This document shows, piece by piece, positions 1 to 64,000 of a stretch of 64,000 nucleotides of DNA. The stretch is from Nannochloropsis salina CCMP1776 (lineage: Eukaryota; Sar; Eustigmatophyceae; Eustigmatales; Monodopsidaceae). The translations under genes were made by a program, and so were the position numbers. Location of the stretch: contig SDOX01000101.1 of assembly GCA_004565275.1 (NCBI GenBank), forward strand, positions 75,860 through 139,859. Direction: 5' to 3'. The first letter of the stretch is position 1. Each line of letters opens with the position of its first letter. The notes under the pieces were generated by a model. It saw nothing but the letters and a program-made list of their open reading frames with translations. It was not told the origin of the DNA and ran no database searches.

Positions 1-27
1 TTCGGAGGAACGGTTGCCCGAACCTCC
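1..27. repeat. 27-bp direct repeat, left window edge
   Basis: The first 27 bases are identical to the last 27 bases of the window (63974-64000). The unit has GGAGG near one end and CCTCC at the other, so it is partly self-complementary. The right copy is not followed by the bases that follow the left copy, because the window ends there. This could be a wrapped circular or tandem sequence, an assembly overlap, or a dispersed repeat. Confidence 0.9.
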
Positions 28-750
28 TCCCCGAACCTCCTTCCCACTTCCCCGTCCCTGTAGCAACCCCTCAGCACCTACTAAGTTGTAATTTCTTGTA
101 TGCCTTGCCAATTTAAGTATGGGCACTGTTTCCTCCAGCTCACACGCAGCACTTACTAAGTACTACTGTGCATGCGCTTTTCCAACTACTAGTAGATAGC
201 ATGTGTTGAAAGTGCAGTTCAGCCGGCACTTAACAATCCCAACCCACTGACACTTATCGAGCAGAAAGAAACAATGGAGGACTTGACGCGGGTGGCTGAA
301 TACATGTGTTTATGTTCAGGGTAAGAAAAATGAAACTTAGCGCCTGTTCATCCTTTTTGCTATAAAGGAAAATGCTACACACATTATGGCATACAAGATC
401 ATGAGAAGCGAGTCTCTTGGAAGGATTTTTGTCCCTCTTTTTCACTCTTTCATTAATGATTAGTGATTGTCATTGGTGGCCCCTATATTGGGTGACGGCT
501 GTTAAAAATGGATTGTCAGGGATAAGAGATAGATTAGGGACTGTGTGGTAGGGCCCCAGAACACCGGGATAGGGCCGGACAACACGAGATAGACCAACAC
601 AAGATTTCATTTGTGAGCCTTTTCTTGGGAGACCGAAGAAAAATAACAGCTTTTTAAAAACATATTCGTCTTGGAGTTCATTTAACATTTCTTCATTTTC
701 GTTGGGACTGAGCGGTAAGAATCCAAGTCCGCAGTACAGTGGTGCGTTCA
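28..750. other. Intergenic, no supported gene
   Basis: Short open frames exist but none shows a recognisable domain or a conserved partner elsewhere in the window. The stretch directly follows the stop codon of the minus-strand PC-esterase gene and is probably its 3' flank. A second CGAACCTCC motif lies just inside the edge repeat. No RNA gene or mobile element was seen. Confidence 0.5.
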
Positions 751-1785
751 TCAGTCTCGAGACCCGTACTCTTTCGAAAATAAAAGCGGCTGCAGTAGTA
801 GCTTAGCCAACCAAGAGTAGTACGAGGGCTTGTGATGGACATTGTCTGCATGCAGTTCCTTAGGCAGAGACATATTCCAGACGTGAAGTAAAAGCAAGTT
901 GCTGCCCAGCTGGCTGCATTTTGTCTCAAGCGCTCGGCCAAACTCCAAGAGTCTGTTGTGGGTCTGAGGCTGATTATTCAGATTCAGGGAGGCTGAGGGA
1001 AGCAGCCAGATGATCTTACTACAGAACGGCCTAACAGTATTCACGTAATTGACTACATTATCAGCAAATTGCTCCGCGGTAATATTCAACTTCGCGTCGT
1101 GGAGGACAGCGCTCAAGATGCACAAGTCCCTTTGATAAGTTCCCTCTAGGTACTGCCCGAGGGCCTCCTGGGATGTTGTCGCGCCTGTTGCCGTGGGGAA
1201 CTCCCGATCGCGCGCGAACTCAACGGGTACGTACTCGTATGTCCACGTGCCGTTAGTAGCAACGTCGACCACGGATAATAATGCAGCATCGCATCCCGCG
1301 CAGTCTGTACAGAAGCCTTTGAGGCCAAACACAACAGGGCCCTCCAAAGTTTTGTTCGGCGCAGTCCACACGGTCGCCCGCGGTAGGCTGTAGTACTCGA
1401 GGAGTCCACATCGTTTCCCAGTCTTCACAGTCGTGGGCTGCTGACCATGCATCTCCTTGATTGGCAAGTTCTGTGAGAGACGTTTCATGGTGGAGTCCCC
1501 TGCCAACAGGATATGACGTGGCCGTGGATGGTGCCGGGTCGAGATGCCAATAAAGTCGTGCAGCTTAGACAGCGCATCGCGGCGCTCTCCGTCCTGCAGC
1601 TGCCAAGAGGTGTAGTTTCCAATCCAAATGCCGCGATTGTGGAAAACATGACACTGATCGCTAGCAAATGCTTGTCCGCCTAATAGAGAGACGGCATCGC
1701 GGGGAGCAGCTTGCCAGACTACCAAAGAAAGTACGGCAATGAGTATTGTGATGAAGCAAAGCTGCGACTGAGGCGGCTTTACCAT
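751..1785 (-). CDS. PC-esterase/TBL-like SGNH O-acyltransferase, type II membrane protein
   Basis: Proteins of the PC-esterase (trichome birefringence-like) family transfer O-acetyl groups to wall polysaccharides in the Golgi. From the Met at 1785 the product is about 344 aa. A hydrophobic segment at residues 9-25 fits a signal anchor. The motif LLAGDST carries the GDS nucleophile block at residues 96-98. A DxxH motif (D314, H317) near the C-terminus supplies the other catalytic residues. Several N-x-S/T sites suit a lumenal domain. An in-frame Met 28 codons upstream would push the anchor inward, so the inner Met is preferred. It is intronless. A broken duplicate lies at 12833-13700. The family call rests on motifs; donor and acceptor are unknown. 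Confidence 0.72.
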   Translation of the reverse strand: MVKPPQSQLCFITILIAVLSLVVWQAAPRDAVSLLGGQAFASDQCHVFHNRGIWIGNYTSWQLQDGERRDALSKLHDFIGISTRHHPRPRHILLAGDSTMKRLSQNLPIKEMHGQQPTTVKTGKRCGLLEYYSLPRATVWTAPNKTLEGPVVFGLKGFCTDCAGCDAALLSVVDVATNGTWTYEYVPVEFARDREFPTATGATTSQEALGQYLEGTYQRDLCILSAVLHDAKLNITAEQFADNVVNYVNTVRPFCSKIIWLLPSASLNLNNQPQTHNRLLEFGRALETKCSQLGSNLLLLHVWNMSLPKELHADNVHHKPSYYSWLAKLLLQPLLFSKEYGSRD

Positions 1786-2300
1786 CTTGGTGTTGACCAG
1801 GGTGTAACTCCCGAGGTTTGACACCGCCCGAGACCCTACACATATGAAATATAAAAACATGATGCACAAGCTGTAAGACGGAGGGGATTATAACATGCAG
1901 CATCACATATTTCACCATATTGGTAGTGGATCGATAAGATGGAGATTGCGCAAAAATCGTCTCAACTACGCATGCCATCCTCGAGCCAGGGGAGTCATCT
2001 CATCTAGGGGTTAACAATGAGGGACACCAATCATTGCTGAAATTCCATTCATGAATGACGCTTGAGTATTTTCAAACACTCAATGAACAGGGACTGAGAG
2101 GCATGGCCGGGGCCCATGGAGCGAAAGACCTTAGTCCAACGTGTAGTACTAGATAGTAACCGTTGCTTCAAGGCTTGATCTGAGCGTCTAAGCGCCTTTT
2201 TTCTTCGTTATTTGATGAAAAAACTTCCTTGCAGCTTGGCTTTCCTTTCATATCTGCTCTTTATCCTACTGTGTGTGCACAGATCTTCTCCCCGTTGTGA
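1786..2300. other. Upstream region of the PC-esterase gene
   Basis: No gene supported. The sequence is conserved in the duplicate at 13701-14122 and should hold the promoter of the minus-strand esterase gene. No TATA box or other element could be singled out. The CCTAGGGGT-like stretch near 2005 resembles sequence in block B, but no function can be assigned. Confidence 0.4.
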
Positions 2301-3011
2301 TCAAAATACAGTATTCCACTCGATCACTTTTTCGCCAAAAAACCTAACCATCGTCCTAACCCTAGTCTCGCTGAGCTTCTCGGCGACGCATACTACAAAT
2401 GGTAGGAACGACTCGTTCATGCAAGTGATGTGAACATTAAGATCTCTCCCGTTGCCGCGACCACTCAAGCACCTGACCTCGTACACTTTGCGTCGCGTGT
2501 GAAGAAGGCCAAGCATGGGTCGAGGTAGACGATTGAATTCGATATGCCGATGGAATTTATTGATCAAGTGAGTCAGTAGCATAGGTTCATCGATTTCCAT
2601 ATCAAATCGATGCTTATTTTTCCTAGCTAGCTCCTCAGCTGCTTCGCAAGTTTCTCGTAGGTCACCATTTTCGTCGAAATGAAGGTTGCTGAATTCAGAC
2701 ATCAACGATGCTTTTTGTGTCTCTCCTCTTAATTCGTATTTATCTGTAAGCGCTTGAAAAGCACCAGACCCATCCTTGTTTGAACGTAATTTCTCGATAA
2801 GATTCGCTGCCGCTCCCTTCAAGTACTTCTTGAGAGTGAAGTAACCCTTGACATTCTTTTCATCATAAGATTTTACCTCGTCCCCAGAAATCGGTAACTT
2901 GGTTAATCCAACAATGATATCTGCCATTTCTGGGTCCTTTGCCCCTATGAAGCTTTCAATATCTCTTTTCCAATTATCCCAGTCTTCCAATCTTCCACTG
3001 AAGATTGCCAT
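2301..3011 (-). pseudogene. Copia gag N-terminal fragment
   Basis: The frame starts with the gag N-terminus seen in all copia copies of this window (AIFSGRLEDW, ESFIGAK, SPISGDEVKSYDEKN-like with Leu for Ser). It keeps gag similarity to about residue 150 (LLTHLINK), then runs into unrelated sequence. No zinc knuckle, protease or polymerase follows. It is a 5' gag remnant on the minus strand; 3012-3236 is the matching untranslated leader with its repeated CCAATTGCAC motifs. An almost identical copy is at 14123-14926. Confidence 0.8.
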
Positions 3012-3238
3012 CCGATAATCGTCTGTCTGCTATGACTTTAAAGTTATAATCCTGGCCAGCCCAATATTCAGCCTCCAGATCCAATTAATTCCTGTCTTTA
3101 ATCTAGCAAATCCAATTACCAATTTAAACAGTCCTGAATCTCTGCAAATCCAATTGCACCAGAGAGATTCAATTTAATCCAGACCTCTATCTCTACAAAT
3201 CCAATTGCACTGGACATAGGTCGTCGATCAGTGTCTTT

Positions 3239-3514
3239 CACATCCTTTATGGATCCAACAGTCTGTATCACGATGTGCTGATCGCTATTGTATCATGTCA
3301 AGGTTTGCGTCCACCTAATCATTTGTATGTTATATTATTATACGACAACAGGACTGGCGTCGACCAGTGTCTTTGGTTGTCGATCGTATTGGTTATCTTA
3401 GTACGAGATTCTTGGGTGAATCGTTGGTCGACATTCTCAGGGAGAAAAGTGATCGTACTGAAGAATCAATTGGGTATTGGGTTACCTGTGGTATTAGTTT
3501 GTTTATTCGCATCA
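3239..3514 (+). mobile_element. Copia element A, 5' LTR fragment
   Basis: Matches the inner ~275 bp of the complete LTR at 15235-15610 and ends in the same ...TTCGCATCA. About 90 bp of its 5' end are missing. The missing part stops exactly at the right edge of duplication A, so the duplication breakpoint lies within an LTR. The GGGCCCTAAT stretch just after it is a possible primer-binding region, not proven. Confidence 0.8.
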
Positions 3515-3771
3515 GGCTATGGGCCCTAATTGACCAAACCTTTGAACTGGATAAATAGCAGATTATTCAAGACACTGATCGACGTTCTATTTTGATGCAA
3601 TTGGATTTGCAGAAATAGAGGTCTGGACGCATTTGAATCTCTCTGATGCAATTGGATTTGCAGAGATTCAGGACTGCTTTAATTGGCAATTGGATTTGCT
3701 AGATTAAAGGTAGGAAATAATTGTATCTGGAGGCCTAAGATACGGCTGGCCAGGATTATAATTGCAAAGTC

Positions 3772-6449
3772 ATGGGAGATAAAGATGACTATCGAATGGC
3801 AATCTTCAGTGGAAGATTGGAGGATTGGGACGCGTGGAAACGCGAGATTGAAAGCTTTATCGGGGCTAAGGACCAGAGATGGCAGATATCATTGTTGGAT
3901 TAACCAAGTCACCGATTTCTGGGGACGAGGTAAAATCTTATGATGAGAAGAATGCGAAGAGCTACTTCATTCTCAAGAAGTACTTGAAGGGAGTAGCCGC
4001 TAGTTTGATCGAAAAATTTCGTCAAGATAAAAATGGGGCGGGTGCATTCCGAGCACTCAGAGACAAGTACGAGTTAAGGGGAGAAACTCAAAAGGCATTA
4101 CTTATGTCTGAATTCAGTCACCTCAATTTCAATGAGAATGGTGATCCGGGGGAAACTTTCGAAGCAGCTGAGGAGCTAGCGAGGAAGATGAAGAGTCGTT
4201 TTGATATGGATATCAACGATTCCATACTTCTTACTCACCTAATCAACAAAATTCCATCGGCATATGGAATGGTGGAGGCCGAGCGGGACCTCCTCATAAT
4301 GGAAACAAATCGGGCCGGTATGAGCGTGTACCTGGCAACCCCTACAATGGCCCTGGCAAAGGCGGGCGCATTAGTTACGGACGGGAAATGGAGGCCGTGG
4401 AGGCCGTAATGGACGTGGACGTGGGAAAGGATTGCACGGTGGCAATGGTTGCCGATACTGTGGAAGTGCAGACCACTGGGGCAATGAATGCCCGAAATCC
4501 AACCCAAAAGAACATTCCTACACTTGCCTGCTAGCTAAGAAAAGGACGGATACAAGCATAAGGCAGATGAAATCGACCCCTGTTATGGTTGATAGCGGAG
4601 CTACATCCCATATGAAGAGAGATACTACAGATTTGATGATGTTGTCAGGCGACATTATGGTCACGTATATGTAGCAAATGGTGAAAAGCTAGAAGTACAT
4701 TACATCGGAGACTGGCTCATGGATGTTAAGCACAGCGATGGGACTGTTAAAGGTGTAATGTTTTAGGATGTAATTGTCGTACCCAATCTGAGTCGCGATT
4801 TATCATCCATGAGCCAGTCTCCGATGTAATGTACTTCTAGCTTTTCACCATTTGCTACATATACGTGACCATAATGTCGCCTGACAACATCATCAAATCT
4901 GTAGTATCTCTCTTCATATGGGATGTAGCTCCGCTATCAACCATAACAGGGGTCGATTTCATCTGCCTTATGCTTGTATCCGTCCTTTTGTTAGCTAGCA
5001 GGCAAGTGTAGGAATGTTCTTTTGGGTTGGATTTCGGGCATTCATTGCCCCAGTGGTCTGCGCTTCCACAGTATCGGCAACCATTGCCACCGTGCAATCC
5101 TTTCCCACGTCCACGTCCATTACGGCCTCCACGGCCTCCATTCCCCCGTCCGACATTGGCAAAAATAGAAAAGGCTGGTGGAAGAATTATTATCCGTTAA
5201 GGAAATGGTATAATTCAAAAGGGTGACACATGTTTACCGATAAGGAAAGCAGATGACATGTATATGTTAGACTACTACGGCAAACCATGTGAGGAAGCTA
5301 ATGTACTTAGCTCACCCGAATTATGGCACCAAGGGTTCGGACACATCAATTATGAGTACCTGAGACAAATGGGCGAAATTGATGATACCGGAGTGCCAAA
5401 GGGGATTAAGAAACCTGATGTTTGTGGGACTTGTGAACGAGCGAAACACACTAAAAAGAGTTTCGGGACCAAATCTAGGGAGAGGGCAAAGAAGCCTCTT
5501 GAACTAGTTCATACAGATGTACTTGGACCAGTCATTTTATCGAATTTATATGCCTTCTATTGGAGAATAGATCAGATCTGGTCATGTGACATTTGAAGAG
5601 ACATTCCCGGCGAGTGTAAGGCAATCTAACTATAGAGTTGAAACTTATCATAATGAGGAAGAAGATGATAAGGATTCTATGAAGACAGTGGGGGCTCATC
5701 AGAAGGATGACCAACGACCTGCTGAAGATGATGGTAACATCGAAGATGATTTACATCAAGATGAACCCCCCCGATGATCGTAGTATCGATCGTGTCAGGG
5801 ATGATCCGTCGCAAGTGGGGGCGACAGGATGGAAAGATACAGATAATATTGTTCGGAACATGAAAAATATGGGACGCACACGGAGCAAGACAAAGGCTCG
5901 TGAACATCATCGAATAGATGATGGGTTTGCAACCATGGGAGGTAATTTAGCCTTTGCTGCAGCCTCAGAAATTGTCAATGAGGACTATCATTACACGGAA
6001 GATGAGAGTGGAGTGCGAGCTGAAAGGAGGAAAGCCAGGGATGCAGAGTACCAGGCCCACATGAAAAACCGTACCTGGGAGTTAACCACTTTACCAAAGA
6101 GAGAACGATGCATCTCGAGTGGCTGGGTTGAAACTGACAAGCGAGATCAGAATGGTGTTATCGTAAGGAGAAAGGCAAGATTCATTGCGAAGGGGTATAG
6201 TCAAGAATATGGGTATGATTACCTCCATACTTATGCACCGGTTGCATCGATGACGACTATACGTTTGATGTTGACACTAGCATGCATATTGGATCTGGAA
6301 CTGGAAAACATGGATACGGGCATAAGGAAATCGAATGCCTCGTAAAGAAGAATGGTGGAGGTCGAGCGGGACCTCCTAACAATGGAAACAAATTGGGCCG
6401 GTATGAGCGTGTACCTGGCAACCCCTACAATGGCCCTGGCAAAGGCGGG
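3772..6449 (+). pseudogene. Copia element A gag-pol remnant, rearranged
   Basis: The Met at 3772 opens a gag closely related to element B. A one-base loss near 3870 shifts the frame. The order then breaks: a deletion joins gag helices (about 4270) to the zinc-knuckle/protease region, an inverted copy of that region follows, then a partial integrase (LWHQGFGHINYEYL, 5260-5530). Another deletion leads to the integrase-RT linker and the RT start (5580-6300). At 6300 the sequence switches back to the gag zinc knuckle (KYGHKEIEC) and ends at 6449 against block B. A TAG stop after MVMF-like protease sequence (4762-4767) is shared with element B. No functional protein is possible. Confidence 0.85.
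4378..5152. repeat. 348-bp inverted repeat (palindrome) of gag/protease sequence
   Basis: Left arm 4378-4725 and right arm 4804-5152 are near-perfect reverse complements separated by a 78-bp spacer. Both arms encode the second zinc knuckle (CRYCGSADHWGNEC) and the protease motif VDSGATSHM, on opposite strands. Both share derived changes not seen in other copies, so one arm was copied from the other. Beyond the right arm the plus-strand order resumes at the codon after the spacer. A transcript could fold into a long hairpin. Confidence 0.92.
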
Positions 6450-6597
6450 CACCTTCCCTCAGGAACGACAGTGCTTCCTCCCGGTGACCGACTTTGTGCA
6501 GTCCCGCCGCCTGGACCTTCTTGCTCGCGATCTCCTTGAGGAGCTGACCCAGACGCTCGCCCTGTCGGGGGTGGGGTACGGGCGGGGGCGACATGGA

Positions 6598-7302
6598 GGG
6601 GGAGGAGGAGGGAGGGAGGGAGGGAGGGAGGGAGGACGGGGTCGCTGGATCCTGGCCGTCCTTGGCAGGGCCATCCATTTCGGCAAGAGGAGGGAAGGAG
6701 GGAGGGAGGGAGGGAGGGAGGGAGGGAGGGAGGGAGGAAGGAAGGCGAGTCGTTGGGTGTCGTTGGAAGGAGGGGAAGGAGGACAGATGGACTGGGCGAG
6801 GACGGAGGTCTGGAGGGAGGGAGGGAGGAAGCGAGGGAGGGAAGGCATTTAGGATTAAGGTGAGGGTAACAGATCTAGGGAATCCTAGCGCAACCAGTCC
6901 TGTGCACGTCATTCTCCTCCTCCTTCCCTCATCCCCTCCCTTTCTTCCTCCCTCTCCACCTCCCTCCCTCCCAACCTGTGCCAGAGTCTCTCGTACGCTC
7001 AACTCTGCTTCCAGGGTCTTCAAGTGCCGAAACTCGCACACTGCTTCCGAAATTTTGCCCTGAGTAAGAAAGGGAGGGAGGGAGGAAGGGAGGAAAGGAG
7101 GGAGGGTGGGGAAGGATGAATGTCGAAGACCCTTACCCTAACCCTAACCCTAACCCAAAGCAGGTAGGAGGCGAGGGATAACAAGAGAGGGCGGAAAAGA
7201 GGGGGAACAGATCGAGTGAGGAAGAGCGAAAGGAAGGCAGGAGGGAGGGAGGGAGGGAAGGGGGGGAGGGAGGGAGGGAAGAGAGGGAGGGAGGGAGGAA
7301 GG
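6598..7302. repeat. (GGGA)n polypurine arrays
   Basis: Blocks of tandem GGGA/GGGAGG at about 6610-6635, 6690-6740, 7073-7107 and 7228-7302 lie in introns of the minus-strand CC2D1-like fragment, so the transcript carries (UCCC)n. They yield long artificial open frames rich in PPSLPPS, which are not genes. Confidence 0.9.
7136..7156 (-). repeat. Interstitial telomere-type repeat
   Basis: Three and a half perfect CCCTAA units inside an intron of the CC2D1-like fragment. The equivalent place in the full gene (about 41828-41852) has a degenerate version (CCCTAGCCCTAAGCCTAG). Confidence 0.85.
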
Positions 7303-8719
7303 GCCATGGAGCATCCTGGGGGTGGGCAGGTCGTCCCCGTTTCCGAAACGGGGGGAAAATGGCGCGAAAATAGGAAAGGAGCCAGGAGGGAAAGAAGGAG
7401 AGGAATGGAGGCGGCGTACCTCCTTCTTGAGGGCAACGGCTTTCGCCTTGCTTTCTCTCACTGCGTCCTGCAGTCGAGCCATTTCCAGGTCGTTGCTTGA
7501 AGGGAGGGAAGGAGGGAGGGAGGGAGGCCCCGGGGCAGGGAAGGGCTCCTCCTTTCCTCCCTCCGACCCTCCTGGGTCTTCTTCGTTCCCCCTCGGCCCT
7601 TGGCGTTCGCTAACGTCCTTCCCAACATTTCTGGGCGCTTCCTCCCCCTCCTCTGTAGGAGAGCCGCAGGCATCCTCCTTGCCCCCGCCATCGCCGCCAC
7701 CCTCCTCCTCCCCTTCCTCCTTCCACCCCAGTTACCTCAACTCGTCCTGTAAGTCTGCGGCGGGAACAGGAGGGAGAATCAACGGATCGGAACGGGGTCG
7801 GCTCAAGGCGATTGGGGCGTTCTTCCTCCCTCTCCCTTCTTCCTTCCTCTCCTGTTCGCCTCCTTGCCTCACCCGCATCGAGCACGCCATCTTCGTCGAG
7901 GCGCTCGTCCAAGTCCTCTCCCCCTTCCTCCCGACCTTCCTCCCCTCCTTTCCCCCCTGAAGCCCTGTCGCCCTTCCGGGTATTCAGGGCATCGGACGCC
8001 AAGATGTTCGTCTCCGTCCCTGTTTCCTCCCCCTCGCCCTCAGCCGGGAAGCCCGGGCTGGAGGGAGAAAGAACGCCCAAAGCCAGCTTGCGAGGGGCGG
8101 TGGCAGGCACAGAAAGGGAGGCAAAGAGCGTGTCTGCCAAGGAAGAAGGAGAGGGGGAAGAGTGGGGGACAGAGGGCAGGAGGTTTTAGATGCTACCTCC
8201 TGAAATCGCCCCTTGATGCTCACTCCCAGGTTTTCCATTTTTTCTCCCAGTCGCTCGAATTATCCTCGGGCGTGGCGCATTCCTGAACAGGTCCAACCCC
8301 CCGGCCCTCCTTACCCTCTAGTGCCTCCTCTCCCCCTAGGGCAGCAAGCTCCGCCATCAACGACGGGTCTCGACCAAAGTCTTCAAGAATCTGGACTGGA
8401 TCCATCATCATTTGCTTTGCAATCCCAGGAAATGAGGGGGAAAAATGGACGAGAGAGTCATGGACAGGGTCGTCTGAGACTAAATGCATAGCCTGGGGTC
8501 AAGCGTGCACAACACTTGGAGGGCGTGCTCAAATTCTACACTTGTACTACAATCCTTGCATCGATTTCATCACGTCACAATCAACCATGCCAAAATCTTC
8601 CATTTTTTATCCCCTTCATTGCATCTCCTCCCCGCACGTAAGTCTCTCACCTTCAACAGCTCATCCTCATCGTTCTTCTCCTTGCTGACCCCGTTGTCCT
8701 TTTTCCTTCTACCGAACAT

Positions 8720-9070
8720 GGCCTCTTTCACAGGGCTCCTTGTTCCTAGGTGCATGAATGCAAACAGATGAAAAATATACATAAGTTAAGACAGGAGAGG
8801 CAGGGAGAGGTCAGTTACATGGAGGCGGTGAGGGGGAGGGGGAGGACTGGGGGAAAGGAGGATGGATGCCTGTTTGTTCAAATGAGTAATATTTGGTTTC
8901 ACCTTCAAATGCTGACACTACGAAGGGGCTACCAAGAATTTCAAGACGTAAAATTTTTCATTCCATGTCCATGACCAACGCAAGACACGCTCAATCGAAA
9001 ATGTACAAGAGATTAAACTCTCCTCGAGGGGTCTCGATGGGATGGGGAACATGGTGGCGACGGAACGTCA
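8720..9070. other. Upstream flank of CC2D1-like copy 1
   Basis: No gene supported. The stretch is repeated at 43427-43782 and 48245-48597 and should include the original promoter of the CC2D1-like gene. Short purine-rich patches (GGCGGTGAGGGGGAGG) are present; no specific promoter element was identified. Confidence 0.4.
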
Positions 9071-9079
9071 GCTGACGCA

Positions 9080-9270
9080 AGCGATATGATGGAAAAAGAA
9101 CCGATGACGATAACGATATGATGGAAAAGGGGCCAATGACGATGACGATATGATGGAAGAGGGGTCGATGTCGATGACGATATGATGGAAAAGGGATCGA
9201 TGTAGATGACGATATGATGGAAGAGGGATCGATGACGATGATGATATGATCGAAAAGGGACCTTCGCTTG
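9080..9270. repeat. 32-bp minisatellite
   Basis: About six tandem units with the core ACGATATGATGGAA repeat every 32 bp (for example starts at 9121, 9153 and 9185). Units differ at a few positions. The matching array in the other block B copy is at about 48598-48775. The reverse strand reads through as a His/Ile/Val-rich frame, which is not considered a gene. Confidence 0.85.
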
Positions 9271-9984
9271 GCAGGTGGGCGCAGGGCCGTCACCCCTACT
9301 AATATTTGTCATTCATGATTAGTGGCAATGAATCGTAAGTCAGTCATGACTCATGCATAATACTGCGCCCGCCCTACAGGATCGAATCTGTCCAAGCTAA
9401 GGGGGTTCGAAGGGGGCCTAAATGCGAAGGAGGAACTACGGGTGCCCCTTCGCGGGCTTTGGGGCGAAGCCCCAGGCAATAATGCATTTTGAAGTGTCGA
9501 AAACGCATTTCCCGGTCGAAAATCGGAAGCCCACGTATTTTGTTAGGCCACCCATACTAGCTCAAGCGTCATTCATGGATGAAATCTCACCAATGATTGA
9601 TGACCCTCATTGGTGACCCCTAGGGGTTACGACCCAGGGTGGGCGGCGCTGGGGCTGTGAAATGCAGGGAGTTAAAAATAAGCCAGGCTCATCCTTCTCT
9701 GACAACCCCTTTGCGTGCTTGTAGGTATTTTTCGAACCTCAAGATTTTCCACTCCTAGTTAACATAGATAGATGAAAGAAAAATGCAGTAGAAATCTTCT
9801 CAAACTGCGGAAGTTGTCATGAATCTTGCATTCCCTGTGCCACATGCAACACAGTTGTTTCCGTCATAAGCGACATTCCACGCTTAAGTAGGTGAAGACG
9901 TGGCTTGGCTGACCCAGTCATTTGCATTGCCGCTTGTCATCGAATCGTCCGGGGGAGGGGGGCCTGTACTGGATATCGCCACAA
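9271..9984. other. Spacer between minisatellite and sulfotransferase gene
   Basis: No gene supported. A GC-rich hairpin-forming stretch (GGGCTTTGGGGCGAAGCCCC) is near 9456-9476. The region is conserved at 48780-49499. It should include the 3' end of the minus-strand sulfotransferase transcript. Confidence 0.4.
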
Positions 9985-10848
9985 CTATTCGCCTAATCGC
10001 AACTCTTTTGCTGATCCTATGCACGTGTCACAAAACTTGTAGTAGTCGTAGTTGGCTACGAGGTATGCGCGCACCGCTTCTTGTACGTGGTTATTATCCC
10101 AAATACACTCCTGACTTTTTACTCGATCTTTGTTTGTAGGGACAAATACATACTCCCTTTCAATTTTTTTCCGTTCTAATCTCTTTGCCATGTACTGAAT
10201 GTAACCCGGAAAAGTCTTATTAAACTTATAGCATTTCAATTCCACGTTTTTGGAATTTGTTAATTGCATAGAAAAGCGATTCATCCATCCACCAACGCAC
10301 CTACGCACTTGCTGTGGAATGTCTTGTTTGCAATCAAAAGAAGTATGTGCATGATTACAAAGAGACATGAGGTGATCGACAGGTTCTCTGCATGGGAGAT
10401 GAAGCTCAAGTGGAAGTGGCCAGGATGTGAACTTATTCCAAAAGTTCGCAGGTGCTTCTTGACTAATCCAGTCACAGTTCTCGTACCCAATCTCATCCAT
10501 AAAATCATAAGGTACTCGTTGGCGGCTGAAACCTTTCCTCATCTTCGCGAATGAGTCCTTCATTGCAGCCTCTGAATTTTGAGTCCTTTCATTGACTTGA
10601 AAAGCATCGTAAGAATAACCTTTATGTCCACAAATTCTCTCAAAATGAACCGCCAGCTCCCCATTTACAGATGTTCCAGCTGTTTTTGCCATGTGGACAT
10701 GTCCAAATATCCGGGAGGTGCTGATTCGGGAAGGATGGTACGATGCCTTTTGGATCTCTTTTGAATAAATGGCCAAATATAGAACTGCTGCAAGTGCTAA
10801 AAGTAAGAAGAGCCGATAGGTGCGTTTTAGCTCGTGAGCTTTTCCCAT
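9985..10848 (-). CDS. Golgi-type membrane-anchored sulfotransferase (copy 1)
   Basis: Predicted to transfer sulfate from PAPS to a carbohydrate acceptor in the Golgi lumen. The 287-aa product has a short basic cytosolic tail, a hydrophobic anchor at residues 12-28, and the loop HMAKTAGTS at 52-60. That loop fits the 5'-phosphosulfate-binding motif of carbohydrate sulfotransferases. REPVDHLMS at about 154-162 fits the 3'-phosphate-binding Arg/Ser region. It is intronless with an unambiguous Met. The copy at 49500-50360 is about 95% identical by eye and lacks one Gly of a Gly-Gly pair. Both frames are open, so both may work. The acceptor cannot be deduced. The assignment rests on motifs only. 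Confidence 0.72.
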   Translation of the reverse strand: MGKAHELKRTYRLFLLLALAAVLYLAIYSKEIQKASYHPSRISTSRIFGHVHMAKTAGTSVNGELAVHFERICGHKGYSYDAFQVNERTQNSEAAMKDSFAKMRKGFSRQRVPYDFMDEIGYENCDWISQEAPANFWNKFTSWPLPLELHLPCREPVDHLMSLCNHAHTSFDCKQDIPQQVRRCVGGWMNRFSMQLTNSKNVELKCYKFNKTFPGYIQYMAKRLERKKIEREYVFVPTNKDRVKSQECIWDNNHVQEAVRAYLVANYDYYKFCDTCIGSAKELRLGE

Positions 10849-11722
10849 GAGATGGAGGAAGTGCGATGGTATGTCACTTTTTCCTGTGTTATAGATAGTA
10901 TAGATGGTATGATGTGGTGTATCGCAGTCACATGAGTCGGGGATGTCTACAATGCCAACAGGTCTTACAGAGAATGGGAATGCAGATAAACCAGTATGAT
11001 AGCAGCGAATAAATCAATGTCCCCGTCGTCTTATTACCACAATTAATATTTTCCCAAAGGCACTGATCGACGCTAGCACGCTCACATTTCTAGAACAAGG
11101 TTGTGTGACGGGGTGGAGTGAGAATGACGGGGAAGTGTAGCCCCACTAATCGCAACGCTTTACTAAAGGCTGAATTTTTTGTCGCAAAGCACACAATCTG
11201 ACAAGTAAAAAACCCAAAAAATAAGGGATCAGCGTCCCGTGTAGAAGATATCTTTGTAATCATTACATGTATATAAAAATATTTTTAGCGTGAAGATTGT
11301 CTAGGGCGTTTCTCCCTTTCAAATCCTACCACCCAACACCCAGAAATAAACGGCACTCTGAACGATAACGGCTCTCCAATACGTCTCAGCGGCTAGTTGA
11401 GCCTTCCGAATGAGATGCTGTATGAGCAGTCAAACAATGGGGTCGAATAATCGATTACACTTTTTCCAATGAGCGGTGGTGTGACCGAGTCAAGACCGAT
11501 CACACCCCTGCATGGTTCACTTCTACCATAGCATGGACCCATCACACGCCAGCATAGACCGATGATATGTCACCGATTACACCTTGGCATAGACCGATCA
11601 CATGCCACAGCATATAGACCGATCACACCCCAGCATGGATGGGTTACATTAAGGCAAGTATTGATCACATTCCAGCAAGTATCGATTATATTCTCTGATT
11701 CATTGCTGTAGGGAGCTTATAT
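10849..11722. other. Upstream of sulfotransferase; degenerate ~25-bp repeats
   Basis: No gene supported. From about 11470 to 11690 a degenerate motif (roughly AGCATAGACCGATCACACC) recurs about every 25-30 bp, interrupted by indels. The same array is at about 51014-51230. The first part should contain the promoter of the sulfotransferase gene. Confidence 0.6.
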
Positions 11723-11922
11723 TGCTTTACTCTTGCCATTTTGTTGTTGCTGCTGCTGTCAAGACACTCGCATACGTCTTCAAGAGCCATCCAGGGATAT
11801 GATGCAAAGGGACTAACAGGGTGGGCCCTCCTCCAGCTCTAAAATCTGCAGAGACACTAATAGTGAAGACACATACATAGACACATGCACCACGTCCTTC
11901 TCGTCCTCCACCTCTCCCTCCC

Positions 11923-12831
11923 TCATCCACATCCTAAACGGTCACCAACTTTGGCTATGCACTTTTGGTCGCCCCACACATCCGGGTCGCCTAATAATGA
12001 CATCCTCCGTCTTCGCCAGCCCCGCGGCTTCGTGTTCAAGAATGACTCACACTTTCTATGTCGTACCATGCAGTTATAGACAGGAGCGAGTGGGCGGAGG
12101 CTCTTGACCCCTTCCAGCGGGGCCAGGCCCTTATCCGGCGGGCGGCAGAGGTAGTCCAGGCGCTGGGTGTGGGGAAGTACCTCACCGTCGTAGACAAGGT
12201 AGACATTGGAACGCTTCTTTACGTTGTGAAGCACCTGCATCCGCTGGTAAGTTGAGACAGGACCGGGGCTGCATGTGCGTCCTCCCCTTTGCCCCTTCAC
12301 CTGACGATTCGACCCTCTCCTCAAAAATTTCATACATCAGGTGCCCAAGACAGCTTCCTTCAAGGGAAAATTCCGTCCCCAGGAAGCGCTATGGAGGGTG
12401 GTGGATGCGCCTTATCGACGGCGAACAAACGAGGGTCTCGGCCTGTTGCCACGATGGGGTACGCAGAGGGGCGTGACGCGGGAAGAAGTGCTGATAGGCG
12501 GGTGGCACATGGACGTTGGGGCCGCCTTCCTTGGTGAGGTAGGCGGGGAGGAGGAGGATATGGCATCCGCCTCTGTCCACCAGACGCTAAGCATGGAGGA
12601 GACGGCCGGCGTCTTTCCACCTACACGCAGGATGGAGGAGGAGCTTTTCACGGAGGGACATCCCGAGACGATGCGACCCGGATACCTCATCCTCTTCACC
12701 AGGACAATGACGATCTCTTCCACCGAGAGGACACTGCCTCACGGGGCGAGAAGGACGAGGCAAAATGCACAATCCAGGAGCCCCTCCACCTCCCTATCGG
12801 GAACGTTGATCGCGCGCCTGGGCCTGTCCCC
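11923..12831 (-). pseudogene. Unidentified gene region, copy 1 (strand uncertain)
   Basis: Open frames exist on both strands. On the minus strand 11923-12333 contains VYDGEVLPHTQRLDYLCRPP. Of five base changes versus the copy at 51438-51851 within 12170-12240, three are silent in this frame, while all five change the plus-strand protein. An acceptor-like CAG sits just before RMQVLH. The plus-strand frame (12341-12831) has many replacements and few silent changes between copies, so it looks non-coding or decayed. The block is cut at 12831 by the esterase copy, while the other copy continues about 450 bp further. No family was recognised. Confidence 0.35.
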
Positions 12832-12832
12832 T

Positions 12833-13700
12833 TTTGTCTCAAGCGCTCGGCCAAACTCCAAGAGTCTGTTGTGGGTCTGAGGCTGATTATTCAGATTCAG
12901 GGAGGCTGAAGGAAGCAGCCAGATGATCTTACTACAGAACGGCCTAACAGTATTCACGTAATTGACTACATTATCAGCAAATTGCTCCGCGGTAATATTC
13001 AACTTCGCGTCGTGGAGGACAGCGCTCAAGATGCACAAGTCCCTTTGATAAGTTCCCTCTAGGTACTGCCCGAGGGCCTCCTGGGATGTTGTCGCGCCTG
13101 TTGCCGTGGGGAACTCCCGATCGCGCGCGCGAACTCAACGGGTACGTACTCGTATGTCCACGTGCCGTTAGTAGCAACGTCGACCACGGATAATAATGCA
13201 GCATCGCATCCCGCGCAGTCTGTACAGAAGCCTTTGAGGCCAAACACAACAGGGCCCTCCAAAGTTTTGTTCGGCGCAGTCCACACGGTCGCCCGCGGTA
13301 GGCTGTAGTACTCGAGGAGTCCACATCGTTTCCCAGTCTTCACAGTCGTGGGCTGCTGACCATGCATCTCCTTGATTGGCAAGTTCTGTGAGAGACGTTT
13401 CATGGTGGAGTCCCCTGCCAACAGGATATGACGTGGCCGCGGATGGTGCCGGGTCGAGATGCCAATAAAGTCGTGCAGCTTAGACAGCGCATCGCGGCGC
13501 TCTCCGTCCTGCAGCTGCCAAGAGGTGTAGTTTCCAATCCAAATGCCGCGATTGTGGAAAACATGACACTGATCGCTAGCAAATGCTTGTCCGCCTAATA
13601 GAGAGACGGCATCGCGGGGAGCAGCTTGCCAGACTACCAAAGAAAGTACGGCAATGAGTATTGTGATGAAGCAAAGCTGCGACTGAGGCGGCTTTACCAT
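12833..13700 (-). pseudogene. PC-esterase/TBL-like gene, broken copy
   Basis: Same Met (13700), anchor and GDST block as the gene at 751-1785. A two-base expansion of a CG run near 13122-13131 shifts the frame after VPVEFAR. The 3' end is lost at 12832, so the region with the catalytic DxxH motif is missing and the frame runs into block B sequence. The product could not be an active esterase. Very high identity to the intact copy implies a recent duplication. Confidence 0.85.
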
Positions 13701-14122
13701 CTTGGTGTTGACCAGGGTGTAACTCCCGAGGTTTGACACCGCCCGAGACCCTACACATATGAAATATAAAAACATGATGCACAAGCTGTAAGACGGAGGG
13801 GATTATAACATGCAGCATCACATATTTCACCATTTTGGTAGTGGATCGATAAGATGGAGATTGCGCAAAAATCGTCTCAACTACGCATGCCATCCTCGAG
13901 CCAGGGGAGTCATCTCATCTAGGGGTTAACAATGAGGGACACCAATCATTGCTGAAATTCCACTCATGAATGACGCTTGAGTATTTTCAAACACTCAATG
14001 AACAGGGACTGAGAGGCATGGCCGGGGCCCATGGAGCGAAAGACCTTAGTCCAACGTGTAGTACTAGATAGTAACCGCTGCTTCAAGGCTTGATCTGAGC
14101 GTCTAAGCGCCTTTTTTCTTCG

Positions 14123-14926
14123 TTATTTGATGAAAAAACTTCCTTGCAGCTTGGCTTTCCTTTCATATCTGCTCTTTATCCTACTGTGTGTGCACAGATC
14201 TTCTCCCCGTTGTGAGCAAGACACAGTATTCCACTCGATCACTTTTTCGCCAAAAAACCTAACCATCGTAGTAACTCTAGTCTCGCCGAGCTTCTCGGCG
14301 ACGCATACTACAAATGGTAGGAACGACTCGTTCATGCAAGTGATGTGAACATTAAGGTCTCCCCCGTTGCCGCGACCACTCAAGCACCTGACCTCGTACA
14401 CTTTGCGTCGCGTGTGAAGAAGGCCAAGCATGGGTCGAGGTAGACGATTGAATTCGATATGCCGATGGAATTTATTGATCAAGTGAGTCAGTAGCATAGG
14501 TTCATCGATTTCCATATCAAATCGATGCTTATTTTTCCTAGCTAGCTCCTCAGCTGCTTCGCAAGTTTCTCGTAGGTCACCATTTTCGTCGAAATGAAGG
14601 TTGCTGAATTCAGACATCAACGATGCTTTTTGTGTCTCTCCTCTTAATTCGTATTTATCTGTAAGCGCTTGAAAAGCACCAGACCCATCCTTGTTTGAAC
14701 GTAATTTCTCGATAAGATTCGCTGCCGCTCCCTTCAAGTACTTCTTGAGAGTGAAGTAACCCTTGACATTCTTTTCATCATAAGATTTTACCTCGTCCCC
14801 AGAAATCGGTAACTTGGTTAATCCAACAATGATATCTGCCATTTCTGGGTCCTTTGCCCCTATGAAGCTTTCAATATCTCTTTTCCAATTATCCCAGTCT
14901 TCCAATCTTCCACTGAAGATTGCCAT
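14123..14926 (-). pseudogene. Copia gag N-terminal fragment, copy 2
   Basis: Duplicate of the fragment at 2301-3011. It retains the gag N-terminal half and then leaves copia similarity; a few base changes extend the chance frame. The leader lies at 14927-15150. Directly right is a short minus-strand LTR remnant (15193-15234) with the primer-binding end deleted. Confidence 0.8.
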
Positions 14927-15234
14927 CCGATAATCGTCTGTCTGCTATGACTTTAAAGTTATAATCCTGGCCAGCCCAATATTCAGCCTCCAGATCCAAT
15001 TAATTCCTGTCTTTAATCTAGCAAATCCAATTACCAATTTAAACAGTCCTGAATCTCTGCAAATCCAATTGCACCAGAGAGATTCAATTTAATCCAGACC
15101 TCTATCTCTACAAATCCAATTGCACTGGACATAGGTCGTCGATCAGTGTCTTTTCAGATTTCTTATTCAACTCAAAAGGTAAGGTCAATTAGAGCGAATA
15201 AACAAACCAAAAACGCCACAGGTAACCCAATACC

Positions 15235-15610
15235 TGACGCGAATATAAGGATGACATGATGATGCTAAGGGAGCATGAGATCAGCGATAGGAGGGTAAGC
15301 GAGCCGTGTTACAGGGTTGCTCCTATGTCCTTTATGGATCCGACAGTCTGTCTCACGATGTGCTGATCGCTTCTGTATCATGTCATGGTTTACGTCCACC
15401 TAATCATTTGTGTGTGTTATTGTTATACGACAAGAGGACTGGCGTCGACCAGTGTCTTTGGTTGTCTTTGGTTGTCGATCGTATTGGTTATCTTAGTACG
15501 AGATTCTTGGGTGAATCATTGGTCTCCATTCTCAGGGAGAATAGTGGTCGTACTGAAGAATTAATTGGGTATTGGGTTTCCGTGACGTTTTGGTTTGTTT
15601 ATTCGCATCA
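15235..15610 (+). repeat. Element B 5' LTR
   Basis: 376 bp, TG...CA ends. The internal region begins GGTTTTTGGGCCC, which in other copies reads GGTTGTGGGCCC or GATTATGGGCCC; a primer-binding site probably lies here but was not matched to a specific tRNA. Confidence 0.85.
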
Positions 15611-15868
15611 GGTTTTTGGGCCCTAGTCGACCAAACCTTTGAACTGGATAAATAGCTGATTATTCAAGACACTGATCGACGGTCTATTTTGGTGCAATTG
15701 GATTTGCAGAAATAGAGGTCTGGACGCATTTGAATCTCTCTGGTGCAATTGGATTTGCAGAGATTCAGGACTGCTTTAATTGGTAATTGGATTTACTAGA
15801 TTAAAGACAGCATTTGATTTGATCTGGAGGCTGAATATTGAGCTGGCCAGGATCACAAACTCAAAGTC

Positions 15869-18800
15869 ATGAGTGATATGGATGACTATAGGATGGCAAT
15901 CTTCAGTGGAAGATTGGAGGATTGGGACGCGTGGAAACGCGATATCGAAAGCTTCATTGGTGCTAAGGACCCAGAGATGGCAGATATCATTGTTGGATTA
16001 ACCAAGTCACCGATTTCTGGGGACGAGGTAAAATCTTATGATGAGAAGAATGCGAAGAGCTACTTCATTCTCAAGAAGTACTTGAAGGGAGCAGCCGCTA
16101 GTTTGATCGAAAAACTTCGTCAAGATAAAAATGGGGCTGGTGCATTCCGAGCACTCAGAGACAAGTACGAGTTAAGGGGAGAAACTCAAAAGGCATTACT
16201 TATGTCTGAATTCAGTCACCTCAATTTCAATGAGAATGGTGATCCGGGGGAAACTTTCGAAGCAGCTGAGGAGCTAGCGAGGAAGATGAAGAGTCGTTTT
16301 AATATGGAAATCAAAGATTCCATACTTCTTACTCACCTAATCAACAAAATTCCATCGGCATATGGAATGGTGAAAGTGAGTCTGGAGACACAAGATTTGA
16401 TGTCTTATTCAAATCTGAAGTCAAAAATGATAAATCATTTTGTGACAAACATTGCTAATAAGGTCAAAAATGACCAATGCTTAGCAGTGAGCTTCAATGG
16501 ATACTGCAATTGGTGCGGTAAATACGGGCATAAGGAAATCGAATGCCTCGTAAAGAAGAATGGTGGAGGCCGAGCGGGACCTCCTCATAATGGAAACAAA
16601 TTGGGCCGGTATGAGCGTGTACCTGGCAACCCCTACAATGGCCCTGGCAAAGGCGGGCGCATTAGTTACGGACGGGGAAAGGGAGGCCGTGGAGGCCGTA
16701 ATGGACGTGGACGTGGGAAAGGATTGCACGGCGGCAATGGTTGCCGATACTGTGGAATTGCAGACCACTGGGGCAATGAATGCCCGAAATCCAACCCCAA
16801 ATCCAACCCAAAAGAACATTCCTACACTTGCCTGCTAGCTAACAAAAGGACGGATACAAGCATAAGGCAGATGAAATCGACCCCTGTTATGGTTGATAGC
16901 GGAGCTACGTCCCATATGAAGAGAGATACTACAGAATTGATTAATGTCAGGCGACATTATGGTCACGTATATGTAGCAAATGGAGATAAGCTAGAAGTAT
17001 GTTACATCGGAGACTGGCTCCTGGATGTAGAGCACAGTGATGGTACTATTAAAGGCGTTATGTTTTAGGATGTAATTGTCGTACCCAATCTGAGTCGCGA
17101 TTTATCATCTATGGCTAAAATAGATAAGGCTGGTGGAAGAATTATTATCCGTGAAGGAAAGGGTACGATTCAAAACGGTGACACATGCTTGCCGATGAGA
17201 AAAGTAGATAACATGTATTTGTTAGACTACTATGGTAAAAAATGTGAGGAGGCTAATGTAGTCACCCGAATTATGGCACCAGAGGTTCGGACACATGAAC
17301 TATGAGTACTTGAGGCAGATGGGTGAAATTGATGAAATCGGAGTGCCAAAAGGAATTAGGAAACCCGGCATCTGCGCAACGTGTGAGCGTGCGAAACACA
17401 CTAAAAAGAGTTTCGGGACCAAATCTAGGGAGAGGGCACAAGAGCCTCTCGAACTAGTTCACACTGATGTACTTGGACCTGTAGAAGTACAATCACTTGG
17501 AGGCGCACGATATGCGATTGGATTTACGGATGATTACACCCGATGGAGGGTGGTATATCCAATGAAATACAAGTCGGAGTCCTGAAATTGCTTGAGGAGA
17601 TACATTCAAGAAATGAAGGTATTACTCCATGATCATAAAGTGAAGACTTTGATTGGATTGAGATCTGATAATGGTGGGGAATATACCGGCGTAGATTTCA
17701 AGACTTTCTGCAAGAATCATGGGATTAGACAGGATTTTGGTATACCATATGGACCGCAGGATAATGGCGTTGCCGAAAAGTCATGGCATGTATTATCAAA
17801 CATGGCTCGAAGTCTTCGTATACAGGCTGGATTGGGGAAACGTTTCTGGGCTGAAGCCCTCAACACTGCTGCCTATATTTTAAACCGATCCAGGACTTCC
17901 GCATTGGGACCAGGGGAAACGCCCTACTACAAGATGTTTGGAAAACACGCGAATATGAAGTATTTCAGAGTTTTTGGATGCAAAGCGTTCGTCCATGATA
18001 CATCTACTGGAAGAGGAAAATTTGATGATCGTGCTGTTGAAGGAATCCTGATTGGCTATGATGACATAGGGAACAATCCTAAATGTTATCGAATTTATAT
18101 GCCTTCTATTGGAAAATACATCAGATCTGGTCATGTAACGTTTGATGAAGAGACATTCCCGGCGAGTATAAGGCAATCTAACTATAGAGTTGAAACTTAT
18201 CATAATGAGGAAGAAGATGATAAGGATTCTATCAAGACAGTGGGGGCTCATCAGAAGGATGACCAACGACCTGCTGAAGATGATGGTAACATCGAAGATG
18301 ATTTACATCAAGATGAACTACCCGATGATCGTGATGTCGATCATGTCAGGGAGGATCCGTCGCAAGTGGGGGCGACAGGATGGAAAGATACAGATAATAT
18401 TGTTCGGAACATGAATAATATGGGACGCACACGGAGCAAGACTAAGGCTCGTGAACATCATCGGATAGATGATGGGTTTGCAATTATGGGAGGTGATTTC
18501 GCTTTCACTGCAGCCTCAGAAATAATGAATGTGAGCTGTCGCCACGAGGAGGATCAAGCTCACGTGCGAGCTGAAAGGGGAAATGCAAAGGATGCAGAGT
18601 ACCAGGCCCATATGAGAAATGGTACCTGGGAATTAACCCCCTTACCGAAGGGAGATCAGTGCATCTCGAGTCGCTGGGTGGAAACTGATAAGCGAGATCA
18701 GAATGGTGTTATTGTGAGGAGAAAGGCAAGATTTATTGCCAGTGGTTATAGTCAAGAGTATGGCTATGACTACCTTCATACTTATGCACCTGTTGCATCG

Positions 18801-20070
18801 ATGACAACTATTCGTTTGATATTAGCTTTGACGTGTATTCTGGACTTGGAGCTGGATAACATGGATGTTGAAACAGCTTATTTTCAATCAGAACTTGAGG
18901 AAAAGGTATATGTCAGACAGCCACTTGGATATGAGCATTATGGACCGAGTGGAGAGGAGCTAGTTTGTCGATTACGTAAGTCGCTGTACGGACTTAAATA
19001 ATCTGGACGTAATTGGCACAAGAAGATTGATGGATGGTTCCGAGGGTATGGATTCCACCCTTCTTCTGCGGATCCATGCTTATACACGAAGTTTGGATCT
19101 AGTGGTGAAATATTGGTTATCGTCTTATATGTGGATGACTTAATTATTGCTAGTAATTCTAGAGAAATGGTAGATAAATTCAAGCAAGCTATTTCAAAAG
19201 AATTTAGCATGAAAGACTTGAAGGAGCTTGACTGGATTCTTGGAATGGCAATCAAACGTGATCGAGAAAAGAGAGTTATGGAAATCTCTCAAACGGCTTA
19301 TATTGATATGGTACTCAATTAGTTTGGAATGACTGATTGTAAACCAGTATTACCACCGATGGAAGGAACACTGACGAAAACGAGTGACAAGGAAATCAAG
19401 CCAGATAGTGAATACATGAAGCTAGTGGGTAGCTTATTGTATGCAGCACTAGTCACGCGCCAGAAATTGCATTTGCGGTGCAATCGTTGGGGAAACACTT
19501 GCAAGGACCCAATGAAGAACATTGGATTGCTGCAAAGCGTGTATTGAGGTACCTGAAGGGTAGTCGTGAGGTCGGACTCAAATACACAGGTAATTCTGCA
19601 GGATCGTTTACCCTGGTAGGATATGCAGACACGGATTACGCTGGTGATAAAGATAACAGACGTTCAACGTCTGGTTATGCGTTTACATTAAGTCATGGAG
19701 CAATTGTCAATATGATTGATTGGAGAGCCAAGCAACAAGAGGTGGTGGCTCTGTCGTCTGCTGAATCGGAGCTAATATCTGCTTGTTCGGCGACACAAAT
19801 GGCAATCTATATCCGTCAAGTACTTATGGACCTCGGATTAAAGCAAGATGAGCCTACTCTTGCTTTGCGATGAGCAATAATCCGATTACACATAAGAGGA
19901 CAAAACACATCGATGTTCGATACCATTTTGTGCGTGAGAAAGTTGAGAGTAAGGAAGTGGAACTGGTATACATTCCTACTCAGCATCAACTTGCGGATAT
20001 TTTGACAAAACCTTTATCTAATATTCGATTAGCGATGATACGTGATCGAATGATGGGTTGTGAGTCTTAA
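15869..20070 (+). pseudogene. Element B gag-pol polyprotein, multiple stops
   Basis: Domains in order: gag (from 15869), two zinc knuckles (CNWCGKYGHKEIEC, CRYCGIADHWGNEC), protease (VDSGATSHM near 16900), integrase zinc region and core (HTDVLGPV, DNGGEYTG, PQDNGVAEKSWH; 17290-17900), RT (YAPVASMTTIRL at 18780, YVDDLIIAS at 19130) and RNase H (DWRAKQQEVVALSSAESEL at 19720). Breaks: TAG at 17066 after the protease, a deletion near 17263, TGA at 17583, TAA at 18999, TAG near 19319, a frameshift near 19460, and loss of part of RNase H near 19860. The domain order PR-INT-RT-RH is diagnostic of Ty1/copia. It cannot encode an active polyprotein. Confidence 0.92.
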
Positions 20071-20194
20071 TTGGGATCTGGAGACAGCTTTGGGATAAGC
20101 TGTAGATATGCTGTGGATGAGACATAAAATCTTATCTTAGGTGTGCGAGTTATGGGATTAACTGCTGTGAATCATATTTAATGATTAGGAGTAC

Positions 20195-20203
20195 GAGTGG
20201 GGG
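20195..20203 (+). promoter_or_regulatory. Polypurine tract
   Basis: GAGTGGGGG lies immediately upstream of the 3' LTR TGACGCG end, as expected for the plus-strand primer of an LTR element. The same tract precedes the LTRs at 57954 and 63457. Confidence 0.75.
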
Positions 20204-20592
20204 TGACGCGAATATAAGGATGACATGATGATGCTAAGGGAGCATGAGATCAGCGATAGGAGGTTAAGCGAGCCATCTTACAGTGTTGCACCTATATCCT
20301 TTATGGATCCAACAGTCTGTATTGCGATGTCCTGATCGCTACTGTGTCATGTCATGGTTTGCGTCCACCTCATCATTTGTATGTTATATTATTGTACGAC
20401 AACAGGACTGGCGTCGACCAGTGTCTTTGGTTATCGATCGTATTGGTTATCTTAGTGCGAGATTCTTGGGTGAATCGTTGGTCTACATTCTCAGGGAGAA
20501 TAGTGGTCGTACTGAAGAACTAATTAGGTATTGGGTTACCTGTGGTATTAGTATGTTAGGGTTAGGGTTAGGGTTAGGGTTTATTCGCATCA
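20204..20592 (+). repeat. Element B 3' LTR with telomere-repeat insert
   Basis: Same ends as the 5' LTR. Just before the terminal TTATTCGCATCA it contains an insert of about 25 bp of TTAGGG units (20555-20582) that is absent from every other LTR in the window. Confidence 0.88.
20555..20582 (+). repeat. Interstitial telomere-type repeat in LTR
   Basis: Four perfect TTAGGG units inserted near the LTR 3' end. The flanking LTR sequence on both sides is otherwise intact apart from a few lost bases. Confidence 0.92.
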
Positions 20593-21639
20593 TAATAAAA
20601 CAATTTGACCGCAAAGAAAGAGGGTTATGGAATGATGTGGGGTAATCAGGAAGACAGTTGAAACAAGGATGGCAAAGTATAAAGGGTACCTTAAGAACGG
20701 TAGTCTTGTAAGGCATTTTCAAAAACATCGTGAAGCGGGGAGATGGAGCAGGGAATGAGACGAAGTAGCTTGCTTTTTGTTCCTCGATTTCATCATCATT
20801 TAACGCACTATCACGTTGAGGTTGGTTGCCGTGCTTGCGTACCCAAGACAAAGCTACTCAGGGCTATTTTTATGCGCGCTCTCTTCACATACCTCACGTA
20901 GGTCCCTCGATGATTTCCAGGATAGGATTCACTTGGATTTAGCAACCTGCGGCGACAATATTGATTTGCCCGTCTGAGGCCACCGAGGCCCTAGTGGGCG
21001 CAGGCTACCTGCTGCTACGCCCTTTGTAAGGACGAAAAGATACAAGGTTGATCCGCGCGTAACTTTTTCTGTCAACAATCTTGCATCTGCCGAAAGAGAA
21101 GGCATCTCAGCTCTTGTAACGCACGGGGAGTCAAGTAATACATTGAAAAGTATACATCGTCCTGCTAGTAGGTGACCCGGATGTAGGGTTGGGCACTCGC
21201 GGCGACGAACAAAGAAATTATTCTCTCAAGAGGTCTGAAATATGATACCATTCTAGAAAAAATTGCTACACGATGCCTTCCATAAGATTGGTATGCACGC
21301 ACTCATTAGACCTTGGCCTTCGACTTTACTTCGCGTTCATTACTTCTTTTTGTCGCATGCCATTCTACATTGTGGGGGTCGCATGGATTAGCGGACAAAG
21401 CAGAGGGATCCCACCCGATCTTCCACATTTCCTCTCATAGACGCAACAGTGATGGCGAGCGAGGGCATGACCACACATAATCAAGGCAGATGGGACCGGT
21501 AAGTGATCCGGTCACACATTCTTCGACGGAGCAAGAATTCCTCTCACGCTTTTCTGTAGGTTATGGCCTGCGCCATAACCCACTTTACCTACGGAGTACT
21601 CACGTTGCCTCGCATAACATACATTTGCCATGTTCGTGA
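20593..21639. other. Intergenic, no supported gene
   Basis: No coding exon was recognised between element B and the aminotransferase. A perfect 9-bp hairpin (GGTTATGGC, 4-base loop, GCCATAACC) is at 21559-21580. An unseen first exon and the promoter of the aminotransferase gene probably lie in the right part. Confidence 0.4.
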
Positions 21640-24375
21640 TTTTCCCATAAAAGTACCACACAAACGTATCATGGTGGGCAGGATTGGCGGAATATTGGGA
21701 ACTTTATTGAAGACTTCTCGGTGACCACGAATGGCTTGGGAACGCCTGCCAACGCGCTGGAGGCAGCGAGGAGAGCGGTAAGGAAGAAAGAAAGAAAGGT
21801 TTCGAGAAGAAACCGGACAATACAAGACATGAGTTACAGCGGGCTCTGCTGTGGAAAGCATTTTCCGGCAGCCCTTCGCGTTCATGCCCCTCACTAGTGC
21901 TATGCCCCTTTTTCCTGTTCGGAGGGTTTCCTTTCTCATGTGCTGCTTCCCTGTCTGCGCTGTGCAGGTCGATGAGATCAGCCACTATCCTCCCGCGGAC
22001 TTCGAGCCTGCCCTTACCCATCTGGCGTCGTTCCTGTGGCCGGAACAAGGCGACACTTACAAGCCCATGCTGCTGCTTGGAAACGGCGCGAGCGAATTGA
22101 TTGACCTGGTAATCCGACAGGCGAAGCCCGGGTAAGCGGGAAGTAGGGAGAGTAGGCAGGGTTGATGACCGTACGAAACAATCGTTGGAAGGCCTTTCGG
22201 AGCAGGAGATGGCAGGCATGGGGGCACATGGAGGAAGTGAGGAAGGCTGAAAAAGTTCTTTTCTTTTCTTCCTTTTCACATTCCATTAATGCTTATCAGA
22301 AAATGGCGACCAGGAAACACGGTCACTCAGTACAAGGAATACGAACGATCCGCCAAAGCCGGTATGACATGGTCCGCTCCCTCCCCTTTTCCTATGTTTT
22401 CTCTGCCTCATGGTTTCCTCTGAACGTCCATCACATTGACCCTAACCCTCTCCTCTTGGTCCAGCGGGCTTCACGACCACGGATGCCAGCGATGCCTCCG
22501 CCTCCCTCCTGTGCATGGTGAACCCGACCAACCCCACCGGTGACTACATGTCCGTGGAGGCCGTAAGTTCCTCTCTCCGTCTTCTCCTTGCTCGCCGCAG
22601 TTGCCTCGGTCTCGTTCCCATCCGTCTTTTCTACCCTTTTCCTCCTGCGTGCGATCTAAGGGCAACTTGTAGGATGCTGGCCTTGACTTTCGGTCCTCCT
22701 TTTCATTCCTCGATGATTTTTTCCCCTTTCGGTGTGATGATTCCGTGGGGTGTGATCCCTTCCTTGGCAGCCGGGAAGGTCTTTTTGACGGTTAGGGTTA
22801 GGGTTAGGAGTATAGTAGGGTTAGGGTTAGGAGTAATGAGCGGCTCGCTTTCCTCACGTTATCCCGCTTTTCTTTCTTTTATTTTTATTCATTAGATGAA
22901 AGCCTACATCGAGGGCACGTCCGCCCCGGGCACCACGGTTATAGTCGACGAATCTATGCAACCCTGGATCGGTCCACATTGGCGGCACGATTCCCTAATC
23001 CATCAACGGGAGTGGGTGGCGAGGATTTCGGCCGAGAAGGTGAGCTAATTGAGGGGTTTCAGGGGAAAGAGGGCAGGTGGATGTCGAGTTAGACCCTGTA
23101 TTTCATTAGTAATGCATGTTCCCTTTGACCTTCCCTCCCTCTCATCGTCCTGCTTTCCTTGCGACAGGGTGTCCACGTGTGGGTCATGACCTCCTGGACG
23201 AAGATCTGGTCGTGCACAGGCATTCGTCTGGGCAGTGTGGTGGCCCCAAACCCGGAGGCCCTTCTTGAGCTGAAAGCGAAGCAGGTGCCTTGGTCCGTCA
23301 ATTGTGTGGCGTTGGTACGTGCGAACTTAAATCAGGATGTGCGCCTCTTTCTCAGTCGAGTTATGAAGGATATTGTCCGCTTGCGGAATTTGTTCGCTGT
23401 ACACATCTTAAAGTCTTCCTTTGCCGCCCCTGATAACCTTCTTTTTCGTAGATTTGGGCGTGATGGTTGGGCAAGGGTTGCTTTTGATGTCCTGTAGATT
23501 TTGCGTGTGTTTGAACTCTCAAGGTCTTGAAGCTCCGGGCGATGTCTTCATTGTATCTCCGAGCAAAACCCCATTGCGGTGGGTATATTTTACATTCTTA
23601 GACGTCATATGTGGCTTCCTGCCTCCTCCGCCTCGTTCTTCACTCCTCTCCATCCACTAGGCTTTTCTATCCAGCGTCGTCCACGATGAAGCCTATCTTG
23701 CCTCCACATGGGAGCTCACTCCTCAATGGAATAAGGCCCTGCGAACCGAGCTAAACATTCACTTCCCATCATGGACGGTTCGTACCTCACTTCACATGCA
23801 CGCTCTAAGAGGTCCTACCTGGGGTAATACGCTCAGACTTCTGAAAAAAACCCATCTTACTCTCGTCGCTCCTATTATGACGCGTTGCGCTACCGCCCAT
23901 TGCTCCACTCCTAGGTACACGGAGAAGTTTACCTGTCCTGGGTATGGGTGGATACACACGATGTCGAGACGACTACTGAGGCCGTCAGGTTGGCGAGCGC
24001 CGCAGGCACGCCGGTTCGGAGTGCTGGTAAGAAAGATGCGCGGTAATAAAATACAGAGAGGGCCGATGACTTGGTTTCCAATGTTGTGGGAGTCGCTATA
24101 CGAGGGGCACACCTCAGTCATGAAGATGAAGGAACGAGGGTCAAGAACGAGGCTTGGGAATCTGACCTCGGGAAATTTCATCTATTTATTCGTCATCCAA
24201 GCCTGGCACTTATTTCAAATCAAGGTTTCATACATTTACTCGTCACCAATGTTCTATATTCACCTGTTACTCTATAGGTCCTGGATACAACATGCCTACT
24301 TTTTTCCGCATTGCTGTGCGTGATCCGAAAGTCACCAACATTTTGTTGGGATCCTTGCGAAGACTTGCAAAGTGA
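21640..24375 (+). CDS. PLP-dependent class I/II aminotransferase, nine exons
   Basis: Exons joined by GT-AG rules and phase: about 21640-21777, 21968-22131, 22300-22361, 22465-22562, 22896-23039, 23168-23314, 23661-23777, 23915-24026, 24278-24375 (TGA). The roughly 360-aa product reads as a fold-type I aminotransferase close to HisC/CobD-like enzymes. It has TTNGLGTP near the start, GNGASELIDL in exon 2, QYKEYERSAKAAG across exons 3-4, MVNPTNPTGDY in exon 4, VDESMQPW in exon 5, and SWTKIWSCTGIRLGS with the probable PLP lysine in exon 6. Every junction keeps frame. The start Met was not found; exon 1 is open from 21640 and may follow an upstream intron. Substrate unknown. Confidence 0.85.
22791..22831 (+). 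repeat. Two interstitial telomere-type arrays in an intron
   Basis: TTAGGG units at 22791-22808 and 22815-22831, separated by six bases, inside aminotransferase intron 4. They would be spliced out. Confidence 0.88.
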
Positions 24376-25290
24376 GACGAGCAATTTATAGCAACATCTA
24401 GGATAGTGAGGACGGAAAAATTACATCAATTTTGCCCTCAGAAAACGTCGCAAAAAAAGAATGGTCTCTAGTAATTTGGTGATGCCACGCGCACATTGAG
24501 TATCTAGAAGGTTGACCTGATGGTAGTAATAATGGATTTGGAAGAAATGGAACACATTCAATACGATTATTGCTGATGGCACGTGTAAGCTGATTGATGA
24601 GGTAAGAGACATCTGCGGGCAATGTGGAGATGTTTCATGTTGCTTTGGAGCGCACGGACTTGTCTTATGGGCCCCTCCCACCTATCTCTGAGCAGATATT
24701 TATCGAGGTCCACTCTCATCATCCAGGGATGAATTGACATGGTTAGTAAGGCTTTAGTAAATCACGGAGTGACGCGCAAGCACTCTTCACGAAAGCCAGG
24801 GACCTGGGCATGTACATCCATCCCTGGCCCTGAAGAAAAGGCATCTGCATGAACAGGTCTTCCACCTTGGTATAGTCCTTCAGCTACGGCATCGAAGCTC
24901 GGCACGAGACACGAAGCACAAGGGCTTAAGTGCTGTGCTAATCTTAAGCGTGTCCTGTAAGACGTGACATATACGCCTTCCTCTTACACGTAATCGCCTA
25001 CATACAATCTGGAACGAATGAGTACAAAGGCATTTCTTGGGGGCGGGAGCTTGGTCAATCTGGAGCGTAAGATCGGCGGATTTTAATGCAGAGCCTACAT
25101 TGTAACGATCAGGCCATCAACTTGAGTCTTATAAGTCAGAAAAATGTCTTTCATCAGAATAAGATGAAAAACTTTACCGACATGGTAATGATACGATATG
25201 ACTACAAAAATGTCTTCAAGTAGCGACGAGGCAGGACATTGTGTCGCTTTGAATTGGGTATGCTGTCTCGTCTTGCCTTGAATAGAAACG
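24376..25290. other. Intergenic, nothing recognised
   Basis: No exon, repeat or RNA gene could be supported. The left part is the 3' flank of the aminotransferase gene. Confidence 0.4.
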
Positions 25291-25313
25291 GTAACCCTAA
25301 CCCTAACCCTAAC
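25291..25313 (-). repeat. Interstitial telomere-type repeat at a duplication edge
   Basis: Three CCCTAA units precisely at the place where homology to the methyltransferase gene (AGCACTTTTGTC) begins. Confidence 0.92.
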
Positions 25314-25580
25314 AGCACTTTTGTCTTCAAGAAAGCCAAACAAGCCGGAAAGCGGGCATCTAGCTCGATTTCGCCTTTTGCCTCAGCAATTTTTCTGGCG
25401 AACCTCTGATCCTTCTCGTAGGCATTGACTTCCTGCAGGAGCTCATTTTTTTGCGCTGCGGTCAATCTTTGACAATTTTCTAATTTCAAAATTTGAGCTT
25501 GTGATGCTTGTATATCGTCCCTTTCCTGCAGCTCCATACGATTGAGCACGAAATACGTGCATTTCATAATTATAATGCAG
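25313..25580 (-). pseudogene. Methyltransferase gene, 5' fragment
   Basis: Duplicates the part of the gene at 32805-33060 that encodes the end of the membrane anchor, the coiled N-terminal stem (LQERDDIQASQAQILKL) and the sequence up to FLKTKVL. The SAM-binding domain is missing; the frame continues into telomere repeat (LGLGLG) and random sequence. It cannot be a methyltransferase. Confidence 0.85.
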
Positions 25581-26300
25581 AAGGTAAGTCGATGTACGTG
25601 TAGATTGTCCCGTTTTCTGCTTCATCGAGAATAATTGAGGTTAAACTCATCCAGAGATACAACCATAGTTGGAGCTTGTTGACGATATATACTTGTAGTT
25701 AGATCTGTGATCAGTAAAATAGCCAAGATAATGAGAGATTCGTCGACTAGATTCTTGTTTGCATGACACCTTCCGCAAGACCGCCAGAAAACAGGGAATT
25801 ATACCCTAGGATGCGTTGCACCATGAAACTCTATCTTCTCTCATCCTGGTCGAGTTCCACTTAAAGCACATATTGGAAAACCTTTGTCACGTACTAAGAC
25901 CACCTCCGTCGTTTCTGTGGCATTTGTATCGTTTAGGTTACAATACTTTCACAATGATGGTACGAGGTGTGAGTCGAACTCAAGTAACGGCCTACCCGTC
26001 GTCGTCCTTCTCCCTAAGAGACAGGAATATAGGCACATTCACATTTTCGACATGTCCAAGCCATAGCGTATTGATGGTTATAATACCGTTCCCGCTTCTT
26101 TTTAGTGGCACAACTTGTCATCTAATAATATATTTACATGATATGCTTATTTTCAAACCTATGGTAATCGAGCAAGGCAGCCGTAAAGAAAAATAAAAGT
26201 AGCGGTAGACAATAAAGCACTTTTCAAAATATATCCCCCAGATAGCGGCATGAGATCTGAATACGGTACTTCTGGGATGATGGTATTAAGTGGCCCAACA
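25581..26300. other. Intergenic, nothing recognised
   Basis: Part of this stretch (about 25960-26200) is loosely similar to 33460-33770, both downstream or upstream of methyltransferase copies, including GGCCTACCCGT and GATATGCTTAT. It is probably diverged flanking sequence of the same duplication. Confidence 0.45.
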
Positions 26301-26339
26301 TTTCTTTGACAAAGCAAGCATAAGAGAGATGAGAGGGCA

Positions 26340-26585
26340 AAAAGTCGCAGAAAATGTTCGGGCTTGCAAAAGTCGAGTCCTCACCTGGACTCCAGGTCAA
26401 AATGTCAAGACCGAAAATTGTCTGATTGTGAGAACGATTAAAATGAACACTTTTCAGGGCGTGCAAGGGCCACAGAAGGCTCCTTGTGTTCCCTAAGGCT
26501 ATATAACAAAGGAAAGAGTGCCTGGACCCAATGCCTGGACTAATGCCAAGGGAGCGAGAGAGCTCATGCAACCATCACTGGCACG
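26340..26585 (-). repeat. Dispersed repeat, inverted relative to 30030-30250
   Basis: The reverse strand resembles 30030-30250: TTGCATGAGCTCTCTCGCTCCC, TGGCCCTTGCACG and the CGGTCT/ACCT(T/G)GAGTC stretch are shared with mismatches and indels. It has no coding content; it may be a non-autonomous element or an old duplication. Confidence 0.7.
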
Positions 26586-27082
26586 TGTTTAAAACGACTT
26601 ATTGGAGAAGAGAGAAATATTGATGCTCCTCGGTGGAAACAAAGCGAGATAGCTATGCGTGGCATAACGAGGCACCGATAGCCAACCCTGTGTGAAAAGG
26701 CGTTAGTTGAACCTCACGGCGGGGGAATCCAGTGAAGGCGCGGTATACCTTGACAAGTATATTTTGTGTCCCTCTTATTCCTTGTGGGAACCGGAATTGT
26801 ATGGCTTATTACCATACTCTGAGCGGGTGGGCTTTAGAGAGTGGGATTATTGCCCAAGTCCTTTAACACCTCGTGTGTTTACTGGCTTTCGCATGCGTGC
26901 TACGTGATTAATGAAGCAATCGCGATATAGAGGCAATCTGCACAATTCTTGTTGTATTGTCTCTGAACTCGTCGATGGTTTCACAATGGAAGGCACAACA
27001 CTTTCCCGGGATCGTCCCTCGACTTCTGATGAGCTCGCTGCTAACTTGCACTGAGGGCGTTCCGACCGTTTTAACAACAGTC

Positions 27083-27160
27083 GCCGAAGTCATTCGCAGA
27101 CGGGCGCAGCGCCGTTATGCAGCCGAAGTCATTCGCAGACGGGCGCAGCGCCGCTATGCA
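27083..27160. repeat. 39-bp tandem duplication
   Basis: Two head-to-tail 39-bp units (27083 and 27122) starting GCCGAAGTCATTCGCAGACG, differing at one base. The duplicate block at 45593 has a single unit. Confidence 0.92.
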
Positions 27161-28345
27161 GAACTTTATGGGCAAGTACATCGGAACCAAAATGAGGCAG
27201 ACTGCGAATGGTCTTTTTGAAATCTTGAAAGAACCTTTCTTTCGGGCGTACATCATTGCCTACATGTTATTCTTACATTTCCTTCGCTCCACAACGTGGA
27301 TCACCCGCACAGAATGCGATGCAGCACCTGCTTTCCAAGCAATTAGCCAAATTGACATCAACTCGATTATATCGAGTAATCTCGGCTCTGAGTATCACCA
27401 TTGCTATTCTCGTAATGCAAAAGCCATTTCTGAATTCCCGAAACTCGCATCTATGGACATTCAATCAACAGCAAAACGTTCCGGCAATCCCGCTTGTAAA
27501 CGAGAACTCGACGGTACTTATCACAGGCGTTGCAGGATTTATTGGTTTCTCCGTGGCAAAGTTCCTTGCTGAGCACACCAAAGCAAAGGTTGTGGGGATG
27601 GATAACTTCAATGATTACTATGATGTCGCACTTAAATACAAGAGAGCAGACTTGCTGAGTCACTGGAACACGGTCCAGGTCTTAGATGGCGATTTATGTG
27701 ACGCTCCCTTCTTGCGGAGTATTCTTGAAGATCACCATGTGACTCATGTACTTCATCTAGCTGCGCAAGCAGGGGTACGGTACTCATTGGAGCAGCCTCT
27801 AAGCTATGTCCGAAACAACATTCAATGTTTTGTAACGCTTCTAGAAGAGCTTCGTCGATTAAAAGGAAGCTCTAACGATAGTGTGCTTCCTCGCTTTGTC
27901 TACGCGTCCTCTTCGAGTGTATATGGCGGGAATGTGGAAATACCTTTCAAAGAGACAGATCAGGTGGACAATCCCTCTAGTGTTTACGGCTTCTCAAAGC
28001 GAGCGAATGAGCTCTTAGCTCTTGTGTATTTCAAGGTCTTCGGCATTCCATCTGTTGGGCTCAGATTCTTCACTGTGTATGGACCTTGGGGGAGACCTGA
28101 TATGGCACCCTACAAGTTTACTGCTAGCATTCCCAAAGGGGAGAATATTACAGTTTACAACCAAGGGGACATGGCTCGAGATTTTACTTACATTGACGAC
28201 ATAGTTTCAGGAATATATGCCTCCTTAAGCTACCTTCCGAGTTCTTCGGAAGTTATCAACTTGGGGAAAAGTAAGCCAGAGCAGGTTCTGGATTTGGTAA
28301 AAATCATTGAGAAGGAGGTTGGTCGGACGGCACGGCTAAGCTATG
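27083..28345. repeat. Segmental duplication C, copy 1
   Basis: Nearly identical to 45593-46818. It covers the 5' flank and the epimerase domain of the fusion gene. The copy's left edge is a 25-bp LTR remnant; its right edge is the assembly gap. Confidence 0.9.
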
Positions 28346-29391
28346 AGGATTCTGCAGTTGATTTACACGCGACCTATGCTTCAACGAGCAAGGCGAAAGA
28401 GCTCCTCTCTTATGCTCCTCAAGTAAGCATGGATGAAGGGATCAAAAGATTTGTCGAATGGTACTTCCTGTATACAGGTGAACGTGCATTGTGTGCTAGC
28501 GAGTGCTCGGAGATGAGCCGTTGCATACCATCGCCATTCGATGATATGTTGACTCAATCCGTGGAAGCGACACACGGTTGCCAAACTGTAATTTACACTG
28601 CATTTTTCGGACCGACTAGATCGGGTCTACAGGACCCTCCTGCAGAGCTCGCCTGCAATGACGAGCGATGCTGCGCCGTTGCCTTCACCAATATTGAGAT
28701 CCCGATGTCAGCGTCCCGCTATAAATGGAAGATAATTATGTGGAGCGGAGAAAATTTCCATTTTTGGGATAATCGGCGACTATCACGAGTCATGAAGCTA
28801 AGCCCCGCTCGCTTTTTTTCATCATCTGTAGAGCACGCCATATATATTGATACGAAGCTGACACTGAAAGCAGATTATAATTATCTTGTTGGGATGCTGA
28901 GTGACAACGAAAATCGTACTGCAAGCCTTGTAGCAGTACGGCACCCAGCCAGAAACGGCCCTTTTGAGGAAAAAGAAGCCATTACAGGTCATAAGAAAAC
29001 TCGATCGAGCGTCACTTACACGCTAAGAACATTAGATCATCAGGTGAATGGATATCTTGATCTTCAAAACACTCAAAATATCTCAATGGTAAACATGATC
29101 GAAGGAGCACTCTTGGTTCATAAATTAAAAAACAAATCAGGTCGCAAATTTCGCTGTGCGTGGTCGAAAGAATATTATGGAGGCTGTGATAGAGATCAGA
29201 TCTCATTCACGGCGGTTCTTGCGAAAGAAGCCCATGATGCTGGGTCAAATCTTGATCCCGATCAGGAGTGGTGCAAAGTGAGTAGCGACCCAGACTCGTA
29301 CGTACGAATTTTACCTAGAATATTGCACTGGTCGAAAGGGTCCTTGGCTGTCGCGAGTGAGAAGGACGCATATGATAGGAAGCTTGCGTAA
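27319..29391 (+). CDS. UDP-glucuronate 4-epimerase-like / TOD1-MUCI70-like glycosyltransferase fusion
   Basis: One 690-aa frame with two enzyme-like modules. A signal anchor lies at residues 19-33. Residues 65-385 form an extended SDR epimerase: TGVAGFIG at 69-76, DNFNDYYDVAL at 95-105, and Y223/K227 in YGFSK. TVYGPWGRPDMA and MARDFTYIDD are typical of UDP-glucuronate 4-epimerases. After a Cys-rich linker (392-402), residues 421-675 resemble the TOD1/MUCI70 (DUF616) domain, with ARFFSSSVEHAIYIDTK at about 497-513. One protein might make UDP-galacturonate and use it or a related sugar in the Golgi; that is inference. The Met at 27319 is preferred over the upstream open frame because it places the anchor near the N-terminus. 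No introns seen. Confidence 0.8.
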   Translation: MQHLLSKQLAKLTSTRLYRVISALSITIAILVMQKPFLNSRNSHLWTFNQQQNVPAIPLVNENSTVLITGVAGFIGFSVAKFLAEHTKAKVVGMDNFNDYYDVALKYKRADLLSHWNTVQVLDGDLCDAPFLRSILEDHHVTHVLHLAAQAGVRYSLEQPLSYVRNNIQCFVTLLEELRRLKGSSNDSVLPRFVYASSSSVYGGNVEIPFKETDQVDNPSSVYGFSKRANELLALVYFKVFGIPSVGLRFFTVYGPWGRPDMAPYKFTASIPKGENITVYNQGDMARDFTYIDDIVSGIYASLSYLPSSSEVINLGKSKPEQVLDLVKIIEKEVGRTARLSYEDSAVDLHATYASTSKAKELLSYAPQVSMDEGIKRFVEWYFLYTGERALCASECSEMSRCIPSPFDDMLTQSVEATHGCQTVIYTAFFGPTRSGLQDPPAELACNDERCCAVAFTNIEIPMSASRYKWKIIMWSGENFHFWDNRRLSRVMKLSPARFFSSSVEHAIYIDTKLTLKADYNYLVGMLSDNENRTASLVAVRHPARNGPFEEKEAITGHKKTRSSVTYTLRTLDHQVNGYLDLQNTQNISMVNMIEGALLVHKLKNKSGRKFRCAWSKEYYGGCDRDQISFTAVLAKEAHDAGSNLDPDQEWCKVSSDPDSYVRILPRILHWSKGSLAVASEKDAYDRKLA

Positions 29392-29529
29392 GCGTAGTAA
29401 AATGCGTATCTCGTTTGCTATGTACAAGTTATCATTATTCAACCATGCAAAAGTCAACTAGCGCCAAAGCTTTCTGGAAGTCACGAAGCGCGATGGCATT
29501 CTATTGGGGGTGGCTGCAGTGCAGGACAA

Positions 29530-29837
29530 GGGGCTGTAACGATACAGTTGTGAGGGATACTTATAACAAATTGACAGAGGGGAAGTGCGAAGGCTTCTAG
29601 GGGTGGCGCAGTACAGCGCCAGGGGCTGTAACGATACATATCGGAGAAATGGTAAGAAATGGATAGACTTGGGAGGACCGAAAGGGGCTGTAACGATACA
29701 GTTGTGAGGGATACTTAAAACAAATTGACAGAGGGGAAATGCGAAGGCTTCTAGGGGTGGCTGCAGTGCAACGCCAGGGGCTGTAACGATACATATCGGA
29801 GAAATGGTAAGAAATGGAAAGACTTGGAAGGACCGAA
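29530..29837. repeat. 154-bp tandem repeat, two units
   Basis: Units start at 29530 and 29684 with GGGGCTGTAACGATACAG. Within each, the GGGGCTGTAACGATACA motif occurs a second time, giving an internal half-repeat. No gene is encoded. Confidence 0.88.
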
Positions 29838-30029
29838 AGGTTTTATAGGGTCAGGCTTAGGTTTATGGGTGAAAAAGTGATCAAGTGGAAAAACTGTGTC
29901 TCGCTCACAACGATTAGAATGCATGTGCCTACACAATAGTTAAATAGCAAACATAATTGCAAAGTCAAGCTCGAAGATTTTTTTCCCCAAAAAGAAAAAT
30001 AAGGCGCGTAGGCGCTCAGATCAGTACCT

Positions 30030-30250
30030 TCCAGTAACAGTTGCATGAGCTCTCTCGCTCCCTGGGCTTTAGCCCAGGCACTCTATCCTTTGTCATATAC
30101 CCTTACCGCACGCACAACACACGCCAGAAGCCTACTTTGGCCCTTGCACGTGCTAAAACGCTCATTTATATCGATCTCAAAGTCGGACAAATTTTGGTCT
30201 CGATGTTCTCACCTTGAGTCGAGGTCGCGGACATTCCCTGAGTGCGACCA
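30030..30250 (+). repeat. Dispersed repeat, partner of 26340-26585
   Basis: Diverged inverted copy of the 26.3-kb repeat. Non-coding. It ends near a GA microsatellite (GAGAGAGAGAGAG, about 30261). Confidence 0.7.
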
Positions 30251-30451
30251 TTCCCTGCTGAAGAGAGAGAGAGAGAAAAAAACTTGAGAGATCCTTCTCC
30301 GACCATTTCTATGGACTTTTTGGCGACTCTGGCATGTCATGTCCGGCGTATAAAGGTAGTCGGTAGGTTAGTTACTAAGGAAGAAAGGGCTTCTGTCGGA
30401 TTCTGCAAGCTTCCTTTTGGCGTTTGCGAATCGGAAAGAAAACAGCTTGAC

Positions 30452-31150
30452 CGATAAGCCCGCAAATAGAGACGAAGATTGAGACGACTCGGGAGGACCC
30501 AAAGGTTTCATCTCCATGCCGTGTTCGTACTAGACATCTAGTTCTTATAGAGTATTTGCAGCTTAAACACCGAAAAGAAATCGTACTACGCTCTGCGAAT
30601 AGTCTCAAAAATGAAGGATGACATTGATTGATTCCCTTTCAGTGTGCATCGCTTTCTCCTTTCACAAGATCTACATTGTCTCTCCCTCCACACCCCGAAG
30701 CTCCTCTTCCATAATCTTGACGCGCCTCAGGACCCGAAACGCCAAGACTCTCTTCTGCTGATGGCTGCAGTAGAGAGCAAGCAGCTGGAGCGATACAGGT
30801 AGGAAAAAGAAGATGAACCAAACGGGAAAAGAGGGGGATACAGAGACTGTTATATAGAAAATATAGATATGGCTTGGTCATCATGCCGTTTTCACCAGAC
30901 ATTGAGACCTTCCTCGACGGAATAGCAAGAGGGAGAGGACGAGAGCAGCGAGGTTGGAAAAAGCACCAGAAATGAAGGTAGCTACATACCTTATCCCGTT
31001 TGACTCGCTCGACGAGCGTGCTGACGTATTGGTCAATGGTGATCTCCTCCCGTTGCACTCGCAGCACCTACAAAGAGAAGGGAGGGAAAAGAAGTGTTAT
31101 GAGCCTGTGGAGACACAGTTTCACAGCTTCCTACAGCCCTGAGCTCCCTT
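30452..31150. repeat. Segmental duplication D, copy 1
   Basis: Direct repeat of about 36335-37110, high identity with small indels (for example a ~60-bp stretch near 37012-37075 absent here). Carries the last two CC2D1-like exons and their 3' flank. Confidence 0.88.
30671..31067 (-). pseudogene. CC2D1/Lgd-like gene, last two exons only
   Basis: Exon 31067-30990 (VLRVQREEITIDQYVSTL...) and exon 30784-30671 (LLALYCSHQQKRVLAFRVLR..., TAG stop) match the last two exons of the full gene exon for exon, with the same splice sites (donor GTATGT here, GTGTGT there). Both reading frames are intact, but no upstream exon is present, so the fragment lacks a start and most domains. Confidence 0.85.
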
Positions 31151-32180
31151 GATTCCTTCTTCCCATGGTCCATCCGCCTCGCTTGCTTTCCTTTCCCCTT
31201 GTTCAGCGAACTACGGCGTCTAATTCTCTCTCTCTCGAAGGCAATCGAGCGGACGCTTGTTATTCTCCATCTTTCTCCCCTTACTTCCTCCCTCAGTCGT
31301 TCTGCTCCTGGCATGTGCATGTAAATAGCAAACATGAATCGGAAATCAAGAATTTAGGGAGACCTTCCTATCAGAGAGCAGAAAATAAAGGCGCTCAGGC
31401 GCTTACAGCCGTACCTCAGAGTGACTCACACCCATAAAGAGAAGAATCTTTCGAAGAAAAACATTCTTGACTTCGCGAAGAAGCCATACTTAAAGTGGAC
31501 GAATTTTTTTTTCTGACTAGAGAGAATATTTTTCCTTTTCTTGGAGAACACCAAACATTTCTTCGTCAACTGAAAGGTTGTCTTCATGAAGAGAAGATGT
31601 TTTCTTCTTTTAAGGAAAGCTCATGATTCTTCGTCTCCTAGACAGCCACCCAAGAAAAGTTTTTCTTGGGAAGAAAAGATTTTTTTTTCTTTCTCTAAAG
31701 GAAAAACAGCTATCGCTTTCAAGAAAACGTTTGTTTATTCGGAAGGAAGACAAACTGAAAAAGTTGCCACCCTCTGATAACAATATGAACTAACTGTTGT
31801 GCGGCAACAAAATAGCTCATGTTCACGAGAGGACGGGACGGGTGGGCAATGAGCGCCCTGGGAGCGAAGTCGGTGGATGTGCATGGGGTCACTATGAGAA
31901 ACATTTAAATATTGGACGGTGTGGAACGTGGGTATGCATATAGGGTTTACAAGAAGGGCATCAGCTATTCTCTTGCTGCTAAACAATTGGTTTTTATTGT
32001 TGCTAGAAAGTTGAATTCCTTTTCTGGGGACACCTTTTCTTTGCCTTCCTTGCAAATGAGCAGGGGTTCTTTTGAGAAATAATTGTCTTTTTTCCAGGGA
32101 AGCTTTTTTACCTTAGCAAGGTGTCAGCCCCTACCTTTAGTAAGATAACAGCAAGTGTTGTATTATTTGAATTTGCTCAA
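31151..32180. other. Intergenic, nothing recognised
   Basis: Low-complexity A/T-rich stretches such as GAAGAAAAGATTTTTTTTTC at 31500-31720. No gene supported. The motif TAAATAGCAAACAT near 31323 also occurs near 29940, so small dispersed repeats are present. Confidence 0.4.
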
Positions 32181-33149
32181 TTATTTAATAACCCCTTTGA
32201 TGCTGCGTTCGACAAACATGACATTCGGATTTTTTACTCGACGGAACAAAAAATGCGTGTATTTGGGTGCTCCATTCATGATACACTTTGCGTCCTTGTT
32301 CCTGGTACTCTTCCCGTCGATTTCACCTTTTGAGCCGCAGTCTGTATCAGTATCAAAGCTAAAATGCTCTAGCTGAAAGCCATGATCCGCCATACCGCCA
32401 ACAAGAACATGGTGAGGAACTACATTCTCGAAAAACTGATCTGCATCCAGCAACTGTGTTTCTGGAGAAGGAACATGGAAGTAGACGGCAGTTTCTGGAT
32501 GCGAGTATCGCTCAATTGTGCTGAAGAGGCAATCATATCTCTCGGGTTGAACGTGCTCGACGACATCAAGGAGCGTAATGACATCAAATTTGAAGTCGAT
32601 CTCATCAAATTCCGTGATGTCTGAATTATAGAACTCCATCCTGTCTCCAAAAATTTCCTTTGCAGCTTTCACCCATCCTCCGACGAGCTCAACACCGACC
32701 ATTCGTCCCCTCCCACCATCCGTATCAAGCACTTCACCAATAACCCGCAACAAAGCACCTGCAGCAGATCCAAGATCTAACACTGACTGTCCTGATGTCA
32801 GCACTTTTGTCTTCAAGAAAGCCAAACAAGCCGGAAAGCGGGCATCTAGCTCGATTTCGCCTTTTGCCTCAGCAATTTTTCTGGCGAATCTCTGATCCTT
32901 CTCGTAGGCATTGACTTCCTGGAGGAGCTCATTTTTTTGCGCTGCGGTCAATCTTTGACAATTTTCTAATTTCAAAATTTGAGCTTGTGATGCTTGTATA
33001 TCGTCCCTTTCCTGCAGCTCCACACGATTGAGCACGAAATACGTGCATATCATAATTATAATGCAGAAGGTAAGTCGATGTACGTGTAGATTGTCCCGGT
33101 GCCGGCATCGAGCATTGTTTAGTTTTAGCCCACCGGCACACACGGCCAT
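32181..33149 (-). CDS. Membrane-anchored class I SAM-dependent methyltransferase
   Basis: The 322-aa product has a hydrophobic anchor at about residues 27-41, a helical stem (45-115) and a Rossmann-type methyltransferase domain. Motif I is VLDLGSAAGALL (123-134); the acidic end of strand 2 is VGVELV (151-156); the strand 4 motif is FDVITLLDVVEHV (188-200). It would transfer methyl from SAM, perhaps to a sugar or lipid on the endomembrane system; the substrate is unknown. It is intronless. The first Met (33149) is used, although the Met directly before the anchor could be the real start. A fragment of it lies at 25313-25580. Confidence 0.75.
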   Translation of the reverse strand: MAVCAGGLKLNNARCRHRDNLHVHRLTFCIIIMICTYFVLNRVELQERDDIQASQAQILKLENCQRLTAAQKNELLQEVNAYEKDQRFARKIAEAKGEIELDARFPACLAFLKTKVLTSGQSVLDLGSAAGALLRVIGEVLDTDGGRGRMVGVELVGGWVKAAKEIFGDRMEFYNSDITEFDEIDFKFDVITLLDVVEHVQPERYDCLFSTIERYSHPETAVYFHVPSPETQLLDADQFFENVVPHHVLVGGMADHGFQLEHFSFDTDTDCGSKGEIDGKSTRNKDAKCIMNGAPKYTHFLFRRVKNPNVMFVERSIKGVIK

Positions 33150-35050
33150 GTTTGAAGCTTGTTGACGGATGGGATACTCTTCTTTATATAGCTGTGATCA
33201 ATGAGATATCATTGAAATACACATGCTTAGCTTAAATGATCACAGATGCTTCGAGTAGCTTTTGGCGTGTAATTTATCTTTACAAAGATCGCCAGAGTGT
33301 AATGGAATACGATAGGGTGCATAGCACTTTAGTACTTTTCCTTCTCCCATCAAAATTCCACTCGTTTAGCACACAGTGGAGAGCTTATATCATTTACTAT
33401 TTTTACACCACCTTTGATTCTTTGTCTGGTATTTGTATCGTTTGAGATTCGTTACTTGCACGATGATGTACGTGGTGTGAATCCAACACAAGTAACGGCC
33501 TACTAGTAACGGCCTACCCGTTGAAATGCACGCAGCAATTTCGTCGTCCTTCACCCAATATGACCAATATAAGCACATTCACGTTTCTAACGTGTCCGAA
33601 CCATTATTGTTTTGCTATCACATTCAAAATTGTCACTCGTTCCTACAGCTGCTCTTCAAGCGGATCGTCATCTAAGAATACCAAGTTTAGCTTTACACGA
33701 TATGCTTATCATCAAAGCTTGTGGTAATCGAGCGACGAGTCGTTGCCAAGGACGGCCGTAAAGATCGAAAAAGATGCGAATCTACCTGCCGGAAGTATAA
33801 CGTCTTACTCTACCAAGATAAAAATCTGTCAATATCAAAATTCATCGCATGTTTGATTGCCATACACAAACGTAAACTTCTTCCACAAGCAGTGTTCAGG
33901 CTTCGAATGGTTGGATAAGAGATTTATCACATGAAACTCAGCTATTTTGCAGACAAGCTGCATTATAGACGATACCAGGTCGGTGCACTAGGGAAATACT
34001 CTTTCGAATTGATGATCCTCTACACATATCTCGGCGAGAACAGTATCCGAACTTCCTCACAATTGATAGGTGCGACATCCTTAACAAGTGTTCCGCCATG
34101 AGTCGTCTCGTACGATGATTTGGCAGAAGACGGCACAGAAAACCAGGAGTGTCATGAGACTGCTGGTAAATGGATATTGGACAGCCACAGCAGTACCGAA
34201 CCCTTCAAATGGAAATCGAGTGCGGGGAAATAGAATACAGAATTTATGGCCGTCTAACCACGAGTTTGTTAATGACCTCGCGCCGAGTAATGCACAAGCG
34301 GACACACGCGCTCTTCAACTGATATCAGCTTTAATGGGACAACCGCCTATGGTCCGTTCGACCCTCAGGTTTGCATCCCATGTGTGAAAGAAGTCGAAAT
34401 ATGTACGTGAGGCGGCGGTCAAATGCGACACCTGTACGACTTGATTGTTGCTTCTTCTACAATCCAGCGCATGCATGGATTAATGGATGTATTGGAAGGG
34501 ACATCTTTGAACATGATCTATCGAGTCAAGTAACATGATAATTTCGAAGATGACGTCCAACGTGTGGTGCACTTCGGTAGGTGCAGGGTAGTAATTGTCA
34601 ACTTTGGGCACTGGCCAGCAGGCTGGTCGGAGGGGGATCCCTGACCGTTTGATAAATGTGACATTGATGTTGAAGCGGATATGCTATACCTTCAGACCTT
34701 GAAGGTCAAATATAAGAATGTGTCAATGTTTAGGATGACAACAAATCCGGAGAGGTACGGCCACAGCTTGCAAGTGCCTGGAGATGAGCTGCGAACCGAT
34801 GGCGTCTTGGATCGATGCAACAAAATTGCCTCAAAAATAGCTTGGAACCACAATATGGCAGTGCTAGATTCGTAACAAATTGCAAACCCTTTGAGAAACC
34901 TCAGATATGAGGATTTTCGTTGTAAGGGCATTGTTGGCTGGACTTCAACTGGTAGTAATATATGAAACATCTGCGCTAAATAGATGGAAAATGAGCGTAA
35001 ATGCCAAATCAACGACAACAACCTTGGGGGAATGACACGTTATAGAAAGG
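33150..35050. other. Intergenic, nothing recognised
   Basis: Contains the likely promoter of the methyltransferase gene at its left end. No exons with splice support, no repeats of note beyond loose similarity to 25900-26200 around 33450-33770. Open frames at 34088-34387 and 34681-34875 lack recognisable features. Confidence 0.35.
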
Positions 35051-35079
35051 CAACCATTCTTGCGCTCTTCTCACCTCAC

Positions 35080-35930
35080 TGAGATTTTTTCAGGGCGAGC
35101 TTCGCTTCCACCTCGCCCTCCACCGGTTCCTCGCCGTCTTCGTTCCCCGCACGCCTTTCCCTTTTCACTCCATTCCCCTTACCCATCCCTGCTCCGTCAT
35201 GCTTTTCATCACCCCTTTTCGCTTCTAATTCCTTCCCTTCATCATCGTTGTGATCTTTCCCGCTCACGATGGAGCAGGGAGAAGACGAAAACACGGGTAA
35301 GAAGAATATCAGGAAACAAGGAGGGAACGTGGCATCAACCATTCCGTTCACGTGAAACTTGTAAGAATTCCGCCAGGGTACATCATGTGATGAGTTTCTA
35401 ACGTTATCCAGGTGGCAGGGAGAAAAAGGGTGGGGTCTCAGAAGCCGAGACTGAGGGCCTCCGACCCGCACGCTATCTTACAGTCACGTGAGCGGGGAGG
35501 AGAGAGAGCATACAGGGAAGAAGGGAGGAAGGGAGCGAAAGAGGAAGGGAGGGAGAAAGGGAGAGAGGGACCAAGGACAGGTCTGGCGCGCAAGGCCCCC
35601 GGTCCTCAGGCAAGTGGGGTCTCTCGAGTTGAGATACTAGAAAGGGAGGATACTAGGAATGGAGAAAGAGAAGGGGAAGAAGGAAAACAGGAAGCGGTAA
35701 GAGCATACATGAAAGGCATACCGCGAGCCTACGCGCTTATTCCAAGGCGAGTTGTAGGGGCGTGAGGGCATCCACCCTTTATTGCTTCGTGTTATAGGTA
35801 GGGTTACGCTTTTCTCCGCCCCCTGTCCCTTTCTCGCTCCCTTCTTCTTGTGCGTCCTCCCCTTCTTCCTCGGACCACGGCGAAGAGGAAGCGAGAGGAC
35901 CAGGGCTAGGTTTCTTTCTTATTCCTGGTT
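35080..35930 (-). pseudogene. Diverged CC2D1-like exon remnants
   Basis: At about 35710-35775 the minus strand encodes VDALTPLQLALE then a TAA stop and ARRLAV, matching the full gene's exon at about 40515-40565 (VDAFTPLQLALEEARRLAV). The flank at 35855-35920 also matches 40620-40660. A Glu/Lys-rich stretch ending EAKLALKK at about 35080-35120 may be another exon. It is an old, decayed copy of the gene's middle. Confidence 0.6.
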
Positions 35931-36334
35931 GACGCCATGATCAATGCTTGACGTTCCTAGAATCCCGAGCGATTCCTACAGGGTGCTCAAATACTCGAGC
36001 TTGATATCATTACGATTCCATGTTGTTTATCGGTAGATGCTTTGAAGCTCCAATATTTGAGATCAAAGAGGGGCCAATGAGAGAAATACGTTATGTTTAT
36101 AATCTCTACTCGATATTGTCGCCATTGTGTCCCACACCGTGACAGGTCTGGGTAAAAATAACATACACGTTGTGATTCCAGCGTATCCGATGCACTGGCA
36201 GATAGGTACTGTGCTGGTAGCTTAACATGCATGTGGAGTCTGGGATAGTGCAAAAGACTCGTTGCTTTAGAGTTATGCTTTTGTGAGGCAGGACGTTCAT
36301 GTAAGTACATCCTCGACTTAGGCCAAGACATCCA
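35931..36334. other. Spacer before duplication D copy 2
   Basis: No gene or repeat recognised between the decayed CC2D1-like exons and the 3' end of the full gene. Confidence 0.4.
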
Positions 36335-37110
36335 GGACCGATAAGCCCGCAAATAGAGACGAAGATTGAGACGACTCGGGAGGACCCAAAGGTTTCATCT
36401 CCATGCCGTGTTCGTACTAGACATCTAGTTCTTATAGAGTATTTGCAGCTTAAACACCGAAAAGAAATCGTACTACGCTCTGCGAATAGACTCAAAAATG
36501 AAGGATGACATTGATTGATTCCCTTTCAGTGTGCATCGCTTTCTCCTTTCACAAGATCTACATTGTCTCTCCCTCCACACCCCGAAGCTCCTCTTCCATA
36601 ATCTTGACGCGCCTCAGGACCCGAAACGCCAAGGCTCTCTTCTGCTGATGGCTGCAGTAGAGAGCAAGCAGCTGGAGCGATACAGGTAGGAAAAAGAAGA
36701 TGGACCAAACGGGAAAAGAGGGGGATACAGGGACTCTTATATAAAAAATATAGATATGGCTTGGTCATCATGCCGTTTTCACCAGACATTGAGACCTTCC
36801 TCGACGGGAAAAGCAAGAAGAGAAAAAGAAAGGGAGAGGACGAGAGCAGCGAGGTTGGAAAAAGCACCAGAAATGAAGGTAGCTACACACCTTATCCCGT
36901 TTGACTCGCTCGACGAGCGTGCTGACGTATTGGTCAATGGTGATCTCCTCCCGTTGCACTCGCAGCACCTACAAAGAGAAGGGAGGGAAAAGGAGTGTTA
37001 TGAGCCTCTGAACGGTCGGTCCTGGACAAAGGGGTCCCGCCATGGCCTTTAAACAAGAGGGCCTTGGGCGCGTGGAGAGAGACATCCAAAGCTTCCTACA
37101 GCCCTGAGCT
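36335..37110. repeat. Segmental duplication D, copy 2
   Basis: Original location of the CC2D1-like 3' end; repeated at 30452-31150. Confidence 0.88.
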
Positions 37111-40100
37111 CCCTTGATTCCTTCTTCCCATGGTCCATCCGCTTCGCTTGCTTTCGTCTAATTCTTTCTCCAGAGGGAAGTCAATCGAACGGACGCTTCT
37201 TCATTGCCCTCTTCCCCCTCACAATCTCCCTTAGTCACTCTGCTCCTAGCTCCTTCGTGACGCTCGCCTTCCTTCTCTTCTTTAGCCCCATTTTCAATGT
37301 TGAACTGTCTTCCTTCCCTTTTCTCGGTATATCCGGGCTCTCCTCGACGTAGACTCACCAAAACGTTCAATTTCATGTTCAGCTCCGCCTCCCTGATCAC
37401 CCGCTCGCTTTCCAGAAGCTTCTCTGGGTTGCTCGCAGCGAGAAGGGAGAGCTCGTGCTCAAGCACATCGTTGCTAACCAGCAGGGAGACGCTGAGGAGA
37501 AAGGGAGGGAAGGAAAGAGAGGGGGATGGAAGGAAGATAGGAAAGGGGGTGCAAAGGGAGCGAGCGAAGAGATGGGTGGTTAGGGAGTGAGCGAAGAGGT
37601 GGGTGCGTGTGTGGATGCCAGGGAACGGAAAGGGGGATCAGAGGGAAAGAGAAGACCAAAATTACGGCATAGTCCATGCACACGCACCTCAGGGGATCCT
37701 CCCTTTCCAACTCTGTCAGTTCCTCCGCAAAGCGCGCTGCCAAGGCGTCCTTCCTCTCTTTCTCCGGCAACCCCTGGCTCTCCTCCTTGGACGCCGCCGT
37801 GGGGGACAGCCTGTTGACAGAGGGAGAGTAGAGAGTCTCCTTGATTTTTTCGTCCCTTTTGTCCTCTTTCTAGGCTTCGCCACGCCTCTCGTCGTCCGCC
37901 CCTCTTTTTCCTGCTTTACAATCCCGTCTTGGCCCCTCCCCCCCCTTCCTGCCTCCATACCTCCCTTTCCATCCTCTCTTTCTCCCTTTCTCTATTGGTA
38001 CGTACCTGCCCGTCGACCATGGCCCCACCACTAGCGTGCGACCTTCTTCTCGCGCAATTTCCTTCTCCTTGAGGGGATGATGAAGACGCAGAGAGACCTG
38101 AAGTTGGAGTGAGGGAGAGAGGGAGGGAAAGAGAGATAGAGAACGGCCCTGGAATGCACACATAGTTCTGTCATCTCGTCGCAATCCTACAGCATGTCCT
38201 GCCTTTCTATCCTCTCCTCAACCTTCTTTTCTTTGACCCTCGGGCTTTTCCCCGCTGGGGTGCGTCGATGCCTGTTTTCCTGCCCTTTCCTTTCCCCATC
38301 CCTCACCGTCAAAGACCCGACCATGGGTCGTCTCCGTCCTTCCTTGGCCAGAGGCACAGAAACTTCCAGAAGTTCACACTGGGAGAGGAGGGGCGCGAGG
38401 GACAGCTGAAGGGCATGACCGAGGGGGGGGGGGGGACCAAAGAGAGGATCAGAGGACAGACAGACTGACCGTAGGGCAAGGGTCCAAGAACCCCCCCCCC
38501 GATGGCCTTTCCCCTGCCGTCCTTGCAACTAGGGGCGCTCCCCAACTCAACCACGCCTCCCATCCCTCCCTCCCATTCCCTCGTTCCTTTCTTCCCTCCC
38601 TTCCCCTCCCTTCCCTACCTGCCCGTGGGTGATGGTCTCTTCCTCGTCCCACCATTTCAAGAGGCCTTTTTTCCGCCTTTGGACGAGAAAATTCAAAGAA
38701 CGACGCCGGCAGGCGTGCTCAGTGGAGCCCAGCCGAGGCAAAGGGAGCTGGGGGGAGGACAGGAAGGGGAGGGGAGGGGAGGGGAAGGTGGGGTAAGGAG
38801 GAAGGTGGAATGGGGAGGCTCGGGGAAGGCCCAAGACGGGCCAAGGTCAGACAGGGTGGATGATGTTTCACGACAAGGAGTTGGACGATCCACGCAACAA
38901 AGCACGAGGGGACAAGGAGAAAAACACCCTGCGCAACAGATCCTTGAGAAAAATAAGAGGCAGGAAAGTGGAACCCGGGAGGGAGGGCGGGAAGGAAGGA
39001 GGGAAAGAGGGATGGCCTGCCTTTGCTCTATGATTGAAGTCTGCGGTGTGCCCCAGTCCCGTCCGGACGGTCGCTGTATTCCCCACGTGCGGTACCTCCT
39101 GGGCGAGGGAAAGGAAAGAGAAGCCAGAGGGAGAAGGAAGTAGGGCCAGACGATGAGAAGAAGGAAGATGGGGAAAAGACGGGGGGGGAGGGAGGGAAGG
39201 AGGGAGGGGGGACGAGGGAAGACGGGAGGGAGGAAGAGAGAGCGAACATTACCTTAGGAAAGGGCGCTTCGTAACGGACAAAGACGTGCTCGCCTTCTCC
39301 CTCGCTACCCACAAGCCCTGGAAGGAGAGGAAGCAAGGAAGAGAGGGAGGGAGGGAGGGAGGGAGGAAGGAAGAAAGGGGATAAGGACCTTCTTCACGCT
39401 TTGACATCGCTTTCGCTTTCGCTTTCCCTCCCTCCCTCCGTTCCTCCCTCTCTGTACCATCCCCCCTATGAACAATCAGCTCCAAGGCATCCACGGGGAC
39501 ATCTGTGAGGACCTAATGGAAGGACAGGGTGGACCGAGAGGGAAAGCGTCAAGGAGGCTTGCAGATGGAGGGAGAGGGAAGCTCCCCAACGGGAGAAGAG
39601 AGGCATGCACTACCCCACAGAAAGGATGGAAGGCACGAGAAGGGATAGGAGGAGGGACCGGCCCATATACCTTGGTGTACGTGCGTGTTTGTGTAGTCCA
39701 ATGGAAAGGCGGCGGCGAGGCAGAGGGAAGACGACGTCGTTCCTGAAAAAATGGAGGGAGGGAGGGAGGGAGGGAAGGTGAGGGAAAAGAGGGAGGGAGG
39801 GAGGGAGGGAGGGAAGGTGAGGGAAGGAAAGGAGGGAGGGAGGGAGGAAGGGAAGGTGAGGGAAGGAAAGGAGGGAGGGTGGGAGGAGGGGAAGGTGAGG
39901 GAAGGAAAGGAGGGAGGGAGGGAGGGAAGAAGAGAGAAAGGAGCAAAGGAGTAAGACAGTTATGGTACACGTAGGGTGACGCTCGAGTGAAGTGATGAAG
40001 AAGGTAGAGAGACAAAGACAGGAGACCGGGAAGGGGGGGGGGAGAAAGAGGGGAGGTGAGAGGGAAGGAGGGAGAGGGGAAGGAAACATGTGCCAGGCAC

Positions 40101-43100
40101 CTGGAGTTCTAGAAGCAGGGAGTCGTACTGCTTGCTTTGTTTGTAAGCGGCCAGGGCGATGGTGGTATCCACGGCCTTGAGACGTATGGCGTCTTGGGTC
40201 TGAGGGAAGGAAGGAGGGTAGGAGGAAGGGAAAGAAGAAGGGAGGGAGGATGACGTCCTTGATGGGCAGTTAAATTGATATCCACAAGATGCTTAAGCTA
40301 GGGCTACGGCTGGCCTTCGGAGCGTAGAGAGCAAGGAGGGCAGGGAGGGAGGGAGGGAGGGAGGGAGGGAGGTGGGGAGGGAGGGAGGACAGGGTGGGAG
40401 CTAAAGGGGATCGGTCCCGGCGCGAATAGATCTCTACAGAGAAGAAAGGAAATTTACTGGGGAGAAGAAGAGGAAGAAAGCGATGGGAAAAGCATACAGG
40501 AGAGAGACATACCGCGAGCCGACGTGCTTCTTCCAAGGCGAGTTGTAGAGGTGTGAAGGCATCCACCCCTCCCTCCCTCCGTCCCTCCCCCCCTCCTTCG
40601 CTCCCTTCTTTTGACCCTTGTGCCTCTTCCTTCCCAGACCACGGCGAAGAGGAGGCGACAGGGTGGGAGGTGGAAGGAGGGAGGGAGGGAGGGAGAGAGG
40701 GAGGGAGGGAGGGAGGGGGAAGCTGTCGGGTGGACAGCGCCCGTTTTTGGAGGCGCTGAACCTCAGCCTCGAGGGACTTGACTGGAAGGACGGAAGGCAA
40801 GAAGGGAGGGGAGCAGGGAGAGAGGGAGGGAGGGGAGGAGAGAGCGGGAGAAGCGTAAGAATGATGAACAACGGTATCCACACTTTTTCTCAAAGCCTCC
40901 TCTTCACAAAATTTATCCTATATACATATATATATGTACATACATATCTGTACAGTCTCCCTCACTCCCCTAGTTCTCTCCACAGACGAGGGTGTTGACG
41001 AGAGCCGTATCAATGTCCTCCTTCCCTCCGTCCCACCCTCCCTCCCACCTTGCCTACCTGCCCGCGCTCAATTCGGAACAGGCAATGGCCACAAGGAGGG
41101 GCCTACCCTCCCTCCCTCCCTCCCTCCCTCCCTCCCTCCCCCGGACGCACCTTCCCTCAGAAACGACAGTGCTTCCTCCCGGTGACCGGCTTTGTGCAGT
41201 CCCGCCGCCTGGACCTTCTTACTCGCGATCTCCTTGAGGAGCTGACCCAGACGCTCGCCCTGTCGGGGGTGGGGTACGGGCGGGGGCGACGTGGAGGGGG
41301 AGGAGGGGGGAGGGAGGGAGAGAGGGAGGGAGGACGGGGTCGCTGGATCCTGGCCGTCCTTGGCAGGGCCATCCAATTCGGCAAGAGGAGGGAGGGAGGG
41401 AGGGAGGGAGGAAGGGAGGGAGGGAGGGAGGGAGGGAGGAAGGTAGTCTTGGGTGTCGTTGGAAGGAGGGGAAGGAGGACGGATGGACTGGGCGAGGACG
41501 GAGGTCTGGAGGGAGGGAGGGAGGAAGCGAGGGAGGGAAGGCATTTAGGATTAAGGTGAGGGTAACAGATCTAGGGAATCCTAGCGCAACCGGTCCTGTG
41601 CACGTCATTCTCCTCCTCCTTCCCTCATCCCCTCCCTTTCTTCCTCCCTCTCCACCTCCCTCCCTCCCAACCTGTGCCAGAGTCTCTCGTACGCTCAACT
41701 CTGCTTCCAGGGTCTTCAAGTGCCGAAACTCGCACACTGCTTCCGAAATTTTGCCCTGAGGAAGAAAGGGAGGGAGGGAGGAAGGGAGGAAAGGAGGGAG
41801 GGTGGGGAAGGATGAATGTCGAAGACCCACACCCTAGCCCTAAGCCTAGCCCAAAGCAGGCAGGAGGCGAGGGATAACAAGAGAGAGCGGAAAAGAGGGG
41901 GAGCAGATCGAGTGAGGAAGAGCGAAAGGAAGGCAGGAGGGAGGGAGGGAGGGAAGGGAGGGAAGGGAGGGAGGGAAGGGAGGGAGGGAGGGAGGAAGGG
42001 CCATGGAGCATCCTGGGGGTGGGCAGGTCGTCCCCGGTTCCAAAACGGGGGGAAAATGGCGCGAAAATAGGAAAGAAGCCAGGAGGGAAAGAAGGAGAGG
42101 AATGGAGGCGGCGTACCTCCTTCTTGAGGGCAACGGCTTTCGCCTTGCTTTCTCTCACTGCGTCCTGCAGTCGAGCCATCTCTAGGTCGTTGCTTGGAGG
42201 GAGGGAAGGAGGGAGGGAGGGAGGCCCCGGGGGCAGGGAAGGGCTCCTCCTTTCCTCCCTCCGACCCTCCTGGGTCTTCTTCGTTCCCCCTCGGCCCTTG
42301 GCGTTCGCTAACGTCCTTCCCAACAATTCTGGGCGCTTCCTCCCCCTCCTCTGTAGGAGAGCCGCAGGCATCCTCCTTGCCCCCACCATCGCCGCCACCC
42401 TCCTCCTCCCCTTCCTCCTTCCACCCCAGTTGCCTCAACTCGTCCTGTAAGTCTGCGGCGGGAACAGGAGGGAAAATCAACGGATCGGAACGGGGTCGGC
42501 TCAAGGCGATTGGGGCATTGGGTGTTCTTCCTCCCTCTCCCGTCTTCCTTCCTCTCCTGTTCGCCTCCTTGCCTCACCCGCATCGAGCACGCCATCTTCG
42601 TCGAGGCGCTCGTCCAAGTCCTCTCCCCCTTCCTCCCGACCTTCCTCCCCTCCTTCCCCCCCTGAAGCCCTGTCGCCCTTCCGGGTATTCAGGGCATCGG
42701 ACGCCAAGATGTTCGTCTCCGTCCCTGTTTCCTCCCCCTCGCCCTCAGCCGGGAAGCCCGGGCTGGAAGGAGAAAGAACGCTCAAAGCCAGCTTGCGAGG
42801 GGCGGTCGCAGGCACAGAAAGGGAGGCAAGGAGTGTGTCTTCCAAGGAAGAAGGAGAGGGGGAAGAGTGGGGGACAGAGGGCAGGAGGTTTTAGATGCTA
42901 CCTCCTGAAATCGCCCCTTGATGCACATTCCCAGGTTTTCCATTTTTCCTCCCAGTCGCTCGAATTATCCTCGGGCGTGGCGCATTCCTGAACAGGTCCA
43001 ACCCCTCGGCCCTCCTTACCCTCTAGTGCCTCCTCTCCCCCTAGGGCAGCAAGCTCCGCCATCAACGATGGGTCTCGACCAAAGTCTTCAAGAATCTGGA

Positions 43101-43426
43101 CTGGATCCATCATCATTTGCTTTCCAATCCCAGGAGATGAGGGGGAAAAATGGACGAGAGAGTCATAGACAGGGTCGTCTGAGACTAAATTCATAGCCTG
43201 GGGTCAAGCGCGCACAACACTTGGAGGTCGTGCTCAAGTTCCACACTTGTACTACAATCCTTGCATCGATTTCATCACGTCACAATCAATCATGCCAAAA
43301 TCTTCTTCATTTTTTATCCCCTTCATTGCATCTCCTCCCTGCACGTAAGTCTCTCACCTTCAACAGCTCATCCTCATCGTTCTTCTCCTTGCTGACCCCG
43401 TTGTCCTTTTTCCTTCTACCGAACAT
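36558..43426 (-). CDS. CC2D1: CC2D1/Lgd-like protein: DM14 repeats plus C2 domain, about 20 exons
   Basis: Animal CC2D1A/B (Lgd) bind ESCRT-III CHMP4/Shrub and act in endosomal sorting. Read right to left: Met exon 43426-43358; N-terminal LMAELAALGG; LQDELRQLGW; a DM14-like repeat split over exons ending 42117 (AKAVALKKE) and 41755-41672 (GKISEAVCEFRHLKTL); 41259-41151 (KKVQAAGLHKAGHREEAL); LEAEVQRLQKRAL near 40750; 40200-40101 (AYKQSKQYDSLLLELQ). C2 domain exons: 39512-39458, 39317-39253 (HVFVRYEAPFPK), from 39098, to 38629, near 38300, and 38097-38006. The tail is 37810-37688, 37491-37359 (DVLEHELSLL), 36968-36891 and 36671-36558 (stop). Phases agree across the last five exons. Some linker exons are unresolved. 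All introns are TCCC-rich. Confidence 0.8.
39751..41998. repeat. (GGGA)n polypurine arrays in CC2D1 introns
   Basis: Arrays at about 39751-39928, 40334-40390, 40674-40722, 40803-40850, 41388-41442, 41767-41806 and 41936-41998 have GGGA on the plus strand. One at 41106-41141 has the opposite orientation (CCCT). They sit between resolved exons, often just upstream of the 3' splice site on the transcript strand. Confidence 0.9.
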
Positions 43427-43782
43427 GGCCTCTTTCACAGGGCTCCTTGTTCCTAGGTGCATGAATGCAAACAGATGAAAAATATACATAAGTTAAGACA
43501 GGAGAGGCAGGGAGAGGTCGGTTACATGGAGGCGGTGAGGGGGAGGAGGAGGAGTGGTGGAAAGAAGGATGGATGCCTGTTTGTCCAGATGAGTAATATT
43601 TGGTTTCACCTTCAAATGCTGACACTACGAAGGGGCTACCAAGAATTTCAAGACGTAAAAATTTTCATTCCGTGTTCATGACAAACGCAAGACACGCTCA
43701 ATCGAAAATGTACAAGAGATTAAACTCTCCTCGAGGGGTCTCGATGGGATGGGGTAACATGGTAGCGGCGGAACGTCAGCTG
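41149..43782. repeat. Segmental duplication B, partial copy at the full gene
   Basis: Matches 6450-9065 and, from about 42100, also 46919-48597. Since it carries the gene continuous with its remaining exons, this is the likely source copy. It ends at 43782 against copia fragment C. Confidence 0.88.
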
Positions 43783-45592
43783 AAACCTTTGGTGCCATAA
43801 TTCAGGTGAGCTAACTATATTAGCTTCCTCACGTGATTTTCCGTAGTAGTCTAACATATACATGTTATCTACCTTTCTTATCGGCAAACACGTATTACCC
43901 TTTTTAATTATACCCTTTCCTTTACGGATTATTATATCTCCACCAGCTTTATCGATTCTAGCCATGGATAATAAATCTCGACTTAGGTTTGGTACCACAA
44001 TAACATCCTTAAACATGACACCTTTAATAGTACCATCGCTGTGCTTAACATCCATGAGCCAGTCTCCGGTGTAATGTACTTCTAGCTTTTCACCATTTGC
44101 TACATATACATGACCACTATGTTGCCTGACATTAATCAATCCTGTAGTATCTCTCTTCATATGGGATGTAGCTCCGCTATCCACCATTATAGAATTTGAT
44201 TTCATGTGCTTCGAGTTCCCATACATATCCTTGGTAGCCAGCAAGCATGTGTAAGAATGCTCCGTTTTATTCTTGGGGCATTCATTTCCCCAGTGATCTG
44301 CACTTGCACAGTATCGGCAACCATTGCCACCGTGCAATCCTTTGCCACGTCCACGTCCACTTCGGCCTCCACGGCCTCCCTTTCCCCGTCCGAAATTATT
44401 GCGCCCGCCTTTGCCAGGTCCATTGTAGGGGTTGCCAGGTACACGCTCATACCGGCCCAATTTGTTTCCGTTGTCAGGAGGTCCCGCTCGGCCTCCACCA
44501 TTTTTCTTTACGAGGCATTCAATTTCTTCATGCCCATATTTACCGCACCTATTGCAGTATCCATTGAAACTGATAGCTAGACATTGGTCATCCTTGACCT
44601 TATTAGCTATATTTGTCACAAAATGATTTATCATTTTTGACTTCAGATTTGAATAAGACATCAAATCTTGTGTTTCCAGACTCACTTTCACCATTCCATA
44701 TGCCAATGGAATTTTGTTGATTAGGTGAGTAAGAAGTATGGAATCGTTGATTCCCATATCAAAACGATTCTTCATCTTCCTAGCCAGCTCCTCAGCTGCT
44801 TCGAAAGTTTCCCCCGGGTCATTTGTCTCACTGAAATTGAGCTGGCTGAACTCAGACATAAGTAATGCCTTTTGAGTTTCTCCCCTTAACTCGTATTTGT
44901 CCCTGAGTGCTCGGAATGCACCAGCCCCATTTTTATCTTGACGAAACTTTTCGATCAAACTAGCGGCTGCTCCCTTCAAGTACTTCTTGAGAATGAAGTA
45001 GCTCTTCGCATTCCTCTCATCATAAGATTTATCCTTGAGTGCCTGAAACGCGCCAGCTCCATCTTTGTTCAAACGGAACTTTTCAGTCAAGTTGGCCGCT
45101 GCTCCCTTCAGATGCTTCTTAAGGGTGAAGTAACCTTTGGCATTCCTTTCATCGTAAGATTTTACCTCGTCCCCAGAAATCGGTGACTTGGTTATTCCAA
45201 CAATGATATCTGCCATCTCTGGGTCCTTGGCACCAATGAAGCTTTCAACATCGCGTTTCCACGCGTCCCAATCCTCCAATCTTCCACTGAAGATTGCCAT
45301 TCTGTAGTCATCCATATCACCCATGACTTTGAGGTTGTGATCCTGGCCAGCCCAATGTTCAGCCTCCAGATCAAATCAAATGCTGTCTTCAATCTAGTAA
45401 CCAATTACTAATTAAAGCAGTCCTGAATCTCTGCAAATCCAATTGCACCAGAGAGATTCAAATACGTACAGACCTCTATTTCTACAAATCCAATTGCACC
45501 GAGACCGTCGATCAGTGTCCTTTTATTCAACTCAAAAGGTTAGGTCAATTAGGGCCCATAATCTGATGCGAATAAACAAACCAAAACAACGA
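43783..45592 (-). mobile_element. Copia fragment C (gag, protease, integrase start)
   Basis: Minus-strand element with a leader (about 45340-45560), a 25-bp LTR remnant (45568-45592), and a frame from 45324 through gag, two zinc knuckles, protease (VDSGATSHM) and integrase start (LWHQRF), where it is cut by block B. The frame runs uninterrupted for over 500 codons, the best preserved gag-protease here. Gag contains an in-frame duplication of about 44 residues: the first unit (YFTLKKHLKGAAANLTEKF) resembles elements E/F, the second (YFILKKYLKGAAASLIEKF) resembles element B. RT and RNase H are absent. Confidence 0.88.
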
Positions 45593-46818
45593 CAGTCGCC
45601 GAAGTCGTTCGCAGACGGGCGCAGCGCCGTTATGCAGAACTTTATGGGCAAGTACTTTGGAACCAAAATGAGGCAGACTGCGAATGGTCTTTTTGAAATC
45701 TTGAAAGAACCTTTCTTTCGGGCGTACATCATTGCCTACATGTCATTCTTACATTTCCTTCGCTCCACAACGTGGATCACCCGCACAGAATGTGATGCAG
45801 CACCTGCTTTCCAAGCAATTAGCCAAATTGACATCAACTCGATTATATCGAGTAATCTCGGCTCTGAGTATCACCATTGCTATTCTCGTAATGCAAAAGC
45901 CATTTCTGAATTCCCGAAACTCGCATCTATGGACATTCAATCAACAGCAAAACGTTCCGTCAATCCCGCTTGTAAACGAGAACTCGACGGTACTTATCAC
46001 AGGCGTTGCAGGATTTATTGGGTTCTCCGTGGCAAAGTTCCTTGCTGAGCACACCAAAGCAAAGGTTGTGGGGATGGATAACTTCAATGAATACTATGAT
46101 GTCGCACTTAAATACAAGAGAGCAGACTTGCTGAGTCACTGGAACACGGTTCAGGTCTTAGATGGCGACGTTTGTGACGCACCCTTCTTGCGGAGTATTC
46201 TTGAAGATCACCATGTGACTCATGTACTTCATCTAGCTGCGCAAGCAGGGGTACGGTACTCATTGGAGCAGCCTCTAAGCTATGTCCGAAACAACATTCA
46301 ATGTTTTGTAACGCTTCTAGAAGAACTTCGTCGATTAAAAGGAAGCTCTAACGATAGTGTGCTTCCTCGCTTTGTCTACGCGTCCTCTTCGAGTGTATAT
46401 GGCGGGAATGTGGAAATACCTTTCAAAGAGACAGATGAGGTGGACAACCCCTCTAGTGTTTACGGCTTCTCAAAGCGAGCGAATGAGCTCTTAGCTCTTG
46501 TGTATTTCAAGGTCTTCGGCATTCCATCTGTAGGGCTCAGATTCTTCACTGTGTATGGACCTTGGGGGAGACCTGATATGGCACCCTACAAGTTTACTGC
46601 TAGCATTTCCAAAGGGGAGAATATTACAGTTTACAACCAAGGGGACATGGCTCGAGATTTTACTTACATTGACGACATAGTTTCAGGAATATATGCCTCC
46701 TTAAGCTACCTTCCGAGTTCTTCGGAAGTTATCAACTTGGGGAAAAGTAAGCCAGAGCAGGTTCTGGATTTGGTAAAAATCATTGAGAAGGAGGTTGGTC
46801 GGACGGCACGGCTAAGCT
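45593..46818 (+). pseudogene. Epimerase-glycosyltransferase fusion gene, truncated copy
   Basis: Copy of 27083-28345 with the Met at 45795, same anchor and epimerase motifs (TGVAGFIG, YGFSK, MARDFTYIDD). The frame is open to the assembly gap at 46819, about residue 341, and the glycosyltransferase half does not reappear after the gap. It is unclear whether the gene is truly truncated or whether its 3' part is missing from the assembly. An open frame that crosses the N run is an artefact. Confidence 0.8.
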
Positions 46819-46918
46819 NNNNNNNNNNNNNNNNNNNNNNNNNNNNNNNNNNNNNNNNNNNNNNNNNNNNNNNNNNNNNNNNNNNNNNNNNNNNNNNNNN
46901 NNNNNNNNNNNNNNNNNN
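46819..46918. other. Assembly gap (100 N)
   Basis: Exactly 100 unknown bases, so a placeholder of unknown true length. It joins the truncated fusion gene to the interior of block B. Confidence 1.
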
Positions 46919-48244
46919 AGGAGAGGAATGGAGGCGGCGTACCTCCTTCTTGAGGGCAACGGCTTTCGCCTTGCTTTCTCTCACTGCGTCCTGCAGTCGA
47001 GCCATCTCCAGGTCGTTGCTTGGAGGGAGGGAAGGAGGGAGGGAGGGAGGCCCCGGGGCAGGGAGGGGCTCCTCCTTTCCTCCCTCCGACCCTCCTGGGT
47101 CTTTTTCGTTCCCCCTCGGCCCTTGGCGTTCGCTAACGTCCTTCCCAACAATTCTGGGCGCTTCCTCCCCCTCCTCGGTAGGAGAGCCGCAGGCATCCTC
47201 CTTGCCCCCGCCATCGCCGCCACCCTCCTCCTCCCCTTCCTCCTTCCACCCCAGTTGCCTCAACTCGTCCTGTAAGTCTGCGGCGGGAACAGGAGGGAGA
47301 ATCAACGGATCGGAACGGGGTCGGCTCAAGGCGATTGGGGCGTTCTTCCTCCCTCTCCCTTCTTCCTTCCTCTCCTGTTCGCCTCCTTGCCTCACCCGCA
47401 TCGAGCACGCCATCTTCGTCGAGGCGCTCGTCCAAGTCCTCTCCCCCTTCCTCCCGACCTTCCCCCCCTCCTTCCCCCCCTGAAGCCCTGTCGCCCTTCC
47501 GGGTATTCAGGGCATCGGACGCCAAGATGTTCGTCTCCGTCCCTGTTTCCTCCCCCTCGCCCTCAGCCGGGAAGCCCGGGCTGGAGGGAGAAAGAACGCC
47601 CAAAGCCAGCTTGCGAGGGGCGGTGGCAGGCACAGAAAGGGAGGCAAAGAGCGTGTCTGCCAAGGAAGAAGGAGAGGGGGAAGAGTGGGGGACAGAGGGC
47701 AGGAGGTTTTAGATGCTACCTCCTGAAATCGCCCCTTGATGCACATTCCCAGGTTTTCCACTTTTCCTCCCAATCGCTCGAATTATCCTCGGGCGTGGCG
47801 CATTCCTGAACAGGTCCAACCCCCCGGCCCTCCTTACCCTCTAGTGCCTCCTCTCCCCCTAGGGCAGCAAGCTCCGCCATCAACGATGGGTCTCGACCAA
47901 AGTCTTCAAGAATCTGGACTGGATCCATCATCATTTGCTTTCCAATCCCAGGAGATGAGGGGGAAAAATGGACGAGAGAGTCATGGACAGGGTCGTCTGA
48001 GACTAAATTCATAGCCTGGGGTCAAGCGCGCACAACACTTGGAGGTCGTGCTCAAGTTCCACACATGTACTACAATCCTTGCATCGATTTCATCACGTCA
48101 CAATCAATCATGCCAAAATCTTCTTCATTTTTAATCCCCTTCATTGCATCTCCTCCCTGCACGTAAGTCTCTCACCTTCAACAGCTCATCCTCATCGTTC
48201 TTCTCCTTGCTGACCCCGTTGTCCTTTTTCCTTCTACCGAACAT
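46919..48244 (-). pseudogene. CC2D1/Lgd-like gene, 5' fragment (copy 2)
   Basis: Carries the Met exon at 48244, the LMAELAALGG exon, the acidic linker and the exon encoding AKAVALKKE, cut by the gap. The linker acceptor reads CAG here and in copy 1 but AAG in the full gene. Lacks the C2 domain and tail. Confidence 0.72.
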
Positions 48245-48597
48245 GGCCTCTTTCACAGGGCTCCTTGTTCCTAGGTGCATGAATGCAAACAGATGAAAAA
48301 TATACATAAGTTAAGACAGGAGAGGCAGGGAGAGGTCAGTTACATGGAGGCGGTGAGGGGGAGGGGGAGGACTGGGGGAAAGGAGGATGGATGCCTGTTT
48401 GTGCAAATGAGTAATATTTGGTTTCACCTTCAAATGCTGACACTACGAAGGGGCTACCAAGAATTTCAAGACGTTAAAATTTTCATTCCATGTCCATGAC
48501 CAACGCACAATCGAAAATGTACAAGAGATTAAACTCTCCTCGAGGGGTCTCGATGGGATGGGGAACATGGTGGCGGCGGAACGTCAGCTGACGCAAG

Positions 48598-48775
48598 TGA
48601 TATGATGGAAAAAGAACGGATGACGATGACGATATGATGGAAAAGGGGCCAATGATGATGACGATATGATGGAAAAGGGATCAATGTCGATGACGATATG
48701 ATGGGAAAGGGGTCGATGACGATGATGATATGATGGAAGAGGGATCGATGACGATGATGATATGATCGAAAAGAA
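48598..48775. repeat. 32-bp minisatellite, copy 2
   Basis: Same unit as 9080-9270 (ACGATATGATGGAA core), with different unit sequences and about five units, so the array has diverged in number and composition. Confidence 0.85.
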
Positions 48776-49499
48776 ATTTCGCTTGGCATGTGGGCGCAGG
48801 GCCGTCACCCCTACTAATATTTGTCATTCATGATTAGTGGCAATGAATCGTAAGTCAGTCATGACTCATGCATAATACTGCGCCCGCCCTACAGGATCGA
48901 ATCTGTCCAAGCTAAGGGGGTTCGAAGGGGGCCTAAATGCGAAGGAGGAACTACGGGTGCCCCTTCGCGGGCTTTGGGGCGAAGCCCCAGGCAATAATGC
49001 ATGTTGAAGTGTCGAAAACGCATTTCCCGGTCAAAAATCGGAAGCCCACGTATTTTGTTTGGCCACCCATACTAGCTCAAGCGTCATTCATGGATGAAAT
49101 CTCACCAATGATTGGTGACCCTCATTTGTGACCCCTAGGGGTTACGACCCAGGGTGGGCGGCGCTGGGGCTGTGAAATGCAGGGAGTTAAAAATAAGCCA
49201 GGCTAATCCTTCTCTGACAACCCCTTTGCGTGCTTGTAGGTATTTTTCGAAGCTCAAGATGTTCCACTCCTAGTTAACATAGATAGATGAAAGAAAAATG
49301 CAGTAGAAATCTTCTCAAACTGCGGAAGTTGTCATGAATCTTGCATTCCCTGTGCCACATGCAACACAGTTGTTTCCGTCATAAGCGACATTCCACGCTT
49401 AAATAGGTGAAGATGTGGCTTGACTGACCCAGTCATTTGCATTGCCGCTTGTCATCGAATCGTCCGGGGGAGGGGTGCCTGTACTGGATATCGCCACAA
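48776..49499. other. Spacer, block B copy 2
   Basis: No gene supported. Same hairpin-forming GC-rich stretch and flank as 9271-9984; presumed 3' flank of the sulfotransferase gene. Confidence 0.4.
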
Positions 49500-50360
49500 C
49501 TATTCGCCTAATCGCAACTCTTTTGCTGATCCTATGCACGTGTCACAAAACTTGTAGTAGTCGTAGCTGGCTACGAGGTATGCGCGCACCGCTTCTTGTA
49601 CGTGGTTATTATCCCAAATACACTCCTGACTTTTTACTCGATCTTTGTTTGTAGGGACAAATACATACTCCCTTTCAATTTTTTTCCGTTCTAATCTCTT
49701 TGCCATGTACTGAATGTAACCCGGAAAAGTCTTATTAAAGTCATAGCATTTCAATTCCATGTTTTTGGAATTTGCTAATTGCATAGAAAAGCGATCCATC
49801 CACCCAACGCACCTACGCACTTGCTGTGGAATGTCTTGTTCGCAATCAAAAGGGGCATTCTTAAAATTACAAAGAGACATGAGGTGATCGACAGGTTCTC
49901 TGCATGGTAGATGAAGCTCAAGTGGAAGTGGCCAGGACGTGAACTTATTCCAAAATCTCGCAGATAATTCTTGACTAATCCAGTCACAGTTCTCGTACCC
50001 AATCTCATCCATAAAATCATAAGGTACTCGTTGGCGGCTGAAACCTTTCCTCATCTTCGCGAATGAGTCCTTTATTTCAGCCTCTGAATTTTGAGTCCTT
50101 TCATTGGCTTGAAATGCATCGTAAGAATAACCTTTATGTCCACAAACTCTCTCAAAATGAACCGCCAGCTCCCCATTTACAGATGTTCCAGCTGTTTTTG
50201 CCATGTGGACATGTCCAAATATCCGGGAGGCGCTGATTCGGGAAGGATGGTACGATGCGTTTTGGATCTCTTTTGAATAAATGGCCAAATATAGAACTGC
50301 TGCAAATGCTAAAAGTAAGAAGAGCCGACAGGTGCGTTTTAGCTCGTGAGCTTTTTCCAT
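49500..50360 (-). CDS. Golgi-type membrane-anchored sulfotransferase (copy 2)
   Basis: The 286-aa product has the same architecture as the copy at 9985-10848: N-terminal anchor, HMAKTAGTS loop and REPVDHLMS. It differs by about 15 residues, with changes clustered around residues 130-190 (SQELSARFWNKF, NFKNAPFDCEQD), and is shorter by one Gly. No stop or frameshift is present. Retention of two open copies suggests both are, or recently were, functional; altered acceptor preference is possible but unproven. Confidence 0.72.
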   Translation of the reverse strand: MEKAHELKRTCRLFLLLAFAAVLYLAIYSKEIQNASYHPSRISASRIFGHVHMAKTAGTSVNGELAVHFERVCGHKGYSYDAFQANERTQNSEAEIKDSFAKMRKGFSRQRVPYDFMDEIGYENCDWISQELSARFWNKFTSWPLPLELHLPCREPVDHLMSLCNFKNAPFDCEQDIPQQVRRCVGWMDRFSMQLANSKNMELKCYDFNKTFPGYIQYMAKRLERKKIEREYVFVPTNKDRVKSQECIWDNNHVQEAVRAYLVASYDYYKFCDTCIGSAKELRLGE

Positions 50361-51437
50361 GAGATGGAGGAAGTGCGATGGTATGTCACTTTTTCCTGTG
50401 TTATAGATAGTATAGATAGTATGATGTGGTGTATCGCAGTCACATGAGTCGGGGATGTCTACAATGCCAACAGGTCTTTTAGAGAATGGGAATGCAGATA
50501 AACCAGTATGATAGCAGCGAATAAATCAATGTCCCCGTCGTCTTATTACCACAATTAATATTATCCCCGTCGTCTTATTACCACAATTAACATTTTCCCA
50601 AAGGCACTGATCGACGCTAGCACGCTCACATTTCTAGAACAAGGTTGTGTGACGGGGTGGAGTGAGAATGACGGGGAAGTGTAGCCCCACTAATCGCAAC
50701 GCTTTACTAAAGGCTGATTTTTTTGTCGCAAAGCACACAATCTGACAAGTAAAAACCTCAAAAAATAAAGGATCAGCGTCCCGTGTAGAAAATATCTTTG
50801 TAATCATTACATGTATATAAAAATATTTTTAGCGTGAAGATTGTCTAGGGCGTTTCTCCCTTTCAAATCCTACCACCCAACACCCAGAAATAAACGGCAC
50901 TCTGAACGATAACGGCTCTCCAATACGTCTCAGCGGCTAGTTGAGCCTTCCGAATGAGATGCTGTCGGAGCGGTCAACCAATGGGGTCAAATAATCGAGT
51001 ACAATTTTTCCAATGAGCGGTGGTGTGACCGAGTCAAGACCGATCACACCCCTGCATGGTTCACTTCTACCATAGCATGGACTCATCACACGCCAGCATA
51101 GACCAATGATCGGTCACCGATTACACCTTGGCATAGACCGATCACATGCCAGCATATAGACCGATCACACCCCAGCATGGATGGGTTACATTAAGGCAAG
51201 TATTGATCACATTCCAGCAAGTATCGATTATATTCTCTGATTTATTGCTGTAGGGGGCTTGTATTGCTTTACTCTTGCCATTTTGTTGTTGCTGCTGCTG
51301 TCAAGACACTCGCATAAGTCTTCAAGAGCCATCCAGGGATATGATGCAAAGGGACTTACAAAGTGGGCCCTCCTCCAGCTCTAAAATCTGCAGAGACACA
51401 TGCATCACGTCTTTCTCGTCCTCCTCCTCTCCCTCCC
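50361..51437. other. Upstream of sulfotransferase copy 2, degenerate repeats
   Basis: Same ~25-30-bp degenerate array as in copy 1, here at about 51014-51230. A local duplication of CCCCGTCGTCTTATTACCAC at 50532-50590 is not present in copy 1. A GTTGTTGCTGCTGCTGTC stretch lies near 51285. No gene supported. Confidence 0.55.
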
Positions 51438-52800
51438 TCATCCACATCCTAAACGGTCACCAACTTTGGCTATGCACTTTTGGTCGCTCGACACATCCGG
51501 GTCGCCTAATGTTGACATCCTCCGTCTTCGCCAGCCCCGCGGCTTCGTGTTCAAGAATGACTTACACTTTCTATGTCGTACCATGCAGTTATAGACAGGA
51601 GCGAGTGGGCGGAGGCTCTTGACCCCTTCCAGCGGGGCCAGGCCCTTATCCGGCGGGCGGCAGAGGTAGTCCAGGCGCTGGGTGTGGGGGAGTACCTCAC
51701 CGTCGTAGACAAGGCAGACATTGGAACGTTTCTTTACGCTGTGCAGCACCTGCATCCGCTGGTGAGTTGAGACAGGACCGGGGGTGCATGTGCGTCCTCC
51801 CCTTCGCCCCTTCACTGCCTGACGATTCGACCCTCTCCTCAAAAATTTCATACATCAGGTGCCCAAGACAGCTCCCTTCAAGGGAAACTTCCGTCCCCAG
51901 GAAGCGCTATGGAGTGTGGTGGAGGCGCCTTATCGACGGCGAACAAACGAGGGTCTCGGCCTGTTGCCACGATGGGGTACGCAGAGGGGCGTGACGCGGG
52001 AAGAAGTGCTGATAGGCGGGCGGCACATGGACGCTGGGGCCGCCTTCCTTGGTGAGGTAGGCGGGGAGGAGGAGGATATGGCGTCCGCCTCTGTCGACCA
52101 GACGCTAAGCATAAAGGAGACGACCGGCATCTTTCCACCTACACGCAGGATGGAGGAGGAGCTTTTCACGGAGGGAGATCCCGAGACGATGCGACCCGGA
52201 TACCTCATCCTCTTCACTAGGACAATGACGATCTCTTCCACCGAGAGGACACTGCCTCACGGGGCGAGGAGGAGGAGGCAAAATGCGCAATCCAGGAGCC
52301 CCTCCACCTCCCTCTCGGGAACGTTGATCGCGCGCCTGGGCCTTTCCCCTGCCAGCAAGGCGGGCTACCGCGCGGTGCTAAAGGAGACGGCGAAGCTCCC
52401 GCCGCGGCAGAGGAGGTCAAATTCCCGACATGTTTTCATCAGTTTTGGCTTCCTGAAGAGCCTATTCCGGCCTTCAGCAGCGCTGCGCTCGCCACAGGAG
52501 TGCCGCCTCAACCATGACATCGAGGCGTCGGCGGTGGCCAAAACAGCCAAGGGGAACAACGCGCTGTAGGATGGCTCGGCCTTCGTCCGCCGTCAGGTTG
52601 ACTGCTACCGGGAGAAGCTCCAAGGGCGGGCCGGAAAGAAGACTCTCCTTAGAAGGGGCGGGGTGGTGACGACAGGAGCGCCCCAACCCGCGGCGAGGAG
52701 CGGGAGCCGGCGGGAGGGCTCCACTTGTGTCTCGGAGGTGGGCGGGGGCCCGCCCAAGGCCAAGAGGAGGAAACAGAATGTGGGCGACGTTATGGCGGTA
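51438..52800 (-). CDS. Unidentified gene region, longer copy (strand uncertain)
   Basis: The minus-strand frame 51438-51851 (VYDGEVLPHTQRLDYLCRPP; acceptor-like CAG before RMQVLH) is better conserved between the two copies than the overlapping plus-strand frame. To the right, plus-strand frames are open for over 700 bp (51859-52569), with a further stretch CYREKLQGRAGKKTLLRRGG and a basic KAKRRKQN patch near 52610-52770. Those changed mostly at amino-acid level between copies. I could not settle strand, exons or family. It ends at about 52805 where a gag fragment begins. Confidence 0.3.
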
Positions 52801-52808
52801 GTGCCAGC

Positions 52809-53315
52809 ACTAGATTCATCGATTTCCATGTCAAATTGATGCTTAATCTTTCTGGCAAGTTCTTCCTCTGCTTCAAAGGTCTCACTTGGGTGACCATTCT
52901 CATTGAAATTAAGGTGACTGAATTCAGACATGAGTAACGCTTTTTGCGTTTTTCCTCTCAATTCATAATTGTCTGTGAGTGCTTTAAATGCACCAGCTCC
53001 ATCTTTATCCAAACGGAATTTCTCGATAAGATTCGCTGCCGCTCCTCTCAGGTACTTCTTGAGAGTGAAGTAACCCTTGACATTCTTTTCATCATAAGAT
53101 TTTACCTCGTCCCCAGAAATCGGTGACTTGGTTAATCCAACAATGATATCTGTCATTTTCGGGTCCTTTGCCCCGATAAAGCTTTCAATATCTCTTTTCC
53201 AATAATCCAAGTCTTCCAATCTTCCACTGAAGATTGCTATCCGATAATCGTCTTTGTCAGCTATGACTTCAAAGTTATAATCCTGACCAGCCCAATATTC
53301 AGCCTCCAGATCCAA
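52809..53315 (-). pseudogene. Copia element D gag fragment
   Basis: Gag N-terminal half (AIFSGRLEDL, ESFIGAKDPKM, SPISGDEVKSYDEKN) on the minus strand, cut at about residue 170 (MEIDES) by the unidentified gene region. The leader is at 53316-53512. Confidence 0.85.
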
Positions 53316-53512
53316 TTAATTCCTGTTTTTAATCTAGCAAATCCAATTACCAATTAAAACAGTCCTGAATCTCTGCAAATCCAATTGCACCAGAGAGATT
53401 CAACTTAATCCAGACCTCTATCTCTGCAAATCCAATTGCACTGGACATAGGTCGTCGATCAGTGTCGTTTCAGATTGCTTATTCAACTCAAAAGGTAAGG
53501 TCAATTAGAGCC

Positions 53513-53869
53513 CGAATAAACAAACCAAAAACGCCACAGGTTCCCCAATACCCAATTGATTCTTCAGTACGACCACTATTCTCCCTGAGAATGTATACCA
53601 ATGATTCACCCAAGAATCTCGTCCTAAGATAACCAAAGACAACCAAAGACACTGGTCGACGCCAGTCCTGTTGTCGTACAATGATATAACATACAAAATG
53701 ATGAGGTGGACGCAAAGCATGACATGCCACAATAGAGATTAGCACATAGTAGTACAGACTATAGAACCCATAATGGATATATAGATGCAACACTCTCTCA
53801 ACCACCTACCGCTGATACCCCGCTCCATTAGCATCATCATCATGTCATCCCATCCTTATATTCGTGTCA
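53513..53869 (-). repeat. Copia LTR shared by two minus-strand internal regions
   Basis: LTR with a leader and gag on its 3' side (53316-53512) and pol with RNase H on its 5' side (53990 upward). The polypurine tract is deleted. An LTR flanked by internal sequence on both sides points to recombination between tandem elements. Confidence 0.82.
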
Positions 53870-55690
53870 CTCCTAATCATTTAAATATGATCCATTGCAA
53901 TGAACCTTATAATTCACACACTTAAGATAAGGACTTTATTTCTCATCTCTAATATATCTATAGCTGATCCCACAGCTACGTTCCAAATCCCAATTAAGAC
54001 TTATAACCCACCATTCGAATACGTATCATTGCTAATCGAATATTGAATAAAGGTTTTGTCAAAATATCTGCAAGTTGATGCTGAGTAGGAATGTATAACA
54101 ATTCCACTTCCTTACTCTCAACTTTCTCACGTACGAAGTGATATCGAACATCTATATGTTTGGTCCTCTTATGTGTTATAGGATTATTGCTCAGTCAAAT
54201 ACAAGCTTGATTATCTTCCATAATCATAGTAGGTTTATCTTGCTTTGATCCAAGGTCCGCAACTAGTTGACGAATATAAACCGCAGTTTGTGTCGCCGAA
54301 CAAGCAGATATCAGCTCCGATTCAGCAGACGATAGAGCCACCACATCTTGTTGCTTGGCTCTCCAATCAATCGTATTGATATTTTCTCCATGATTCAGTG
54401 TAAAGATATAACCAGACGTCGAACGTCTATCATCTTTATCTCCAGCATAATCTGCGTCCGCAAATCCTACCATGGTAAACGATCCCGTAGAATACCAGTA
54501 TATTTGAGTCCAACCTCACGAGTACCCTTCAGGTACCTTAATACACGGTTTGCTGCAATCCAATGCTCTTCATTAGACCCTTCCAAGTGTTTCCCCAACG
54601 ACTGCACCGCAAATGCAATGTCTGGACGCGTGACTAGTGCTGCATACAATAGGCTACCCACAAGCTTCATGTAATCATTATCTGGCTTGCTTTCCTTGCC
54701 ATTCGTTTTCGTCAGTGTTCCTTCCATCGGTGTCAATACTTGCTTGCAATCAGCCATTCCAAACTTCTTGAGTACCATATCAATGTAAGCTGTCTGAGAG
54801 ATTTCCATAACTCTCTTTTCTCGATCACGTTTGATTGCCATACCAAGTATCAAATCAAGCTCCTTCAAGTCTTTCATGCTAAATTCCTTAGAAATAGCTA
54901 GCTTGAAATCATCGACCATTTCTCTGGAATAACTAGCGATAATTAAATCGTCCACATATAAGACGATAACCAATATTTCATCACTAGATCCAAACTTCAC
55001 ATATAAGCATTTATCCGCAGAAGAAGAGTGGAAACCATATCCTCGGAACCGTCCATCAATCTTCCTGTGCCAGTTTCGTCCAAATTGTTTCAGGCCATAT
55101 AATGACTTATGCAATCGACAAACTAGCTCTTCTAGCAGCTGAGGAGCTAGCTAGAGAGATGAAGCATCGATCGCCATTCTCATCGAGATTAAGTTGGCTG
55201 AACTCGGACATTAGTAACGCCTTTTGCGTCTCTCCTTTTAATTCATACTTGTCCGTTAGTGCTTTGAAAGCACCAGCCCCCCCCCTCCTTGTTTGGACGG
55301 AATTTCTCGATTAAGCTTGCAGCCGCTCCTTTAAGGTACTTCTTGAGGGTGAAGTAACCTTTGGCATTCTTTTCATCGTAAGATTTTGCCTCGTCCCCAG
55401 AAATCGGTGACTTGGTTATTCCAACGATAATGACTGCCATCTCTGGGTCCTTAGCCCTGATAAAACTTTCAATCTCACGTTTCCAATTATCCCAATCTTC
55501 TAATCTTCCACTGAAGATTGCCATTCGATAGTCATCTTTATCTCCCATGACTTTGCAGATATAATCCTGGCCAGCCGTATCTAAGGCCTCCAGATACAAT
55601 TAATTCCTGCCTTTAATCGAGCAAATCCAATTACCAATTAAAGCAGTCCTGAATCTCTGCAAATCGAATTGCACCAGAGAGATTCAAATA
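53870..55690 (-). pseudogene. Copia element D, internally deleted (gag joined to RT/RNase H)
   Basis: Minus strand, right to left: leader (55600-55690), gag N-terminal half (55599-55128), then directly RT (LHKSLYGLKQ, LYVDDLIIASYS; 55114-54480) and RNase H (DWRAKQQDVVALSSAESEL; 54473-54195). The zinc knuckles, protease, integrase and RT start are deleted at about 55115-55128. A frame break lies near 54470. Confidence 0.88.
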
Positions 55691-58318
55691 CATCCAATCG
55701 ACTTGATATGAAAATCGATGAATCCATATTACTGACTCACTTGATTAATAAAATTCCATCGGCATATGAAATGGTGAAAGTGAGTCTGGAAACACAAGAT
55801 TTGATGTCTTATTCAAATCTGAAGTCAAAAATGATCAATCATTTTGTGACAAATATAGCTAATAAGGTCAAGGATGACCAATGTCTAGCTATCAGTTTCA
55901 ATGGATACTGCAATTGGTGCGGTAAATACGGGCATAAGGAAATTGAATGCCTCGTAAAGAAAAATGGTGGAGGCCGAGTAGCACCTCCTGATAATGGAAA
56001 CAAATTGGGCCGGTATGAGCGTGTACCTGGCAACCCCAACAATGGCCCTGGCAAAGGCGGGCGCAATAATGTCGGACGGGGAAATAGAGGCCGTGGAGGC
56101 CGTAATGGACGTGGCCGTGGCAATGGATTGCACGGCGGAAATGGTTGTCGCTATTGTGGAAGTGCAGACCACTGGGGCAATGAATGCCCGAAATCTAACC
56201 CAAAGGAACATTCCTACACTTGCCTGCTAGCTCACCAAAGGACCGATACTAGCATAAGGCAGATGAAATCGACTTCTGTAATGGTGGATAGCGGAGCTAC
56301 ATCCCATATGAAGAGAGACACTACGGGATTGACTAATGTCAGACGACATTATGGTCACGTATATGTGGCAAACGGAGATAAACTAGAAGGACGTTACATC
56401 GGAGACTGGCTCCTGGAAGTGAAGCACAGTGATGGCAAAATAAAGGGTGTCATGTTTAAGGACGTTATTGTGGTACCAAACCTAAGTCGAGATTTATTAT
56501 CCATGGCTAGAATTGATAAAGCCGGTGGAGATATAATAATCCGTAAAGGAAAGGGCGTAATTAGGAAAGGTGATACATGTTTGCCGATAAGAAAGGTAGA
56601 TAACATGTATATATGACTACTACGGAAAATACATCAGATCTTGTCATGTAACGTTTGATGAAGAGACGTTCCCGGCGAGTATAAGGCAACCTAACATTAG
56701 AGTTGAAACTTATCATAATGAGGAAGAAGATGATAAGGATACTATGAAGACAGTGGGGGCTCATCAGGAAGATGAGGTACCACCTACGAATACAAGTGAG
56801 GATGATGATGGCATCGAAGATGATTTACATCAAGATGAACAAACTGATGATCGTGATATCGATCATGTCAGGGAGGATCCGTCGCAAGTGGGGGCGACAG
56901 GATGGAAAGGTACGGATAACATCATTCAGAATATGAATAATATGGGGCGCACGCGGAGCAAGACAAAGGCTCGTGAACATCATCGGATAGATGATGGGTT
57001 TGCAATTATGGGAGGTTTTTTCGCTTTCACTGCAGCATCAGAGATAATGAATGTGATCTGTCGCCACGAGGAGGATCAAGCTCACATTAGGGACTCTGAC
57101 GAGAATGGATGGCAAGGACGTCAAGCCAGATAGTGAATACAGGAAGCTAGTGGGTAGCTTATTGTATGCAGCACTGGTCACGCGTCCAGACATCGCATTT
57201 GCGGTGCAGTCGTTGGGGAAACATTTGCAAGGATCTAATGAAGAACATTGGATTGCTGCAAAGCGTGTATTGAGGTATCTGAAGGGTACTCGTGAGGTCG
57301 GACTCAAATACACAGGTAATTCTACAGGATCGTTTACCCTGGTAGGATACGCGGACGCGGATTATGCTGGTGATAAAGATAACAGACGTTCAACGTCTGG
57401 TTATGCTTTTACGTTGAGTCATGGAGATGATGTCAACACGATTGATTGGAGAGCCAAGCAACAAGAGGTGGTGGCTCTATCGTCGGCTGAATCGGAGCTA
57501 ATATCTGCTTGTTCGGCGACACAAACGGCAATCTATATTCGTCAACTACTTATGGACCTTGGATTTAAGCAAGATGAACCTACCGTGATTATGGAGGATA
57601 ATCAAGCTTGCATTGCGATGAGCAATAATCCGATTACGCATAAGAGGATGAAGCACATTGATGTACGTTTTCATTTTGTGCGTGAGAAAGTTGAGAGTAA
57701 GGAAGTGGAACTGGTTTACATCCCTACTCAGCATCAACTTGCAGATATTTTGACAAAACCTTTTATCTAATATTCGATTAGCGATGATACGTAATCGAAT
57801 GATGGGTTATGAGTCTTAATTGGGATTTGGAGGCAGCTGTGGGATCAGCTGTAGATGCATTAGAGATGAGAGAAATAGTTCTTATCTAAGTGTGCGAGTT
57901 ATAGGATTGACTGCAATGGATCATATTTAAATGATTAGGAGTACGAGTGGGGGTGACGCGAATGTAAGGATGACATGATGATGATGAGGGAGCATGAGAT
58001 CAGCGATAGGAGGTTAAGTGAGCCGTCTTACAGTGTTGCTCCTACATCCTTTATGGATCCAACAGTCTGTATTGTGATGTGCTGATCGCTACTGTATCAT
58101 GTCATGGTTCGCGTCCACCTAATCATTTGTATGTTATATCGTTACGACAACAGGACTGGCGTCGACCTGTGTCTTTGGTTATCTGTCGTATTGTTATCTT
58201 AGTGCGAGATTCTTGGGTGAATCGTTGGTCTACATTCTCAGGGAGAATAGTAGTCGTACTGAAGAACTGAATTGGATATTGGGTTATCCACAACGTTGTT
58301 TTGGTTTGTTTATTCGCA
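55691..58318 (+). mobile_element. Copia element E, deleted, head-to-head with D
   Basis: Plus-strand sequence starts abruptly in gag (SILLTHLINKIPSAY at 55725), continues through both zinc knuckles, protease (VDSGATSHM) and integrase start, then jumps near 56620 to the integrase-RT linker (EETFPASI) and near 57090 to the RT end and RNase H (57105-57770). The 3' LTR is 57954-58318. It shares the leader end with element D, so D and E diverge from one point. Non-functional. Confidence 0.88.
57954..58318 (+). repeat. Element E 3' LTR
   Basis: 365 bp, preceded by GAGTGGGGG and ending TTCGCATCA. Immediately followed by a gag zinc-knuckle fragment instead of host DNA or a leader. Confidence 0.88.
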
Positions 58319-58800
58319 TCAATCGGTGCTGTGGAAGTGCAGACCACTGGAGAAATGAATGCCCCAAGAATAAAACGGAGCACTCCTATACATGCTTGCT
58401 GGCCACCAATGATGTATCTGGAGACCTGAAACACAGACGAGTGACTCCAATTATGGTAGACAGCGGGGCAACATCCCACATGAAAAGGGATATCAAAGGA
58501 TTGACGTTAGTGCCATCACTGTGCTTCACTTCCATGAGCCAGTCTCCGATTTAACGTACTTGTAGCTTATCTCCATTTGCCACATATACGTGACCACAAT
58601 TTCGTCTGACGTTAGTCAATCCTTTGATATCCCTTTTCATGTGGGATTTTACCCCGCTGTCTACCATTACAGAAGTCATTTGTGTGTGTTCCAGGGCACC
58701 AGATATATTCTTGGTGGCTAGCAAGCATGTATAGGAGTGCTCCGTTTTATTCTTGGGGCATTCATTTCCCCAGTGATCTGCACTTCCACAATAGCGACAA
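58319..58800. repeat. Second gag/protease inverted repeat
   Basis: Plus-strand fragment 58319-58505 (CCGSADHWRNECPKN to VDSGATSHMKRD) faces the minus-strand equivalent at about 58612-58800, forming a diverged inverted repeat around a short centre. It involves the same gag/protease segment as the palindrome at 4378-5152. Confidence 0.82.
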
Positions 58801-60091
58801 CCATTTCCGCCGTGCAATCCATTGCCACGGCCACGTCCATTACGGCCTCCACGGCCTCTATTTCCCCGTCCGACATTATTGCGCCCGCCTTTGCCAGGGC
58901 CATTGTTGGGGTTGCCAGGTACACGCTCATACCGGCCCAATTTGTTTCCATTATCAGGAGGTGCTACTCGGCCTCCACCATTTTTCTTTACGAGGCATTC
59001 AATTTCCTTATGCCCGTATTTACCGCACCAATTGCAGTATCCATTGAAACTGATAGCTAGACATTGGTCATCCTTGACCTTAATAGCAACGTTTGTCACA
59101 AATTGACTTATCATTTTTGACTTCAGATTTGAATAAGACATCAAATCTTGTGTTTCCAGACTCACTTTTACCATTCCATATGCCAATGGAATTTGGTTGA
59201 TTACGTGAGTTAGAAGTATGGAATCATTGATTGCCATGTCAAAACGATTCTTCATCTTCCTAGCCAGCTCCTCAGCTGCTTCGAAAGGTTCCCCCGGGTC
59301 ACCATTCTCATCAAAATCGAGGTGACTAAATTCAGACATGAGTAATGCCTTTTGTGTTTCTCCCCTCAATTCATATTTATCCTTGAGTGCCTAAAACGCG
59401 CCAGCTCCATCTTTGTTCAAACGGAACTTTTCAGTTAAGTTGGCCGCTGCTCCCTTCAGGTACTTCTTGAGGGTGAAGTAACCTTTGGAATTCTTTTCAT
59501 CATAAGATTTTACCTCGTCCCCAGAAATCGGTGACTTGGTTAATCCAATAATGATATCTGCCATTTCTGGGTCCTTCGCCCCAATAAAACTTTCGATATC
59601 GCGTTTCCACGCGTCCCAATCCTCCAATCTTCCACTGAAGACTGCCATCCTGTAGTCATCATTGTCTCCCATGACTTTGCAGTTGTGATCCTGGCCAGTC
59701 CAATATTCAGCCTCCAGATCGAATTAAGATGCTGTCTTTAATCTAGTAACCAATTACTAATTAAAACAGTTCTTACTCTCTGCAAATCCAATTGTTGACC
59801 ACAGAGATTCAGTAAATCCAGACCTCTATCTCTGCAAATCCAATTTGCACCAGAAATAGACCGTCGATCAGTGTCTTTTTATTCAACTCAAAAGGTTAGG
59901 TCAATTAGGGCCCACAACCTGATGCGAATAAACAAACTAGATGCCACAGGTAACCCAATACCTAATTAGTTCTTCAGTACAATTACTATTTTCCCTGAGA
60001 ATGTATACCAATCGATTCATCCAAGAATCGTTTACTACGATAACCAAAGATCAAAGACAACCAAAGACACTGGTCGACGCCAGTCCTGTTG
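58505..60091 (-). pseudogene. Copia element F, inverted 5' half
   Basis: Minus-strand order: LTR part (60091-59920), leader, gag from 59672, stop near 59391, gag continuing 59369-58551 with both zinc knuckles and a changed protease site (VDSGVKSHM in place of VDSGATSHM). It ends at the protease-integrase junction. The LTR end shares TAGATGCCACAGG with the LTR at 63457-63842, so both belong to one element. Confidence 0.85.
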
Positions 60092-60156
60092 TTTTCCCTT
60101 AGGGATTGTTTTGTTTGTTTATTCTTGAATACTTTACTGAAAATAAACAAACTCAC

Positions 60157-63100
60157 ATTGTGGTCACGTATATGTGGCAAATGGAGATAAGCTACAAGTA
60201 CGTTACATCGGAGACTGGCTCATGGAAGTGAAGCACAGTGATATCAAAATAAAAGGTGTCATGTTTAAGGACGTCATTGTTGTGCCAAACCTAAGTCGAG
60301 ATTTATTATCCATGGCTAGAATCGATAAAGCCGGTGGAGATATAATAATCCGTAAAGGAAAGGGCGTAATTAGGAAAGGTGATACATGTTTGCCGATAAG
60401 GAAAGTAGATAACATGTACTTGTTAGACTACTACGACGAACCATGTGAGGAAGCTAATGTAGTTAGCTCACCCAAATTATGGCACCAAAGATTTGGCCAC
60501 ATCAATTATGAGTACATGAGACAGATGGGCGAAATTGATGATACCGGAGTACCAAAAGGGATGAAGAAACCTGGTATTGGTGGTACCTGTGAACGAGGAA
60601 AACAAACTAAAATGAGTTTCAGTGCCAAGTCTAGGGAGAGGGCGAAGGAGCCTCTCGAGTTAGTTCATACAGATGTACTTGGACCAGTCGAAGTAGAATC
60701 ACTTGGAGGCGCAAGATATGCGATAGGGTTCACCGACGATTATAGTCGATGGAAGGTAGTGTATCCAATGAAACACAAGTCGGAATCCTTAGATTGCTTG
60801 AAACGATACATTCAAGATATGAATGTATTACAATGTGATTGTAAAATGAAGACTTTGATTGGATTGAGATTTGATAATGGTGGTGAATATACTGGCATAA
60901 ATTTCAAGAATTTCTGCAAGAACCACGGTATTAGACAAGATTTTAGCATGCCATATGGACCGCAAGATAATGGTGTTGCTGAAAAATCATGGCACATAAT
61001 ATCCAATATGGCGCGGAGTCTTCGTATACAGGCCGGACTGGAAAAACGTTTTTGGGCTGAAGCATTAGATTATGCAACCTATCTTTGGAACAGATCGAGG
61101 AATTCTGCTTTGGGTGCAGGTGAAACTCCCTACTACAAGATGTTTGGAAAACACGCGAATAGGAAGCATCTCAGAGTTTTTGGATGCAAATCATTCGTCC
61201 ATGATACGTCTACTGCGAGAGGAAAATTTGATGATCGTGCTTTGGAAGGAATCATGATTGGCTACGATGACATAGGGAACAATCCTAAATGTTATCGAAT
61301 TTATATACCTTCTATTGGAAAATACATCAAATCTGGTCATGTGACATTTGATGAGGCAACGTTTCCAGCAGCAAAGCAAAAACAACCAGTTATTAGAGTT
61401 GAACTACACGACGATGCAGAAGAAGATAACATAGATCTTATCAAGACAGTGGGGGCTCATCAGGAGGATGAAGTACCACCTACGAATACAAGTGAGGATG
61501 ATGATGGCATCGAAGATGATTTACATCAAGATGAACTACCCGATAATCGTGATGTCGATCATGTCAGGGAGGATCCGTCGCAAGTGGGGGCGACAGGATG
61601 GAAAGACACGGATAATATTATTCAGAATATGAATAATATGGGGCGCACGCGAAGCAGGACAAAGGCTCGCGAACATCATCGATTGGATGATGGATTAACA
61701 ACCATGGGAGGTAATTTAGCCTTTGCTGCAGCCTCAGAAATTGTCAATGAGGACTATCATCACACGAAAGATGAGAGTGAGGTGCCAGCTGAAAGGAAGA
61801 AAGCCAAGGATGCAGAGTACCAGGCCCATATGAGGAACGGTACCTGGGAATTAACCACTTTACCAAAGGGAGAACGATGCATCACGAGTGGCTGGGTTGA
61901 ACCCTGATAAGAGAGATTAGAATGGCATCATCGTAAGGAGAAAGGCAAGATTCATTGCAAAGGGCTTTAGTCAAGAGTAGGGATATGACTATCTCCATAC
62001 TTATGTTGCATCGATACTTATGTTGCATCAATGACCACTATTTGTTTGATATGGGCACTAGCATGCATATTGGATCTTGAGCTGGATAATATGGATGTTG
62101 AAACAGCTTACCTTCAATCAGACCTTGAGGAAAAGATATACGTCAAACAACCACCTGGATATGAGCAACATGGATCGAGTGGAGAGGAGCTAGTTTGTCG
62201 ATTGCGTAAGTCGCTGTACGGGCTAAAACAATCTGGACGTAATTGGCATAAGAAGATTGATGGATGGTTCCGAGGGTATGGTTTCCACTCTTCTTCTGCG
62301 GATCCATGCTTATATGTGAAGTTTGGATCTAGTGATGAAATATTAATTATCGTCTTATATGTGGACGATTTAATTATTGCTAGTAATTCTAGAGCAATGG
62401 TAGATGATTTCAAACAACCCATTTCAAAGGAATTTAGCATGAAGGACTTGAAGGAGCTTGTTTGGATTCTTGGTATGGCAATCAAACGTGATAGAGAACA
62501 GAGAGTTATGGAAATCTCTCAAACGGCTTATATTGATATGGTACTCGATAAGTTTGGAATGGCTGATTGCAAACCAGTATTAACACCGATGGGAGGAACA
62601 CTGACGAAAACGAATGACAAGGAAAGCAAGCCAGATAGTGAATACATGAAGCTAGTGGGTAGCTTATTGTATGCAGCATTGGTCACGCGTCCCGACATTG
62701 CATTTGCGGTGCAATCATTAGGGAAACATTTGCAAAGATCTAATGAAGAGCATTGGATTGCTGCGAAACGTGTATTAAGGTACCTGAAGGGTACTCGTGA
62801 GGTTGGACTCAAATACCAAGGTAATTCTACGGGATCGTTTACCCTGGTAGGATACGCGGACGCGGATTATGCTGGTGATAAAGATAACAGACGTTCAACG
62901 TCTGGTTATATCTTTACACTGAGTCATGGAGATGAGATCAACACGATTGATTGGAGAGCCAAGCAACAAGAGGTGGTGGCTCTATCATCGGCTGAATCGG
63001 AGCTGATATCTGCTTGTTCGGCGACACAAAGTGCAGTTTATATTCGTCAACTACTTATGGACCTTGGATTTAAGCGAGATGAATCTACCGTGATTATGGA

Positions 63101-63842
63101 GGATAATCAAGCTTGCATTGCGATGAGCAACAATCCGATTACGCATAAGAGGACGAAGCATATCGATGTACGTTTTCATCTTGTGCGCGAAAAGGTGAGA
63201 GTAAGGAAGTGGAACTGGTTTACATCCCTACTCAGCATCAACTTGCAGATATTTTGATTAAACCCTTATCTAGTATTCGATTAGCGATGATACGTAATCG
63301 AATGATGGGTTATGAGTCTTAATTGGGATTTGGAGGCAGCTGTGGGATCAGCTGTAGATGCATTAGAGATGAGAGAAATAGTTCTTATCTAAGTGTGCGA
63401 GTTATAGGATTGACTGCAATGGATCATATTTAAATGATTAGGAGTACGAGTGGGGGTGACGCGAATGTAAGGATGACATGATGATGATGAGGGAGCATGA
63501 GATCAGCGATAGGAGATTAAGCGAGCCGTTTTACAGTGTTGTACCTATATCCTGTTATGGATCCTACAGCCTGTATCATGATGTGCTGCTCGCTATTGTA
63601 TCATGTCATGGTTTGCATCCACCTAATCATTTGTATGTTATATTATTGTACGACAACAGGACTGGCGTCGACCAGTGTCTTTGGTTGTCTTTGATCTTTG
63701 GGTGTCTTTGATCTTTGGTTATCTTAGTACACGATTCTTGGATGAATCGATTGGTATACATTCTCAGGGAGAATAGTAATTGTACTGAAGAACTAATTAG
63801 GTATTGGGTTACCTGTGGCATCTAGTTTATTTATTCGCATCA
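60157..63842 (+). mobile_element. Copia element F, 3' half with pol and LTR
   Basis: Plus-strand sequence begins at the protease-integrase junction, repeating about 80 bp present in inverted form at 58520-58600. A long frame 60174-61907 encodes the integrase (HTDVLGPVEVESLGG, DNGGEYTG, PQDNGVAEKSWH) and linker; a one-base insertion near 61902 ends it. A 15-bp direct duplication lies near 62005-62030. The next frame, 62031-63257, encodes RT (YVDDLIIAS) and RNase H. The 3' LTR is 63457-63842. The least decayed pol here, but broken. Confidence 0.9.
63457..63842 (+). repeat. Element F 3' LTR
   Basis: 386 bp, preceded by GAGTGGGGG, ends TTCGCATCA. No target-site duplication can be checked since the 5' half is inverted. 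Confidence 0.88.
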
Positions 63843-64000
63843 CCATCCTTGCATACCACCCGTACCATTGTTATGGTAATGAGCCATTCACATCGACGGT
63901 GCCTACAGGAAAGTATAGAAATGCAAAAGATACCTTTCGAGCGATCGTGACTCATGGGGCCGTTACCTTCCGTTTCGGAGGAACGGTTGCCCGAACCTCC
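63843..64000. other. Right edge flank with 27-bp repeat
   Basis: No gene recognised. The last 27 bases (63974-64000) repeat the first 27 of the window. Confidence 0.7.

Follow-up and report, generated by a model that had tools for sequence, protein, structure and literature searches.

Why do genes for several membrane-anchored, glycan-modifying enzymes lie together, each with a copy or a fragment of itself, in the 64,000-nucleotide stretch of Nannochloropsis salina CCMP1776 analysed here (the window)? The initial annotation had recognized four gene types: a PC-esterase-like (PCE-like) protein, a sulfotransferase-like (ST-like) protein, an epimerase-glycosyltransferase (GT) fusion and a methyltransferase. 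All four are present as open frames, each with an N-terminal hydrophobic segment scoring above 1.6 on the Kyte-Doolittle scale, and a second copy or fragment was found for each, as had also been proposed:

751..1785, minus strand: PC-esterase/SGNH-like anchored protein, 344 aa, open frame (ORF, motifs read by eye)
9985..10848, minus strand: sulfotransferase-like anchored protein ST1 (ORF, two PAPS-type motifs read by eye)
12832..13700, minus strand: second PCE-like copy, broken by a frame shift part-way and thus in two frames (duplicate block)
25316..25666, minus strand: methyltransferase fragment with an in-frame stop (duplicate match)
27319..29391, plus strand: fusion of a membrane anchor, a UDP-GlcA 4-epimerase-like domain and a TOD1/MUCI70 GT-like domain (ORF, Pfam, PDB, active-site mapping)
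32181..33149, minus strand: anchored class I methyltransferase, 322 aa (Methyltransf_31)
45795..46818, plus strand: second epimerase-GT copy, N-terminal half (98.4% identity to 27122-28342)
49500..50360, minus strand: second sulfotransferase-like copy ST2, open frame, 92% amino acid identity to ST1 (alignment)

Anchored enzymes of glycan type do cluster here, but the span of about 50 kb attributed to the cluster is too small: the window is the middle part of a 164.7-kb contig (C3), along which related glycan-type genes extend from C3:6632 to C3:160561. The window is best explained as the middle of some 155 kb of surface-glycan genes in this oil-producing eustigmatophyte alga, a region that is probably a reservoir of variable enzymes for building or decorating an anionic glycan of the cell surface or wall.

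How far can the individual enzymes be assigned? The fusion at 27319..29391 matches Pfam Epimerase (163.1 bits) and TOD1_MUCI70 (PF04765). The latter family is found in three C3 proteins (44.9 bits in the window fusion, 35.1 and 64.4 bits in the others), all above the gathering cut-off of 21.4; the window protein covers about half of the profile (128-290 of 314), and more of it is aligned in the fusion copy at C3:22961 (58-287). The best solved relatives of the epimerase domain in a PDB sequence search are 5u4q and 6zl6, the second of which we take to be the UDP-GlcA 4-epimerase of Bacillus cereus. The domain contains the SDR motif GxxGxxG with the Tyr/Lys pair, and active-site mapping shows that equivalents of Arg185, Tyr149, Lys153 and Thr178 of 6zl6 are retained. 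The last three presumably have the functional roles assigned to them in UDP-GlcA 4-epimerase, while Arg185, according to excerpts of PMC12338863, holds the carboxylate of UDP-GalA. Because these residues are retained, the fusion could plausibly make UDP-GalA for its own MUCI70-like domain. Fusion copies are under purifying selection, with dN/dS values of 0.36 (Fisher p 4e-11) and 0.22 (p 0.006). As the second window copy (45795-46818) ends at a 100-N gap (46819-46918), its truncation reflects a limit of the assembly, perhaps with no biological break. The methyltransferase at 32181-33149 reaches 34.6 bits against Methyltransf_31 (gathering cut-off 27). Of the functions initially read from motifs, those of the fusion and the methyltransferase thus pass Pfam and stand as domain-based assignments, whereas the other two are motif-based, with no family and poor structure models.

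The PCE-like protein at 751-1785 has a hydrophobic segment scoring 2.43 (Kyte-Doolittle) and, read by eye, GDS and DxxH, which we assume to be PC-Esterase motifs. It matched no Pfam family, missing the gathering score of PC-Esterase (PF13839), and neither NCBIfam nor a PDB sequence search gave a family; alignment with the PC-esterase of contig C98 was not convincing. Its structure model is of low confidence (pLDDT 40.6) and had no PDB fold match at E <= 0.001; several SGNH esterases are among the best 50 fold matches, none of them significant. The second PCE-like copy belongs to a duplication in which block 919-3238 is 99.3% identical to 12832-15153; the dN/dS of the two copies was set aside because the second one changes frame. 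As for ST1, two putative PAPS-type motifs, presumably the PAPS-binding motifs of sulfotransferases, can be read in it by eye. The protein gave no Pfam sulfotransferase match, no family in a PDB sequence search and, in NCBIfam, one irrelevant weak match and no relevant family. Compared with the Sulfotransfer_2 protein at C3:67425, it shows only short local motif matches (E 0.005 at the first PAPS motif, E 27 at the second), with a profile match of 1.4% probability that covers the first motif only; its structure model (pLDDT 35) is too poor for use. The pair ST1/ST2 shows no signal of constraint (dN/dS 1.16, p 1.0), and the same p value leaves positive selection unsupported. Both labels, PC-esterase and sulfotransferase, are therefore to be read as putative and motif-based.

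Beyond the window, C3 additionally encodes a GT61 protein, a xyloglucan-fucosyltransferase-like protein, the Sulfotransfer_2 protein, a second methyltransferase and two further epimerase-GT fusions. In total, it holds about 12 kinds of anchored protein, most of which resemble makers or decorators of a surface sugar coat; 11 of the 12 have a hydrophobic N-terminal segment on the Kyte-Doolittle scale, and for the twelfth, visual inspection of an overlapping frame showed one. Several of these proteins have no assignable family, and PDB sequence searches with two of them gave no useful match. The C3 genes with an assignable domain are almost wholly of glycan or methyltransferase type.

Is this content peculiar to C3, which makes up 0.6% of the genome? 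Profile searches of the genome placed on this contig all three TOD1_MUCI70 matches, the only Sulfotransfer_2 match (1/1), the only XG_FTase match (1/1) and one of four GT61 matches. The naive probability of such a placement is about 6e-9, a value that is merely indicative because the families were chosen after C3 had been seen. Searches with the PCE-like and ST-like window proteins found copies on C3 only. Conversely, none of the PC-Esterase (0/2), Sulfotransfer_3 (0/9) or Sulfotransfer_1 (0/6) matches is on C3; since the 9 and 6 matches of the two sulfotransferase families all lie on other contigs, sulfation is not limited to C3, and the idea that all of it resides there is ruled out.

The sequence context of these genes is given by the following elements of the window (unstranded unless indicated):

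2553..6464: copia-like retroelement remains (2553-3023, 3727-6464)
6449..12832: segmental duplicate A, a G-rich block and ST1 (95-97% identity to 41147-43783 and 46919-52350)
7136..25312: four short telomere-like tracts (7136-7153, 20555-20581, 22791-22831, 25295-25312)
14468..20002: copia-like retroelement remains (14468-14938, 15818-20002)
41147..52350: segmental duplicate A', two G-rich blocks, a copia piece, the epimerase half and ST2
43723..45375, minus strand: copia-like fragment
52725..63254: copia-like retroelement remains, four intervals

The GC content of C3 is 46.6%, that is, 5-8 points below the genome, for which 54.88% was published (PMC6953503) and 52.0% obtained from a sample of 50 kb from 15 loci. 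Of the 47 copia reverse-transcriptase pieces found in the genome, 22 are on C3, whose segmental duplications reach 95-99% identity. Telomere-like tracts are all internal, with no telomere found at the readable right end of the contig.

Taken as a mechanism, C3 would encode membrane-anchored, Golgi-type enzymes that cooperate in building an anionic glycan of the cell surface or wall and in decorating it. The epimerase domain of the fusion, given its identity and active-site residues, would convert UDP-GlcA to UDP-GalA, which the MUCI70-like domain may then take over as donor. The GT61-like and fucosyltransferase-like proteins, identified by their domains, would attach side chains through putative linkages, and the sulfotransferases, methyltransferases and PC-esterase/SGNH-like protein would put on sulfate, methyl and acyl groups; among these modifiers, two methyltransferases and one Sulfotransfer_2 protein are backed by Pfam, and the PCE-like and window ST proteins by motif only. 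Because the region is AT-rich, copia-filled and segmentally duplicated, the enzyme set would be copied, broken and remixed within it, so that it may act as a reservoir of variable enzymes rather than as a static, operon-like pathway.

The alternative with the best chance, though an unlikely one, is that of a repeat-rich, possibly subtelomere-like dumping ground, into which dispersed glycan genes were duplicated and where most of them decay with no joint role. The copia load, the segmental duplications and the telomere-like tracts would fit, as would the broken members (the second PCE-like copy, the methyltransferase fragment and a split fucosyltransferase-like gene) and the paralogues of C3 genes that occupy GC-richer loci on C55, a 1.3-Mb contig that also has GT61 and epimerase relatives. 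However, purifying selection on the fusion copies, the long open frames kept by nine of the protein kinds and the nearly uniform type of the assignable genes all speak against it. A fixed cluster of co-regulated genes that serve a single wall polymer, acidic as well as sulfated, methylated and acylated, is quite unlikely. The activities are complementary (epimerase-GT fusion, fucosyl- and GT61-like transferases, sulfo- and methyltransferases), and a single acidic wall polysaccharide, the shared product first proposed, is compatible with the gene set; yet duplicates and broken copies occur, the genes are on mixed strands with retroelements between them, and sulfotransferase and PC-esterase families are also present elsewhere in the genome. 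The surroundings of these genes, with their retroelements, GC content and duplications, were no part of the initial proposal; they point to a rapidly changing reservoir for surface glycans no less than to a fixed pathway for the wall. That unrelated repeats were brought together by faulty assembly or by contamination is highly improbable: the assembly is a 454/Illumina draft with gaps (PMC6953503), one of them within the window, and near-identical duplicates are present, but the first copies of all four families lie within 46.8 kb free of gaps, C3 genes have their paralogues on C55, and copia relatives are found on 9 other contigs. Least probable of all is a foreign insert from a large DNA virus or a bacterium, for although low GC, long uninterrupted frames and epimerase relatives in viral contigs (36-43%) might suggest it, of 97 viral loci the 80 retained match the epimerase part only, where the search patterns lay, the paralogues reside on the 1.3-Mb C55, and narrow searches (epimerase, ST, PCE), which reach close relatives only, leave a viral origin unsupported, with no viral relative of ST or PCE and no prokaryotic relative of the fusion GT domain.

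The proposed reservoir of variable surface-glycan enzymes has possible counterparts elsewhere. According to excerpts of PMC5082852 and PMC3491373, the small outlier chromosomes (SOCs) of Mamiellales, such as chromosome 19 of Ostreococcus tauri and of Bathycoccus, measure 102-290 kb, have low GC and transposons, and are enriched in glycosyltransferases, methyltransferases and NAD epimerases, with large duplicated blocks in that of O. tauri. C3 resembles them in kind, in its 165-kb size class, markedly lower GC, transposons, duplicated blocks and dominance of glycan-modifying and methyltransferase genes as far as those excerpts describe SOCs, but SOC membership is not claimed: its host is a stramenopile and not a green alga, it is known as a contig and not as a whole chromosome, and the likeness in gene content is one of gene kinds. 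The SOCs of these green algae are also called 'virus-immunity' chromosomes, a further mark of which is a change in expression or size linked to virus resistance; C3 is likened to them by sequence features. Similar kinds of sugar-modifying and methyl enzymes are found in the variable glycan islands of the bacterium Prochlorococcus, tied to phage resistance (as mentioned in excerpts of PMC3491373). Tentatively, this stramenopile may have evolved an independent SOC counterpart, an AT-rich, retrotransposon-driven reservoir of anchored glycan enzymes. In it, UDP-GalA-making fusions, with their epimerase core homogenised and their GT halves diversifying, would vary the surface glycan under viral or other attack. 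Should the 'glycan-enzyme outlier region' prove real, distant algae would have converged on it as a solution, and its link to virus resistance would be testable in a second, transformable and industrially important lineage. Among the matches listed from the open-licence literature, titles and openings of abstracts mention no outlier-chromosome-like region or wall-glycan cluster in Nannochloropsis; the sole match for an outlier chromosome there, PMC8002553, is unrelated judging by its excerpts, PMC11812345 concerns a different strain, and the excerpts of PMC11857774 do not give the wall composition.

The fusion itself can be compared with two known situations. The 327-residue PDB chain of 6zl6 is related in sequence and has the same catalytic and carboxylate-binding residues but, unlike the C3 protein, no GT domain. 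In plants, according to the excerpted parts of PMC9162176, GAE supplies Golgi UDP-GalA to GTs including MUCI70, and the two work within the Golgi lumen towards rhamnogalacturonan, MUCI70 as a minor contributor; the C3 fusion unites these two domains in one anchored polypeptide, an arrangement not described in the sampled open-licence literature on the two. If real, it would physically link a little-understood plant GT family to a UDP-GalA donor.

Finally, 120 C3 ORFs of at least 100 aa remained once copia sequences, genes already known and ORFs failing a composition filter had been set aside; 108 were scanned with Pfam (12 were omitted), giving ten families with one member each at E <= 0.01, and 73 of the 108 were also scanned individually (3 + 10 + 60). 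One ORF matched both THDPS_M (30.2 bits, cut-off 25) and DUF7140; the THDPS_M match is likely an artefact of a repeat array, since no single stretch reaches the cut-off. Individual scans also gave a Methyltransf_22 match barely over its cut-off and a BRWD_AD match under it, each on one ORF, while the matches to SAP, DUF5338, tRNA-synt_1_2, PMP1_2, TrmB and DUF5557 are among ORFs scanned in bulk only.

The initial annotation had described four families of glycan-modifying enzymes clustered in the window. The open reading frames (ORFs) and domains bear this out, but the observation is understated: the cluster extends beyond the window along contig C3 (164,719 bp), of which the window covers bases 75,860-139,859, and comprises 12 kinds of protein in all. 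In the genome analyzed (26.5 Mb, 103 contigs; the published N. salina CCMP1776 assembly, from 454 and Illumina reads, has 27.6 Mb, 194 scaffolds and 54.88% GC; PMC6953503), its members are:

Window 751-1785, minus strand: PC-esterase/SGNH-like protein (PCE-like); GDS and DxxH motifs by eye
Window 9985-10848, minus strand: sulfotransferase-like protein (ST-like); two PAPS-type motifs by eye
Window 27319-29391, plus strand: epimerase-GT fusion; Pfam Epimerase 163.1 bits, TOD1_MUCI70 44.9 bits (cut-off 21.4)
Window 32181-33149, minus strand: methyltransferase; Methyltransf_31 34.6 bits (cut-off 27), plus other families
C3:6632-8086: putatively anchored protein, no family
C3:20462-21673: putatively anchored protein, no credible family
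C3:22772-24835: fusion copy, about 60% identical; TOD1_MUCI70 64.4 bits
C3:40545-41473: Methyltransf_22 protein in two pieces, the second at 22.5 bits (cut-off 22.4)
C3:45158-46219: XG_FTase-like, 28.1 bits (cut-off 23.4); displaced second half at 42702-43391
C3:60792-62345: GT61, 53 bits (cut-off 27)
C3:67425-68255: Sulfotransfer_2, 25.1 bits (cut-off 22)
C3:149125-149886: sulfotransferase-like; Sulfotransfer_3 E 0.0012, below cut-off
C3:150970-153078: fusion copy, outside the window
C3:159617-160561: protein with an RGGD-like motif, no family

Six of the 12 kinds exceed Pfam cut-offs (the fusion, the window methyltransferase and the Methyltransf_22, XG_FTase, GT61 and Sulfotransfer_2 proteins), three rest on a motif or a weak score (ST-like, PCE-like and C3:149125), and three match no assignable family in profile searches. 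A hydrophobic N-terminal segment, a putative anchor, is found by simple hydropathy in 11 kinds and was recognized by eye, in an overlapping frame, in the twelfth. Among the family labels first given, those of the fusion and the methyltransferase are thus upheld by Pfam, whereas PCE-like matches no family in Pfam, PDB sequence or NCBIfam searches and ST-like none in Pfam. We take the GDS and DxxH motifs to be of the PC-esterase/SGNH type, and the paired ST-like motifs are presumably of the PAPS-binding type. Several SGNH esterases are among the top 50 fold matches of a low-confidence PCE-like model (pLDDT 40.6), none at E ≤ 0.001; the ST-like model is unusable (pLDDT 35.4). Local alignment with the C3:67425 Sulfotransfer_2 protein gives E 0.005 for the first ST-like motif and only E 27 for the second, and profile comparison of the two proteins a probability of 1.4%.

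The top relatives of the fusion in a PDB sequence search are 5u4q and 6zl6. The latter, listed only as an epimerase-domain protein, we take to be the Bacillus cereus UDP-GlcA 4-epimerase, with Tyr149, Lys153 and Thr178 presumably functional residues. These three and Arg185 are conserved in the fusion, Thr126 is replaced by Ser, and the counterparts of the active-site residues are invariant across four aligned fusion copies. Arg185 is described as alone holding the UDP-GalA carboxylate (PMC12338863). In plants, the UDP-GalA that GAE produces in the lumen of the Golgi serves galacturonosyltransferases, among which MUCI70 is counted, its demonstrated role being minor (PMC9162176); here, counterparts of both are joined in one putatively anchored protein. 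UDP-GlcA would enter the Golgi and be turned into UDP-GalA by the epimerase domain of the fusion, the attached MUCI70-like domain may transfer that UDP-GalA, and fucosyl-, GT61-, sulfo-, methyl- and acyl-type enzymes could then decorate the product. A single-pathway reading of the cluster is possible, yet not favored over a changing surface-glycan reservoir.

All four window families had been reported as duplicated or fragmented, and copies were found for each. Duplicated segments pair window 919-3238 with 12832-15153 (99.3% identity), 6449-9075 with 41147-43783 (96.8%), 7396-12832 with 46919-52350 (95-97%), 27122-28342 with 45598-46818 (98.4%) and 25313-25612 with 32799-33098 (98.7%). The second PCE-like copy is broken across two frames, the methyltransferase fragment is interrupted by a stop, and the frame stays open in the second ST-like copy (92% identical). 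The supposed epimerase fragment stops at a 100-N assembly gap (window 46819-46918) and may therefore be a complete gene. A 32-bp tandem repeat array lies near each ST-like copy (window 9082-9260 and 48599-48773). Outside the window, the fucosyltransferase-like gene is split (C3:42702-46219), its C-terminal piece coming first and the pieces overlapping by 41 residues (95%).

The fusion copies at C3:103178 (in the window) and C3:151021 differ by 186 nucleotides over 685 codons, only 24 of them in codons 61-480, an unevenness matched by 0 of 5000 permutations, with the length of the codon window picked after the data were seen. Between them, the epimerase core looks homogenized and the anchor and GT parts diverged, which suggests gene conversion or module exchange. 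Their dN/dS is 0.36 overall (p 4e-11); that of the gap-ending copy versus C3:103178 is 0.22 (p 0.006). For the ST-like pair, dN/dS is 1.16, which is not significant (p 1.0), and relaxed constraint and diversification cannot be told apart.

In a six-frame whole-genome search, C3, which is 0.62% of the genome, holds 3/3 TOD1_MUCI70, 1/1 Sulfotransfer_2, 1/1 XG_FTase and 1/4 GT61 matches, and none of the PC-Esterase (0/2), Sulfotransfer_3 (0/9) or Sulfotransfer_1 (0/6) matches; PCE-like and ST-like queries returned C3 copies only. The naive chance of such placement, about 6e-9, is only indicative, since the families were chosen after C3 had been seen and only the best candidates were scored, exon by exon. 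In the remainder of C3, 120 ORFs of at least 100 aa passed the filters and 108 were scanned (73 singly), yielding ten Pfam families at E ≤ 0.01 with one member each. Four of the families were traced by single scans: Methyltransf_22, BRWD_AD, which stays under its cut-off, and the pair THDPS_M and DUF7140, which fall in the same ORF; the other six are weak. THDPS_M, at C3:68942-69334, exceeds its cut-off only through summed short stretches and, as no single stretch passes alone, was taken as a repeat-array artefact. No non-glycan gene with a convincing domain was seen among the scanned ORFs; one is possible on C3, above all of the short-exon type.

Some cluster members have paralogues on other contigs: C55 carries, at about 698 kb, a GT61 protein (44% identical to that of C3) adjoining a protein related (31%) to the one at C3:6632, as well as a stand-alone epimerase (45% identical) with no TOD1_MUCI70 match in a Pfam scan. 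The adjacency to GT61 hints that the C3:6632 family is glycan-related. At about 332 kb of C55, a 31-aa methyltransferase relict (71%) lies beside an NAD-epimerase gene and an open frame without family. A search of viral contigs gave 97 relatives; the 80 that were retained align solely with residues 9-402 of the query, its epimerase part, in which the search patterns were themselves sited. In searches reaching close relatives only, ST-like and PCE-like had no viral-contig relative and the GT domain none among 84,980 prokaryote species.

The GC content of C3 is 46.6% (47.9% without copia coding), against 52.0% in 50,421 bases sampled at 15 non-C3 loci and a published 54.88% (PMC6953503); 12 of the 13 cluster ORFs measured are at 42-47%, and PCE-like is at 53%. 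Copia-like coding occupies 44.6 kb of C3, and 22 of the 47 copia reverse-transcriptase pieces found genome-wide lie there, counts that are minima and refer to pieces rather than elements, with C3's own copy as query; C80, C49, C78, C94, C75, C76, C97, C1 and C46 also carry this reverse transcriptase. Four internal TTAGGG-type tracts are present (window 7136-7153, 20555-20581, 22791-22831 and 25295-25312), one directly after a copia-related repeat, and no further one was found in the readable remainder of C3 or in partly overlapping non-C3 loci that total 64,125 bases. Small outlier chromosomes of Mamiellales are described as 102-290 kb long and low in GC, with an abundance of GTs, methyltransferases and epimerases. 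They also have transposon-related genes and, in O. tauri, duplicated blocks; in that species, virus resistance is accompanied by changes in how they are regulated and in their size (PMC5082852, PMC3491373). C3 resembles them in anatomy, being alike in kind of content and in structure, but it belongs to another lineage, is known as a contig only and is not classed as one. Near the ends of contigs C65 and C72, open frames of 1087 and 1088 aa (GC 42-43%), weakly epimerase-like, mark possible additional duplicated low-GC regions.
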